Source of the DNA: Branchiostoma floridae
Lineage: Eukaryota; Chordata; Leptocardii; Amphioxiformes; Branchiostomatidae
Reading direction: 5' to 3'
Length of the DNA stretch: 64,000 bases
Assembly (NCBI RefSeq): GCF_000003815.2
Contig: NC_049995.1
Coordinates: forward strand, 18,436,864-18,500,863
Part shown: positions 1 to 64,000 of the stretch, in pieces
Numbering within the stretch: the first letter of the stretch is position 1
Layout: the number at the start of each line of letters is the position of its first letter
Notes under the pieces: generated by a model
Databases searched by the model: none
Told to the model about the DNA's origin: nothing
The model's input: the letters and a program-made list of their open reading frames with translations, nothing else
Made by a program: the position numbers and the translations under genes

Positions 1-529
1 ATAAATGAGGTACGCTAAAGCACACTGAGAAGGCAAAATTCCTCATAAGATAGCGAAGAATACAAGAACAAGACGAGATTCTTTAGCGAACCTGAAATTA
101 GTTTTGTAACCTTACCTAAAGTTTTTGCATCGTATTCAGCCATAGGATTAATTCAAGTAGAGGGTACTTGGGGAGTTTAGTACCAGACTGAATGCTTTTG
201 AGGCATGTGGAGCAACAGGGGACTTTATCGTATAATATGAAGTAGTATGCAGTTATAACTTTCTAAAATTAATATATATCGGAAAATGGCACTACCGTGT
301 GGTGTGGACTGCTCCTTTGAAGGTTAATGTTTACAAAACTTAAACCCAGCGTTAGTGATAGTATAATAGCCACATATATTGATTTACTGGTTTACTGAGA
401 GACCTTTAGCTCATATATATGCCTTCTATGTTTACAGAATTAGATGACTGGGTGTGTGAAACAGTCGTTTTACACCTTCAGTTTCAATAATCTATGTTCT
501 GTGAACATATTACTAATAGTATGTTATTT

Positions 530-800
530 GCACAAAGACCTATCAGTGTTGTGATCTTTGCCCCTCCCCTCGGAACGTCCGCGTGACGTGTTAATGATTG
601 ATGGACAGAACAAACTCTCCGGAGTGGTCTGAGCTGACCTCACGGGAGGGTAAGGTACTCGGAAATTTGCAAACAACTACGGTACAAGTTCCAACTGGGC
701 TTAGTGTGGACCGAATGTTGCTTAGTCCCCAGGAGTTAACGCTGGTACTTTCATATGATGACGGTAGAACTGACGGTAGAAGGAATACAATAAGGTATTA
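530..800 (+). promoter_or_regulatory. GC-box/CRE-type module upstream of gene A DED exon
   Basis: This is the array-wide module that runs from tatcagtg..cctgatc through a C-rich box, cggcacgtccgcgtgacgtg and gacagaacaaactctccgg to a TGACGTCA-like site. In gene A the C-rich box is degraded (cccctcccctcgg) and the CRE-like site is TGACCTCA (635-642), so this copy may be weaker. The rest of 1-1119 would be intron 1 if A has the same leader exon as its paralogs, and no coding sequence was seen in it. Confidence 0.5.
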
Positions 801-1120
801 ACTATTCATGCAAAGGTGAAGGCCCTTGACTTGTAATCATGGGCTCTTGCCGAAGAGGAAACAAATATGTTGAGACGTGTTTTCTTTATATCTCATTCGT
901 CTTTAACTTTGACATTTTACCCACAAGGCATAGCACTGCCATTGCACATTTTGAAATGCAGAAAGTTCGTATTCTTTAATCTTCTACCCTCCGTAAACCG
1001 TTATAAAAGTGTAAGACTCGCTACTATTATCTTACCTACCAATGTATATCTTACCTACTTAGACAAACAGTGTGTGCAGAATAGGATGACTTCAGTAACG
1101 TTTTATCGTCTGTTTTCAGG

Positions 1121-4100
1121 ATGGCGTCACCGGTCCGAGAAAGAGTCACAGCTGCCGACAGGCGCCATTTTGATTTTGTAAAAACCTTGCTCCGTATTTC
1201 CGATGAACTGACAGAAGAGGAAACGGCAAACGTGAAGATCTTCTGTCTGCATCTTATTCCTAAGGGCCACCTGGCACAGCTCAGGCGGGCAATGGACGTT
1301 TTCGTCAAGCTGATGGAACTGGACAAAATCGACCAGGAGAATCTCGATTTTCTCAAAGAGATCTTAGAAGGAATCGGCCGACAGGACCTGATTCAAAATG
1401 TTCTTCAGCGGTTCCAGCCGCCTGACCGAGAGATTCCGGAAAATCCAGGCCTGCAGCCGGAAAATCCCGACCTGCAGCCGGAAAATCCCGACCTGCAGCC
1501 GGAAAATCCCGACCTGCAGCCGGAAAATCCCGACTTGCAGCCGGAAAATCCCGACCTGCAGCCGGAAAATCCCGGCCTGCAGCCGGAAAATCCCGACCTT
1601 CAGCCGCAAAACTCCGACCTTCAGCCGCAAAACCCTGAACTGCAGCCGGGAGACCCCGAAATTCAATCAGGGCAAAGCAATGCAGAAAGAGCAAATGAAG
1701 AAGGTGAGTGTTACTCCACATAAAAAAACATTATTTGTAATGCCTTGAGAAACAGTTTTATATTTTTATAACGCCAACTGCAGTCTATAAATTTTTTATT
1801 CTCTACATGACATGTGGAGGACTATACTCTCCAAACAGATAAGATTTAAAACCTTTCTGTCACTTCATGTTTGATTGTCATTATCAGTATGTCTATGAAT
1901 TCATTATCTTTTAATTGACATTTACATATTAATGGTTAATGATTGCAGCAAATGCAACGTCGAACATCTACGTGGTCGTGCACGGCCAAGTGCGCATGAT
2001 CCAGGAAGCTCTGGATCGTCTTAAAGGTGACCTAGCAAGGTTATCTGGCACCAGGAGGTCACAGGTCAAGTACAGAGGTCACAAGAAGCACAAGAGCATC
2101 CTGGTGCACTTCTCCATACCGCGGGAGAACACGGCGGTGCTGAGGCACATGGCGGATCACTCCGACCCGAGACTTGTCTACATGGGCGTCAAGTCGCTAC
2201 AGATCGACGCTGAAGTTCCCATCAAAGTCCAACAGGAGGCGCCAGTGTACGGTGAGATGACTTTGTATTTCTCTTCATTACCGCCGGCAAGCAGTTTACT
2301 TATTGGTAATGTTGTTAGTTGGTGTTTCTCGCCATGTCTAAAATCGGGTGCTTTGACTTTAAGATTCAATTTATGTGTCGAGTGTTTTTCTTTTGGCCAC
2401 GTTTGCATTTTCTTTCAAGTTACATGAAAATTTCAGAGAACTACAAAAGGGAAAGAAAGAAAGAAGAAAAAAGGGAAGAAACAAAGAAAGAAAAAAGAGA
2501 GAGAAAGAAGGAAAGAAAGAAGATTGTCGCTATTTGTATATTATACAGATTATACCCTATAGCTATGTGTTTATCGTGTACTTTCCATAAATCAGAACCA
2601 TCTAGACTACATATCTGTTGATTTGTGCATGCTACGTTCCTATCACTTGCCTTTCAGATGTCAAGAGACAGCTGCCTGTTGATGATATCGAGGTGGGATG
2701 CAGTACACGAACCAGACACCAGAGGGCGCCCCAGGGCTGGACCCGCCTGTCTGCCCTGAACCTGTTCTCGGACGCCCTGCCGCTCCATCTGCAGGCAGCC
2801 GAGAGTCTGGAGTACCAGGGCTTCTCCTACAGCCTGGTCCGGGCTCTGGTGCAGAAGGACCGGCTCAGAGAACACCAGATGAGGCAGGCCATCCAGAATC
2901 TTAGGAACGCAGAGTTGGATTCCAACACGCTCCGTCAGAAGGCAGAGGTGGATTCCAACACGATCATGACTTTGCGCTCCAAGCTCAACATCTCAGAGAA
3001 CAGGCTGAAGGAGGCTCTTGACACGATCGAAGTTCTTCAAGAAAAGCTGCAGCAGGCTCAAGAATACGCAGAGAAAGCCGCTAAGCAGGTGACATCCCAC
3101 GTGGCCGAGTACAGGGGAGAGAAGCCGCCTGGAGGCTGGCCACAGGAGTACAGGGGAGAGAAGCCGCCTGGAGGCTGGCCACAAGAGTACAGGGGAGAGA
3201 AGCCGCCTGGAGGCTGGCCACAGGAGTACAGGGGAGAGAAGCCGCCTGGAGGCTGGCCACAGGAGTACAGGGGAGAGAAGCCGCCTGGAGGCTGGTCAGC
3301 ACAGGTCGAGAATGCAGATGCAGCTACACAGACACATCTAGCGGATGCTGTTAGTACTACAGGGGGATCTGGAGATGTGGACGACAAGCTTGGAGAAGAC
3401 CCGACTGTAACTGAAGAAGACAAGGGAACTGCAGGGCAAGACTCTGACACTGACCCTGATGGTCCTAAAGCTACCGAAGAAAAGCGACACACAGCGGGGG
3501 CAGAGGGAGCGGCATCTGACACTACTGGAGATTTGACACAGGATGTGATGACTTTTGGCCGGAAAGGATCAGAACCTGGAGAGTTTCATCACCCGCGCGG
3601 GGTTGTAGTGTCGCCTAGCAACGACATATTTGTGGCTGATATGAGTAACAAGCGAGTCCAAGTTCACACCACAGAGGGGGTTTACCTGCGCCACTTCCCA
3701 ACAGTTGTACCGGGTACAGCGGATAAGGACATGGGGCCACATGATGTCTGTATGGACGGTAACGGCACGTTGTGGGTAGTGGGGGAAGGTGGATCAGCTG
3801 AGCATGTTGTACAGTACAGCACGGACGGGATCGCCATGGGGGGGTTTCACCTGGAGGAGATCGGTTATTTCCGCGGTATTGCAGTAGACATGCGCACTAA
3901 CCACATCCTGGTTACTGATGCACACCAAGGTGCAGTTCATGTGTTCCGTCCGGACGGCTCCCTGGTGCGGACAGTGCAGCATCCACGGGAGGAGATGAGA
4001 CGCCCTCGGTACGTCACTGTGGACGGGAACTTTCTTGTGTCGGACCGGGACACTCACAGAGTATACGTGTATGACGAGTCCGGGAAATTCCTGTTCCAGT

Positions 4101-4345
4101 TCGGAGGTGAGGGAAGCGGTGAAGGTCAGATGAGTTTTCCTCACGGCATCTGTACAGACAGCTCGGGGCATATCCTCGTGGCGGACTATGGGAACGAGAG
4201 GGTTCAGATCTTCACACGTCACGGCGAGTTTGTCCGTACCGTCCATCCAGGGTTTAACCCGGAAGGCCTGGCTGTGGGACCGGAAGGGCAGCTGGTTGTT
4301 ACCAGTCATTTTGACCATACTGTGACTGTATATCCCTGCTATTAG
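1121..4345 (+). CDS. Gene A: DED - alpha/beta domain - coiled coil - NHL protein, 857 aa
   Basis: Predicted coding exons are 1121-1703 (ATG one base after the acceptor tgttttcag), 1949-2251 and 2658-4345, joined by GT-AG introns that are both phase 1. Residues 1-98 form a death-effector domain like those of caspase-8 and FADD, ending in a helix with the RxDL motif (RQDL, residues 87-90). Residues 106-182 are eleven heptapeptides of the PENPDLQ type. Residues 195-295 are the middle alpha/beta domain, followed by a helical coiled-coil region, five EYRGEKPPGGWPQ repeats, an acidic linker and NHL repeats from about 592 to the end. DEDs recruit partners by homotypic binding and NHL propellers bind RNA or protein, so a cytosolic sensor or adaptor role is inferred. 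The protein starts MASP where paralogs B-I start MAGP. The exon-3 core reads KYRGHKKHK where paralogs have KFRGYKKHK. The leader exon should lie left of the window. Confidence 0.88.
1436..1666 (+). repeat. Coding 21-bp minisatellite (PENPDLQ heptapeptides) in gene A
   Basis: Eleven in-frame 21-bp units encode PENP[GD]LQ and end in the degenerate units PQNSDLQ, PQNPELQ and PGDPEIQ. The central units are almost identical at DNA level, so the expansion is recent. The tract links the DED to the next domain and is probably extended and disordered. At the same place B, F and G carry 39-bp units (PPDREIPENPELQ type), while C, D, E and H have a single unit. Confidence 0.9.
2446..2525 (+). repeat. Polypurine (GAAA/GGAAA) low-complexity tract, gene A intron 3
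   Basis: About 80 bases of nearly pure A and G lie in the intron between the middle-domain exon and the NHL exon. The same intron of D (about 28613-28650) and E (about 38323-38340) has shorter purine runs at the matching place, so the tract was ancestral and grew in A. Confidence 0.8.
3107..3301 (+). repeat. Coding 39-bp minisatellite (EYRGEKPPGGWPQ x5) in gene A
   Basis: Five almost identical 39-bp units encode EYRGEKPPGGWPQ directly after the coiled coil. Paralog copy numbers are B 5 (9841-10035), C 2 (19990-20067, altered), D 1 (29331-29369), E 2 (39014-39091), F 2 (45176-45253), G 4 (53235-53390) and H none. Pro, Gly and Trp content suggests a flexible, non-helical spacer between the coil and the acidic linker before the propeller. 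Confidence 0.9.
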
Positions 4346-6200
4346 TCAAGCAGTTATTTTGAGAATGATTATATTTCATAACAAATGGATTAGACTAACA
4401 AATTCTTATCCAGTCCCCTAGTCAACTTCGTGATCTGAGGAACGAATGGTTGGGTCGGGGGGCGCTACAGTCTTCCAACGGCTTTTGCACTTTTGCACAT
4501 GTCTGACACCCGGAAGGGCACGTGTTCTGAACATTTAAGCCCTCAGTTGTCCTGAACAGATCAGAGAACATGTCGAAAAACTGTTGATACATCTCTCTGG
4601 AATCCATCTTTATAACGCGTGGAACGAATCATAAAATTCCCCGTGACCAGAGTTTTTTTTTCATTCCTCCAAATTAGATTGAAGATCAACGTCACTTGAC
4701 CACGGATTGTTCGCGATATGATGATCAACGCCTTTTCCCCCCTGTTCAAAAGAATTTCAATACATTTAATTATCTAGACAAATGCAATTACTCATGTGCA
4801 TTCTTGGAGTACAAATACTGTGTACAAATATACTTAAATACATTAAAAATATACGTAAATACATTTTGAAAAATACGTTTAACCGAATGTATGAATCATA
4901 TGTGAAACCCTATATGTTGATTTATCAATATATTTGTACGTGGATTAATTCATTTGTACCCAATTTTACGTATGTATGATTGCATGCAATGTAATCTATG
5001 GATGTCGCTGTCATTCTGTTGTGTTAATGAAGATTGTATGATATGTACTTACATGCTCATAATACATTTTAAGGCAAATTCTCATGTAACATTCATGCAA
5101 CATTTGGTTAATCTTTAAATGATAAGTGTCTGCTGGACACCAAATATGGACATATTGGGTTGGTTACAGAGTCAGCAGCAGCAGCAGATACTGACAGAAC
5201 AATTATTAGTTGATTAATGCTTCGTAAATATATTTGCAAATTGAAGCCTTCAATGGTCTTGCATGGCTTCCTTTAACTTTGAGAAGAAGGACTGAAGATC
5301 AGAAAAAATGGCAGCTTTCTCACAAACTGTGATGACGTCATGACTTGGCCGATGATAACGATTATCTAAACAGCAGTTTACTGATGATAGGACAGGATAC
5401 GTGACACGTTTTACCTGTAATATCACCATGTATTATCAGTTAAACAAATAAATACTAAATTATAGTAAATACATGCCTCTGCACCATGTCTACAGTTTGC
5501 ACAGTAACGCCTTTGGTATCAGCAGCTGATGCTCTTACGAATTCCATTGCATTAAATATTAATATCAGTTTGGCACAAATTAAGATTATGCTTTCTTTGC
5601 CAGAACTGATTGTTTCTTTGTGATCTAATCTATCAAAAAATATCATCAATGGTTTCACCCCCAATTCAACAACCTACAAGAGACGCGGCCCAATCATAAC
5701 ATTCAATTAATATTACATAGAGTAGTTTACAAGGACGTCTATGGATTAATGACAAAACAGACTTAATTGCGTGACAATTGTATGTACATGGGAGTTGAAC
5801 TATGTACTATTCCTAACATCTAACCGTGTATATATTCTAGTTAAATTTATACAAGCTTCTACTTTAAAACTAAGCGTATACCTTCTGTAGAAATAAACAA
5901 CGCAGACAGGGCTTAACAAATATAACCGAGGGAGTAAAACCTGGTTGGTGCTCGAAATCTAAGAACCACAGGGAGATATAACCGCCAACTTATGCCCGTT
6001 ATGCAATGTCTGTTCCAAGCTTAGCCATAGCTTACGGAAGTCATGTTTACTCCCGTCGGCCTTTGCGTGATCTAGCGACGTCACCAGAACACGGAAGTAC
6101 AGTAACAACTGAAGCGCGTCGTGTGGACTGCGAGTCTTTCCAAAGAGCACAGTGTGCGTAGTGTATGGCTGTCGTGAATCATCTGTCGGAGGAACAAGTA
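4346..6200 (+). other. 3' flank of gene A, no gene seen
   Basis: The first 300 bases hold the family-wide post-stop block (atctgaggaacgaatgg, caacggcttttgcac, aagggcacgtgttctg), probably 3' UTR. From 4780 to 5100 the sequence is AT-rich. From about 5150 it matches the flanks of B, C, F and H (gttgattaatgcttcg, a gatgacgtcatgacttggcc site at 5331, gataacg..tatc). Position 5199-5225 is the paralogous unoccupied version of the site where the foldback element sits behind gene B. Small ORFs here are not conserved among paralogs. Confidence 0.6.
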
Positions 6201-6308
6201 TGCAGTCTGTATAGTGAACAAACAGGGGAACAGATTTCAAGAAAACCCTAGTTTCTTATCGACCGTGGTTGCACCTTAAGGCATCCATTTAACCGTCACT
6301 TCATACAG
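6190..6308 (+). promoter_or_regulatory. Candidate non-coding leader exon of gene B (type 2)
   Basis: The segment ends in a good donor, ttcatacag/gtgagt at 6308/6309, followed by acacctgcttcact as in the other leader exons. Upstream sequence (aacagatttcaagaaaaccc) is related to the second leader-exon type before D (23590-23700) and G (48430-48543). Splicing to the acceptor at 7753 would place the leader one base before the ATG. The 5' end is approximate. Confidence 0.5.
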
Positions 6309-6689
6309 GTGAGTTTTTACACCTGCTTCACTACACCCCCTTTGTAACTTGAAACAACACCCCGGTGGCGATTTAAGGTAAAGAACATTAAAATAATATG
6401 TCTTAAATTGTTCTTAACATGCATTAAGAACGAGCCATATCTTGCATCAAGGGGAAAAGAAGAAGTATAGAGAAATTCTATGTAGAGGTATAACGACATG
6501 TATCTGCTTTTGGTAAACATGAAATATCTTCTGAGCCACACTCTTCCTAGAGGTGTAGACAGGTCAGTAGGTATTAACAGCACTTTGAATACTTCTTGTT
6601 GATATGAATAAGACAATGAACATACTAATGTTGTTTATTGGTTATGTGCTATATATTATTTGTTGGAAGGACGCATTGCCATTTCCTGG

Positions 6690-6800
6690 TCTCAATCTCC
6701 GCCCCTCGGCACATCCGGGTGATTTGTTGCCAAAACAAACATTCCGGAGTTGTCTGAGCTGACGTCACGGGGAGGGCAACATACCTGCGGATCCATAAAC
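6690..6800 (+). promoter_or_regulatory. GC/CRE module in gene B intron 1
   Basis: The module has cgcccctcggcacatccgggtgatttgt, then a perfect palindromic TGACGTCA at 6760-6767. Nearly every array member carries this module 0.4-1.3 kb before its DED exon. TGACGTCA is the consensus site for CREB/ATF bZIP factors. A regulatory role is inferred from conservation and motif content. Confidence 0.5.
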
Positions 6801-7134
6801 AACCACAGTACAGGTTCCAACTGGGCTGGGTGTGGACTGAAAGGTGCTCAGTCCACAGACGATAACGTTGTTACTGAACACAAAAAGTTGCAGTAAAATG
6901 CGCCTAGCTGGTTACTGAACATGAGTCGTAGTAAAATGCGCCTTTATCATGTATGCAGAGGAAGAACAATACCCTGTTTCACGATTTGACCTGTGAAATG
7001 CCGGGAGGTCAAAGATCAAGGTCCTTAGCTGGGAAACATTGCTTGTACAGAGCATACTTAATACCAGACGCGTTTTGATGTTTTTCAAGAGCCTTTAACT
7101 TTGAAAGCATTCAATCGGTCATGAGCAGTTATAA

Positions 7135-7630
7135 CTAGAGTTCCACGACCCCATACCTTCGCCAAATGATTCTACCCTTTACAACTGCTGTATTAATTGT
7201 TTGTCATTAATTATGCAAATAAAGTCCTCATGCGCATAAATTATATTAGTTGATCATTTCCTTCACCAAACAACAGATGCACACAATCCATGTTAAGAAA
7301 GAAGGCTTAATCGCATTTTCTGATAATTTATGCAAATGAGGACCTCATTCACATAATCAATGTTCAACGATGTTCACCTCTGCATAACTTCCAAATGCTA
7401 CAAGTATGAAGTTCCCGTCATTTACCACAATGACATCATTGCATTTTCTCATTAAGTATGCAGTGCCCAAACCTATACCGCTGACTCTCCGCATCAAGAG
7501 CTATCTATCACTCAAAAATCATGACCACAGCACCTCCAAAACTCGAGATATCAAACCCGAAAGTTCGGCTGCAGTACCGTAACAAACCTCTAGAGTACCC
7601 AAAACATAACCTTCTTGGCGAAGGTTACTA
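7135..7630. mobile_element. Dispersed repeat with 11-bp terminal inverted repeats (MITE-like)
   Basis: Terminal inverted repeats ACCTTCGCCAA (7155-7165) and TTGGCGAAGGT (7615-7625) enclose AT-rich sequence with several taattatgcaaat-like stretches. A longer relative with the same outer block (ctagagttccacgacccc) and the same ends lies at 13500-14325. Related left ends occur near 24658, 25498 and 49513. No coding capacity is visible. It lies in intron 1 of gene B. Confidence 0.6.
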
Positions 7631-7754
7631 AAAACCGCTCATTCTGAAACCTCGTAATGAGGCTACGTGACTAGCATCCAGCAGCTGTTAAATTGCACTG
7701 ACAATGTGTGGAGAATATTTTCAGTTTACTGACATTTCATCGTCTGTTCTCAGG

Positions 7755-10700
7755 ATGGCAGGTCCGGTCCGAGAAAGCAGAGTCACAGATGCCGACAGGC
7801 GCCATTTTGATTTCATGCAAACCTTGCTCCGTATTTCCGATGAACTGACAGAAGAGGAAACGGCAAACGTGAAGGTCTTCTGCCTGCATCTGATTCCTAA
7901 GGGCCACTTGGAAAAGCTCAGGCGAGGAATGGACGTTTTCCTTAAGCTGATGGAACTGGACAAAATTGACCAGGAGAACTTGGAGTTTGTTGAAGAGATC
8001 TTGGAGAGGATCGGGCGACAGGACCTGATTCTGGACGTTCTGCGGCGGTTCCAGCCGCCTGACCGAGAGATCCCGGAAAATCCCGAACTGCAGCCGCCTG
8101 ACCGAGAGGTTCCGGAAAATCCCGAACTGCAGCCGCCTGACCGTGAGGTTCCGGAAAATCCCGAACTCCAGCCGCCTGACCGTGAGGTTCCGGAAAATCC
8201 CGAACTCCAGCCGCCTGGCCGAGAGATTCCGGAAGATTCCGAACTCCAGCCGGAAACCCCCGAACTGCAGCCGGAAACATCCGAACTGCAGCCGGAAACC
8301 TCCGAACTGCTCCCCGAAACCCCCGTACTGCCGCCAGAAAACCCTGAACCTCAACCAGAAAACCCAGAACTCCAACCAGGTGAAAGCAATTCATATCAAG
8401 CCAATGAAGCTGATTTTTAATGTATTAACATACAATTATTTCTAACGCCTTACTATTTTTTACGCTTTTGTATTTCTACAACAAGTACAGCTTTCCTAGT
8501 CCAAAACTCTCATTTCTACGTGAAGAAGAATGTTGAAATATTTGAGATGTTTTTGAGATATTTCTGTAAATTCCTGTTTTAATTGGCATAAACGTGTCAA
8601 TGTGTCTGCAAATTCATTTTTGATTAACTTTAACATATCAATAATTATTCATTGAAGGAACAACAACGTCCAACATCTACGTGGTCGTGCACGGCACAGT
8701 GCGCATGATCCAGGAAACTCTAGATCATCTAAGAAACCGCCTGGCAACGTTATGTGGCACCAGGAGGTCACAGGTCAAGTTCAGAGGTTACAAGAAGCAC
8801 AAGAGCATCCTGGTGCACTTCTCCATACCGCGGGAGAACACGGCGGTGTTGAGGCACATGGCGGATCACTCTGACCCGAGACTTGTCTACATGGGCGTCA
8901 AGTCACTACAGATCGACGCTGAAGTTCCCATCAAAGTCCAACAGGAGGAGCCTGTGTACGGTGAGTTGATTTCTTTTTCTCTTAATATAAACACAGTTGT
9001 CAGTTTCAGAGTCAAGTTCATTAAGACATCGCTACTAAATGTAACAGCGTTGAATTGGCTTTCATGTTCATATGCACTAACTTTTCTATTGCAGACCATC
9101 GAAGCTTATCAGAGATAAAAGAAAATTGAATGTCTCATTTTGACAAAACAGTACTTTTGATCTTCCACATGACTAAAATCGCCAGCAGGTCTGCTAGACA
9201 AAGTTTGCTACACTAATTGATACAGATGTTGACCCCCACTACACTTTGAAAAGCAGGTATTTGTCGTGATGTCATTTCAATCCTTATATTTCATGATGTC
9301 ACATATAACTTACGTATCTGTTCAGATGTCAAGAGGCAGTTGCCTGTCGATGACATCGAGGTGGGGTGCAGTACCCGGACCAAACACCAGAGGGCGCCCC
9401 AGTGTTGGACCCGCCTGTCTGCTCTGAACCTGTTGTCGGACGCCCTGCCGCTCCATCTGCAGGCAGCCGCGAGTATGGAGTACCAGGGCTTCTCCTACAG
9501 CCTGGTCCGGGCTTTGGTGCAGAAGGACCGGCTCAGAGAACACCAGATGAGGCAGGCCATCCAGAACCTCAGGAACGCAGAGGTGGATTCCAACACGCTC
9601 CGTCAGAAGGCAGAGGTGGATTCCAACACGCTCCGTCAGAAGGCAGAGGTGGATTCCAACACGCTCCGTCAGAAGGCAGATGTGGATTCCAACACAATCA
9701 TGACTTTGCGCTCCAAGCTCGACATCACAGAGAACAGACTGAAGGAGGCTCTTGAGACGATCGCAGTTCTTGAAGAAAAGCTGCAGCAGGCTCAAGAATA
9801 CGGAGAGAAAGCCGCCAAGCAGGTGGCATCCCACGTGACGGAGTACAGGGGAGAGAAGCCGCCTGGAGGCTGGCCACAGGAGTACAGGGGAGAGAAGCCG
9901 CCTGGAGGCTGGCCACAGGAGTACAGGGGAGAGAAGCCGCCTGGAGGCTGGTCACAGGAGTACAGGGGAGAGAAGCTGCCTGGAGGCTGGCCACAGGAGT
10001 ACAGGGGAGAGAAGCCGCCTGGAGGCTGGTCGGCACAGGTCGAGAATGCAGATGCAGCTACACAGACACACCTAGTGGGTTCTGTTGGTACTACAGAGAT
10101 ACCTGGAACTGTGGGTGACAAGGTTGGAGCAAACCTGACTGTAAAGGAAGAAGACGGGAAAACTCCAAGACAAGACTCTGGCAGTGGGAGCAATGGAAAA
10201 GAGGATGTTCTCGGTACAGAAGCACCCGAGCAAGAGCACCACACAGCGGAGACAAAGGTAGCATCTGGCCCTACAAGGGACTTGAAACAGGGTGTGGTCA
10301 CTTTTGGTGGGGATGGATCAAAACCTGGAAAGTTTCTTAGCCCACGTGGCGTTGTGGTGTCGCCTAGCAACGATATATTTGTGGCTGATTCACATAACAG
10401 GCGAGTCCAAGTCCTCAGCACGGAGGGGGTTTACCTTCGCCACTTCCCAACAGTTGTACCAGGTACAGAGGACACGGACATCAAGCCACGTGATGTCTGT
10501 ATGGACGGTAACGGCACGCTGTGGGTAGTTGGGCAGGGATGGACAGCCGATCATGTTGTACAGTACAGCACGGACGGGACCGCCATGGCGCGGTTTAATC
10601 TGACGAAGATCGGTTGTGTCCGCGGTATTGCAGTGGACATGCGCACTAACCACATCCTGGTGACTGATGCAGACCAAGGTACAGTTCAGGTGTTCTGTCC

Positions 10701-11103
10701 GGACGGCTCCCTGGTGCGGACAGTCCGGCATCCACGGGATGTGGAGATGAGACACCCGGGGTACGTCACTATGGACGGGGAAGGGAACATTCTTGTGTCG
10801 GACTGGAACAATAACTATGTCTACGTGTATGACGAGTCTGGGAAGTTCAGGTTCCAGTTCGGAGGTGAGGGAAGTGGTGAAGGTCAGCTGTATTATCCCC
10901 GCGGCATCTGTACAGACAGCTCGGGGCACATCCTCGTGGCGGACTCTGGTAACAAGAGGGTTCAGATCTTCACACGTCACGGCGAGTTTGTCCGTACCGT
11001 CCGTACTGGGTTTGAGCCGGAAGGCCTGGCTGTGGGACCGGAAGGGCAGCTGGTTGTGACCAATGATTGGTACCATACCGTGACTGTACAGTCGAACTAT
11101 TAG
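7755..11103 (+). CDS. Gene B: DED - alpha/beta domain - coiled coil - NHL protein, 901 aa
   Basis: Coding exons are 7755-8379, 8658-8960 and 9326-11103, with phase 1 introns. The first donor is ccag/gtgaaa and the acceptor before exon 3 (cattgaag/ga) has a poor pyrimidine tract, so that junction is the least certain; it is supported by exact conservation of the 303-nt exon length. The DED has RQDL at 88-91. The Pro-rich tail is the most complex of the family, with about five 13-residue PPDREVPENPELQ units followed by heptapeptides of the PETSELQ type. The coiled coil holds four hendecads (AEVDSNTLRQK x3 plus ADVDSNT), the joint maximum with G, and five EYRGEKPPGGWPQ repeats follow. NHL repeats cover about residues 636-901. 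Last-blade variable loop is NDWYH. This is the longest member of the array. Confidence 0.88.
8047..8379 (+). repeat. Coding minisatellites (39-bp then 21-bp units) in gene B
   Basis: In-frame 39-bp units of the PPD/GREVPENPELQ type repeat about five times, then 21-bp units (PETPELQ, PETSELQ, PETSELL, PETPVLP, PENPEPQ) follow to the splice donor. The 21-bp unit is contained in the 39-bp unit, so the heptapeptide arrays of A and the 13-mer arrays of F and G could arise from each other by slippage with different periods. Confidence 0.85.
9571..9699 (+). repeat. Coding 33-bp hendecad repeat in gene B coiled coil
   Basis: Tandem 33-bp units encode AEVDSNTLRQK three times and then a fourth variant ADVDSNTIMTL. 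Copy numbers including the terminal SNTIMTL unit are A 2, C 2, D 3, E 3, F 3, G 4 and B 4. Eleven residues form a hendecad, which keeps coiled-coil register (3 turns per 11 residues), so unit gain or loss lengthens the coil without breaking it. Confidence 0.8.
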
Positions 11104-11850
11104 TCAAGCAGCACTTTGGAGAAGGCTTTTATTTTCTTTCAACACAAAAGAGTGAACTTTCAATATTCTCAAACCAGTCCTTATGCCTACTTCTCGAACG
11201 GCTGGATGGGGAGGAGGACGCTATGTACAGGCTTCCAACGGCCTTTGACCTTTTGCTAATATCAGACGTCCAGACGGTCACGTGTTCTGGACAATCAGGG
11301 CCTCAGTTGTCCTGAATCAGATCAGATGACAAGTCAAAAACTGCTGATACATCTCTCTGTAATCCATCTTTGTAACGCTTGGAAGGCATCTTAGAACTCC
11401 CCGTGACCGGAGGTTCTTTTACATTTCGCTCAAATTAGATTGAAGATCAACGTCACTTTATCATAAACTGTTCACATCATCATCATCATCGGTGGATGTG
11501 ACCACACATGTTTACACACGACGGGGTGATACCACCCCTTTCTGATTACTTGTGCCCTTTTCCGTTGGCTAATTACAAGACGGGGATGTGCCAGGTCTTC
11601 CGTCTGAGAAGATGTCCGGGTGAATGATGTCAAACGAAACCAAACCAAACCAAAATGATGTAAATCACCGTGTGGCTGATACGGTATGGATGTTCGCCAG
11701 GCCTCCATCCATTTTGATGTAAATTTTCATATAACATCAATGCGACAGTTGGTTAATCTGTAAATGATATGTGTCAGGAAACCATATATGGACATTTTGG
11801 GTTGGTTACAGTTTCTGCAGTAGCAGTCGAAGATACTGACGAAACCATTA
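11104..11850 (+). other. 3' flank of gene B up to the inserted element
   Basis: The post-stop block shared by the family is present (ggacgctatgtacaggcttccaacggcc, cggtcacgtgttctgg), then taaattagattgaagatcaacgtcactt as after gene A. Positions 11480-11715 carry a dispersed repeat (acgacggggtgataccacccc ... ctgatacggtatgg ... gccaggcctccatcc) that recurs at 36250-36370. No gene was seen. Confidence 0.5.
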
Positions 11851-12359
11851 TTAAGAGTAAATGTCTGTAAGGATCAAACAATGGTGGCAAAGGTCAAAAA
11901 ATCGATTTGGCTCATATTTTGCACAGTGATAGTACTTGGTCCACAACCCCTCAAAATAGCTTTCTTTTAGATCAAAACTCCTTGTTGCCATGGTAACGGG
12001 CCAACAAAGTTTTCTGGCCATTTTCCCCAATTTCCGCATCTGAAAAACACGGAAATCGGCATACTTTACGGCATTGTCACTCCAACACCTTTTACTGTAT
12101 CGTCAAAACAAAACAAGATCTGAATAGACCAACATTTTGGCTTTTTAGAAATTGTTGTGAAATTTCCAACGAGATAACATTGAGGTCTTGGGCAGCATCA
12201 AAACAATACAATGTTTCAAGCTACAAAATAACGTAATTTTTGGCCCAACTTTGTAACACCATAAGTGCCAAGCTGGTAATTTTTTTGACCTTAAATTTGT
12301 ACCCTGTATAGATGATTGATATATCTATCAAATGCATTGTTGCAAAGTTTGGGGTCTTG

Positions 12360-13140
12360 TTTGGTTGTCACGTGGTCGTCCTCAAAAGTAGGCCAGTTTT
12401 TGCGTTTGACGAAAATTGTGAATTTTAGCCATGTTCAAAGTACTACATATGACAAAACAAAACAGACTTCTAACTCAACTTCTTGTCAAAGAGAGATCTA
12501 TGTATTGTCTATTTAATAAATGCTTGAAGAGTTTTAGATCGTGACGTTTAGTCACGTGGTTGTCCCTGGAATTAGGCCACTTTTTTTACGTTTGGCAAAA
12601 TTTTGAATTTTAGCCATGTTCAAAGGGTTTTCTGTGACAAAGTGAATTTGAATTCTGATTCAACTTCTTGTCAAAGGGAAACCTAGGTATTGCCTATCTA
12701 ATAAATGTATTCAGAATTTTGAGTCATAAAATGTAGTCCCGTGGTTGTCCCTGAAAGTAGGTCACTTTTTCCGCATTTGACGAAAACTGTGAATTTTAGC
12801 CATGTTCAAAGTGTTTTCTGTGACAAATTGAATTCAAATTCTGATTCAACTTCTTTTCAAAGAGAGACCTAGGTATTGCCTATCTGATAAATGATTGCAG
12901 AGTTTTGAGTCATGAAATGCAGTCACGTGGTTGTCCCTGAAAGTAGGTCAATTTTTGCATTTGGCAAAAGTTGTGAATTCTAGCCATTTTCAAAGTACTC
13001 TACATGACAAAGCAAATTAGAATACTGATTCAACTTCTCGTCAAAGAAAGATCTATGTATCGCCTAACTAATAAATGCTTGAAGAGTTTCAAGTAGTGAT
13101 TTTTAGTCACATAGTTGTCCCTGAAAGTAGGCCATATCTA
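12360..13140 (+). repeat. Degenerate ~185-bp tandem repeat inside the foldback element
   Basis: The phrase tagccatgttcaaag and flanking blocks (gtcacgtggttgtccctg, cttcttgtcaaagagaga, tattgcctatctaataaatg) recur with starts near 12428, 12613, 12799 and 12983, a spacing of 184-186 bases. Inverted copies lie in the right arm at about 14550-15130. The arms are therefore partly built from a satellite-like array. Confidence 0.8.
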
Positions 13141-13499
13141 GATCTATCAAATGAATTCTAGTGAGCGTCCGCATTACAGAACGTAGCTGAAACAATATTT
13201 CATATTATGTATTGCATATCACTACTTTAAAAGACACAGAGGCCATGCAACACTAATCTTTGATCAAACACTGTATTCAATTCAGTATAAGTCACTGTAA
13301 TACTCATTGACATCGTTTTATTGTTTTAAAACGTTTGAAATTTGCACATTGTAAAATGTTAGCAAAAATAAACTTTCCAAAAGTCATCTGCTCCAAAGTA
13401 TCAGAGTCTTCTAACAGCATTTCTCCAAGCCTGAATAAGAACACTTCAAGTACAGTTTATAATGTTTCAGAGCTTTCAAAACCAAATAAATAATATATA

Positions 13500-14325
13500 C
13501 TAGAGTTCCACGACCCCATACATTCGCCAAATAATTCTACCCTTTACAACTATTGTATTAATTGTTTTGGTCATTAATTATGCAAATAAGATTTTCATTT
13601 GCATAGATTCTATTACTTGTTTATCTCCTCCACCGAATAACAGATTTAAACAATCTATGTTAAAAAGATTTTTATCGCATTTTGTAACAATTTATGCAAG
13701 TAAGGACCTCTTTGCATAACTAATGTTCAACAATAATGTTCACCTGTACATAACTTCCAAATGCTACCAGTAAGAAGTTCCCGTCATTTACCACAACGAC
13801 ATCGGAGCATTTTCTAATCAATTATGCAAATTAGGTCTTTATTTTGCATGATATATATCGATCAATATTCTTTCCTATTTCAGTTACATTTGTCACTTTC
13901 TAATGATCCTATAATGGAACTGGGCGTGTTTAATTGTTTTCCTAATTATTTATGCAAATTAGATTCCGATTTGTATAGTAAATATGTATTTATATGAAGC
14001 ATCTCTTAAGCTATCTACATACCAAAAAGCATGACAATCCGTCAATCCCTTCTTGAGTTATTTTCTTTCAAAGCTTGAGTTATTCTCTTTCAAAGTCTTA
14101 CGCTAAACCTGTCCTGCTGTACATCCGTCAACCCCTTCTTCAAATTCGGAAATTCCTTTGCAGTACCTTAACAGCCCGCTAGGCGGCCCAAAATCTATTC
14201 GTTTCCAAATCATACCCACATACCGAATATCAATACAATCCATTTTGGCGTTCTGGAGTTATTTTGGTCCTCTACAAACATACATACAAACGCTACCCAA
14301 AACATAACCTTTTTGGCGAAGGTAA
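13500..14325. mobile_element. Repeat nested in the foldback element, related to 7135-7630
   Basis: It starts ctagagttccacgaccccatac, has CATTCGCCAA (13521-13530) and ends TTGGCGAAGGT (14313-14323), matching the ends of the 7135-7630 element. The interior repeats aattatgcaaat several times. It sits in the loop between the inverted arms, either as a later insertion or as part of the element core. No ORF of note. Confidence 0.6.
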
Positions 14326-15646
14326 AAATGTTCTTTTTAATTCTAGGAGTAAAACATAAACATCTGAAAATGGGGACAACCAACGCCAACCAACCAATGA
14401 GGGAAACCAACGCCAAGATCCAAACCTCTACAATTAATTGTTTAACAGCCAATACCTACAGCTACGTTTGACAAAACGTTTAATCATAATTCTATTCCAC
14501 TTTGCTAAGTATTGTACTTCGGATGCAGCTAAAGTTTACAATCTTCATCTAAAGTGACCTACTTCCAGGGACAGCCACGTGATTCAATTTCACAATCTGA
14601 AACTCTACAAACACTTATCATATAGGCGTTGTCTACATTTACCTTTGATAAGAAGTTGAGTTAGACTTCTTTTTACACGTAGAGTACTTTGAACATGGCT
14701 AAAATTCACAATTTTCGACATATGCAGAAAAAGTGACCTACTTTCAGGGACAACCACGGGACTACATTTTATGACTCAAAATTCTGAAATCATTTATCAG
14801 ATAGGCAATACCTAGGTTTCCCTTTGACAAGAAGTTGAATCAGAATTCAAATTCACTTTGTCACAGAAAACCCTTTGAACATGGCTAAAATTCAAAATTT
14901 TGCCAAACGCAAAAAAGTGGCCTACTTCCAGGGACAACCACGTGACTAAACGTCACGATCTAAAACTCTTCAAGCATTTATTAAATAGACAATACATAGA
15001 TCTCTCTTTGACAAGAAGTTGAGTTAGAAGTCTGTTTTATTTTGTCATATGTAGTACTTTGAACATGGCTAAAATTCACAATTTTCGTCAAACGCAAAAA
15101 CTGGCCTACTTTTGAGGACGACCACGTGACAACCAAACAAGACCCCAAACTTTGCAACAATGCATTTGATAGATATATCAATCATCTATACAGGGTACAA
15201 ATTTAAGGTCAAAAAAATTACCAGCTTGGCACTTATGGTGTTACAAAGTTGGGCCAAAAATTACGTTATTTTGTAGCTTGAAACATTGTATTGTTTTGAT
15301 GCTGCCCAAGACCTCAATGTTATCTCGTTGGAAATTTCACAACAATTTCTAAAAAGCCAAAATGTTGGTCTATTCAGATCTTGTTTTGTTTTGACGATAC
15401 AGTAAAAGGTGTTGGAGTGACAATGCCGTAAAGTATGCCGATTTCCGTGTTTTTCAGATGCGGAAATTGGGGAAAATGGCCAGAAAACTTTGTTGGCCCG
15501 TTACCATGGCAACAAGGAGTTTTGATCTAAAAGAAAGCTATTTTGAGGGGTTGTGGACCAAGTACTATCACTGTGCAAAATATGAGCCAAATCGATTTTT
15601 TGACCTTTGCCACCATTGTTTGATCCTTACAGACATTTACTCTTAA

Positions 15647-16880
15647 TTGATTAATGCTTTGTAGATAGCTTTAAAAATTCAAGCTGTCAAGGGTCTTGCA
15701 TGGCCATGGTTTCCTTAAACTTTGAGAAAAAGGATTGAGGAAAATGGCGGCTTTCTCACAGACTGTGATGACGTCACGACTTGTAACTGATAACGAGTAT
15801 CCAAACAGCAGTTTACCGATGATGGGACATGATAAATGATATATTTTACCTGTTATATATTAACCATGTATTATCAGTTAAACAAATATACACTGGAGTT
15901 ATTTGCAAGTTAATGCCCAAGGGCTAATTGCAAGTACATTGTTAACATTTGGAGATATACAAGTAATAATGAGTAGCTATAAACAATATTCTACTCTAAT
16001 ACTAGCTATAGTGTTGGCTAAATGTACTAAATGCAGACCATGTCTACGGATTGCACATTAACAAGTCTGTGGTATTAGACGTTGAGTCTTTATGAATTGA
16101 ATTGAATTGGATTATGTGAGATGCCATAATCAGTTTGGTACCAATAAAGGTTATTCTTTCCTTGCATTAAAATGTCGATGCTACAAACAGATTTGTATGT
16201 ATCTTTAAATGTCAGAACTCCCATAACAATAAAGGTTATTCTTTCTTTGCATATAATGTTTATGGTTCTTTGTGGCGTAACACCCTTCAAAATAACCAGA
16301 CCCAATGAATAAAATTCTATAGACGTAAAATGTCCCACAAGGGCGTCCAGCGGTAGATGATGAAGCAGCATGCATTCTGCACAATACACAATGTTATTCT
16401 GAAGTATGCCAACAGCGACTGGGTTTGATGAGGTTCTAAAACGAATTAACTATCATGTCTGTATAGGAATATAGCGGCCTTATTGTAACATTGCAGAACA
16501 TCCTTAGAACGATATAACAATGTTTAACTAAGAAATTGTCTGAAGTTTGGCCCTATTATGATAATAGTACCACCATTTCATCAACAAGAAGATAGTGTAA
16601 GGAAAGGTACCAACACCATGTCACCGTTCGGTATCTTGTGTCCGAAAAATGGATCGAATTTGGAAAATCATGATCATTCCCGACCCACTGATCTATGTCA
16701 ATATGGCAGATGTAGTCATTCACCTAGCGGAAAATGCTGGTAATACAGGGATAAGCTGATAATAAGTAGAACCCAACTTACCGGTTTTACTAGTCTCATT
16801 TGTACGGCGTCGCTCATTCAGAATCTAAGGTCAATCTTTACCCTTACCAAGCCCGACTTTGCCGCCCACCTGCCATGTTT
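15647..16880 (+). other. Continuation of gene B 3' flank and gene C distal upstream
   Basis: After the element, the paralogous flank resumes (ttgattaatgctttgtagatag). It includes a TGACGTCA at 15769-15776 within gatgacgtcacgacttg and a possible poly(A) signal (accaataaaggttattc, about 16138). From 16540 it turns into the block shared by upstream regions (aatgctggtaatacagggataagc, tacggcgtcgctcattcag). No gene was seen. Confidence 0.5.
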
Positions 16881-16885
16881 ACCGG

Positions 16886-16989
16886 TATATAAGTCCCCAG
16901 ACAGGAGACATCTGAGAAAGTTTGTCTCGAAGAATCAGACTGACACCGATTACGTCTCAAGGAGCCCCTCTTACCGTTACGTCACACAG
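16886..16989 (+). promoter_or_regulatory. TATA box and non-coding leader exon of gene C (type 1)
   Basis: TATATAAG at 16886-16893 is the best TATA box in the window. It is followed by gtccccagacaggagacatctgag, where transcription probably starts about 16915-16920, and by a leader ending acgtcacacag/gtgagat at 16989/16990. Splicing to the acceptor at 18108 puts the leader one base before the ATG of gene C. The same block, with weaker TATA versions, occurs before D, F, G, H and I. Confidence 0.65.
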
Positions 16990-17569
16990 GTGAGATTTGC
17001 ACCTGAGAGGTGTTCTAGTCTGAATGGCGGCCATGTTAGGTCAACGACATGAAATTGTTTTTGGTATCATGAGATTTCGATTGTTCTTGTGATCTCGAAG
17101 GAGTAACAATTTATGATTAGGAAAATAAGACAATCAATGATTTCATAAAGTTCGCGTCTCCTTATTTGGAGGTAATACGAGCATTTGTTGCTGGTAAACG
17201 TGATACGAAATGTCTGAATAAGTGACGCGAGCGTAACATAAAGACCTGTATGTAAACACGGTGGTTTAAAGTTACACGGTTGGTGCGTTTTAAACTTCAA
17301 TTTCAACGAACTAGTTTATTTATTGGCTTGGGTTTTTAGCACGCACAGTAGGTTTCCCAACTCGCATGTGCCTAGAACAGTATCAGCCCATTAACACCCA
17401 CCCAACACGCCCCCCCCCCCCCCTCCTTCCCGGTCGATTCTCCAACTAGACCAAAATTATCTATTTACTGGTCCAACTGTAGTTACACACCTGCAGTTTG
17501 AATAATCTATATCATTATGAACGTTAAGATGATGTAATACATTTCAAGTATGTTATTCATAACAAGAAC

Positions 17570-17700
17570 AAGTCCCTGGTTTGAACTATCCCTCACCCCT
17601 GCACGTCCTCGTGACGTATAAATAATTGGTGCACATAACAGACATTCCGCAGTGGGTGTGTTGACGTCATCCTGAGTGCAGTACATGTTCGACCTGGGAC
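17570..17700 (+). promoter_or_regulatory. CRE module in gene C intron 1
   Basis: This is a diverged copy of the array module (cctgcacgtcctcgtgacgtataaataattgg, acagacattccgcagtgg) with a perfect TGACGTCA at 17662-17669. The GC box is lost (ctcacccctgcacg). A poly-C run lies just upstream at 17410-17424. The rest of the intron shows nothing else. Confidence 0.45.
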
Positions 17701-18109
17701 TGAACGGCGTGTGGACTGAACGATGCTCAATTAACGTTAACATCATTATTTTAATATAGTTATAGTGAAATGTCCCTTTATCAATTATAGAAGAAACTTG
17801 ATAAGCTGGTAAACTGCGTATGCGCAAGGTCAAATACGTAGGCTCCCGAGGTTTGATTTGAGTTTTTGTGTAGACAATGGTTGACAACTTTCCAGAGGTA
17901 TTTTTATGGGCCTTCACTTTTAATACCCACAATACAACACACTGGGGATGCTCATTTCAAAAGCAAAGTACGTTATTTCCTTACCTACTGCCATGCGTAA
18001 ATCGTTATCAAGTTACATAGTTAGTGTCATCTAGCAATCTTACCTACTTAAACGTAAAATGTGTGCAAAATAGGATCAGTTCATTGAAGTTTTATTATCT
18101 GCTTTCAGA

Positions 18110-21100
18110 ATGGCAGGTCCGGTCAGAGAAATAGTTACAAATGCCGACAGGCGCCATTTTGATTTTGTGCAAACCTTGCTCCGTATTTCCGATGAGCTGA
18201 CAGAAGAGGAAACGGCAAACGTGAAGATCTTCTGTCTGCATCTGATTCCTAAGGGCCACCTGGCACAGCTCAGGCGGGCAATGGACGTTTTCGTCAAGCT
18301 GATGGAACTGGACAAAATCGACCAGGAGAATCTCGACTTTCTCAAAGAGATCTTGGAAAGAATCGGTCGACAGGACCTGATTCAGAATGTTCTGCGCCAG
18401 TTCCAGCCGCCTGACCGAGAGATTCAGGAGAATCCTGAATTGCAGCCGGGAACAATTCAACAGGGAGCAGATGCAGAAGGTTAGTAACATGCAAGAAAAT
18501 TATTGATAAACCTCGAACAAAAATCCATTATCTGCCCGACAGCCTTGTCTCGTCATAGAAATACATTTCTATGGAATTTGCTCTCAATTCAACTAATAAA
18601 AGAAATCATCAGAAGCAATACTGCGGACTTGTTGTTGATAATAAGGTTATTGCAAATTCTTGCCCATGGGCTAATTCCAGGTAACATGAGATATTCAGAC
18701 ATTCAGAGTATAAAAACAATATCACAAGTGTCTACTCTTGTCTAAAACTAGTAAAAGCTAACTCTAGGTCCTGGGTTATTGGGTTCGACTCTTTTTCGAT
18801 GACTGTGGAAGACGAAAGATCCCACCTTTTCTATTAACATTAACACTTTCATTGATACTTGATATTCCAGGAAATGCAACGTCCAATACCTACGTGGTCG
18901 TGAACGGCCAAGTGCGCATGATCCAGGAAACTCTAGATCGTCTTAGAAACCACATAGCAACGTTATCTTGCAGCAGAAGGTCACAGGTCAAATTCAGAGG
19001 TTACAAGAAACACAAGAGCATCCTGGTGCACTTCTCCATACCGCGGGAGAACACGGCGGTGCTGAGGCACATGGCGGATCACTCCGACCCGAGACTTGTC
19101 TACATGGGCGTCAAGTCACTGCAGATCGACACTGAAGTTCCCATCAAAGTTCAACAGGGGGCGCCGTTGTACGGTAAGTTGACTTCTTTTTCTCTTCATA
19201 TGCACTCAGTTGTGAATTTCAGGGTCAATTTCATATTAATGTAAGTGTCTTTTATTGATACATATCTTCATATGTACTTTCCTGTTGCAGAATTTTTAAG
19301 CTTTATCAAAGACTATAGTTGTTGAAGAATATAAAATGTCTCCCTGTGAAAAAACATCAGTCGACTCCGTTCCAGCACTATCGGGCAGTCTACCACGTGA
19401 CTCTAATTGCTAAGAGATTTGCCGCATAAATAGATACAGATGATGACCTCAACTACACTTTAATAAGCAAGTCTTGTACGAGATCTCATATTAGTCCATA
19501 CGTTTCATGATGTCACATATCTTTTATTTATGTGTTCTAGATGTCAAGAGGCAACTGGCTGTTGATGACATCGAGGTAGGCTGCAGTACCCGGACCAGAC
19601 ACCAGAGGGCGCCCCAGAGCTGGACCCGCCTGTCTGCCCTGAACCTGTTCTCGGACGCCCTGCCGCTCCATCTGCAGGCAGCCGCGAGTCTGGAGTACCA
19701 GGGCTTCTCCTACAGCCTGGTCCGGGCTCTGGTGCAGAAGGACCGGCTCAGAGAACACCAGATGAGGCAGGCCATCCAGAACCTCAGGAACGCAGAGGTG
19801 GATTCCAACACGCTCCGTCAGAAGGCAGAGGTAGATTCCAACACGATCATGACTTTGCGCTCCAAGCTCAACATCACAGAGAACAGGCTGAAGGAGGCTC
19901 TTGAGACGATCGAGGTTCTTGAAGAAAAGCTGCGGCAGGCTCAAGAATACGCAGAAAAAGTCGCCAAGCAGGTGACGTCCCACGTGACGGAGTACAGGGG
20001 AGAGAAGTCGCATGGAGGCTGGCCAGAGGAGTACAGGGGAGAGAATCCGCATGGAGGTTTGTCTGCAGAGGTGGAGAAGGCAGATGCAGCTACACAGACA
20101 CACCTAGCGGGTCCTGTCGGTACCACAGGGAGACCTGGAGAAGTGGGCGAAAAGCTTGGAGAAGACCCGACTGCAAAGGAAGAAGACAAAAAAACTCCAA
20201 GACAAGACTCTGGCAGTGGGGGCGATGAAAGAGAGGATGTTCTCGGTACAGGAGCACCCGAGCAAGAGCGACACAGAGCGGTGACAGAAGCAGCGACATC
20301 TGGCTCTACTGGGGACTTGAAACAGGGTGTGATCACTTTTGGTGGGGAAGGATCAGAACCTGGAAAGTTTCAGTTCCCACGTGGCATTGTGGTGTCACCT
20401 AGCAACGAGATATTTGTGACTGATATGCACAACAGGCGAGTCCAAGTCCACAGCACGGAGGGGGTTTACCTGCGCCACTTCTCAACAGTTGTACCGGGTA
20501 CAGGGGATAAGGACATGGCGCCGTATGATGTTTGTATGGACAGTACCAGCACGCTGTGGGTAGTGGGGCGGGGATGGACAGCTGACCATGTTGTACAGTA
20601 CAGCACGGACGGGACCGCCATGGCGGGGTTTGACCTGAAGAAGATCGGTTATTCCCGCGGCATCGCAGTGGACATGCGCACTAACCACATTCTGGTGACT
20701 AATGCAGACCGCGGTGCAGTTCTTGTGTTCCGTCCGGACGGCTCCCTGGTGCGGAAAGTTCTGCATCCACGGGGTGAGATGACAACCCCGGGGTACATCA
20801 CTGTGGACGGGGAAGGGAACATTCTTGTGTCGGACTGGGACACTCACTGTGTCTACGTGTATGACGAGTCCGGGAAGTTCCTGTTTCAGTTCGGAGGTGA
20901 GGGAAGTGGTGAAGGTCAGCTGAAGTTTCCCCACGGCATCTGTATAGACAGCTCGGGTAACATCATCGTGGCGGACCGTGGGAACGAGAGGATTCAGATC
21001 TTCACACGTCACGGCGAGTTTGTCCGGACCGTCCGTACTGGGCCGGTCCCACGCGGCCTGGCTGTGGGGCCGGAAGGGCAGCTGGTTGTGACTGGTCGGG

Positions 21101-21135
21101 ATAACCACACTGTGACTGTATTTCCTAACTACTGA
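18110..21135 (+). CDS. Gene C: DED - alpha/beta domain - coiled coil - NHL protein, 755 aa
   Basis: Coding exons are 18110-18479, 18871-19173 and 19541-21135, both introns phase 1. The ATG follows ctttcag/a, the only array member with A instead of G before the ATG. The DED is complete (GRQDLI) and the Pro-rich tail is minimal, one PPDREIQENPELQPG unit. The middle domain differs at CSRRSQ and IDTEVP where most paralogs have GTRRSQ and IDAEVP. The coil has two hendecads, and the two EYRGEK repeats are altered (EYRGEKSHGGWPE, EYRGENPHGGLSA). NHL repeats span about 490-755. Blade variable positions include DMHN, WDTHC, RGNE and GRDNH. Blade 2 has CMDSTSTLWV where most paralogs have CMDGNGTLWV. 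Confidence 0.88.
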
Positions 21136-22660
21136 GTTCCTGACCACTGAGTTAGATCTTTGATAAAGATTGAATGTTAACAGGACTTACCCATTCTAAC
21201 CGATTATCCGGCCTACTTCGTGATGACTGAGGAACGGATGGACGGGGCGGAGGGCGGTACCGACTTCCTACGACCTTTGACCCATCGCTCAGGCAATATT
21301 TTTGGACAATCACGTGTTCTCAGAAATTGAATCCTACTTCTATCTGTTCCCATCTGTTTCGTCAGTCATCCTGAAGAAGACTTGAGGATTCGGTGATTCC
21401 CGAAAGCTCATTTTGTTATCCATCTTCATATTGCTTCGTTCAACTACATAGATCTATGCTTAAAATACACTTTATGCGAAAGTCGAATCTTTTTAATACC
21501 AAACGTGTCTAAAAACCATGGTAACTTTTGGGGTATGTTTGATTTGACAGATCAAAGCTTTATTAATTGATTATTGCTTCGTAAATAGCTTTGCAGACTC
21601 AAAGGTCTTGCATGGCCATGGATTCCCTTTTAAACATCGTACATCGGTATGAATCAAGTGGCAACACTGTGATATTAAAAAAAGTCATCTTGTATATATT
21701 CTAATTTTGCGAAGACGGAATGAAGTTGAGAAGAATGACAGACTCGTCACAAACGCGAGGGTACCCTTCAGTTTGACCGATGATAACGACTATCCAACCA
21801 GCAGTGCACCGATGATGGTATACGATGTGAGTTTATTTTTACCCGTAACATCACCATTTATCATCGGGTAAACAATTAGATACAACATAAAGGTCTCTGC
21901 ACAATGTCTAAAGATCGCACATTAACACGTCTTTCCTATCAGCGGTTGAATTTCGGGGGGATCGAATTGAATTGGATACTTTACGATGCTGTATTCAGTT
22001 TTACACGAATAAAAGCTTTGCTTTCTTTGCATAAAATGATCATAGTTCTCTGTGGTCTTACTTATGATACTGAGTACCAACCATGATTTCGGCTCCCTGT
22101 GTAACACCCGACAAAAAGGCGTTGCCAAAGAAAAGTATTGATAGACATAAAATATGTCACAAGGACTTCTAGCGGTAAATGATGAAACTGAATGCTATTA
22201 AACTGAATGAACTGAATGTTCTATAGAAATAAACAACGAGATTCTGCAATACCATCGCGGACTGGGCTTCAAGTTTGGACCAACGAGGTTCTTAATAGAA
22301 GGTATATATCAACTGTCTTATCTAATTCGTGTGGGAACAAAGCGGCCTTGTCGTAACATTTTAGAACATCCTTGTGACGACAAAGTTTAACGAACAAATT
22401 GTCTGAATGTTGGTTCTGTTATAATCTTAGTTCCGCCATTTAATCTCCAAGCAGATGTTGGAAAAAAATATGTGCGCCCCTAGTATATGTCGAGATGCAA
22501 CTTCACATCAGCGGATACTTCTTGTACTACAGGGATTAGCTTTTCAATAGAACATAATCATAATTCACCTGTTTTACAAATCACATATTACGGCGACGCC
22601 CATTCAGTATTAATGGAAACGCTAGCTTATTGTATCGCGAACTATTTTCGTCACTAGCGG
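21136..22660 (+). other. 3' flank of gene C, near-copy of gene H 3' flank
   Basis: The sequence from the stop codon to about 22660 is nearly identical to 59638-61150 behind gene H (ctgagttcctgaccactgag, gatctttgataaagattgaatg, gacggggcggagggcggtac). Similarity ends near the phrase cactagcgggtcaaa. A candidate poly(A) signal (cgaataaaagc) lies at about 22006. Small ORFs here are copied only because the DNA is, and show no recognisable domain. Confidence 0.6.
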
Positions 22661-23589
22661 GTCAAATCCCTGTATAACATCCTACAAAATAGAATATGTT
22701 CAATACACATAAAATATCTCACAACGACTTCTAGTGGCAAATGCTAAAACTTCAAGCCTACTGTAGAATTCAACAATACGATTCTACAGTACAACGTAAA
22801 CAACGTGGAAGGACTTGCAATGGCGACTAACTTTCATTCGATACTTGATACTTTTGTCATCAGTCATACTGTGATACTTTTCTCATCTGTCATCTTACTA
22901 GTAATTTCAAAAGACATTTCACCAAAATATCCTATATTTGCTTCATCTACAGGCACAAATATTTTGAATTACGTATCACTTCAAAGTACAGAGCACAAGG
23001 AAAGTGGAATAAAGATTCTCTGAGTCAGCTCACAGAGATGTCTCCATTGTATCGTTAACTGGATATAATCGTGCATCAGGACACCTCAGCACAGCAGTTA
23101 GTTGTGTTGGATCATTCATGCACTATTGTGCCTCATGCCTCAAGGTAACATGAACAGTGGCATTTTTATGCCTGTCCGCCATGACAGTCACACCAAAACA
23201 ACACACGCCTTCTTATCTTCTTTACCTTCTTCCCACTGAAATAATTTCCCCGACGTCTCTCTCACTCATTACCATTACCATACATGATACAGTTGGCAAC
23301 GTCCTAAAGCTCATAAGGCCTATCCAACGATACATGGCTGATACACAGTTTCAATAGAAAGAAATGTGCTTTTGGGGCGTTGCAGGAACAATTAATGACT
23401 CCTCTGCGTGTTTCCAGCACGACCACAGCGTACGGAGTCCAAGTTTGTTTTACTCCCGCCGGCCTTTGCGCGAGTAATCTACCTGACAGGAGCACGGAAG
23501 TACTGCAGCAACTGAAGCGCGTCGCGCGGACTGTAGTAACTGCTGTACTACGGGTCTTTCCAAAGAGATCAACGTCCTTAAGTGTATTA

Positions 23590-23700
23590 TTACGGGGAGT
23601 CCTCTGTCAACGGACTGAGTACACGGTTAAGTTTACAAACAGATTTCAGCAGAAACCTGCGGCTTGCACGTTGGCGTCCTTCGTACCATTCTTCACACAG
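23590..23700 (+). promoter_or_regulatory. Distal leader exon of gene D (type 2)
   Basis: The block ends ccattcttcacacag/gtgagattcc at 23700/23701. It matches 48430-48543 before gene G and is related to the gene B leader. With the proximal type 1 leader (donor 26050) gene D would have two alternative first exons. Start is approximate. Confidence 0.5.
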
Positions 23701-25930
23701 GTGAGATTCCACACCTGCTTTACTTCACGCTTCGTAACTTCGCATGTCAGCAAGGAGGCCATTTCAGCTCAAATTCTCTAAATACTCTATGGTATCTTGA
23801 GACTTAAACCGTTCTGCATGTGCTTTAAAAGGGCGATTGACCTCTTGTATCAAAGGAAATCATAGGAATTTTCAAGAAGTTCTCATGTTATTGGATGGTA
23901 TACAGGCATCTGCTATTCTTAAACATGAATATCGTCTGAGATACACTCTCCGTTTAAGGGTATCTCCGTAGGACATTAGGTATTCACAACCACACTTTGA
24001 ATATTCTTAACTAGTGTTGAACATGTAAATATATGTTATTTGCGGTAAGTACCTACGGTCGCCATAAACAATGACTCCACCCCTCGCCAGGCTTGTGTGA
24101 CTTGTCACCGGTGCTGAACAGAACAAACATTACGAAGTCGGGAGCTAATAACGGCGACATATTTGTCTTTGGAGTTGCACTGAGCATGTCAAACTGCAAA
24201 TATACGCCTGCAATTTCAATAATTTAATTCATCTAGAAAAATTAAGCTGATGAACCTTTAAGTATACCTGTTAGTATGTTATATGTGGCAAGGACATATC
24301 AGTCTCCTGATCCACGCCCCGTCCCATGGCACGTCCGTGACTTGGTCATGGTTGATGGACAAAATAAACTATCAACAGTCGGGCTGTGGCGTCATGGGGA
24401 AGCCATAGTGCTCGGAGACTCACAAAGAGCTACATTACATCTTACTGTTGACTGATCGTGCTAAGTCCACGAAATTTAACATTGGGAACATTACTCAACA
24501 TAATTTACAGCACAGTGAAATGTCCCTTTGTCATGTATTCAGAGGGGACACAATAAGCCGAATCATGGTTTAAACTGTGCAAGGTCGAACGTAAAGGTCC
24601 CTGGCTAAAGTTTTTTTTTTATGCCATTTCCAGACGTGTTTGTTAATGTTACCTCCTAGAGGTCCACGAACACATACCTTTGCCAAATTAAGGTTTTCAT
24701 GAAGAGTACCCGTTTTTGTGACATTATGAATGGTTATGATGGTTTTCTCCTATTATTAAAATCCATTCATAGCATCTCGATCTATGCTGTTGGCCTGCAT
24801 GCACTCTGACAGCACATCTTAAAATGAACAAGAATCTAAACATGTATATATGTTATTATTGGTGGCACTGAGGGCCTATGGGCGCCATAAACAATGCACC
24901 CCCCCCCCCCTCGTCACGTTTGTGTGACTTGTCACTGGTGCTGAACAGCACAAACATTACGAAGTCGGGAGCTAATAATGGCGACATATTTGTCTTCGGA
25001 GCTGCACTGGGCATGACAAACTGCAGTTTTACGCCTGCAATTTGAATAGTATAATTCATTATGAAAAATTAAGATAATGAACCTGTAAGTATTATGTTAT
25101 TTGTGGCAAGGACCTATCAGTGTCCTGATCCCCACCCCTCGGCACGTCCGCGTGACGTGTTTATGGTTGATTGACAGAACAAACACTCAACAGTCGGTGA
25201 GCTGAGGTCAAAGTGCTCGGAGACTCACAAAGAGCTTCAGTACATATTTAAACTGGGGTAATTATGGCCTGAAAGTGCTTAGTTCACAACAGTTGCACAT
25301 TGTTAACATTGACATTACTCAACATGATCATAAGTTACAGCGAAATGTCCCTTTGTCATGTATTCACTCACGGAGGGAACAGAATGAGCTTGTTTATGGT
25401 TTAAACTGTGCGAGGTCCCTAGCTAAAAATTGTTATGCCATTTCCGGACGTGTTTGTATTGTGCTGATGGGCCTTCGAAGCGTTACCCCCTAGAGTTCCA
25501 CGAACACATACCTTCGCACATCTTATAGTGCCGCCATTTAATCTTCAAGCAGATGTTGGAAAGAAATATTTGGGCCGCTAGCATATGTCAGGATACAACG
25601 TCAAACCAGCTGGTACTGCTGATATTGCAGTGATTTTACAAATCAATAAGGCGACGCCCTATTAGTATTAAAGGAAACGCTAGCTTATTGTATCCCGAAC
25701 TGTTTTCGTCACTAGCGGGTCAAACGCCGCTATGCAATCAGCTACCAGCGGTCGGGACCAAAGTCTAACGGATACAGAGTTCGCTACAAACCTGCCACGT
25801 TCACGAGACGCTTATTCCTGTAGTACCAGCAGTATCCGCTAAGTTGCGCAGCTGCAACAGCCACCCTGGCATTACCCCGTGGCCATGATCAAAGTCTAAC
25901 GGGTACCGAGTTTGTTTCCAACTGCCACGT

Positions 25931-26050
25931 TTACTGCAATCTAATTCAGTCCCCAGACAGGAGACATCTGAGGGCCGGTAGTTTGTCTTGAAGAATCAGA
26001 CCAACGCTGATTACACCTTAAGGAGTTTGTCTTACTGTCACGTCACACAG
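25931..26050 (+). promoter_or_regulatory. Proximal leader exon of gene D (type 1)
   Basis: The core tcagtccccagacaggagacatctgag is followed by a leader with caccttaaggagtttgtcttac and the donor gtcacacag/gtaagt at 26050/26051. The TATA position reads caatctaattc, a poor TATA box. Splicing to 27445 gives the ATG one base inside the next exon. Confidence 0.55.
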
Positions 26051-26427
26051 GTAAGTTTTTGAACCTGCTTCACTACAGGTGAGAAACCTTTGACGTGGCA
26101 AATCAGTCAGGCGGCCATTTTAGGTCAACGACCTGAGAATACTTTTCTTTAACCTTGAGACTCCCATTGCTCTTTTTTGGTGAAACCTTCAGCTTAGGTA
26201 AAAGGAAGTAAGATAAAGTTTAAGGAATTTGTTCATGTATAATAGCCTGATGCTGAACATGACAGAAAGTGACCACATAATGTCCTGTAAGTTACTTTGA
26301 ATGGTAAGGCGGGTAGGATAGGTTTAGATTAAATTTTATGATATTCACAGTCGCACTTCAGATATGTTTGTTACTGTGAATAGGATAATGATCATGTACA
26401 ATAGTAAGGGTCTCATTGTGGCAAGGA

Positions 26428-26980
26428 CCTATCAGTGTCCTGATCTCCGCCCCACCCCTCGGCACGTCCGCGTGACGTGTTAATGATTGATGGACAGAAC
26501 AAACTCTCAGGAGTGGTCTGAGCTGACGTCACGGTGGGAGCCAAGCACTGGGAGATGTAAACAATTACACCACGAGTACAAATTAGGCTTAGCGAGGATT
26601 CAACGGTGCTTACTCCACAGATGTTAACGTTGGTACTTAAAAAGGAGTCTTGTTAAAGGTTAATGTTTAAAGAAACTTAACCCCAGCGTCGGTGATAGTA
26701 TAATAGCCACATATATTGGTTTACTGGTTTACTGAGATACCTTTAGCTCATATATATGCCTTCTATGTTTGCAGAATTAGATGACTGGGCGTGTCAAACA
26801 GTAGTTTTACACCTTCAGTTTCAATAATCTATGTTCTATTAACATGTAAGTATGTTATTTGTGGCACAAAGATCTATCAGTGTCCTGATCTCTGCCCCTC
26901 CCCTCGGCACGTCCGCGTGACGTGTTAATGATTGTTGGACAGAACAAACTCTCCAGAGTGGTCTGAGATGACGTCACGGG
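26428..26980 (+). promoter_or_regulatory. Two tandem GC-box/CRE modules in gene D intron 1
   Basis: Copies of cctatcagtgtcctgatctc with cggcacgtccgcgtgacgtg begin near 26428 and 26873, about 445 bases apart. Each ends in a perfect TGACGTCA (26524-26531 and 26969-26976). The F (42257, 42735) and G (50485, 50937) loci have the same tandem pair. Confidence 0.55.
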
Positions 26981-27446
26981 GAGGGCAAGGTACTTGGTTC
27001 ACAATCAACTACCGTACAAGTTCTAACTGGGCTTAGTGTGGACTGAATGCTGCTCAGTCCTCACAAGTTAACGTGGTTACTTAAACGTAATTATAGTCTA
27101 ATGTCCTCTTTCAGACAAGCAGGCACAAGGTCTGAATTGCGCATGCGCAGGGCAAAAGGTGAAGGCCCTTGACTTGTAGCCAAACGCTCTTGCGTGTCAA
27201 GACACATGTCGAAACGTATTTTCTTAATGTCTCATTCGCCTTGAACTTTGACATTTTACCCACAAGGTACCGCAATGTGAATGCACATTTTAAAATACAA
27301 AAACTTACCCTTCTATCCTGCGTAAATTGGTATAAAAGTGCACGGCTTTCATCATGTACCAAGTACACCTTACCTTATGTCGTACTTAGACGTACAATAT
27401 GTGCCGATTCTTTGTGTTCAGTGACGTTTTATCGTCTGTTTTCAGG

Positions 27447-30437
27447 ATGGCAGGTCCGGTCCGAGAAAGTAGAGTCACAGATGCCGACAGGCGCCATTTT
27501 GATTTCATGCAAACCTTGCTCCGTATTTCCGATGAACTGACAGAAGAGGAAACATCGAACTTGAAGGTTTTCTGCCTGCATCTAATTCCTAAGGGCCACT
27601 TGGAACAGCTCAGGAGAGCAATGGACGTTTTCGTCAAGCTGATGGAACTAGACAAAATCGACCAGGAGAACTTGGAGTTTATAGAAGAGATCTTGGAGAG
27701 AATCGGCCGACAGGACCTGATTCGGGACGTTCTGCGGCCGTTCCAGCCGCCGGACCGAGAGATTCCGGAAACTCCCGAACTGCAACCGGGAACAAGTCAA
27801 CAGGGAACAAATGGAGAAGGTGAGTGACACGCAAGATTTATTGATTAACTTTAAACAAAAATCAAATGTCCGTACAACTTGCCCTGGGCATTGAATCCCG
27901 AGCTGCAACCAGGAAGTATCCCAGTGAGTGCAAGTGAAAGAGGTTAGTAATATCAGTATTTTTTCTGGTAACGCTTTAAAGGTTTAGAGAACGGTTAATC
28001 AAGGCAGTTCTATTTCCCAAGGATATAGTTTTTAATGCATCTCAAAATAAATTTACATATTTTTTCTATTTGTTGTAATGTTATCAACCCTTGGCTAACA
28101 TTGTTTTCATTACTTCCAGGAGATGAAACTGCCAACGCCTTCTTGGTCATTCACGGTCAAACGCACATGGTCCAGGAAACAGTTGATCGTCACAGACGCA
28201 GTTTGGCGTCACTGTTTGGCACGAGAAGGTCACAGGTCAAGTTCAGAGGTTACAAGAAGCACAAGAGCATCCTGGTGCACTTCTCCATACCGCGGGAGAA
28301 CACGGCGGTGCTGAGGCACATGGCGGATCACTCCGACCCGAGACTTGTCTACATGGGCGTCAAGTCTCTGCAGATCGACGCTGAAGTTCCCATCAAAGTC
28401 CAACAGGAGGCGCCGCTGTACGGTGAGTCGACTTTGTATATTTCGTCAATGGCAAGAAGTTGTACAAATGTACTTATTTTATAGACCTAGCTGTAATTTC
28501 TCTAAATGTATAAGTTCGGGTGCTTTGAGTTAGTGTTTCTGTTAATGTATTGAGTGGTTTTCTTTGGCCACGTTTGCAGTTTCCTCCCAGTTATATCAAA
28601 ACTTTAGACAAATATAAAAAGGGAAAAAAAGAAAGCAAAAAAAGGGACACTGTTGTCGACGTCACATTTTGTAGGTACTTTGTAGCATGTCAAAGACATG
28701 TTCAATAGGCATGTCTAATAGACATTTCTAATAAATTGTCACTAGCTGTATATTATACTATGTTTTAAAGTGTACTTTCAACAAATCAGAACCATGTATA
28801 CTACTTATCTGTTGATTTGTAAAGTTCCTTTTACTAAATGACTTTCAGATGTCAAGAGTCAACTGCCTGTTGATGACATTGAGGTTGGATGCAGTACCCG
28901 GACCAAACGCCAGAGGGCGCCCCAGAGCTGGACCCGCCTGTCTGCCCTGAACCTGTTCTCGGACGCCCTGCCGCTCCATCTGCAGGCAGCCGCGAGTCTG
29001 GAGTACCAGGGCTTCTCCTACAGCCTGGTCCGGGCTCTGGTGCAGAAGGACCGGCTCAGAGAACACCAGATGAGGCAGGCCATCCAGAACCTCAGGAACG
29101 CAGAGGTGGATTCCAACACTCTCCGTCAGAAGGCAGAGGTGGATTCCAACACGCTCCGTCAGAAGGCAGAGGTGGATTCCAACACGATCATGACTTTGCG
29201 CTCTAAGCTCAACATCACAGCAAACAGATTGGAGGAGGCTCTTGAGACGATCGAGGTTCTTGAAGGAAAGCTGCAGCAGGCTCAAGAATACGCAGAGAAA
29301 GCCGCCAAGCAGGTGACAGCCCACGTGACCGAGTACAGGGGAGAGAAGCCGCCTGGAGGCTGGTCGACACAAGTTGAAAAGTCAGATGCAGCTACACAGA
29401 CACACCTAGCGGATGATTTTGGTACTACAGGGGGATCCGGAGATGTGGGTGGCAAGCTTGGAGAAGATCCGACAGTAAAGGAAGAAGACAAGGGAACTGC
29501 AAGGCAAGACTCTGGCAGTGGGGGTGATGGAAGAGAGGAAGTTCTCGGTGCAGAAGCACCCGAGCAAGAACGACACACAGCGAGGATAGCAGGAGCGGCA
29601 CCTGGCTTTACTGGGGACTGGAAACAGGATGTGGTCACTTTTGGTGGGGAAGGATCAAAACCGGGAAAGTTTCAATCCCCACTGGGCGTTGTCGTGTCGC
29701 CTAGCAACGAGATATTTGTCGCTGATCGCAACAACAGGCGGGTCCAAGTCCACAGCACGGAGGGGGTTTACCTGCGCCACTTCCCAACAGTTGTACCGGG
29801 TGCAGGGGATAAGGACATGGGGCCATATGATGTTTGTATGGACGGTAACGGCACGCTGTGGGTAGTGGGAGAAGGTGGATCAGCTGATCATGTTGTACAG
29901 TACAGCACGGACGGGACCGCCATGGCGGGGTTTGACCTGAAGAAGATCCGTTATTCCCGCGGCATTGCAGTAGACATGCGCACTAACCACATCCTGGTGA
30001 CTGATGTAGACCAAGTTGAAGTTCATGTGTTCCGTCCGGACGGCTCCCTGGTGCGGACAGTCCGGCATCCACGGGGTAAGATAACACGCCCACGGTACGT
30101 CACTGTGGACGGGGAGGGGAACATTCTTGTGACGGACTGGTACAATAACTATGTCTACGTGTATGACGAGTCCGGGAAGTTCCTGTTCCAGTTCGGAGGG
30201 AAGGGAAGTGGTGAAGGTCAGCTGAGTGGTCCCGCAGGCATCTGTACAGACAGCTCGGGTAACATCCTCGTGGCGGACTCTTGGAACAGGAGGGTTCAGA
30301 TCTTCACACGTCACGGCGAGTTTGTCCGGACCTTCCGTACTAGGTTTAAGCCGGAATACCTGGCTGTGGGACCGGAAGGGCAGCTGGTTGTGACCAATTA
30401 CTGGGGAGGTACTGTGGCTATATATCCTAGCTATTAG
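27447..30437 (+). CDS. Gene D: DED - alpha/beta domain - coiled coil - NHL protein, 754 aa
   Basis: Coding exons are 27447-27819, 28120-28422 and 28849-30437, phase 1 introns. The DED (RQDLI) carries FDFMQ and EETSNLKVF variants and is closest to B. The middle domain has a distinct N-terminal half (ETANAFLVIHGQTHMVQETVDRH) shared in style with gene I, then the invariant core. The coil has three hendecads and only one EYRGEKPPGGW unit. NHL repeats start about residue 489. Variable loops include DRNN, WYNNY, SWNR and NYWGG, and the last-blade entry reads TRFKPEY instead of TGFKPEG. The intron after the DED exon holds a fossil second exon end (27894-27942). The final exon is open from its acceptor even though the first internal Met is only at 29040. 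Confidence 0.87.
27894..27942 (+). pseudogene. Duplicate DED-exon tail left inside gene D intron 2
   Basis: The stretch cccgagctgcaaccaggaag..gagtgcaagtgaaagag/gttagt resembles the end and donor of the DED exon of gene H (58511-58557, ctgcagccgggaagtaacgcc...gaaagag/gtaagt). The following intron sequence also follows the H type (tttttctggtaacgctttaaaggt). The first part of the intron follows the C/E type. The intron is therefore a mosaic with a leftover exon end. It lacks an obvious acceptor, so use as an exon is unlikely. Confidence 0.65.
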
Positions 30438-33400
30438 TCATGCAACACTTTGGAGAAGGATTTGTTTAAAAACAAACAAAGTGGACAAAATTCTTATATA
30501 TATATATATTCTTGATTAGTTTGTGATATGAGGAATGACTGGTTGGTGGCGAGGTTCCTATCGGCTTCCAACGGCCTTTGACCTTTTTGTCGTGTCAGAC
30601 GTCCGGAAGGTCACGTGTTCTGAACAATCAAGTTTGTCCTGAAGCAGAACTGAGGAGTTGAGGAAAAGTTGTTGATTCATCTCTCCGTAATCCGTCTTCA
30701 TAATTCTTAGAAGGTGTCATGAACTTTTCTGTGACCAGAGGTTTTGTATATTCTGGCCAATTGCAATGAGATAAATTGCTCTTTGTCCCAGAATGATTAC
30801 TAGAGAATAATAAACAACGCTTGTTCAGAAAATATTAATACCTGCCGTCATACACTCAGTATGTTTAATTACATTCTTTGAGGAGATGCCCCTCTCTGCG
30901 TACAAATCGGTACATCAACGAATCGTCAGACCTTAGATTAATCAATAGATAATCCATTAAACTCCACAATGTTGATTTATTCATACATTTGTACGTAGGA
31001 CGTTCATTCACTTTTTTTGCATGTACAGTTGTATGTAGCAGACCTTACGTATGTCACTGTACCTTTGCTGTGTCAATAAAGGTGATGATTGTTACGTTTT
31101 CTGTCGGACAAATATGGGAATGTAGTTATGCAGTGTGTGTGGTGTAATCAGGAAGTAGACCTGTATATAGTATGCTGTGCGGGAGGTAGAGTTCTGTGAG
31201 AGGATCTGCATGCTCTTTTACGTTGGCGAGTAGCGACCTTCGGGAGCGGAACAAAGCTAACAAGGCTGGACTCCAGGCTAGCGTAGGCAGCCTATTTTCA
31301 TTTCCCGTAATTCGTAGGAAAAACCATCTTATCTACGTAATTCGTAGCGAGGCGACCAAATTTAGCGTAATTGCCTGCATTAATTTAGCGTAATACGTAG
31401 GGGGTTCTTCTGAATTCAGCGTAAATCGTCGTCGGGACCCCCATGCAGACCCTCCTATGATACTGCCTGTTACGGTTCCATTGGACCGGAGGAATGTAAG
31501 TGAACAGGAATGTGTCTGCACAGATGTGTATCATAGAACTTCAAGAATGGGATCGCAGGAATTTCCTTTTAGTTCGATCACTGCAGTGTTGCAGCGAAGA
31601 TTAAGAGAAAGTACCAGATTGTCTCTTAGGGTCTGCAGGAAATTTAATCTGAAGAAATAGTACTTCCTGTAACGTTAAAGATTTTCCGATGCACTAGTAT
31701 TTTAGACTAGCATCCTTGCGGACACATTCCTGTACAATTCCTAGAATTCTTGCAGACTGTGCACAATACTATACCATAAGGCGCGAACCTAAGGCGTCGC
31801 CAACAAAACTTTACCATAAGGCTCGCTCTGGATCTGTCGCCAAAAAACATTCAATAGCACTAGATGTCTCACAGCGACATCTAGCGGGAAATCAGAAAAC
31901 TGCAAGGCTTTTTCGCAATAAAACAATGCGAGTCTTCAGTATACCAACGCAGACTGGGCGCGCTATGGGCTTGCTATAACGACGTAGGAGGCTCTAAAAG
32001 ATGGTATCAACTATCTTTTCTGTACAGGAATGAAGTGAAGTTCTTGCGGTATGATTGCACCACTATGAGTGTTAAAATGACAAATTGTCTGAATTTTCTG
32101 TCCTGGTTAAATAATCATGCAACCATTTCATCATCAAGTAGAATGTTGAAGTAAAAATGTTGATTTTGTAATTCATTATCCGTTATTCTGAGTGTTCTTT
32201 GTCCGAAAAACGAGCAACTTGCGAACATCATGATCCTCCCACCCCAACATCTGATTGAAGACAGTCCGTAACCTTTGACCCATCCATCCAGTCGTGCCGC
32301 TCTTTTACGCATGTGCAGTCCGACTGACCAATCAGTTGAGTTTATCTATTGAACAGAGAGTAGCAAATTCTTTAGAGCAAGCGGAAAGTAATGTGAACAG
32401 CTTTGTGCGTTTATCATTATATCGTGAACAATCCATAACAAAGCGACGTTCGTCTTCGATCTCATTTGGGCAGAATGGACAAAACCTCTGGTCTCGCGCA
32501 CGGGGAATTTAAGTATATCTTCCGGCTTCTATATTTAATTTGTGACTGCAAATTCTTATCTTGTAATTGCTCTACGAAGTTCGAAATTTTGTACATTCGA
32601 AATATACTTCTTTTTCCGTATTTATCCTTTAGCGTAGAATAAATGGAAAGTTTTGAGTTATACTGGATAGAAGAATGCCATTCTTACATGTATATATCCT
32701 GTAAACGGAGTCGTAATTGACCGGTTAGCATATAAGATGATAAGGAAATGGTCTGACTGACTGAGGTTTTCCTTCATGACTTAGCCGATGATAACGAGTA
32801 TCCAAACAGCAGTTTACCGATGATGGTACAGGATGTGTGACATGTTTTACCTATAACATCAGCATGTATTATCAGCTGAATAAATAGATGCTAAATACAG
32901 GCCTCTACACCATGTCTGCGGATTGCACATTTGGTCTGTGGTATTAGCGGTTGAGTCTCTTACGAATGGAATTGAATTGGATTCTGTGAGATGATATAAT
33001 ACGTTTTGCACCAATAAAAATCATCCTTCATTTGTATATTTGATTATGGTTCTTTGTGGCGAAATCCATGATAAATTCAATTACTAACCATGGTTTCGAT
33101 CTCTTCGTAACGCCATACAATATTCCGTATTAATGATTAACTTTCATAGACATAAAAAATCTCGCTAACGTCTGGCGGTAATTTATAAAACTATATGCAT
33201 TCTGTAGAGATATGCAACAATGATATACTATACAACTATGAATCTACGATATACGAAAGCGGATTGGGCTTGCAATAACGACCAATGAAGTTGTAAAGAA
33301 AAGTTATTATGTATCTAATCTGCATGGGAATAATGCGACATTGTTGCAACATTGTCGAAGATCATTGGGACAACATTTCAAAACATCATTGGAGACTATG

Positions 33401-34030
33401 AGGAGTTGAGACACCGTCACAAAGTTTAGCTAACGATATAAAAAATGTTCGAATGTTGGTCCTGTTATAATAATATCACGTTATGATAATAGTGCCGGCA
33501 TGGACATCATCAGTTATCTGGTCTTTTTCAGGATGACCAAATTTAACCTTCCGCCAATCCTCTGGCAATATAAATAATTTATAACATACTTGGCATCCCC
33601 AATATAAACACATTCAGATCATCTTATGCTAGCAAACAACTCATGAATTGAGCCTCATAATGCCAAAGCGACATAGAATGTTGTATATTCAAGTTAGGAG
33701 ATAACACCTCCCACACTTACCTTTTCTCACCAGACGTATTCACTTTTACCTGGACTATTTCATCTACGGGCATAATGATTGTGACTCGTGCAGCTTGTAT
33801 CACTCCCTAGTAATTTGTATCACTCCGCGGTACAGAGAACAGGAAAAGCAGAAAGAAATTCTATGAGTCAGCTCACAAAGGTGTCTGCATTGAATCATAT
33901 AATCGTGCATCAGGACATCAGGGCACAGTAGTTGTGTTGGATCCTTCACAAACCTATACACATGCACTATTGTGCCTCATGCCTCAAGGTAACATGATAC
34001 CTTTCCACCATGACAGTCAGACCAAAACAA
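30438..34030 (+). other. Gene D 3' flank, no gene seen
   Basis: The post-stop family block is present (aacggcctttgacctttttgtcg, ggtcacgtgttctgaac) with a TA run at 30496-30509 and a likely poly(A) signal gtcaataaaggtgatg near 31073. From 31190 to 32600 the sequence is not shared with other loci in any way I could see, apart from a cluster of gcgtaattcgtag-like words at 31300-31430. From about 32780 the common flank resumes (gataacgagtatccaaacagcag) and ends with a single copy of the 43-bp unit (about 33960-34000). Confidence 0.5.
31300..31435 (+). repeat. Cluster of short GCGTAATTCGTAG-like repeats
   Basis: Words such as cgtaattcgtag, tacgtaattcgtag, agcgtaattgcc, agcgtaatacgtag and agcgtaaatcgtcg occur about six times in 135 bases with uneven spacing. 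They do not form a clean tandem array. The nature is unknown, possibly the end of a decayed mobile element. Confidence 0.45.
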
Positions 34031-37000
34031 CACACCGTCTATTTCTTCGTTGCCTATTTTTCTCTTAAATAATTACATTACACTCGAGTCCTTCTTACTG
34101 AGTATTTGAACACGAGGTAAATTTGTTTTTCTCTCCGTACTGCCAGGGCAGGTAGCCCCATGTTTAGAAAGTTACGAATGTGATCACATTACAAACAGCC
34201 TTTGCACCTGCTGGGGTTGATGACCTTTAGGGTCACGCACCGCTACCCTGTCTTTTATGCGGGAGGGGGATAAACAGAATACCTATTCGCAGTAGGGATA
34301 AGACGATACTGAAGTGAGGACGAACGCAGCCAAAGGTGTACAGGTAAGTTGTGTTGCTATCTAAGAGGTATCTTGCCAATTCTGCAGTAAGGTTAGGAAG
34401 ATAGCATTTGATAGTTAAAACCTAACGGCCATAATGTACCAGGGTCCTTCTCTTTCTACTATCACCGGGTATTTGGTCTATCCTAGTACGGAGAGAAACT
34501 GACTTTAGAGTTTCCCAAGGATCTCTCAAAGTCTCTCAGAGTCTGTCACATGTTACTATACTCCTAATGCTAAATTGTTATGGAAAAATATTTGCTTACT
34601 TCTTGAAGCTCAGAACATTAGCATAAAAAGACAAAAACTGGCAGGAAAACAGGTATTCAACATGTAGGGTAACTCGTTCTGTAAAAACTGCTGTTACTAG
34701 TGTTAGAGGTATTAATATAGGTGCCAATAACGTGTTATACGGGGTGAGCTTTATGGGTGTTGCAGGAATGACTCCTCTGGTTCTGAATGTTTTAATTTCA
34801 CCCAGCGACCCACATTGCTTCGATTGCCTACCGGGCTATAGTCGCTGTTAGTTCGTGAACTCCTACGTTACGCGGTTTAGAAGCACCTTTTTCTTCAGTA
34901 GGGTGTCATATGTTCTAATATTGCAAGGTAGACTAAAGTTTACATCAGATCCTAGGGTAACTCTGAACTACAATATTTCCGCAGGTAACCCAAATGCCAA
35001 TACCGAGTGTTACCTTATCTAGGGGTATTGTGGTTGAGAAGTCACAACGATACAGATAGGCACCGTGTGTTTTGTTGGGATGTGACCCTAGCATGACCTC
35101 TGTGGCTAAAAAGCAAACAACTTCTCAGTTTCACCCAGCGTGTAAAAGACACATCTCTGGCAACAAACACTGCTGGTCAGCAAAATCTGTGTTTAAGAAT
35201 CACTAAGCATGCACTTATATAAGTGGTAATTATCGTTGTGCTACGTATCAGCTTTGTCGCGAAGTAACATTATTCCACAGCGCTTGTAAGACTGGGAATA
35301 TGTCGGGTTACCAGCGTCACGTCCAGGCAGTGTGCTTTGTTGGCGTTACCTTGTAATACTTGTCTGGTTGAAAACTTCTCTATTTCTATTTCTCTTTTCA
35401 TGTCAAAGAATTGCTTGTACATCATATCTCGCACCAAACAACGCTATTCCGTGAACCAAATGTCGATTTAAAGGCGGTCTAAAACATGTCCAATGTAGCA
35501 ATGTTAGCCAGAACAAGAGTTAGACTTCGGTCCCAATTGGAAAAATGGGCCCTGCCGAGCGATTCAAGGCTGTTTGTGGCACTTTCCGGCGTTACCCCTT
35601 AGTGGTCTAGTGGGATATCCTGTGGCTCCCGCGATATCTTTGAGCAATAATTCCGGCTCAGTAACTTACTGTCGCCAGGACCTATCTGTGGCTTACAACG
35701 AGGGGTGTCCCCCAGGATCGGGCAGTCCGCCGGGGCAAATTTGTAGTTTCGGTGCAATTGGGACCGAATTCTTACGTTGCACCACCGCGTCTAGGCAAGT
35801 TGGTTCGGTTTGTTTAGTAATAGTCTGTAAACTGAGTAACGGGACTTCAATGTTTTCCAGACTGGAGTCAATAACGTTACAAACGGACAAAGCGCGCTTT
35901 GTGTACGTAGAAGCATATGCATGACGGGACCCGTTCAGAACAAATGTACTTCCAAGGTTCACCTGCAGAGGACAGACTTGTTCAAAGTCACACACCGGAC
36001 CTGATTTAAACTCACCTTAAGTATGACTGTGTGAAAAAAACGCCCTTAATGTCCACTGTTATTCAATTTTGGTCCTTTAGAACAATTCCATGCCATTATC
36101 GCCTTGTGGTATTACAAATTAGTAAAATAAATCCAATCCCAATGTACCAATCACCATCATCACTTTCTATTGTATATATTGATCTTTAGGGTAGTCCCTT
36201 CAGTTAACGTAATAACTGATTTCCAAGGGAGCCCTATATACATGTTCGCACATGTTCGCACAACGACGGGTTATACCGCCCCTTACGGGGTGACACACCC
36301 GTCCGGGTGAATGATGTAGATCACCATGTGACTGATACGAGACAGAGGTCGCCAGGCCTCCATCCGGGTGATTTGAAGTGAATCACCAACTTCCGACAGA
36401 AGGATTTGCACCAACGCACACCGCACCATCGCACGTGTGGGGGTTCTTTAACGTGCCTGGGATATGGCTCTCCCCATACACCCATGTATAGGCCTGTGAT
36501 CACCATCATCATTTTTGCCACATGCACTGAGCTGAGACATACTTCCCAGCAGCCTTTGCAATACACATTCACAATACACCTCCCAGATAGCTGAAGTCGG
36601 CTGTGACCAACAAGTGTACAGACTTGTCAAGTTGCCTCTGACAGTGCAGCAACTGGTACAATTTGATCAGAGATTTCATTTATTCTTCGTTCGCATGGAA
36701 GCATTTTGGTGCATTTTGCACACGCAGTATACATATTGATAGTGTTTAAAAACGCACTAGTTTGGTTAAATACTTTTTTAAAAGCAACTATTTGCATCAA
36801 TAACCCATGACAAGCGCAGTCTAAAACTGGAAATCAAAAAGTTGCAAAGAATGCAGTTGTACCAATGACATGGTTGTACAGAATGTTCTGGTTGTACAGA
36901 ATTAGCCTTTTACAATTCAAGAAACGCTTTTCACTGATGACACTGCAAGTCTCCCTTTATCCTCTTTGGTCACAGTCCGTCATCTGTGGTGTGGTTTGTG

Positions 37001-37322
37001 GAAAGCCCTTTGTAAAAAAAGGCTAGGTGTACTAAATTTATGTATGCCAGGTCTGCTTTGCCGACATAACTCTCCAGTGTCTCAAATCAGCTTCGCTGAT
37101 TGTAGTGCGGCACTTCTGGAAAGCGGTCATTATAGGCCATCTCGAAAATGCATTTGTTACACCATATCACAACACAAAATAGCCTTTTCTTAAACCTACT
37201 GCCTTTCGTGAATCGATATTTGGCTATAAACATCAAGTAGCAAATAAAATTTTACTTACTTAGAGACCTATAATGTGTGCACAAAAGTTCCAGTTCATTA
37301 ACATTTTATCGTCTGTTTCCAG
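34031..37322 (+). other. Gene E upstream region, unlike other loci
   Basis: The usual GC-box/CRE modules and type 1 or type 2 leader exon were not found here. A possible leader donor is ggtgtacag/gtaagt at 34343. The ORF 35574-35924 (116 aa) has no recognisable domain and no clear coding signs. Positions 36250-36370 repeat the dispersed element seen at 11480-11715, followed by gggttctttaacgtgcctggg, a repeat-like phrase. The 300 bases before the DED exon again resemble the other loci. Confidence 0.45.
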
Positions 37323-37323
37323 G

Positions 37324-40159
37324 ATGGCAGGTCCGGTACGAGAAAGAGTCACAGATGCCGACAGGCGCCATTTTGATTTTGTGCAAACTTTGCTCCGTAT
37401 TTCCGATGAACTGACAGAAGAGGAAACGGCAAACGTGAAGTTGTTCTGCCTGCATCTGATTCCTGAAGGCCAATCGGAACAACTAAAGCGGGCAGTGGAC
37501 GTTTTCCAAAAGCTTATTAAACTGGACAAAATCGACCAGGAGAATCTCGACTTTCTCGAAGAGATCTTAGAAAGAATCGGCCGACAGGACCTGATTCGGG
37601 ACGTTCTGCGGCGGTTCCAGCCGCCTGACCGAGAGATTCCGGAAAATCCCGAACTGCAGCCGGGAACAAGTCAACAGGGAGCGGATGCAGAAGGTGAGTT
37701 ACGACTAACATGCAAGAAAATTATGGATAAACCTCAAACAACAATTCAATATCAATACAATTTGCTCTTCAACTTGTCTCGTCATAGGAAAAAATTTCTA
37801 TGGAATTTGCTCTCAATCCAACTACTGATAGAAAACATAGGAAACAATACTGCGGACTTGTTTTCAATTGACATAAACAATTTGATACTTTATATTCCAG
37901 GAAATGCAACGTCTAACACCTACGTTGTCGTGAACGGCCAAGTGCGCATGATCCAGGAAACTTTAGATCGCCTTAGAAACCACATAGCAACGTTATCTGG
38001 CACCAGAAGGTCACAGGTCAAGTTCAGAGGTTACAAGAAGCACAAGAGCATCCTGGTGCACTTCTCCATACCGCGGGAGAACACGGCGGTGCTGAGGCAC
38101 ATGGCGGATCACTCCGACCCGAGACTAGTCTACATGGGCGTCAAGTCACTGCAGATCGATGCTGAAGTTCCCATCAAAGTCCAACAGGAGGCGCCGCTGT
38201 ACGGTGAGTCGACTTTGTATTTTTCTTCAGTTTCGAGTTGGTGTTTCAGTTTATGTATTTGGTGCTTTTTTTGGCCACGTTTGCATTTTCTTCCAAGTTA
38301 CATGTAAATGTTTGAGAAATAGGTAAAGGGAAAGAAAAATGACTGTCGTCACATTGTGTAGGTACTTAACAACATGTCAAAGACGTGTCTGATAGACATC
38401 TCTGATAAATTGTCACTAGCTGTCTTTTATACAGAAAATGCCCTGTGTATTCAAAGTGTACTTTCCCTCAATCAGCGTCATCTAGACTGAATAACTGTTG
38501 ATTTGTAAATGTTCTTTCACTTGCCTTTCAGGTGTCAAGAGACAACTGTCGGTCGATGACATCGAAGTGGGATGCAGTACCCGTTCCAAACACCAGAGGG
38601 CGCCCCAGAGCTGGACTCGCCTGTCTGCCCTGAACCTGTTCTCGGACGCCCTGCCGCTCCATCTGCAGGCAGCCGCGAGTCTGGAGTACCAGGGCTTCTC
38701 CTACAGCCTGGTCCGGGCTCTGGTGCAGAAGGACCGGCTCAGAGAACACCAGATGAGGCAGGCCATCCAGAACCTCAGGAACGCAGAGGTGGATTCCAAC
38801 ACGCTCCGTCAGAAGGCAGAGGTGGATTCCAACACGCTCCGTCAGAAGGCAGAGGCGGATTCCAACACGATCATGACTTTGCGCTCCAAGCTCAACATCT
38901 CAGAGAACAGGCTGAAGGAGGCTCTTGAGACGATCGCAGTTCTTGAAGAAAAGCTGCAGCAGGCTCAAGAATACGCAGAAAAAGCCGCGAGGCAGGTGAC
39001 ACCCCACGTGACCGAGTACAGGGGAGAGAAGCCGCCTGGAGGCTGGTCACAGGAGTACAGGGGAGAGAAGCCGCAAGGAGGCTCGTCGAAACAAGTCAAG
39101 AAGGCAGATGAAGAGTCACAGACCCACCTAGCGGATCCTCTAGGTAGCACAGGGAGACCTGAAGATGTGGGCGACAAGGCTGGAGAAGACCCAACTGTAA
39201 AGGAAGAAGACAAAACAGCTGCAATGCAAGACTCTAGCAGTGAGAGCGATGGAAGAGTGGAAGTCCTCGGTACAGAAGCACCCGAGCAAGAGCGACACAC
39301 AGCGAGGACAGCAGGAGCGGCAGCTGGCTCTACTGGGGACTTGAAACAGGGTGTGATCACTTTTGGTGGGAACGGAACACAACCTGGAAAGTTTCTGGAC
39401 CCACGTGGCGTTGTCGTGTCGCCTAGCAACGAGATATTTGTGGCTGATTATAACAACAGGCGAGTCCAAGTCCACAGCACAGAGGGGGTTTACCTGCGCC
39501 ACTTCCAAACAGTTGTACCGGGTACAGGGGATAAGGACATGGAGCCGCATGATGTCTGTATGGACGGTAACGGCACGCTGTGGGTAGTGGGGCGGGGAGA
39601 GACAACCGATCATGTTGTACAGTACAGCACGGACGGGACCGCCATGGCGGGGTTTGACCTGAAGAAGATCGGTTATTCCCGCGGCATTGCAGTGGACATG
39701 CGCACTAACCACATCCTGGTGAGTGATCCAGACCAAGGTGCAGTTCATGTGTTCCGTCCGGACGGCTCCCTGGTGCGGACAGTCCGGTATCCACGGGGTG
39801 AGATGGCAGACCTACGGTGTATCACTGTGGACGGAGAAGGCAACATTCTTGTGTCGGACTGGAAGAGTAACTCTGTGTACGTGAATGACAAGTCCGGGAA
39901 GTTCCTGTTCCAGTTCGGAGGTTGGGAAAGTGGTAAAGGTCAGCTGAGTGGTCCCCACGGCATCTGTACAGACAGCTCTGGCCACATCCTCGTGGCGGAC
40001 TATGGGAACCAGAGGGTTCAGATCTTCACACGTCACGGCGAGTTTGTCCGGACCGTCCGTACAGGGTTTCGGCCGGAATGCCTGGCTGTGGGACCGGAAG
40101 GGCAGCTGGTTGTGACCAGTTGGAATAGCCACACTGTAACTGTATTTCCTAACTACTGA
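37324..40159 (+). CDS. Gene E: DED - alpha/beta domain - coiled coil - NHL protein, 766 aa
   Basis: Coding exons are 37324-37693, 37901-38203 and 38532-40159, phase 1 introns. The DED is complete with more charged changes (EGQSEQLKRAVDVFQKLIKLDK), RQDLI kept. The tail has one PPDREIPENPELQPG unit. Intron 2 is 207 bases, a multiple of three, and is open in frame, so an intron-retained transcript would still encode one protein. The coil has three hendecads, then EYRGEKPPGGWSQ and EYRGEKPQGGSSK. The NHL part begins about residue 501, with variable loops DYNN, WKSNS, YGNQ and SWNSH, and TGFRPEC in blade 6. Blade 4 has VYVNDKSG where paralogs have VYVYDESG. The upstream region differs from all other members. 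Confidence 0.88.
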
Positions 40160-41790
40160 TTGTAGATGAGGTTTATGTTTGAAATGGATTTCATTTTGTT
40201 CCAACTAAACTAAAAATGGACTAACCAATTGGTCAACCAGTTTTCTTATCTACTTCATGATGACTGAGGACCGTATGGGGGCGGGGGGCGGTTCCGACTT
40301 CCAACGACCTTTGACCAATCGCTCAGGCCAGACTCTCGGAAGGTCACGTATTCAAGCAATCGTATCCTACGTATATCAGTTCCCATCTTTTTCGTCAGTC
40401 CTAAAGAAGACCAGAGGACCAAAGTTGTTTTGGAACTCGTTTTGTTCTCCATCTTCATAATAATTAATTCAAGTACATAAATCCGTTCTCATAGTAAATT
40501 TTTGCGATAATTGCTGAATCTTTTCATGGTGTCTGGAAACCACTGGAATAGGTTGCATACGGAAGGGTCGGCAGTAATTTATAATTGTTTTGTAAATAGC
40601 TTGGCAAACTTAAAGGGTTTTGCATGGCTCTGACAATAAATATTAAAGATAAGGACCATATCATATTCTTACAGACTATGGTTTCCCATCATAGCTTAGC
40701 CAATGATATCCATACAGCAGTTGGATATACAATGTGTTATATGTCTTACTGGATATTCTGAATAGATAAATACGGAATAAAGACACAATGTCTAAAGATT
40801 ACACATCAACGGTTTGATTTGAGTTTAGTTGAATTGATTTCAGTATGGTACACCAATAAAATATGCTTTCTTTGTATAAAACTATCGTCGTTCTCTGTGG
40901 TCCCAGTTCACATCTGTGGTCTAATAAATACGAAGTAACGCCAAAAAGAGATTATTACCTGGGTGTCTAACCTAAATCGACGGAATGCGAAGTAACTAAT
41001 GATAAGAAATAGTCATGGTTTAGATCCCCGTGTAACAACCTAGAAAAAAGCCAAATGACTAGCATTGAATAGACATATAAAAGCTCACCACGACCTCTAG
41101 CGGCAAGTTATGAAACTACACACCACTGTAGAAATAACCAATGTAAATTTACCGTATGCAAACAAAGGTCAGGCTTGCAATGACGACCTATGAGGTCCTG
41201 AAAGTATTAAGTAACTTATTAAAACCAATTATCTATTAATATTCAACATCATATCTGGTAAAGCTTGTAACATTGTAGAACATCCTTGTGGCGAGATAAC
41301 AAATTTTGAATGGCAAATTGTCCGCATTTCGGTCCTGTTGTGATAAAAGCGCCGCCATTTTATCTCAAAGCAGATGTTGGGAGGAAAAAGGTCGCCCGCT
41401 GGTTTTAGTCAAAATGTCAGATGCAGCATCTCACCTACCGGATACTGATGGTACTATAAGAATTAGCTTTTCAATAGAATCAAATTCACCTGTTTTGCAA
41501 GTCACAAATGTACGGCGACGCCCACACCAAAACTAAAACTATTTTCGTCACTAGTGGGTCAAACTTCCCAATCAGACTCCAGTGGTCTGAACCAAAGTCC
41601 AACGAATACAGGGTTCGCTACAAACCTGCCACGTTTACTCGTATTTCAGTCAACAGACCGGAGACGCTTATCCCTGTAGCTACAGTACCAGCAGTATCCG
41701 CTAGGCGCGTAACTGCACCTGCCATCCCGACATCACCCAGTGGCCATGGTCAAAGTCTAACGGATACCGAGTGTGTTACCCTACTGCCAC
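40160..41790 (+). other. Gene E 3' flank and gene F distal upstream, no gene seen
   Basis: The family post-stop block is present (tgactgaggaccgtatgggggcgggggg, cgacctttgaccaatcgc). A poly(A)-signal-like caccaataaaatatgc lies at about 40850. From 41330 the promoter-proximal block starts (gtgataaaagcgccgccatttt, cactagtgggtcaaac, actccagtggtctgaacc), including an earlier diverged copy of the core promoter (ttcagtcaacagaccggagacgctta, about 41645-41670). Confidence 0.5.
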
Positions 41791-41794
41791 GTTT

Positions 41795-41903
41795 ACTGGT
41801 ATATTAGTCCCTAGACAGGAGACATCTAAGAAAGTTTGTCTTGAAGAATCAGACTGACGCTGGTTACACCTTAAGGAGTTTGTCTTACCGTCACGTCACA
41901 CAG
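41795..41903 (+). promoter_or_regulatory. Core promoter and leader exon of gene F (type 1)
   Basis: Sequence actggtatattagtccctagacaggagacatctaag is followed by a leader ending gtcacacag/gtgagtttt at 41903/41904. The TATA position reads TATATTAG. The acceptor is at 43338. Confidence 0.6.
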
Positions 41904-42256
41904 GTGAGTTTTTAAACCTGCTTCACTACAGGTGAGAAACGTTTGACGTGGCGATTCAGCCTGGCGGCCATTTTAGGTCAACTACTTCAGACTACTTTTT
42001 TTCCACCTTGAGACTTACATTGCTCTTTTTGTGGTGAATCCTGTATAAATGGAAATAAGAAAAAGTTTAAGGAATTCGTTCATGTATATTAGATGACAGA
42101 AAGTGACCAAATAAATGCCTTCTAAGTTACTTTGAATGGGTAGGCGGGTAGGATATTTTGAATTACAATTTTATGGTATTCACAGTTGCACTTTAGATAT
42201 CTTAATCATGATCATGTGAATAGCATAATGATCATTTAAGTGTCCCATTGTGGCAA

Positions 42257-42845
42257 GGACCTATCAGTCCTATCAGTGTCCTGATCTCTGCCCGCCCCTC
42301 CCGCCTCGGCACGTCCGCGTGACGTGTTAATGATTGACGGACAGAACAAACTCTCCGGAGTGGTCTGTGCTGACGTCACGGTGGGGGCAAGGCACTGGGA
42401 GATGTAAACAATTAAATCACGAGTATGAATTAGGCTTAGGGAGGATTCAACGGTGCTTACTCCACAGATGTTAACGTTGGTACTTAAAAAAGGAGTATTG
42501 TTTAGATGTTAATGTTCAAAGAAACTTAACCCCAGCGTTGGTGACAGTATAATAGTCACATATATTGGTTTACCGGTTTACTGGATACCTTTAGCTCATA
42601 TATATGCCTTCTATATGCAATCATCTAATGTTTGCAGAATTAGATGACTGGGTGTGTCAAACAGTAGTTTTACACCTTCAGTTTCAATAATCTATGTTCT
42701 ATTAACATGTAAATATGTTATTTGTGGCACAAGGATCTATCAGTGTCCTGATCTCTGCCCCGCCCCTCGGCACGTCCGCGTGACGTGTTAATGATTGATG
42801 GACAGAACAAACTCTCGGGAGTGGTCTGAGCTGACGTCACGGCGA
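42257..42845 (+). promoter_or_regulatory. Two tandem GC-box/CRE modules in gene F intron 1
   Basis: Module copies start near 42257 and 42735, each with cggcacgtccgcgtgacgtgttaatgattga and a perfect TGACGTCA (42371-42378 and 42832-42839). The second copy has an intact GC box (gccccgcccctcgg). Confidence 0.55.
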
Positions 42846-43339
42846 GGGTAAGGTACTCGGAGATTCACAAACAACTACAGTACAAGTTCCAACTGGGCTG
42901 GGTGTGTATTGAATGCTGCTCAGTCCCAAGTCGTTAACGCTGTTACTTTGATATGATTACAGTAGAATGCACATTTCTCAGATATCCAGAAAGAAGACAG
43001 TAAGCTTGTACAAGTTTTGAACTGCGTACGCGCAGGGTCAAAGGTTAGGGCCCCTGACCTGTAATCATGAGTTCTTGTGTTGTTGAGACACATGTCGAGA
43101 CGTGCTTCATTTAGGTCCCGGGGCCTTCAACTCTTATGAATTATCCACAATGCGTGACTGTGAATGCAAATTTCAAAATGCAAGTACTTTATTCTTTATC
43201 ATTGTACCCTGCGCAGATTGCTATAAAGCTTTGTGGCTATCATCCAGTAGTTATATGTATACCTTACCTACTAGTACTTAGACGTACAATGTGTGCAGAA
43301 TATGATGAGTTCAGTGATGTTTTATCGTCTGTTTTTAGG

Positions 43340-46315
43340 ATGGCAGGTCCTGTTCGAGAAAGAGTCACAGATGCCGACAGGCGCCATTTTGATTTTGTGC
43401 AAACTTTGCTCCGTATTTCCGATGAACTCACAGAAGAGGAAACGGCAAACGTGAAGTTGTTCTGCCTGCATCTGATTCCTAAAGGCCAGGCGGCACAACT
43501 GAAGCGGGCCGTGGACGTTTTTCAAAAGCTGATGGAACTGGACAAAATAGACCAGGAGAATCTCGACTTTCTCAAAGAGATCTTGGAAAGAATCGGTCGA
43601 CAGGACCTGATTCAGAATGTTCTGCGAAGTTTCCAACCACCTGACCGAGAGATTCCGGAAAATCCGGAACTCCAGCCGCCTGGCCGAGGAATTCCGGAAA
43701 ATCCCGAACTCCAGTCACCTAGCCGAGAAATTCCGGAAAATCCCGAACTCCAGCCGCCTGACCGAGAGGATCCGGAAAATTCCGAACTCCAGCCGGGGAC
43801 AAGTCAAGAGGGGGCATATGCAGAAAGTGAGTGAGCGGAAATCACCTAAAACAAATAAAATGTATCTGCACAATCTATCCTACACTTAATTCGTCCAAAA
43901 TTACTTTGACTTAATACATATTGTTCATAATTTTCAAATCTGTAGAGACCTTTCTGTAGATTTATATTTCATTGAGCATAAACAAATCATTTACTGATTG
44001 TTGCAGGAAACGCCTACTTGGTTGTGCACGGTGAAGTGCGCATGATCCAGGAAAATCTCGATCGTCTGAGAAACCGCCTAGCAATGTTATCTGGGACCAG
44101 AAGGTCACAGGTCAAGTTCAGAGGTTACAAGAAGCACAAGAGCATCCTGGTGCACTTCTCCATACCGCGGGAGAACACGGCGGTGCTGAGGCACATGGCG
44201 GATCACTCCGACCCGAGACTTGTCTACATGGGCGTCAAGTCACTGCAGATCGATGCTGAAGTTCCTATCAAAGTCCAACAGGGGGCGCCGTTGTACGGTG
44301 AGTCGACTTCTTTTGGTACTTTCTTTGGCAATTCAAGACTTTTGCTGGAGTTGACTTCTTTTAGTCTTCATATGTACTCTGTGTAATTTAGAATTTTGCA
44401 GGTCAATCAAAGAATATCGATGTTATGTGAGTTAATTTTTCTGTTTTAGAAGCACTATCAAAGACTAGAAATTTTGATAGAAACAGAATCTCCACGTGTT
44501 GAAAAACTTAGCAGTCCATTAAATTCCAGTAATTTCCGACCTTCTACAATAGGACTGAAACTGACATTAATTGCATGTTCATCAATAGCTATAAAGATTG
44601 TATACTTGGACAAGCAGGTGATGTACGTGATGCCATGACCTACCCTATGTTTCATGATGTCATATATTTTTCACTGATGTGTTTCAGATGTCAAGAGACA
44701 ACTGGCTGTTGATGACATCGAGGTGGGATGCAGTACCCGGAACAAACGCCAGAGGGCGCCCCAGAGCTGGACCCGCCTGTCCGCCCTGAACCTGTTCTCG
44801 GACGCCCTGCCGCTCCATCTGCAGGCAGCCGCGAGTCTGGAGTATCAGGGCTTCTCCTACAGCCTGGTCCGGGCTCTGGTGCAGAAGGACCGGCTCAGAG
44901 AACACCAGATGAGGCAGGCCATCCAGAACCTCAGGAACGCAGAGGTGGATTCCAACACGCTCCGTCAGAAGGCAGAGGTGGATTCCAACACGCTCCGTCA
45001 GAAGGCAGAGGTGGATTCCAACACGATCATGACTTTGCGCTCCAAGCTCAACATCACAGAGAACAGGCTGAAGGAGGCTCTTGAGACGATCGCAGTTCTT
45101 GAAGAAAAGCTGCAGCAGGCTCAAGAATACGCAGTGAAAGCCGCCAGCAGCCAGCAGGTGACATCTTACGTGACGGAGTACAGGGGAGAGAAGCCGCCTG
45201 GAGGCTGGCCACAGGAGCACAGGGGAGAGAAGCCGCCTGGAGGCTGGTCGGAACAGGTCGAGAGGGCAGATTCAGCTACACAGACACACCTAACGGATCC
45301 TGTTGATACTACAGGGATACCTGGAGATGTGGGCGACAAGGTTGGAGCAGACCCGACTGTTAAGGAAGAAGACGGGAAAACTCCAAGACAAGACTCTGGC
45401 AGTGGGAGCAATGGAAAAGAGGATGTTCTCGGTACAGAGGCACCCGAGCAAGAGCGACAAACAGCGGGGACAGGGGGAGCGGCAACCGGCTCTACTGGGG
45501 ACTGGAAACAGCGTGCGATCACTTTTGGTGGGAAAGGTTCAGAACCTGGAAAGTTTTCTTACCCATGTGGTGTTTTGGTGTCGCCTAGCAACGACATATT
45601 CGTAGCTGATATAGACAACAGGCGAGTCCAAGTCCACAGCACGGAGGGGGTTTACCTGCGCCACTTCCCAACAGTTGTACCGGGTACAGGGGATAAGGTC
45701 ATGTACCCATATGATGTTTGTATGGACGGTAACGGCACGCTGTGGGTAGTGGGGCGGGGAGAGACAGCTGAGCATGTTGTACAGTACAGCACGGACGGGA
45801 CCGCCATGGCGGGGTTTGACCTGAAGAATAGCTCTTATTACCGTGGTATAGCAGTGGACATGCGCACTAACCACATCCTGGTGACTGATCGAGACCAAGG
45901 TGAAGTTCAGGTGTTCCGTCCGGACGGCTCCCTGGTGCGGACAGTCCGGCATCCACTGGGTGAGATGACATGCCCACATTACGTCACTTTGGACGGGGAG
46001 GGGAACATTCTTGTGTCGGACTGGAGAAGTAACTATGTCTACGTGTATGACGAGTCCGGGAAGATCCTGTTCCAGTTTGGAGGTTTGGGAAGTGGTAAAG
46101 TGAGTGGTCCCGCAGGCATCTGTACAGACAGCTCGGGTCACATCCTCGTGGCGGACTCTGTGAACGAGAGGATTCAGATCTTCACACGTCACGGCAGGTT
46201 TGTCCGTACCGTCCGTACTGGATTTAAGCCGGAAGGCCTGGCTGTGGGACCGGAAGGGCAGCTGGTTGTGACCAGTTGGTTTAACAACTCTGTGACTGTA
46301 TTTCCTGACTACTGA
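43340..46315 (+). CDS. Gene F: DED - alpha/beta domain - coiled coil - NHL protein, 801 aa
   Basis: Coding exons are 43340-43826, 44007-44297 and 44688-46315. The first donor is gaaa/gtgagt, so the split codon gives Arg where paralogs have Gly. The DED is complete (GRQDLI). The Pro-rich tail has four 13-residue units (PPDREIPENPELQ, PPGRGIPENPELQ, SPSREIPENPELQ, PPDREDPENSELQ). The middle exon is 291 nt, four codons shorter than usual, reading NAYLVVHGEV where paralogs have NATSNTYVVV. The coil has three hendecads and an extra SSQ before QVTSYVTEYRG. NHL repeats start about 537. Blade 5 has a two-residue deletion (SGKVSGPAG). Variable loops include DIDN, WRSNY, SVNE and SWFNN. Confidence 0.88.
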
Positions 46316-47640
46316 TCAGAAAAGTTCATTTTGTTCCAACATAAACAGAATTGACTTACTAATTAGTCAACGAGTTCTCCATGTCTACTTTACTATGATT
46401 CAGGAACGGATAGACGGGCGGAGGTGATACCAACTTCTAACGGCCTTTGACCAAACACTTGTGAAGATCACGTGTTGTTCTACCATATCTGTTACCATCG
46501 TCAGTCATCCTGAAGAAGAAAAGAGGATTCGGTAATTTCCGAAAGCTCGTTTTGATATCCATTTTCATAATGCTTTATTATTAAGTATACATTTTCTTTC
46601 ATTTTATTATGTGAAATCCATGCTCATATTATATTTTGCGACAGTTGCTGAATCTTCTAATGGTGTCTGGAAACCATGGCAACATGTCGGATAGGTAAAA
46701 GTCACCAGCAGACGAAGATGCTGACAGAACAATAATTCATTTATTGATTATTGCTTGTAAATAGATTTGCAAACTCAACTGATCTTTAGTGGCCTTGGAT
46801 CCCAGTAACTTTGAGATTGAAGATAAGGAGAATGCCAGTTTCCTTATACCAAGACTGCTGTGACGTCATGACTAAGCCGATGATAACGAGTATCCAAACA
46901 GCGGTTTACCCATATAATGGGACACGATACGTGATATGATTCACCTGTAACATCCCCATGTATTATCAGATGAACCATTAGATTACATAGTCTACATCAT
47001 ATATAAATATTGCACATGATATCTAGAGATACCACGTCTCTGTTACAAACGCTACGAATTGAATTGAATTGAACTGAATTGAATTGTAATCTGTGAGATA
47101 CCATGCATGGTTAGCTTCTCACCAATAAAAGTCTTGCTTTAGTTTAGTGAAATGATAATGGTTCTTTGAAGTCTAACTTAGGATTATTTCCAAGCATGCT
47201 TTTGTTCCCTGTATAACATTATACAAAACGTATATGTTCATACACATAAAAAAACTCACAATGACTTCTAGTGGCAAGTGCTAAAACTTCATACCTACTG
47301 TAGAACTCAACAATACGATTCTACAGTACAACGTTAACAACGCGGGATGGACTTGCAATGACTACTGACTTTCATTCGATACTTGATACTCTTCTCATCA
47401 GTCATTTTACTAGTAATATCAAAAGAAATTTCACCAAAATAGCCTATATTTATTTCATCTACATGCATACTGGTTTTGAATTACGTATAACTTTAAAGTA
47501 CAGAGCACAAGGAAAGTGGAATAAAGATTATCGGAGTCATCTTACAAAGATGTCTCCATTGTATCGTTAACTGGATATAATCGAGTATCAGGACACCTCA
47601 GCACAGCAGTTGTGTTGGATTCTTCAGCAATCTTTACTCA
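46316..47640 (+). other. Gene F 3' flank, no gene seen
   Basis: The post-stop block (caggaacggatagacgggcggagg), a TGACGTCA at 46861-46868 (gctgtgacgtcatgactaagcc) and a poly(A)-like caccaataaaagtc near 47120 follow the family order. From about 47200 it becomes the near-copy of 22660 onward behind gene C. The small ORF at 47358-47570 is not conserved in frame with its counterpart at 22805-23023. Confidence 0.5.
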
Positions 47641-47650
47641 GGCCTTAATG

Positions 47651-47933
47651 TAACATGAGCCTGACATGCACTATTGTGCCTTACGCCTCAAGGTAACATG
47701 AGCCTGACATGCACTATTGTGCCTTACGCCTCAAGGTAACATGAGCCTGACATGCACTATTGTGCCTTACGCCTCAAGGTAACATGAGCCTGACATGCAT
47801 TATTGTGCATTACGCCTCAATGTAACATGAGCCTGAGATGCACTATTTTGCCTTACGCCTCAAGGTAACATGAGCCTGACATGCACTGTTGTGCCTTACG
47901 CCTCAAGGTAACATGAGCCTGACATGCATAAAG
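47651..47933 (+). repeat. 43-bp minisatellite, about 6.6 copies
   Basis: Units start taacatgagcctgacatgc at 47651, 47694, 47737, 47780, 47823, 47866 and 47909 (exactly 43 bases apart), the last one truncated and running into taacatgaacagtgg. The homologous places near 23113-23160 and 33960-34000 hold one copy only, so the array grew at this locus alone. Confidence 0.95.
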
Positions 47934-48429
47934 TAACATGAACAGTGGTATTGATGCCTGTCCGCCATGACAGTCAGACTAAAACAGACAACGCCTTCTT
48001 TGTCTTCTTTACATTCTTTTGGCTGAAATTGTTTTACCGACGTCTCTCTGAGGTTATTAGATTCATTCCTATATACATGTATAACCATAGCAATTTAAAT
48101 TTACAGCAAGATACCTTGGGCAACGTCCTAAAGCTCACAAGGCCAGTCCAACGATACATGGCTGACATGCAGGAGCTAATCACAGTTTCCATAGAATTGT
48201 GCTTTTTTGGCGTTGCAGGAATGACTACTGACTCCTGTGCATGTTTCCAGCACTACCATAGCGTACGGAAGCCAAGTTGGTTTTACTCCCGTCGGCCTTT
48301 GCGCGTGTAATCTACCTGTGACAGGAACTCGGAAGTACAGCAGCAACTGAAGCGCGTCGCGCGGACTACCGTGTAGTTGTCACTACGAGTCTTTCCAAAG
48401 ATATCAACATTGTTAGTGTGCGGTTATTG

Positions 48430-48543
48430 TGAGTCCTCTGTCAACAGACCGAGTACACAGTTAAGTGCACAAACAGATTTCAGCAGAAACTTGCGGCTTG
48501 TACGTTGCACCTAAAGGCGTTCTTCTTACCATTCTTCACACAG
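48430..48543 (+). promoter_or_regulatory. Distal leader exon of gene G (type 2)
   Basis: The block ends accattcttcacacag/gtgagatttc at 48543/48544 and is a near-copy of the gene D distal leader. The same neighbouring phrase acagatttcagcagaaac precedes both. Its start is approximate. Confidence 0.5.
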
Positions 48544-48599
48544 GTGAGATTTCACACCTGCTTTACCTCACGCTTCGTGACTTCGCATGTCAGCAAGGA

Positions 48600-50100
48600 G
48601 GTCGTTTTAGCTCAAAGGTTCTAAACACTCTATGGTATCTTGACACTTAAATCGTTCTGCATGTGCTTTAAAAGGGCGATTGACCTCTTGTATCAAAGGA
48701 AATCATAGGAATTTTCAAGAAGTTCTCATGTTATTGGATGGTATACAGGCATCTGCTATTCTTAAACATGGATATATTCTTAGCCACACTCTCCATTAAG
48801 GGGTAGACCGGTCGGTAGGTATGCACAGTTACACTTTTAATATTCTTCTTAATGGGAATAAGAAGTTATAAACATTAAACATTAAACAATATGTTATTGG
48901 TGGCACTGAGGGTCTACGGGTGCCATAAACAATGTCCCCACCCCTCGCCACGCCTGTGTGACTTGTCACCGGTGCTGAACAGCACAAACATTACGAAGTC
49001 GGGAGCTAATAATGGCGACATATTTGTCTTTGGGGCTACACTGCTGGGCATGTCAAACTGCAGTTTTACGCCTGCAATTTGAATAATTTAATTCATCATG
49101 AAAAATTAAGCTGATGAACGTTTAAGTATACCTGTTAGTATGTTATATGTGGCAAGGACATATCAGTCTCCTGATCCACGCTCCGTCCCTTGGCACGTCC
49201 GTGACTTGGTCATGGTTGATGGACAAAACAAACTATCAACAGTCGGGTTGTGGCGTCATGGGGCCATAGTGCTCGGAGACTCACAAAGAGCTACATTACA
49301 TCTTACTGTTGACTGATCGGGCTAAGTCCACGAAATGTAACATTGGGAACATTACTCAACATAATTTACAGTACAGTGTAATGTCCCTTTGTCATGTATT
49401 CAGAGGGGACACAATAAGCTAAATCATGGTTTAAACTGTGCAAGGTCGAACGTAAAGGTCCCTGGCTAAAGTTTTTTTATGCCATTTCCATACGTGTTTG
49501 TTAATGTTACCCCCTAGAGTTCCGCGAACACATACCTTTGCCAAATGAACAAGGGTTTTCATGATGCGTGCCCATTTTTGTGACATTATGAATAGTTATG
49601 ATGGTTTTCTCCTATCATGAAGATCCATTCATAGCATCTCGATCTATGCTGTTGACCTGCATGCACACTGACTGCACATCTTATAGTGCCGCCATTTAAT
49701 CTTCAAGCAGATGTTGGAAAGAAATATTTGGGCCGCTGGCATATGTCTGGATACAACTTCAAAGCAGCTGGTACTGCTGATATTACAGTGATTTTACAAA
49801 TCACATTTTAAGGCGACGCCCTATTTGTATTAAAGGAAACGCTAGCTTATTGTATCCCGAACTGTTTTCGTCACTAGCGGGTCAAACCCAGCTATGCAAT
49901 CAGACTCCAGCGGTCGGGACCAAAGTCCAGCGGATACAGATTTCGCTACAAACCTGCCACGTTCCCTCGTATTTCAGTCAACAGGCCAGAGACGGTGATA
50001 CCTGTAGTACCGGCAGTATCCGCTAGGTGCGTAACTGCACCTGCCATTCCGACACCCCCCAGTGGCCATGATCAAAGTCTAACAGGTACAGAGTTGGTTT
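48600..50100 (+). other. Gene G upstream, single-copy version of the duplicated gene D block
   Basis: This stretch matches 23760-25930 but carries one copy of the roughly 827-bp unit that D has twice (cattacgaagtcggg once, at about 48988). It includes a repeat end similar to the MITE-like element (ccccctagagttccgcgaacacatacctttgcc, about 49510). At 49860-50130 lies the core-promoter approach with its internal duplication (accaaagtccagcggatacag and atcaaagtctaacaggtacag). Confidence 0.5.
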
Positions 50101-50114
50101 CCCACCTGCCATGT

Positions 50115-50225
50115 TTATTGGTATATCGGACCCCAGACAGGAGACGTCTAAGGAAGTTTGTCTTGAAGAATCAGACCAACCCTGGTTACATCTTAAGGAG
50201 TTTGCCTTACCGTCACGTCACACAG
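50115..50225 (+). promoter_or_regulatory. Core promoter and proximal leader exon of gene G (type 1)
   Basis: Sequence attggtatatcggaccccagacaggagacgtctaagg leads into a leader ending gtcacacag/gtgagtttg at 50225/50226. The acceptor is at 51503. Gene G, like D, therefore has both leader types. Confidence 0.55.
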
Positions 50226-50484
50226 GTGAGTTTGTAAACCTGCTTCACTACAGGTGAGGAACGTTTGACGTGGCACTTCAGCTAGGAGGCCAATTTGTTC
50301 ATGTATATATAGCCTGATGCTGAACCTGACAGAAAGTGACCACATAAATGTCCTGTAAGTTACTTTGAATGGTAAGGCGGGTAGGATAGGTTTAGATTAA
50401 ATTTTATGATATTCACAGTCGCACTTCAGATATGTTTGTTACTGTGAATAGGATAATGATCATGTACAATAGTAAGGGTCTCAT

Positions 50485-51040
50485 TGTGGCAAGGACCTAT
50501 CAGTGTCCTGATCTCTGCCCCGCCCCTCGGCACGTCCGCGTGACGTGTTAATGATTGACGGACAGAACAAACTCTCAGGAGTGGTCTGAGATGACGTCAC
50601 GGTGGGAGCCAAGCACTGGGAGGTGTAAACAATTACACCACGAGTACAAATTAGGCTTAGCGAGGATTCAACGGTGCTTATTCCACAGATGTTAACGTTG
50701 GTACTTAAAAAGGAGTCTTGTTAAAGGTTAATGTTTAAAGAAACTTAACCCCAGCGTCGGTGATAGTATAATAGCCACATATATTGGTTTACTGGTTTAC
50801 TGAGATACATTTAGCTCATATATATGCCTTCTATGTTTTCAGAATTAGATGACTGGGCGTGTGAAACAGTAGTTTTACACCTGCAGTTTCAATAATCTAT
50901 GTTCTATGAACGTGTAAGTTATTTGTGGCAAGGACTTATCAGTGTCCCGATCTCTGTCCCGCCCCCCGGCACGTCCGCGTGACGCGTTAATGATTGACAG
51001 AGCAAACTCTCCGGAGTGGTCTGAGCTGACGTCAAGGGGA
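50485..51040 (+). promoter_or_regulatory. Two tandem GC-box/CRE modules in gene G intron 1
   Basis: Copies begin near 50485 and 50937, each with cggcacgtccgcgtgacg. Both have TGACGTCA (50592-50599 and 51027-51034; the second is followed by agg instead of cgg). Confidence 0.55.
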
Positions 51041-51504
51041 GGGCAAGGACTAGGTTCACAAACAGCTACGGTACAAGTTCTAACTGGGCTTAGTGTGGAT
51101 TGAATGCTGCTCAGTCCTCACAAGTTAACGTGGTTACTTAGACGTGATTATAGTCTAATGTCCCCTTGTCAGACAGGCAGGCACAAGGTCTGAATTGCGC
51201 ATGCGCAGGGCAAAAGGCGAAGGCCCATGACTTGTAGCCAAACGCTCTTGCGTGTCAAGACACATGTCGAAACGTATTTTCTTAATGTCTCATTCACCTT
51301 GAACTTTGACATTTTACCCACAAGGCACCGCAATGTGAATACACATTTTAAAATACAAAAACTTACTCTTCTATCCTGCGTAAATCAGTATAAAAGTGCA
51401 AGGCTTTAATCCTGCGCCAAGTACACCTTACCTTGTGTCGTACTTAGACGTACAATATGTGCCGATTCCTTGTGTTCAGTGACGTTTTATCGTCTGTTTT
51501 CAGG

Positions 51505-54470
51505 ATGGCAGGTCCGGTCCGAGAAAGAGTCACAGATGCCGACAGGCGCCATTTTGATTTTGTCCAAACCTTGCTCCGTATTTCCGATGAGCTGACAGAA
51601 GAGGAAACGGCAAACGTGAAGATCTTCTGCCTGCATCTCATTCCTAAGGGCCACCTGGCACAGCTCAGGAGAGCAATGGACGTTTTCGTCAAGCTGATGG
51701 AACTGGACAAAATCGACCAGGAGAATCTTGATTTTCTCAAAGAGATCTTGGAAAGAATCGGACGACAGGACCTGATTCAAAATGTTCTGCGCCAGTTCCA
51801 GCCGCCTGGCCGAGAGATTCCGGAAAATCCCGAACTCCAGCCGCCTGGCCGAGAGATTCCGGAAAATCCCGAACTCCAGCAGGGGACAAGTCAAGAGGGG
51901 GCAAATGCAGAAGGTGTGTGACATGTTGAAATCACCTAAAACAAATCAAAAATATCTGCAGAATCTATCTTGCACTTTATTCGTCCCAAAATAACTTTGT
52001 CTTAAAAGATATTGTTCACAATTTTGAAATCTGTAGACACCTTTCTGTAGATATATATTTTATTGGGTATAAACAAATCATTAACTGATTGTTGCAGGAA
52101 ACGCCTACTTGGTTGTGCACGGTGAAGTGCGCATGATCCAGGAAAATCTCGATCGTCTGAGAAACCGCCTAGCAACGTTATCTGGGACCAGAAGGTCACA
52201 GGTCAAGTTCAGAGGTTACAAGAAGCACAAGAGCATTCTGGTGCACTTCTCCATACCGCGGGAGAACACGGAGGTGCTGAGGCACATGGCGGATCACTCC
52301 GACCCGAGACTTGTCTACATGGGCGTCAAGTCACTGCAGATCGACGCTGAGGTTCCCATAAAAGTCCAACAGGGGGCGCCATTGTACGGTGAGTTGATTT
52401 TTTCAGTCTTTATATGTACTCTATTTGTCAATTTTAGACGTTTGCAGGTCCATCACAGGAATGTGGATTTTAAAGTGAGTTTAAATTTCTCTCTTGAAGA
52501 TGCACCATCAAAGACTACAGAGTGTTTTCTTTTAAAAAATCAGCAGTCAATTTTATTCCATTGCTTTCTGACCATCTCCCATATGAATGAAACTGTCAGT
52601 ATCTATGTTAGATATCTGAATAAAGATATTTACTAACTCCAACTAGCAGGTGTTGTACGAGATAATATATCAAACCCTCTGTTTCATCATGACATTTATC
52701 TTTCACTTTTTTGTCCCAGATATCAAGAGGCAACTTCCTGTTGATGACATCGAAGTGGGATGCAGTACCCGGACTAAACACCAGAGGGTGCCCCGGAGCT
52801 GGACCCGCCTGTCTGCCCTGAACCTGTTCTCGGACGCCCTGCCGCTCCATCTGCAGGCAGCCGCGAGTCTGGAGTACCAGGGCTTCTCCTACAGCCTGGT
52901 CCGGGCTCTGGTGCAGAAGGACCGGCTCAGAGAACACCAGATGAGGCAGGCCATCCAGAACCTCAGGAACGCAGAGGTGGATTCCAACACGCTCCGTCAG
53001 AAGGCAGAGGTGGATTCCAACACGCTCCGTCAGAAGGCAGAGGTGGATCCCAACACGCTTCGTCAGAAGTCAGAGGTGGATTCAAACACGATCATGACTT
53101 TGCGCTCCAAACTCAACATCACAGAGAACAGGCTGAAGGAGGCTTTTGAGACGATCGCAGTTCTTGAAGAAAAGCTGCAGCAGGCTCAAGAATACGCAGA
53201 GAAAGTCGCCAAGCAGATGGCATCCCACGTGACGGAGTACAGGGGAGAGAAGCCGCCTGGAGGCTGGCCACAGGAGTACAGGGGAGAGAAGCCGCCTGGA
53301 GGCTGGCCACAGGAGTACAGGGGAGAGAAGCCGCATGGAGGCTGGCCACAGGAGTACAGGGGAGAGAAGCCGCCTGGTGGCTGGTCGACACAAGTTGAAA
53401 CGTCAGATGCAGCTACACAGACACATCTAGCGGATGCTGTTGGTACTACAGGGGGATCTGGAGATGTGGACGACAAGCTTGGAGAAGATCCGACTGTAAA
53501 GGAAGAAGACAAGGGAACTGCAAGGCAAGACTCTGGCAGTGGGGGCGATGGAAGAGAGGAATTTCTCGGTACAGAAGCACCCGAGCAAGAGCGCCACACA
53601 GCGGGGACAAAAGGAGCGGCATCTGCCTCTACTGGGGACTGGAAACAGGGTGTGATCACTTTTGGTGGGAAAGGATCACAACCTGGAAAATTTTATTACC
53701 CGCGCGGGGTTGTGGTGTCGCCTAGCAACGAGATATCTGTTGCTGATATAGACAACAGGCGAGTCCAAGTCCACAGCACAGAGGGTGTTTACCTGCGCTA
53801 CTTCCCAACAGTTGTACCGGGTACAGGGGATAAGGTCATGAAACCACATGATGTCTGTATGGACGGTAACAGCACGCTGTGGGTGGTGGGGCGAGGAGAG
53901 ACAGCCCACCATGTTGTACAGTACAGCACGGACGGGACCGCCATGGCGGGGTTTGACCTGGAGAAGATCAGTTATTTCCGCGGAATTGCAGTGGACATGC
54001 GCACTAACCACATCTTGGTGACTGATGCAGACCGCGGTGCAGTTCTTGTGTTCCGTCCGGACGGCTCCCTGGTTCGGACAGTCCGGCATCCACGGGGGGA
54101 GATGACAGCCCCGGGGTACATCACTATGGACGGGGAAGGGAACTTTCTTGTGTCGGACTCGGACAGTCACTGTGTCTACGTGTATGACGAGTCTGGGAAG
54201 TTCCTGTTCCAGTTCGGAGGTTGGGGAAGTGGTGAAGGTCAGCTGAGTGGTACCCGCGGCATCTGTACAGACAGCTCGGGGCACATCATCGTGGCGGACT
54301 CATCAACGTGGGTTCAGATCTTCACACGTCACGGCGAGTTTGTCCGAACCGTCCGTACCGGGTCTTCCCGTACTTGGTTTCGGCCGGAAGGCCTGGCTGT
54401 GGGACCGGAAGGGCAGCTGGTGGTGACCAGTCTGTCGAATCACACAGTGATTGTTTTTCCTAACTGCTGA
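51505..54470 (+). CDS. Gene G: DED - alpha/beta domain - coiled coil - NHL protein, 816 aa
   Basis: Coding exons are 51505-51913, 52098-52388 and 52720-54470, phase 1 introns. The DED is complete (GRQDLI), followed by two PPGREIPENPELQ units. The middle exon is the 291-nt form shared with F and has RENTEVLRHM instead of RENTAVLRHM. The coil holds four hendecads (one AEVDPNTLRQK) and four EYRGEKPPGGWPQ repeats. NHL repeats start about residue 547. Two in-frame length changes lie in loops: blade 5 has DSSTWVQI, one residue short, and blade 6 has four extra residues (TGSSRTWFRPEG). Blade 1 has EISVAD instead of EIFVAD. The last exon starts DIKRQ rather than DVKRQ. Confidence 0.88.
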
Positions 54471-54873
54471 ACAAAAAACATATTTGATAAGGACTTGATT
54501 TGTTCCTACACCAATAGACCTTTTGGATTTTTCTGAGCTATTTACAAAGCAGCAATGAATCACTTAATTATTGTTTTGTCAGCTTCCGTCCGTCTGCTGC
54601 TGAATCTGACCTCCCAACATACTTACCCAATATGCCCCCATGGTTTCCAGACACTGATAGAGTCAACCACTGTCGCATAAATTGTACTATGAGCATGATA
54701 GTATGTATTGAATTAAGCTTTAGAAATATGGATAACAAAGTGAGCTTCAGGGAATCACTGATCTTCTTCAGGATGACTGATGAATCCAATAACTTAACGA
54801 TGATAAGGAGAATGGCAAATTCCTCACAGACTGAGGTTTTCCTTCATGTTAGCCGGTGATCACGAGTATCCAA
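54471..54873 (+). other. 3' flank of gene G before the LINE insertion
   Basis: The usual post-stop block with gacggggcggaggg is missing here; the flank is short and goes quickly into the gcgcataaattgtac..gataaggagaatggc section and the acgagtatccaaac phrase where the LINE sits. Part of the normal 3' flank seems deleted. No gene was seen. Confidence 0.45.
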
Positions 54874-54880
54874 ACTGCAG

Positions 54881-55647
54881 TTTAGAGAGAGAGAGAGAGA
54901 TTGGTTTATTTGTTTCACAGCCAACAAAGCCGAATAATGAGGCTCGTTTACATTTACCTTATTGCTACTCACAAGAACATTATAACATAAACAATACAAA
55001 TAAGACGTGTAGCATGAATATCATAATGAGTAAATATTGCAGATACGAATACAGTGCCTAAAAGGCAAATTGAAATAGGGTTAAAACTATACATATGAAA
55101 AGTCTGATCATGCTAAAACTGATTGACTTGTCCTACAACGTTAGTTAAAACAGGTTGTCCTGGTGGAGTATATACATAGAGTCTATAGTTCGTTCAATTA
55201 CTTGATCATTGCTGGTATAGCGCTGGTTAGGTAGCGGTTAGTCCCAGTAGGTTGTTGGTATCGCGCAGAGTTGCGGAGTTGCCTGCCGTGCTGTTGTCCA
55301 CGGGTAGGGGGCAGTCATGTGGAGAAACGAGGAGACCTTTCAACTCTCAAGGCAAAGTCAGTACAGAGTTTCTGTCTACGTTTTGAAAGGCGCTCAAGGC
55401 GGATGTGCTGGAGAGCTGCTGCGTAAGAGACGAACTGACTCCATCATCAACCTGCAGGCCCTTCGCTGCATCCGCTCCAAGGCGGCCGACTGTCTCTGAG
55501 TGAGTGCTGAAGCCCAGCATTGGGCGGCGTACTCGAGTAACGGTCTTATGTAACCACAGTATATGGTGTTTAGGTCTGCGATCGGCACCCCGGAACGGCG
55601 CAACTTGCTGATGACGACCAGCCTTTTGCTACTTTTACTGTTTAATT
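54881..55647 (-). mobile_element. 5'-truncated CR1-like LINE fragment with 7-bp target duplication
   Basis: Direct repeats ACTGCAG at 54874-54880 and 55648-55654 flank the insert. Paralogous flanks without the insert read gagtatccaaacagcagttta. On the minus strand 55603-55394 encodes the end of a reverse transcriptase (IADLNTIYCGYIRPLLEYAA, then ALERMQRRACRLMM), typical of CR1/L2-type non-LTR elements. After a frame change the element's C-terminal tail follows to about 55195. The 3' end carries a (TC)n run (GA on the + strand, about 54884-54900), as in LINEs that end in short tandem repeats. It is a dead copy. Confidence 0.8.
55394..55603 (-). pseudogene. Reverse transcriptase C-terminal remnant (CR1-like)
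   Basis: A 69-residue open stretch matches the post-palm region of CR1-clade reverse transcriptases, with the recognisable IYxGYIRPLLEYAAxxW and LTxxQSxALERMQRRACR blocks. The upstream polymerase, including the catalytic YADD box, and the endonuclease are absent through 5' truncation. The frame breaks after RLL, and later sequence in another frame continues the family tail. Confidence 0.75.
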
Positions 55648-55654
55648 ACTGCAG

Positions 55655-56830
55655 CTGGTGATGGTTCAGGATGCGCGACATTTATCACCTGTAACATCAA
55701 GTATAATTAGCTGATCAAACAAATGCTCAATACTGCATACAGGTCTCTACACCATGTCAAACGATTGCACAATAGCATGTCTTTTGTATCAGCGGTTGAA
55801 TCTCTTGTGACTGAATTGGGTCCTGTGTGAAACATAATCAGTATTTCACCAATTAAAGTTATACCTGCGTTACATGAAATCGTTGTGGTTCTCTGTGGTC
55901 TAACTTATGATATGCACAAACCATAGTTTTGATCCCTATTTAACATATAATAATAGTGCTAGTAATAACAGTGCCGCCATTCATTTCATCTCCAAGCAGA
56001 TGATGATGAATGGTTTATTAGGTTAAGAATCTCTTGCAGCCTGTTGGCTGAATTGCGGATTTCATACAGATAATTGTTTTCCAGCCAGAACTAATTCTGG
56101 AAACATTAAACATCTATATCATCAATTATATATCAAACATTGAAATATAACGTTTAAAATTCTGACATTGATAAAACTTATATAGATGTTTGTAGGAAAG
56201 ATGTCTGCCACAGGTTTATATAGAGATGGCAGATGTATCTTCACACCTAGCGGATACTGATGGTAGAACAGGGATGAGCTCTTTTGCAAACCCAGTTTAC
56301 CTGTATTACAAGTCACATATGTGCGACGACGCTCATTAAGCATTAGTGACAACTTTCACCCTCATCCGAACTATTTTCGCCACTAGCGGGTAATGAACCC
56401 TTAGCTATGCAATCAGAATTTAACCTGCGGAATCGGAATCAAAGTCAAAATAATACGGACTTTGCTTTTGCTACCTTTAGGCTTAGGTCACATTTCCAAA
56501 CCGGGGCCCGGCCGGGCAGCTTTCGGGAGCGAAAAGAATGATATAAAAGACATCAAAATACATCAAATGTCAAAATAAGATTCAATGGCATAATATGTGT
56601 ATATTTCTACGTATACATTTTAATTTTTCGTTTCTTAAAACATCCCAAACGGGCCCCGGTTTGGAAATGTGACCTAAGCCTTACTGGAACATCAGTCACC
56701 TGACCGCAAGTGTTTGCTCCTGTAGTACCGGCAGTATCCGCTAGGTGCAAAGCTGCACTTGCCACTACCACATTACCCAGCGGCCATGATCAAAGTCTGA
56801 CGAGTACCGAGTTTGCCTTTCAACTGCCGC
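55655..56830 (+). other. Gene G-H intergenic, no gene seen
   Basis: The common flank resumes after the LINE (cacaatagcatgtcttttgtatcagcggttgaatctc, accaattaaagtt). A pair of inverted blocks at about 56474-56510 (ggcttaggtcacatttccaaaccggggcccg) and 56650-56686 (its reverse complement) encloses 140 AT-rich bases, like a small inverted-repeat element. From 56700 the core promoter approach begins. Confidence 0.5.
56474..56686. repeat. Small inverted-repeat insertion (MITE-like, ~210 bp)
   Basis: The left end ggcttaggtcacatttccaaaccggggcc (about 56481-56509) and the right end ggccccggtttggaaatgtgacctaagcc (about 56654-56682) are near-perfect reverse complements. The insert lies between ctacctttaggct and ttactggaac. 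The same interval in other loci has no such block. It lacks an ORF. Confidence 0.75.
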
Positions 56831-56834
56831 GTTT

Positions 56835-56947
56835 AGTGCTATCTATTTTAGTCCCCATACAGGAGACATCTGAGGAAGTTTGTCTTAAAGAATCAAACTG
56901 ACACTGGTTACGTCTTAAGAAGTCAGTCTTACCGTTACGTCACACAG
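56835..56947 (+). promoter_or_regulatory. Core promoter and leader exon of gene H (type 1)
   Basis: The core ctattttagtccccatacaggagacatctgagg precedes a leader ending acgtcacacag/gtgagttttac at 56947/56948. The acceptor at 58186 gives an intron of about 1.24 kb. Confidence 0.55.
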
Positions 56948-57607
56948 GTGAGTTTTACAGTACAGGTGAGAAATGTTCACTTTAGTCAAGCGGCCGTTTT
57001 AGGTCAATAACATGAAAAGGATTTTAGTACATGTGAGACCTTCATTGTTCTTTACGTGCCGTGGTTGGGAAGGAGTAACAACTTTTAATTCGGAAAATAA
57101 GATGGTAACAAATTCTAGAAAGTTTGCGTTTCGTTATATTGAGGATATATGGACATTTGTTACTAGTAAACGTGACACGAAATTACTGGAATAGTGACGT
57201 TTAGGTGTTCAGCACGCACAGCCATGCAGTGTTTCCCAACTCGCATGTGGCTACTTCTGACAGAGACAAACACATTTATCACTTGCTGTTGTAACACACT
57301 ATGTTTATTAGGAGTTAGTTCATAGATGATCATCCTCTCTCCTTGTCATTATGGTCATTTTTTTGCATCTACCAGTATCAACATGTCAGTCTCCGCCCCT
57401 TCCGAAGCACAAGTTAATCATTGTTGAACAAACATTCCAACGTCGGTGAGCCGATAATAACCACATAAATCTCTTCTGTGTTACACTATGTTTCAGTCGC
57501 TAGCTGACTGGGTATGGAAAAATGTAGTTTTTTTGCACCTGAAATTTGAATAATTTAATGTGTTTTGAAGACGTAAGATGATAAACGTGTTTACGTTACT
57601 AGTACTT

Positions 57608-57730
57608 GTGGCAATGACCTATCAGTGTCCTGATCTCTGCCCCGCCCCTCGGCACGTCCGCGTGACGCGTTAATGATTGATGGACAGAACAAACTCTCCG
57701 GAGTGGTCTGAGCTGACGTCACGGTGAGGT
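57608..57730 (+). promoter_or_regulatory. GC-box/CRE module in gene H intron 1
   Basis: One copy of the module with intact GC box (ctgccccgcccctcggcacgtccgcgtgacgcg) and a perfect TGACGTCA at 57714-57721. Unlike D, F and G, gene H has only one clear copy. Confidence 0.55.
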
Positions 57731-58187
57731 CAAAGTGCTCGGAGATTTACAAACAACTGCAGTACAAGTTCCACTTGGGCTGAGTGTGGATTGAATGCTG
57801 TCCAGTCCCCAGGAGTTAACGCTGTTACTTTGATATGATTACAGTAGAACGTATCTTTGTCAGATATCCAGAAAGAAGACAGTAAGCTGGTACAAGTTTT
57901 GAACTGCGTACGCGCAGGGTCAAAGGTAAGGGCCCCTGACCGGTAATCATGAGTTCTTGTGTTGTTGGGGGCCTTCAACTCTTAGGAATCATCCACAATG
58001 CGTGACTGTGAATGCCAATTTCAAAATGCAAGTACTTTATTCTTTATCATTGTACCCTGCGCAGATTGCTATAAAGCTTTGTGGCTATCATCCAGTAGTT
58101 ATATGTATACCTTACCTACTAGTACTTAGACGTACAATGTGTGCAGAATATGATGAGTTCAGTTCAGTTTTATCGTCTGTTTTCAGG

Positions 58188-59637
58188 ATGGCAGGTCCGG
58201 TTCGAGAAAGAGTTACAGATGCCGACAGGCGCCATTTTGATTTTGTAAAAACCTTGCTCCGTATTTCCGATGCACTCACGGAAGAAGAAACGGCAAACGT
58301 GAAGTTGTTTTGTCTGCATCTGATTCCTGAAGGCCATGCGGAACAGCTGAAGCGGGCAGTGGACGTTTTCCACAAGCTGATAAAAATGGACAAAATCGAC
58401 CAGGAGAATCTCGACTTTCTCGAAGAGATCTTAGAAGGAATCGGACGACAGGACCTGATTCGGGACGTTCTGCAGCAGTTCCAGCCGCCTGACCGAGAGA
58501 TTCCGGAAAATACCGAACTGCAGCCGGGAAGTAACGCCGTGAGTGCAAGTGAAAGAGGTAAGTAAAATCAGCATTTTTCTGGTAACACTTTAAAGGTGCA
58601 TACAACGGTTAACATGACAGTTCTTACCTCGAAGGATATACTTTCAACCGTATCGCAAAATCAATTGACATTTTTCTTTTCTTTTTGTAGTACTGTAATC
58701 AACCTTTGGCTTCAACATTGGCTAAAGCGATAGAACAAATGCTGTTTTCGTTACAGAAGCATCCAAGGAAGAGCGACACACAGCTGAGACAGAAGGAGCG
58801 GCAGCTGGCTCTACTGGGGACTTCATACAGGGTGCGATCACATTTGGTGGGAAAGGATCAGAACCTGGAAAGTTTTGGCACCCAGGTGGCGTCGTGGTGT
58901 CGCCTAGCAACGAGATATTCGTGGCTGATCACATCAACGAGCGAGTCCAAGTCCATAGCACGGAGGGGGTTTACCTGCGCCACTTCCCAACAGTTGTACC
59001 GGGTACAGGGGACACGGACATGATGCCGCATGGTATTTGTATGGACGGTAACGGCACGCTGTGGGTAGTGGGACGAGGAGAGAAAGCTGGTCATGTTGTA
59101 CAGTACAGCACGGACGGGACCGCCATGGCGGGGTTTGAGAAGAGCCATGATTACCGTGGTATAGCAGTGGACATGCGCACTAACCACATCCTGGTGGCTG
59201 ATCCAGACGCCGGTGAAGTTCATGTGTTCCGTCCGGACGGCTCCCTGGTGCGGACAGTCCGGCATCCACGGGGTGGGGAGATGACACGCCCCGGGTACGT
59301 CACTGTGGACGGGGAAGGGAACATTCTTGTGTCGGACTGGGACAGTAACTCTGTCTACGTGTATGACGAGTCCGGGAAGTTCCTGTTCCAGTTCGGAGGG
59401 AAGGGAAGTGGTGAAGGTCAGCTAATGAATCCCCTCGGCATCTGCACAGACAGCTCGGGGTACATCCTCGTGGCGGATTCTGGGAACGACAGGATTCAGA
59501 TCTTCACACGTCACAGCGAGTTTGTCCGGACCCTCCGTACTGGGTCTAACCCGGAAGGCCTGGCTGTGGGACCGGAAGGGCAGCTGGTTGTGACTGATTG
59601 CTATAACCACACTGTGACTGTATTTCCTAACTACTGA
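58188..59637 (+). CDS. Gene H: short DED-NHL protein, 416 aa, middle domain and coil deleted
   Basis: Coding exons are 58188-58557 (donor gaaagag/gtaagt) and 58757-59637 (acceptor ttttcgttacag/AAGC). Both junctions are phase 1 and the frame is open throughout. The DED is complete (GRQDLI, with SDALTEEET), followed by one PPDREIPENTELQPG unit and SNAVSASERE. The second exon starts inside what is acidic-linker coding sequence in paralogs (EASKEERHTAETEGAAAGSTGDF), then runs through NHL repeats from about residue 150. The middle domain, coiled coil, hendecads and EYRGEK repeats are missing. The acceptor lies on paralog exon sequence (ggtacagaagcacc), changed here to a T-richer tract. Blade 2 contains PHGICMD instead of PHDVCMD, and the blade 3 entry is shortened (KSHDYRG). 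Intact blades suggest the short form is functional. Confidence 0.82.
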
Positions 59638-61380
59638 GTTCCTGACCACTGAGTAAGATCTTTGATAAAGATTGAATGTTGACAGGACTTACCCATTCCA
59701 ACCAATTATCCGGTCTACTTCGTGATGACTGAGGAACGGATGGACGGGGCGGAGGGCGGTACCGACTTCCTACGACCTTTGACCCATCGCTCAGGCAATA
59801 TTTTTTCGAAAATCACGTGTTCTCGGAAATTGAGTCCAACTTCTATCTGTTCCCATCTGTTTCGTCAGTCATCCTGAAGAAGACTTGAGGATTCGGTGAT
59901 TCCCGAAAGCTCATTTTGTTATCCATCTTCATATTGCTTCGTTCAACTACATAGATCTATGCTTAAAATACACTTTATGCGAAAGTCGAATCTTTTTAAT
60001 ACCAAACGTGTCTAAAAACCATGGTAACTTTTGGGATATGTCTGATTGACAGATCAAAGCTTTATTAATTGATTATTGCTTCGTAAATAGCTTTGCAGAC
60101 TCAAANNNNNNNNNNNNNNNNNNNNNNNNNNNNNNNNNNNNNNNNNNNNNNNNNNNNNNNNNNNNNNNNNNNNNNNNNNNNNNNNNNNNNNNNNNNNNNN
60201 NNNNNNNNNNNNNNNNNNNNNNNNNNNNNNNNNNNNNNNNNNNNNNNNNNNNNNNNNNNNNNNNNNNNTTCAGTTTGGGCGATGATAACGACTATCCAAC
60301 CTGCAGTGTACCGATGATGGTATACGATGTGATAATTTTTTTTTTACCTGTAACATCACCATTTATCATCGGGTAAACAATTAGATACAACATAAATGTC
60401 TCTGCACCATGCCTAAAGATCGCACATTAACACGTCTTTGGTATCAGCGGTTGAATTTCTTGGGAATTGAATTGAAATGTATACTTTACGTTGCTGTATT
60501 CAGTTTTCAACGAATAAAAGGTATGCTTTCTTTGCATGAAATGATCATACTAGTAGTTCTTTGTGGTCTTACTTATGATAATGAGAACCAACCATGATTT
60601 CGGACCCGTTACACATAACACCCGACAAAAAGGCGTTACCAAAGAAAAGCATTGATAGACGTAAAATATCTCACAAGGACTTCTAGCGGTAAATGATGAA
60701 ACTGAATGCTATTAAACTGAATGAACTGAATGTTCTATAGAAATAAACAACGAGATTCTGCAATACCATCGCGGACTGGGCTTCAAATAAGGACCAACGA
60801 GGTTCTTAAAAGAAGGTATATATCAACTGCCTTATCTAATTCGTGTGGGAACAAATCGGCCTTGTCGTAACATTGTAGAACATCCTTGTAACGAGAAAGT
60901 TTAACGAACAATTTGTCAGAATGTTGGTTGTGTTATAAACATAGTGCCGCCATTTAATCTCGAAGCAGATGTTGGAAAGAAACATTTGGGCCCCTAGTAT
61001 ATGTCGAGATGCAACTTGTACTACAGGGATTAGCTTTTCAATAGAATATAATTCACCTCTTTTACAAATCACATATGTACGGCGACGCCCATTTAGAATT
61101 AATGGAAACGCTAGCTTATTGTATCCCGAACTGTTTTGTCACTAGCGGATCAAACCTCGCTATGCAATCAGACTCCAGCGGTCGGCATCAAAGTCCAGCG
61201 GATACAGAGTTCGCTACAAACCTGCCATGTTTACTCGTATTTCAGTCAACATACCGGAGAGACTTATTCATGTAGTACCGGCAGTATCCGCTAGGTGCGT
61301 AGCTGCAGCTGCCATCCCGACATTACCCAGTGGCCATGATCAAAGTCTAACGGGTACCTAGTTGGTTTCCACCTGCCACG
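59638..61380 (+). other. Gene H 3' flank, near-copy of gene C 3' flank; gene I upstream
   Basis: The segment repeats 21136-22660 with few differences, interrupted by an assembly gap, and then continues into gene I promoter approach (ctccagcggtcggcatcaaagtccagcgg at about 61176). A poly(A)-like cgaataaaaggtatgc is near 60512. The reading frame spanning the gap at 60093-60317 is an artefact of the Ns. Confidence 0.55.
60106..60268. other. Assembly gap (163 Ns)
   Basis: All bases are N. The homologous interval behind gene C (about 21605-21770) is resolved and contains catggccatggattccc..gaaaaaagtcatcttg, so the missing piece is probably similar flank sequence. It lies in a recently duplicated segment, where misassembly is most likely. 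Confidence 0.99.
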
Positions 61381-61492
61381 TTTACTGGTATATCAGTCAC
61401 CAGACAGGAGACATCTAAGAAATTTTGTCTTGAGGAATCAGACCAACACTGGTTACGTCTTAAGGAGTTTGTCTTACTGTCACGTCACACAG
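61381..61492 (+). promoter_or_regulatory. Core promoter and leader exon of gene I (type 1)
   Basis: The core tttactggtatatcagtcaccagacaggagacatctaag leads into a leader ending acgtcacacag/gtgagttttt at 61492/61493. The acceptor at 62886 matches. A second, older core copy (atttcagtcaacataccggag) lies about 150 bases upstream. Confidence 0.55.
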
Positions 61493-61860
61493 GTGAGTTT
61501 TTAAACCTGCTTCACTACAGGTGAGAAACGTTTGACGTGGCACTTCAGCTAGGCGGCCATTTTAGGTCAACGACCTGAGAATACATTTCCTTTATTTTGA
61601 GACTTTCGTTCCATTTTATGTGGTGAAAGTTTTGATAAAAGGAATTCAGAGAAATTTTAATGGATTCCTTTATTTACAAAGCCTGATTGTGAATCTGACA
61701 CAAAGCGACCACATAAAAGTCTTCTAAGCTACTTTGAATGGGTAGGCGGTAGGATAGTTTTGAATTACAATTTAATGGTATTCACAGTTGCACTTTGGAT
61801 ATTTTAATCATGATGATGTTAATAGGATAATGATCATTTAAGTATCTCATTGTGGCCAGC

Positions 61861-62380
61861 ACCTATCAGTGTCCTGATCTCTGCCCCGCCCCTCGGCACG
61901 TCCGCGTGACGTGTTAATGATTGTTGGACAGAACAAACTCTCGGAAGTGGTCTGAGATGACGTCACGGTGAGGACCAAGCACCGGGAGATGTAAACAATT
62001 AAATCACGAGTCTAAATTAGGCTTAGAGTGGATTCAACGGTGTTAATATTGGTACTTAAAAATTTCTTTTAATGATCAATTATTTTAAAACAAATTTACA
62101 CCGGCGTCGGTGAGATTATGATAACCACATATATATGCCTTATATGTTTAAAGAGATAGATAAGTGGGCGTGTAAAACTACCAGTGGGATCAGTATTCTT
62201 ACACCTGCAGTTTAGATAATCTATGTGCGATGAACATTACAAGTATGTTATTTGTGGCCAGCACCTATCAGTGTCCTGATCTCTGGCCCGCCCCTCGGCA
62301 CGTCCGTGTGACGTGTTAATGATTGTTGGACAGAACAAAATCTCCGGAGTCGGTGAGCTGACCTTCTGGCCGAACTCTGA
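61861..62380 (+). promoter_or_regulatory. Two GC-box/CRE modules in gene I intron 1
   Basis: Copies start near 61861 and 62263. The first has a perfect TGACGTCA (61958-61965). In the second the site is destroyed (gctgaccttctgg at 62357). The sequence between 62390 and 62880 is not shared with other loci and holds a G-rich run at 62728-62755 that could form a quadruplex. Confidence 0.5.
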
Positions 62381-62887
62381 TCGATTTTCAGATGGTGGAC
62401 ATGGGGACAAAGTCTGTGGTTCAAACATATCAGCCAGTACACGATTCGGGCTACTTTGTGTTCTTTGTGATCCGGTCGCAAAAGGGCGACATGATTTGTA
62501 CATAAAAACATGTTCCTGCGTAAAAAGGATTTGTGGTACTAGTCATAGAAGTGTATTTCTAAAATTATCTTCAATAAAGTGTTACAGTGACCTTTTGGCA
62601 CTATCTGGCAGAAATCTAAGTCTATGAGCCTGCAGATTATGAGAGGCAGCACTGAAGCGCCGACTAGTGGTTCATGAAGGCAGTACACCCTCAGGATGAT
62701 CGATTGACCGGAATCAAGATGGTCATGAGGAGGGGGGAGGTGGGGGAGGGGGTTGGGCAAGTTCACAAGATGTCGGAAGTCGTCAATGCGGGGAGATGTG
62801 AACTAATTTTGCTATCGCAAACCTGTAATAAACAATGCCGTATCACCCTGTAGATATTTCTAATTTGCTATTGGGTCATTTTTCAGG

Positions 62888-63865
62888 ATGGCAGGCCCGG
62901 CGAGGGAAATTGAAGGGTTCACAGATGAAGACAGACGACATTTTGAGTTCGTGCGGCCTCTCATTCACATATCTGATTCCCTCACCAAAAAGGAAACGGA
63001 TGATTTGAAAATATACTGCGCGCACGTGATTCCGAAATGCATGATAAAAGGTCTAAAACGAGCAGTTGACATTTTTATAAAACTGAAAGAAATAGGAAAG
63101 ATCAACCAAGAGAACCTGGACTTTATTGAGGAGGTTTTGGAAATGATCGGACGACGTGATTTGGCTCGGGACGTTCTGCGGCCAGCCCAACAACCTGACC
63201 GAGCGGTTCCGGAAAATCCCGAACTCCAGCCGGAAATACCCGAGCCCCAGCCAGATAATCCCGAGCCTCAACCGGGACCAAGTCAAGAAGAAGCAAGGGC
63301 AGAAGGTAAGCAAAAATTAAGTATCATTGTTTACTCAAACCTAGTATAACATATCTCAAGTAACTGCTAGGCACAAAATTCTTTAAATCGGGCTGTATAG
63401 AGTTTCCGGTTCTATGTATTTTTCTGTTTTATTCAAATTAGTATTTAAGACCGAAGAAGGGACAATGAAAACATACTAATGATGATTCTTTTCACAAGTC
63501 TTCTATCCCTAGTCTGCAATACTTGAAACTTAACCTTGTGAAAATATCTTGATATTCCCCAGAACCTACAACGTCCAACATCTACACAGTCGTGCACGGC
63601 CACAGCAGCATGACCCAGGAGACGGTAGATCGTCACAGACAGAACATAGCATCCGCCTGTAACACCAGGAGGTCACAGGTCAAGTTCAGAGGGTACAAGA
63701 AGCACAAGAGCATCCTGGTGCACTTCTCCATCCCGCGGGAGAACACGGCGGTGCTGAGGCACATGGCGGATCACTCCGACCCGAGACTTGTCTACATGGG
63801 CATCAAATCACTGCAGATCGACGCTGAAGTTCCCATCAAAGTCCAACAGGAGGCGCCGCTGTACG
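62888..63865 (+). CDS. Gene I: DED - alpha/beta domain (5' part of a ninth paralog, cut by window end)
   Basis: Coding exons in the window are 62888-63305 and 63563-63865, followed by donor gtacg/gtgagt and intron sequence to the window end. At least 240 residues are encoded. The DED is clearly more diverged than in A-H (AREIEGFTDEDRRHFEFVR, HISDSLTKKETDDLKIYCAH), but keeps the RxDL motif as RRDL. The Pro-rich tail reads PENPELQPEIPEPQPDNPEPQPG, built of heptapeptides. The middle domain N-terminal half resembles gene D (QETVDRHRQNIAS), while its core is almost the same as in all paralogs even at DNA level. The NHL exon is expected to the right of the window. Confidence 0.85.
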
Positions 63866-64000
63866 GTGAGTCGACTTCTTTTGGTACTTTCTTTGGCAAT
63901 TCAAGACATTTGCAGGTCCATCAAAGAAAATGAATTTTAATGTAAGTTTCAATTTTCTCTTGCATTCTCGCCATCAAATATCATAAGAACGAATGTTTCC
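63866..64000 (+). other. Gene I intron 3 start, window end
   Basis: The sequence after the donor (gagtcgacttcttttggtactttctttggcaattcaaga) matches the same intron of gene F (44298-44340), which confirms the exon boundary and shows that I and F share intron sequence here. Confidence 0.7.

Follow-up and report, generated by a model that had tools for sequence, protein, structure and literature searches.

One-face variability of NHL propellers in a tandem DED/TRADD-N gene family of Branchiostoma floridae

Animals have turned several folds into diversified recognition surfaces, including the immunoglobulin (Ig) domain, leucine-rich repeats (LRRs), B30.2 and others. One such group is formed by the finTRIM (ftr), btr and trim35/hltr genes of fish, which, in the excerpts of the source used here, combine multigene expansion with hypervariable B30.2 loops and with signs of positive selection that persist after recombination has been allowed for (PMC3137616). 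FTR shares 39 of 59 and 26 of 37 of their hypervariable sites. The fish proteins join a B30.2 beta-sandwich to RING/B-box domains, whereas the genes described here join an NHL propeller to DED and TRADD-N. The Branchiostoma-specific subfamily C TRIMs carry MATH domains, according to the relevant passage of PMC3503706, and are another matter.

In Branchiostoma, lineage-specific expansions of DED-TRADD-N proteins (NCOA6 clade) were reported in eLife in 2021, with 13–129 proteins per species (PMC8195603). In the portion of that paper drawn on here, the propellers are highly variable, which is ascribed to recombination, and are called WD40; in the families that it describes, DED and TRADD-N act as death/immune adaptors. 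That portion neither assigns the variability to a single face nor gives dN/dS values, and RING/B-box NHL genes are not compared in it. Both the DED/TRADD-N/propeller family and the variability of its propellers are, by the same text, already in print. As judged by open-access searches, what is new here is the NHL identity, the confinement to one face, the selection and a second set of genes with the same face. A survey of titles and abstracts in the open-access literature gave no report of diversified NHL domains, and DED, NHL, TRIM, TRADD and propeller are all absent from the main text of the amphioxus pangenome (PMC12373286).

Architecture of the array

The window, the whole stretch of 64,000 nucleotides (64 kb) that was analysed, covers a segment of an array with 65 NHL exons, 68–100% identical, which extends over 0.61 Mb and is a tandem multigene family, as are hypervariable innate receptor families such as finTRIM B30.2. 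The initial annotation spoke of eight complete genes and of near-identical paralogs. The latter description is wrong, as gene E is only 77–81% identical to the other seven. The former applies to genes A to G, each with all three exons in the standard order: DED, then TRADD-N, then an exon for coiled coil, linker and NHL propeller, with a linker whose length varies among genes. Gene H differs in kind; its DED and NHL exon were found, but no match to TRADD-N or to the coiled coil. DED matches were thus obtained in all eight window genes and in the next gene downstream, and TRADD-N follows the DED in seven of the eight.

Features (position in the window, strand, description, basis)
1121..1414, +, gene A DED (exon 1); tblastn with window DED, Pfam DED on the E and B copies
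1981..2229, +, gene A TRADD-N (exon 2)
2658..4345, +, gene A exon 3: coiled coil, EYRGEKPPGGWPQ repeats, NHL propeller; ORF, acceptor CAG|AT, NHL match
7755..8051, +, gene B DED; Pfam DED 8.5e-18
8690..8938, +, gene B TRADD-N
9326..11103, +, gene B exon 3, coiled coil/linker/NHL; ORF
18110..18403, +, gene C DED
18903..19151, +, gene C TRADD-N
19541..21135, +, gene C exon 3; ORF
27447..27743, +, gene D DED
28152..28400, +, gene D TRADD-N
28849..30437, +, gene D exon 3; ORF
37324..37617, +, gene E DED; Pfam DED 2.7e-18
37933..38181, +, gene E TRADD-N (second exon); Pfam TRADD-like_N 9.2e-10, NCOA6_TRADD-N 1.2e-8
38532..40159, +, gene E exon 3; ORF, NHL part modelled (pLDDT 92)
43340..43633, +, gene F DED
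44027..44275, +, gene F TRADD-N
44688..46315, +, gene F exon 3; ORF
51505..51798, +, gene G DED
52118..52366, +, gene G TRADD-N
52720..54470, +, gene G exon 3; ORF
58188..58481, +, gene H DED, without TRADD-N or coiled-coil match after it
58789..59637, +, gene H NHL propeller; ORF
62888..63843, +, next gene, DED (60% identical) and TRADD-N; NHL exon past the window end

The propeller of gene E matches Pfam NHL at 2.1e-30, and WD40 was absent from the Pfam matches (E up to 1) of four NHL proteins. A profile search of solved structures also matched 2ymu, a WD-40 repeat protein (3.7e-25), with the NHL chains far above it. The predicted structure of the gene E NHL part is a six-bladed propeller, and its closest solved folds are TRIM-type NHLs (TRIM2/3/71, Thin, Brat and Mei-P26), some of which bind RNA. 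The order of N-terminal DED, TRADD-N, flexible low-complexity linker and C-terminal beta-propeller is that of the published family; the difference is that the window propellers are NHL by Pfam and six-bladed in the model. As far as the cited portion of PMC8195603 goes, its WD40 label fails and its architecture does not. The C-terminal six-bladed NHL propeller is common to the TRIM-NHL proteins (TRIM class VII); unlike in those, Pfam (E up to 1) matched no RING or B-box in seven window pieces, namely the DED and TRADD-N of E, the DED of B, the TRADD-N of G, the last exons of B, E and G, and the NHL of H (the DED/TRADD-N of E being one piece).

Variable sites on the propeller

It had been claimed from the eight genes of the window that every blade varies at the same two places, and motif strings were quoted for blades 1, 4 and 6 of A to H. 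All these strings are present as written, and the pattern holds across the 58 intact full-length open NHL copies of the array, over which entropy was computed at 267 sites. Ten partial NHL pieces, including everything found of seven of the 65 copies, were dropped before alignment. Taking more than 1.5 bits as hypervariable, 44 of the 267 sites qualify, and 42 of these lie on the top face of the predicted propeller, that is, in the d-a and b-c loops and the adjoining strand ends. The other two are site 15, in a bottom loop at the N-terminal edge of the domain, and site 147, in mid-strand. Mean entropy is 1.29 bits in the top loops vs 0.32 bits in the bottom loops. When the face labels were shifted circularly, none of the 266 shifts gave a contrast as large as the observed one, a shift of one residue coming close (0.711 vs 0.725).

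All six blades contribute, with 6, 6, 11, 7, 7 and 7 hypervariable sites in segments 1 to 6, but variation is not limited to two places in a blade: the x of PxG varies too and, in blades 1 and 5, so does the x of GGxGS. The wording in terms of VxD and PxG serves except in blades 2 and 3, which deviate. The combinations of variable residues are near-unique among copies. The variable sites of gene E, based on entropy and selection, are listed below.

39395..39400, +, sites 30-31, blade 1, before PxG
39449..39460, +, sites 48-51, blade 1, b-c loop (50 nearly constant)
39542..39550, +, sites 79-81, blade 2, before/inside PxG (80 nearly constant)
39593..39610, +, sites 96-101, blade 2, b-c loop and strand ends
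39662..39679, +, sites 119-124, blade 3, d-a loop
39728..39748, +, sites 141-147, blade 3, b-c loop and strand c
39794..39817, +, sites 163-170, blade 4, d-a loop and start of strand a
39860..39874, +, sites 185-189, blade 4, b-c loop
39947..39958, +, sites 214-217, blade 5, before/inside PxG
40001..40012, +, sites 232-235, blade 5, b-c loop
40067..40078, +, sites 254-257, blade 6, d-a loop
40118..40132, +, sites 271-275, blade 6, b-c loop

Signs of selection and recombination in the array

A codon site model with a free synonymous rate and one tree for each of the six blades was used, in a script of our own in place of PAML/FUBAR; two near-duplicates (L025 and L039_3060) were removed for the likelihood tests. 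The model allows for recombination at whole-blade breaks and for single-nucleotide codon changes. Sites with dN>dS gave a 2dlnL of 157, while the maximum in 24 null simulations, which allow neutral fast sites (alpha = beta up to 4), was 12.2. At P>0.9, 59 of the 267 sites were selected; the null runs gave at most 15 such sites and 6 strict ones. The top face holds 52 of the 59, and the strict sites among the seven others include 15, 147 and 172. With 42 of 44 hypervariable and 52 of 59 selected sites on a single face, the variable sites are not scattered over both faces or the core, and positive selection is, by this non-standard script, concentrated on the putative ligand face as in the finTRIM B30.2 domains. 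Counting gave a dN/dS of 1.85 (1.44–2.46) before PxG, 0.43 in the framework and 1.15 (1.01–1.33) after VxD, the last class alone being therefore barely above 1. It follows from both methods that dN/dS at the variable sites is not below 1. The parts tested outside the variable face (framework, DED, TRADD-N and coiled coil) are under purifying selection, with dN/dS of 0.2–0.43; the control sets were 48 of the 62 TRADD-N matches of the array (one identical dropped) and, from the window genes only, eight DEDs and seven coiled coils.

A PHI-type test gave a signal of recombination among the array copies, and the incompatibility between sites shows no steady increase with distance (0.95 for sites less than 15 bases apart, 0.73 at 15–45 and 0.90–1.01 beyond). 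A selection test on a single tree (2dlnL 311, 62 sites) was set aside, as recombination inflates it. In 16 single-tree nulls with blade-level recombination, 2dlnL was 22.8–78.1, with maxima of 45 sites at P>0.9 and 15 strict sites; because these nulls reach 78.1, the blade-tree test was relied on. The sites with dN>dS on one propeller face are signs of positive selection, accompanied by signs of recombination between copies.

A reading without selection for recognition, in which relaxed constraint lets the exposed loops drift and local hypermutation or gene conversion speeds up every kind of change, is highly improbable. Synonymous steps are roughly twice as frequent at the hypervariable sites (2.43 vs 1.27 per site), the synonymous rate is raised too at eight selected sites (48, 49, 79, 96, 101, 217, 255 and 272), and recombination is indicated. 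A tree-free dN/dS over all hypervariable sites was 1.00 vs neutral calibrations of 0.49–0.79; this ratio alone would not show selection, the statistic being weak enough that a simulation under selection (alpha 2, beta 4) gave only 0.67. Drift is, however, at odds with the nearly invariant bottom loops and with nulls that include neutral fast sites and still remain far below the observed likelihood gain. Moreover, neutral data simulated at rates 2 to 4, whose nonsynonymous counts resemble the real ones, combined ratios of 0.55–0.68 with 4.0–7.3 synonymous steps per site, vs 1.00 and 2.43 observed.

Probable recognition by the variable face

The array genes are probably intracellular recognition receptors of a tandem multigene family, diversified on one NHL face, and may act in innate immune recognition. 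The variable face would bind varied non-self ligands, most likely microbial or viral proteins and less likely nucleic acid or sugars. Once the face is occupied, the coiled coil may gather molecules, and the clustered DED and TRADD-N could recruit partners, for example FADD/caspase-8-like or NF-kB adaptors, which would trigger cell death or inflammation.

The variable face had also been equated with the RNA-binding face of Brat and LIN-41 type NHL domains, and for LIN41 this holds. All 14 LIN41 RNA-contact residues used for mapping, taken from the contact data in PMC5908797, align to top-face positions, and 10 of them fall on selected sites by global pairwise alignment (11 of 14 by hand, following motif order). 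A MAFFT alignment of TRIM71 with the array was left unused owing to a one-blade slip (12 positions mapped, 7 on selected sites). Such a mapping, together with RNA-binding members among the closest solved folds, would suit diversified RNA-binding regulators or RNA sensors, whose face binds different RNAs as in LIN41 and Brat and whose DED/TRADD-N reports on or regulates transcripts. This is nevertheless unlikely. The contact residues of LIN41 type are not conserved here, their positions being variable and selected, and the net charges provide no basic pocket: +0.9 on average (range -1 to +5) at the contact positions and -1.5 (range -7 to +5) over all hypervariable sites. Because the former mean is only +0.9, the identity of the face does not imply RNA as the ligand. 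The upper face is common to the TRIM71 and LIN-41 subfamilies, in contrast to its variability in the array, and the surfaces of TRIM2/TRIM3 and NHL1 have no significant conservation to the RNA-binding surfaces of LIN41 or Brat, as stated in the section of PMC5908797 drawn on; an NHL domain therefore need not bind RNA in a known way.

Two further alternatives concern the ligand of the array receptors. In self/allorecognition or partner matching, the face would tell apart self products (family members or allotypes) and not microbes. Recognition alleles also show one-face diversification with near-unique combinations, but the death-domain front and the same face on RING/B-box genes would fit intracellular defence better, which makes this reading very unlikely. 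A species-specific developmental or germline conflict function with changing targets, such as transposable-element silencing, is compatible with diversifying selection and tandem copies. It is the least probable reading, given that DED and TRADD-N serve as death/immune adaptors in the families covered by the cited portion of PMC8195603.

A second set of 59 NHL genes is hypervariable on this face too (63 loci, four partial ones dropped; L048, the same gene as L087, and L005 were excluded beforehand). A RING/B-box lies upstream in at least 46 of the 59, a lower bound since 150 of 547 candidates were scored within an upstream limit of 3 kb. The net charge averages +1.6 in this set. Its 2dlnL of 32.5 exceeds all 12 null simulations (0.2–14.7), which cover the 59-gene set rather than the 46-gene RING/B-box subset; one null yielded 35 sites at P>0.9, 11 of them strict, so the site list is less secure here.

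A wider reading, for which we consider the case evenly balanced, is that hypervariable recognition is a general role of the NHL upper face in this chordate, with two or more outputs attached to it: death signalling through DED/TRADD-N in the tandem array and RING/B-box ubiquitin ligases in the dispersed, separately expanded genes. Germline recombination and selection would keep the combination of about 44 residues distinct in each gene, and the face would play the part of B30.2 loops or LRRs elsewhere. If this is true, NHL propellers join the short list of diversified recognition folds. There would be a residue-level map of where the ligand search should go, a natural collection of faces built on a single propeller framework and a variable face tied to a conserved DED/TRADD-N signalling front, and the ligands of the large TRADD-N expansions would therefore become directly testable.

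A nesting of the array NHLs inside the RING/B-box genes was unsupported in an NHL tree rooted with two distant NHLs. The sequences nearest the array are copies without a detected RING/B-box, and the 65-tip branch that holds the array (support 0.652) is free of copies with a RING/B-box match. Upstream of one relative (L069) lies a long open frame of low complexity, which gave no Pfam matches at E up to 0.1. By itself the array is a clade with a support of 0.78, which becomes 0.945 when a C18 relative is added.

Extent and architecture of the array

A search of the 513-Mb genome with the gene E propeller gave 139 matches (the eight window genes with an NHL exon are called A to H in order). Sixty-five of these, at 68–100% identity, lie at 18.297–18.906 Mb of contig C17, 61 of them on the plus strand, with about one NHL exon per 9–10 kb; the others are approximately 46–54% identical, save one 72% fragment at C17:11.23 Mb. 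When fragments are included, 62 of 68 TRADD-N matches are on C17 (18.28–18.91 Mb), as are 70 of 82 DED matches. The accessible part of PMC8195603 already describes Branchiostoma DED-TRADD-N-propeller expansions with variable propellers, so the family and its variability are not new in themselves, and amphioxus is the likely source of the array given this published architecture. Neither that part of the paper nor the literature searched mentions the NHL identity of these propellers, the confinement of the variability to one face, positive selection on them, or a face common to RING/B-box genes.

The window covers C17:18436864–18500863, and all eight of its NHL exons are on the plus strand. Each of the genes A to G is built from three exons: one for the DED, one for TRADD-N and a long final one encoding a coiled coil, EYRGEKPPGGWPQ-type repeats of 13 residues and the propeller. 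Gene H has DED and NHL only. The exons were linked by order and splice signals rather than by transcripts, in a sequence that includes 163 N. Intron 2 of A to G (7/7) starts with GT(G/A)AG at an identical position and ends in CAG, except for TAG in C. Other features of these genes are:

Window 37273–38307, plus strand: DED exon, intron 1 and TRADD-N exon of gene E, a single 344-residue open frame, so that the unspliced reading is likewise open.
Window 38700–39300, plus strand: an example from exon 3 of A to G, with two in-frame tandem repeats whose copy number varies from gene to gene, one (NAEVDSNTLRQKA) within the coiled coil and the other (EYRGEKPPGGWPQ, 1 to 5 units) within the linker; the lengths of coiled coil and linker are therefore unequal among paralogs.
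Window 58188–59637, plus strand: gene H, where TRADD-N and coiled-coil matches are absent between the DED and NHL exons; either its architecture is a shortened one or the copy has decayed.

Elsewhere in the array, locus L039 (C17:18788596–18790413, minus strand) is a 929-residue open frame holding two full propellers, and L010 has a similar pair, one of them partial. L010/L039 and L020/L025 are near-identical though widely separated; either these segments were duplicated very recently, or the assembly contains them in duplicate.

Variability and selection on the propeller face

AlphaFold2, given gene E and its seven window paralogs, confidently predicted a six-bladed propeller (pLDDT 92, pTM 0.91). 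The closest structures are TRIM2, TRIM3, Thin and TRIM71/LIN41, with Brat lower in the ranking. Residues were assigned from the model strands, so that "face" denotes strand and loop topology rather than measured geometry: the top comprises the d-a and b-c loops with the adjoining strand halves, the bottom the a-b and c-d loops with theirs. The initial annotation had placed the variable sites of the window genes on one face. Among 58 full-length open copies (10 partial pieces were excluded), 44 sites exceed 1.5 bits and 42 of these belong to the top face, where mean entropy is 1.29 bits in loops and 0.71 in strand halves; the bottom values are 0.32 and 0.33, respectively.

Diversifying selection had also been proposed. 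Counting dN/dS over the 58 copies gave 1.85 before the PxG motif (95% interval 1.44–2.46), 1.15 after VxD (1.01–1.33), 1.09 at the x of PxG (0.89–1.36) and 0.43 for the framework; with only the eight window copies, the values were 3.53, 1.09, 1.27 and 0.40. A FUBAR-like site model (MG94, free synonymous rate, 56 copies) was run with a script written for this analysis. With a separate tree per blade, adding dN>dS classes yielded a likelihood gain (2dlnL) of 157, as against at most 12.2 in 24 null simulations in which blades recombined and some sites evolved fast but neutrally. Analysed on a single tree, null data reached 78.1 (16 simulations), which means that the observed single-tree value of 311 is inflated. 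Under the blade-tree model, 59 of 267 sites reach P>0.9, 52 of them on the top face, 5 on the bottom and 2 in the middle; they are distributed over the b-c (18/24), d-a (20/58), a-b (0/29) and c-d (1/28) loops and the strands (20/128). A tree-free ratio was 1.00 at hypervariable sites and 0.60 at all others; neutral simulations ranged from 0.49 to 0.79, and selected ones gave 0.98 when beta was three times alpha but just 0.67 at alpha 2, beta 4. The same method applied to TRADD-N (47 distinct copies, one tree) gave a 2dlnL of 1.0 and a dN/dS of 0.37, and the window genes have ratios of 0.22 for DED and 0.21 for the coiled coil. Among the parts tested in this one assembly, the positive-selection signal is thus specific to the propeller face, the calls at individual sites, from a non-standard script, being provisional.

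The same face in RING/B-box genes

Outside the array, 63 NHL loci of about 50% identity were examined, 60 from the gene E matches and three (L007, L008, L047) from separate searches; 59 passed. For at least 46 of the 59, a RING/B-box match in the same orientation lies no more than 3 kb upstream, and in L048 (the same gene as L087) RING, B-box and NHL share one open frame. In this set 41 sites exceed 2 bits, every one of them on the top face, and 32 of them coincide with variable sites of the array, 43 of whose 44 are in the compared range (p 1e-23; 7e-15 when restricted to top sites). The 2dlnL was 32.5 for this set and 27.9 for the 46 RING/B-box genes alone, with every selected site on top (21/21 and 13/13). 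In the NHL tree, array and RING/B-box genes are placed on distinct branches, the split being weakly supported (0.652). The closest working analogue comes from fish: in the finTRIM/btr/trim35 B30.2 system, according to the accessible part of PMC3137616, separate families likewise have hypervariable sites in common.

The NHL repertoire of the genome extends well beyond the array. A loose search gave 1,679 NHL candidates, of which 150 were scored and all 150 were matches, and 547 RING/B-box candidates, of which 150 were scored. Upstream of the NHL of one relative, L169 (C12:17848600–17853600), lies a 1,633-residue acidic, repeat-rich, low-complexity open frame without Pfam matches at E up to 0.1.

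Source of the diversity and possible ligands

Recombination between array copies is indicated by a PHI-type test that used 356 informative nucleotide sites (z -7.0, 0/300 permutations), although site incompatibility lacks a smooth rise over distance. Each blade has 54–56 distinct variable haplotypes among the 58 copies, and just 10 of 1,653 pairs have any blade haplotype in common, so whole-blade reshuffling alone is insufficient. Point change or finer exchange at variable codons is probably the main contributor.

According to the initial annotation, this face binds RNA in NHL domains of the Brat and LIN-41 type. All 14 DrLIN41 residues reported to touch RNA in the accessible part of PMC5908797 align at top-face positions (DrLIN41 numbering plus 44 gives human TRIM71; 14/14 letters agree, and the structure numbering is consistent). 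Ten of the 14 fall on selected sites (p 7e-5), or 11 in a motif-order alignment (p 6e-6). The mean net charge of the array is +0.9 at these positions and -1.5 over all variable sites. A common phosphate-binding pocket seems unlikely, and a varied protein-binding face would be the better guess. Relative to the other sites, the variable sites are enriched in K, H, N, Y, W, D and E.
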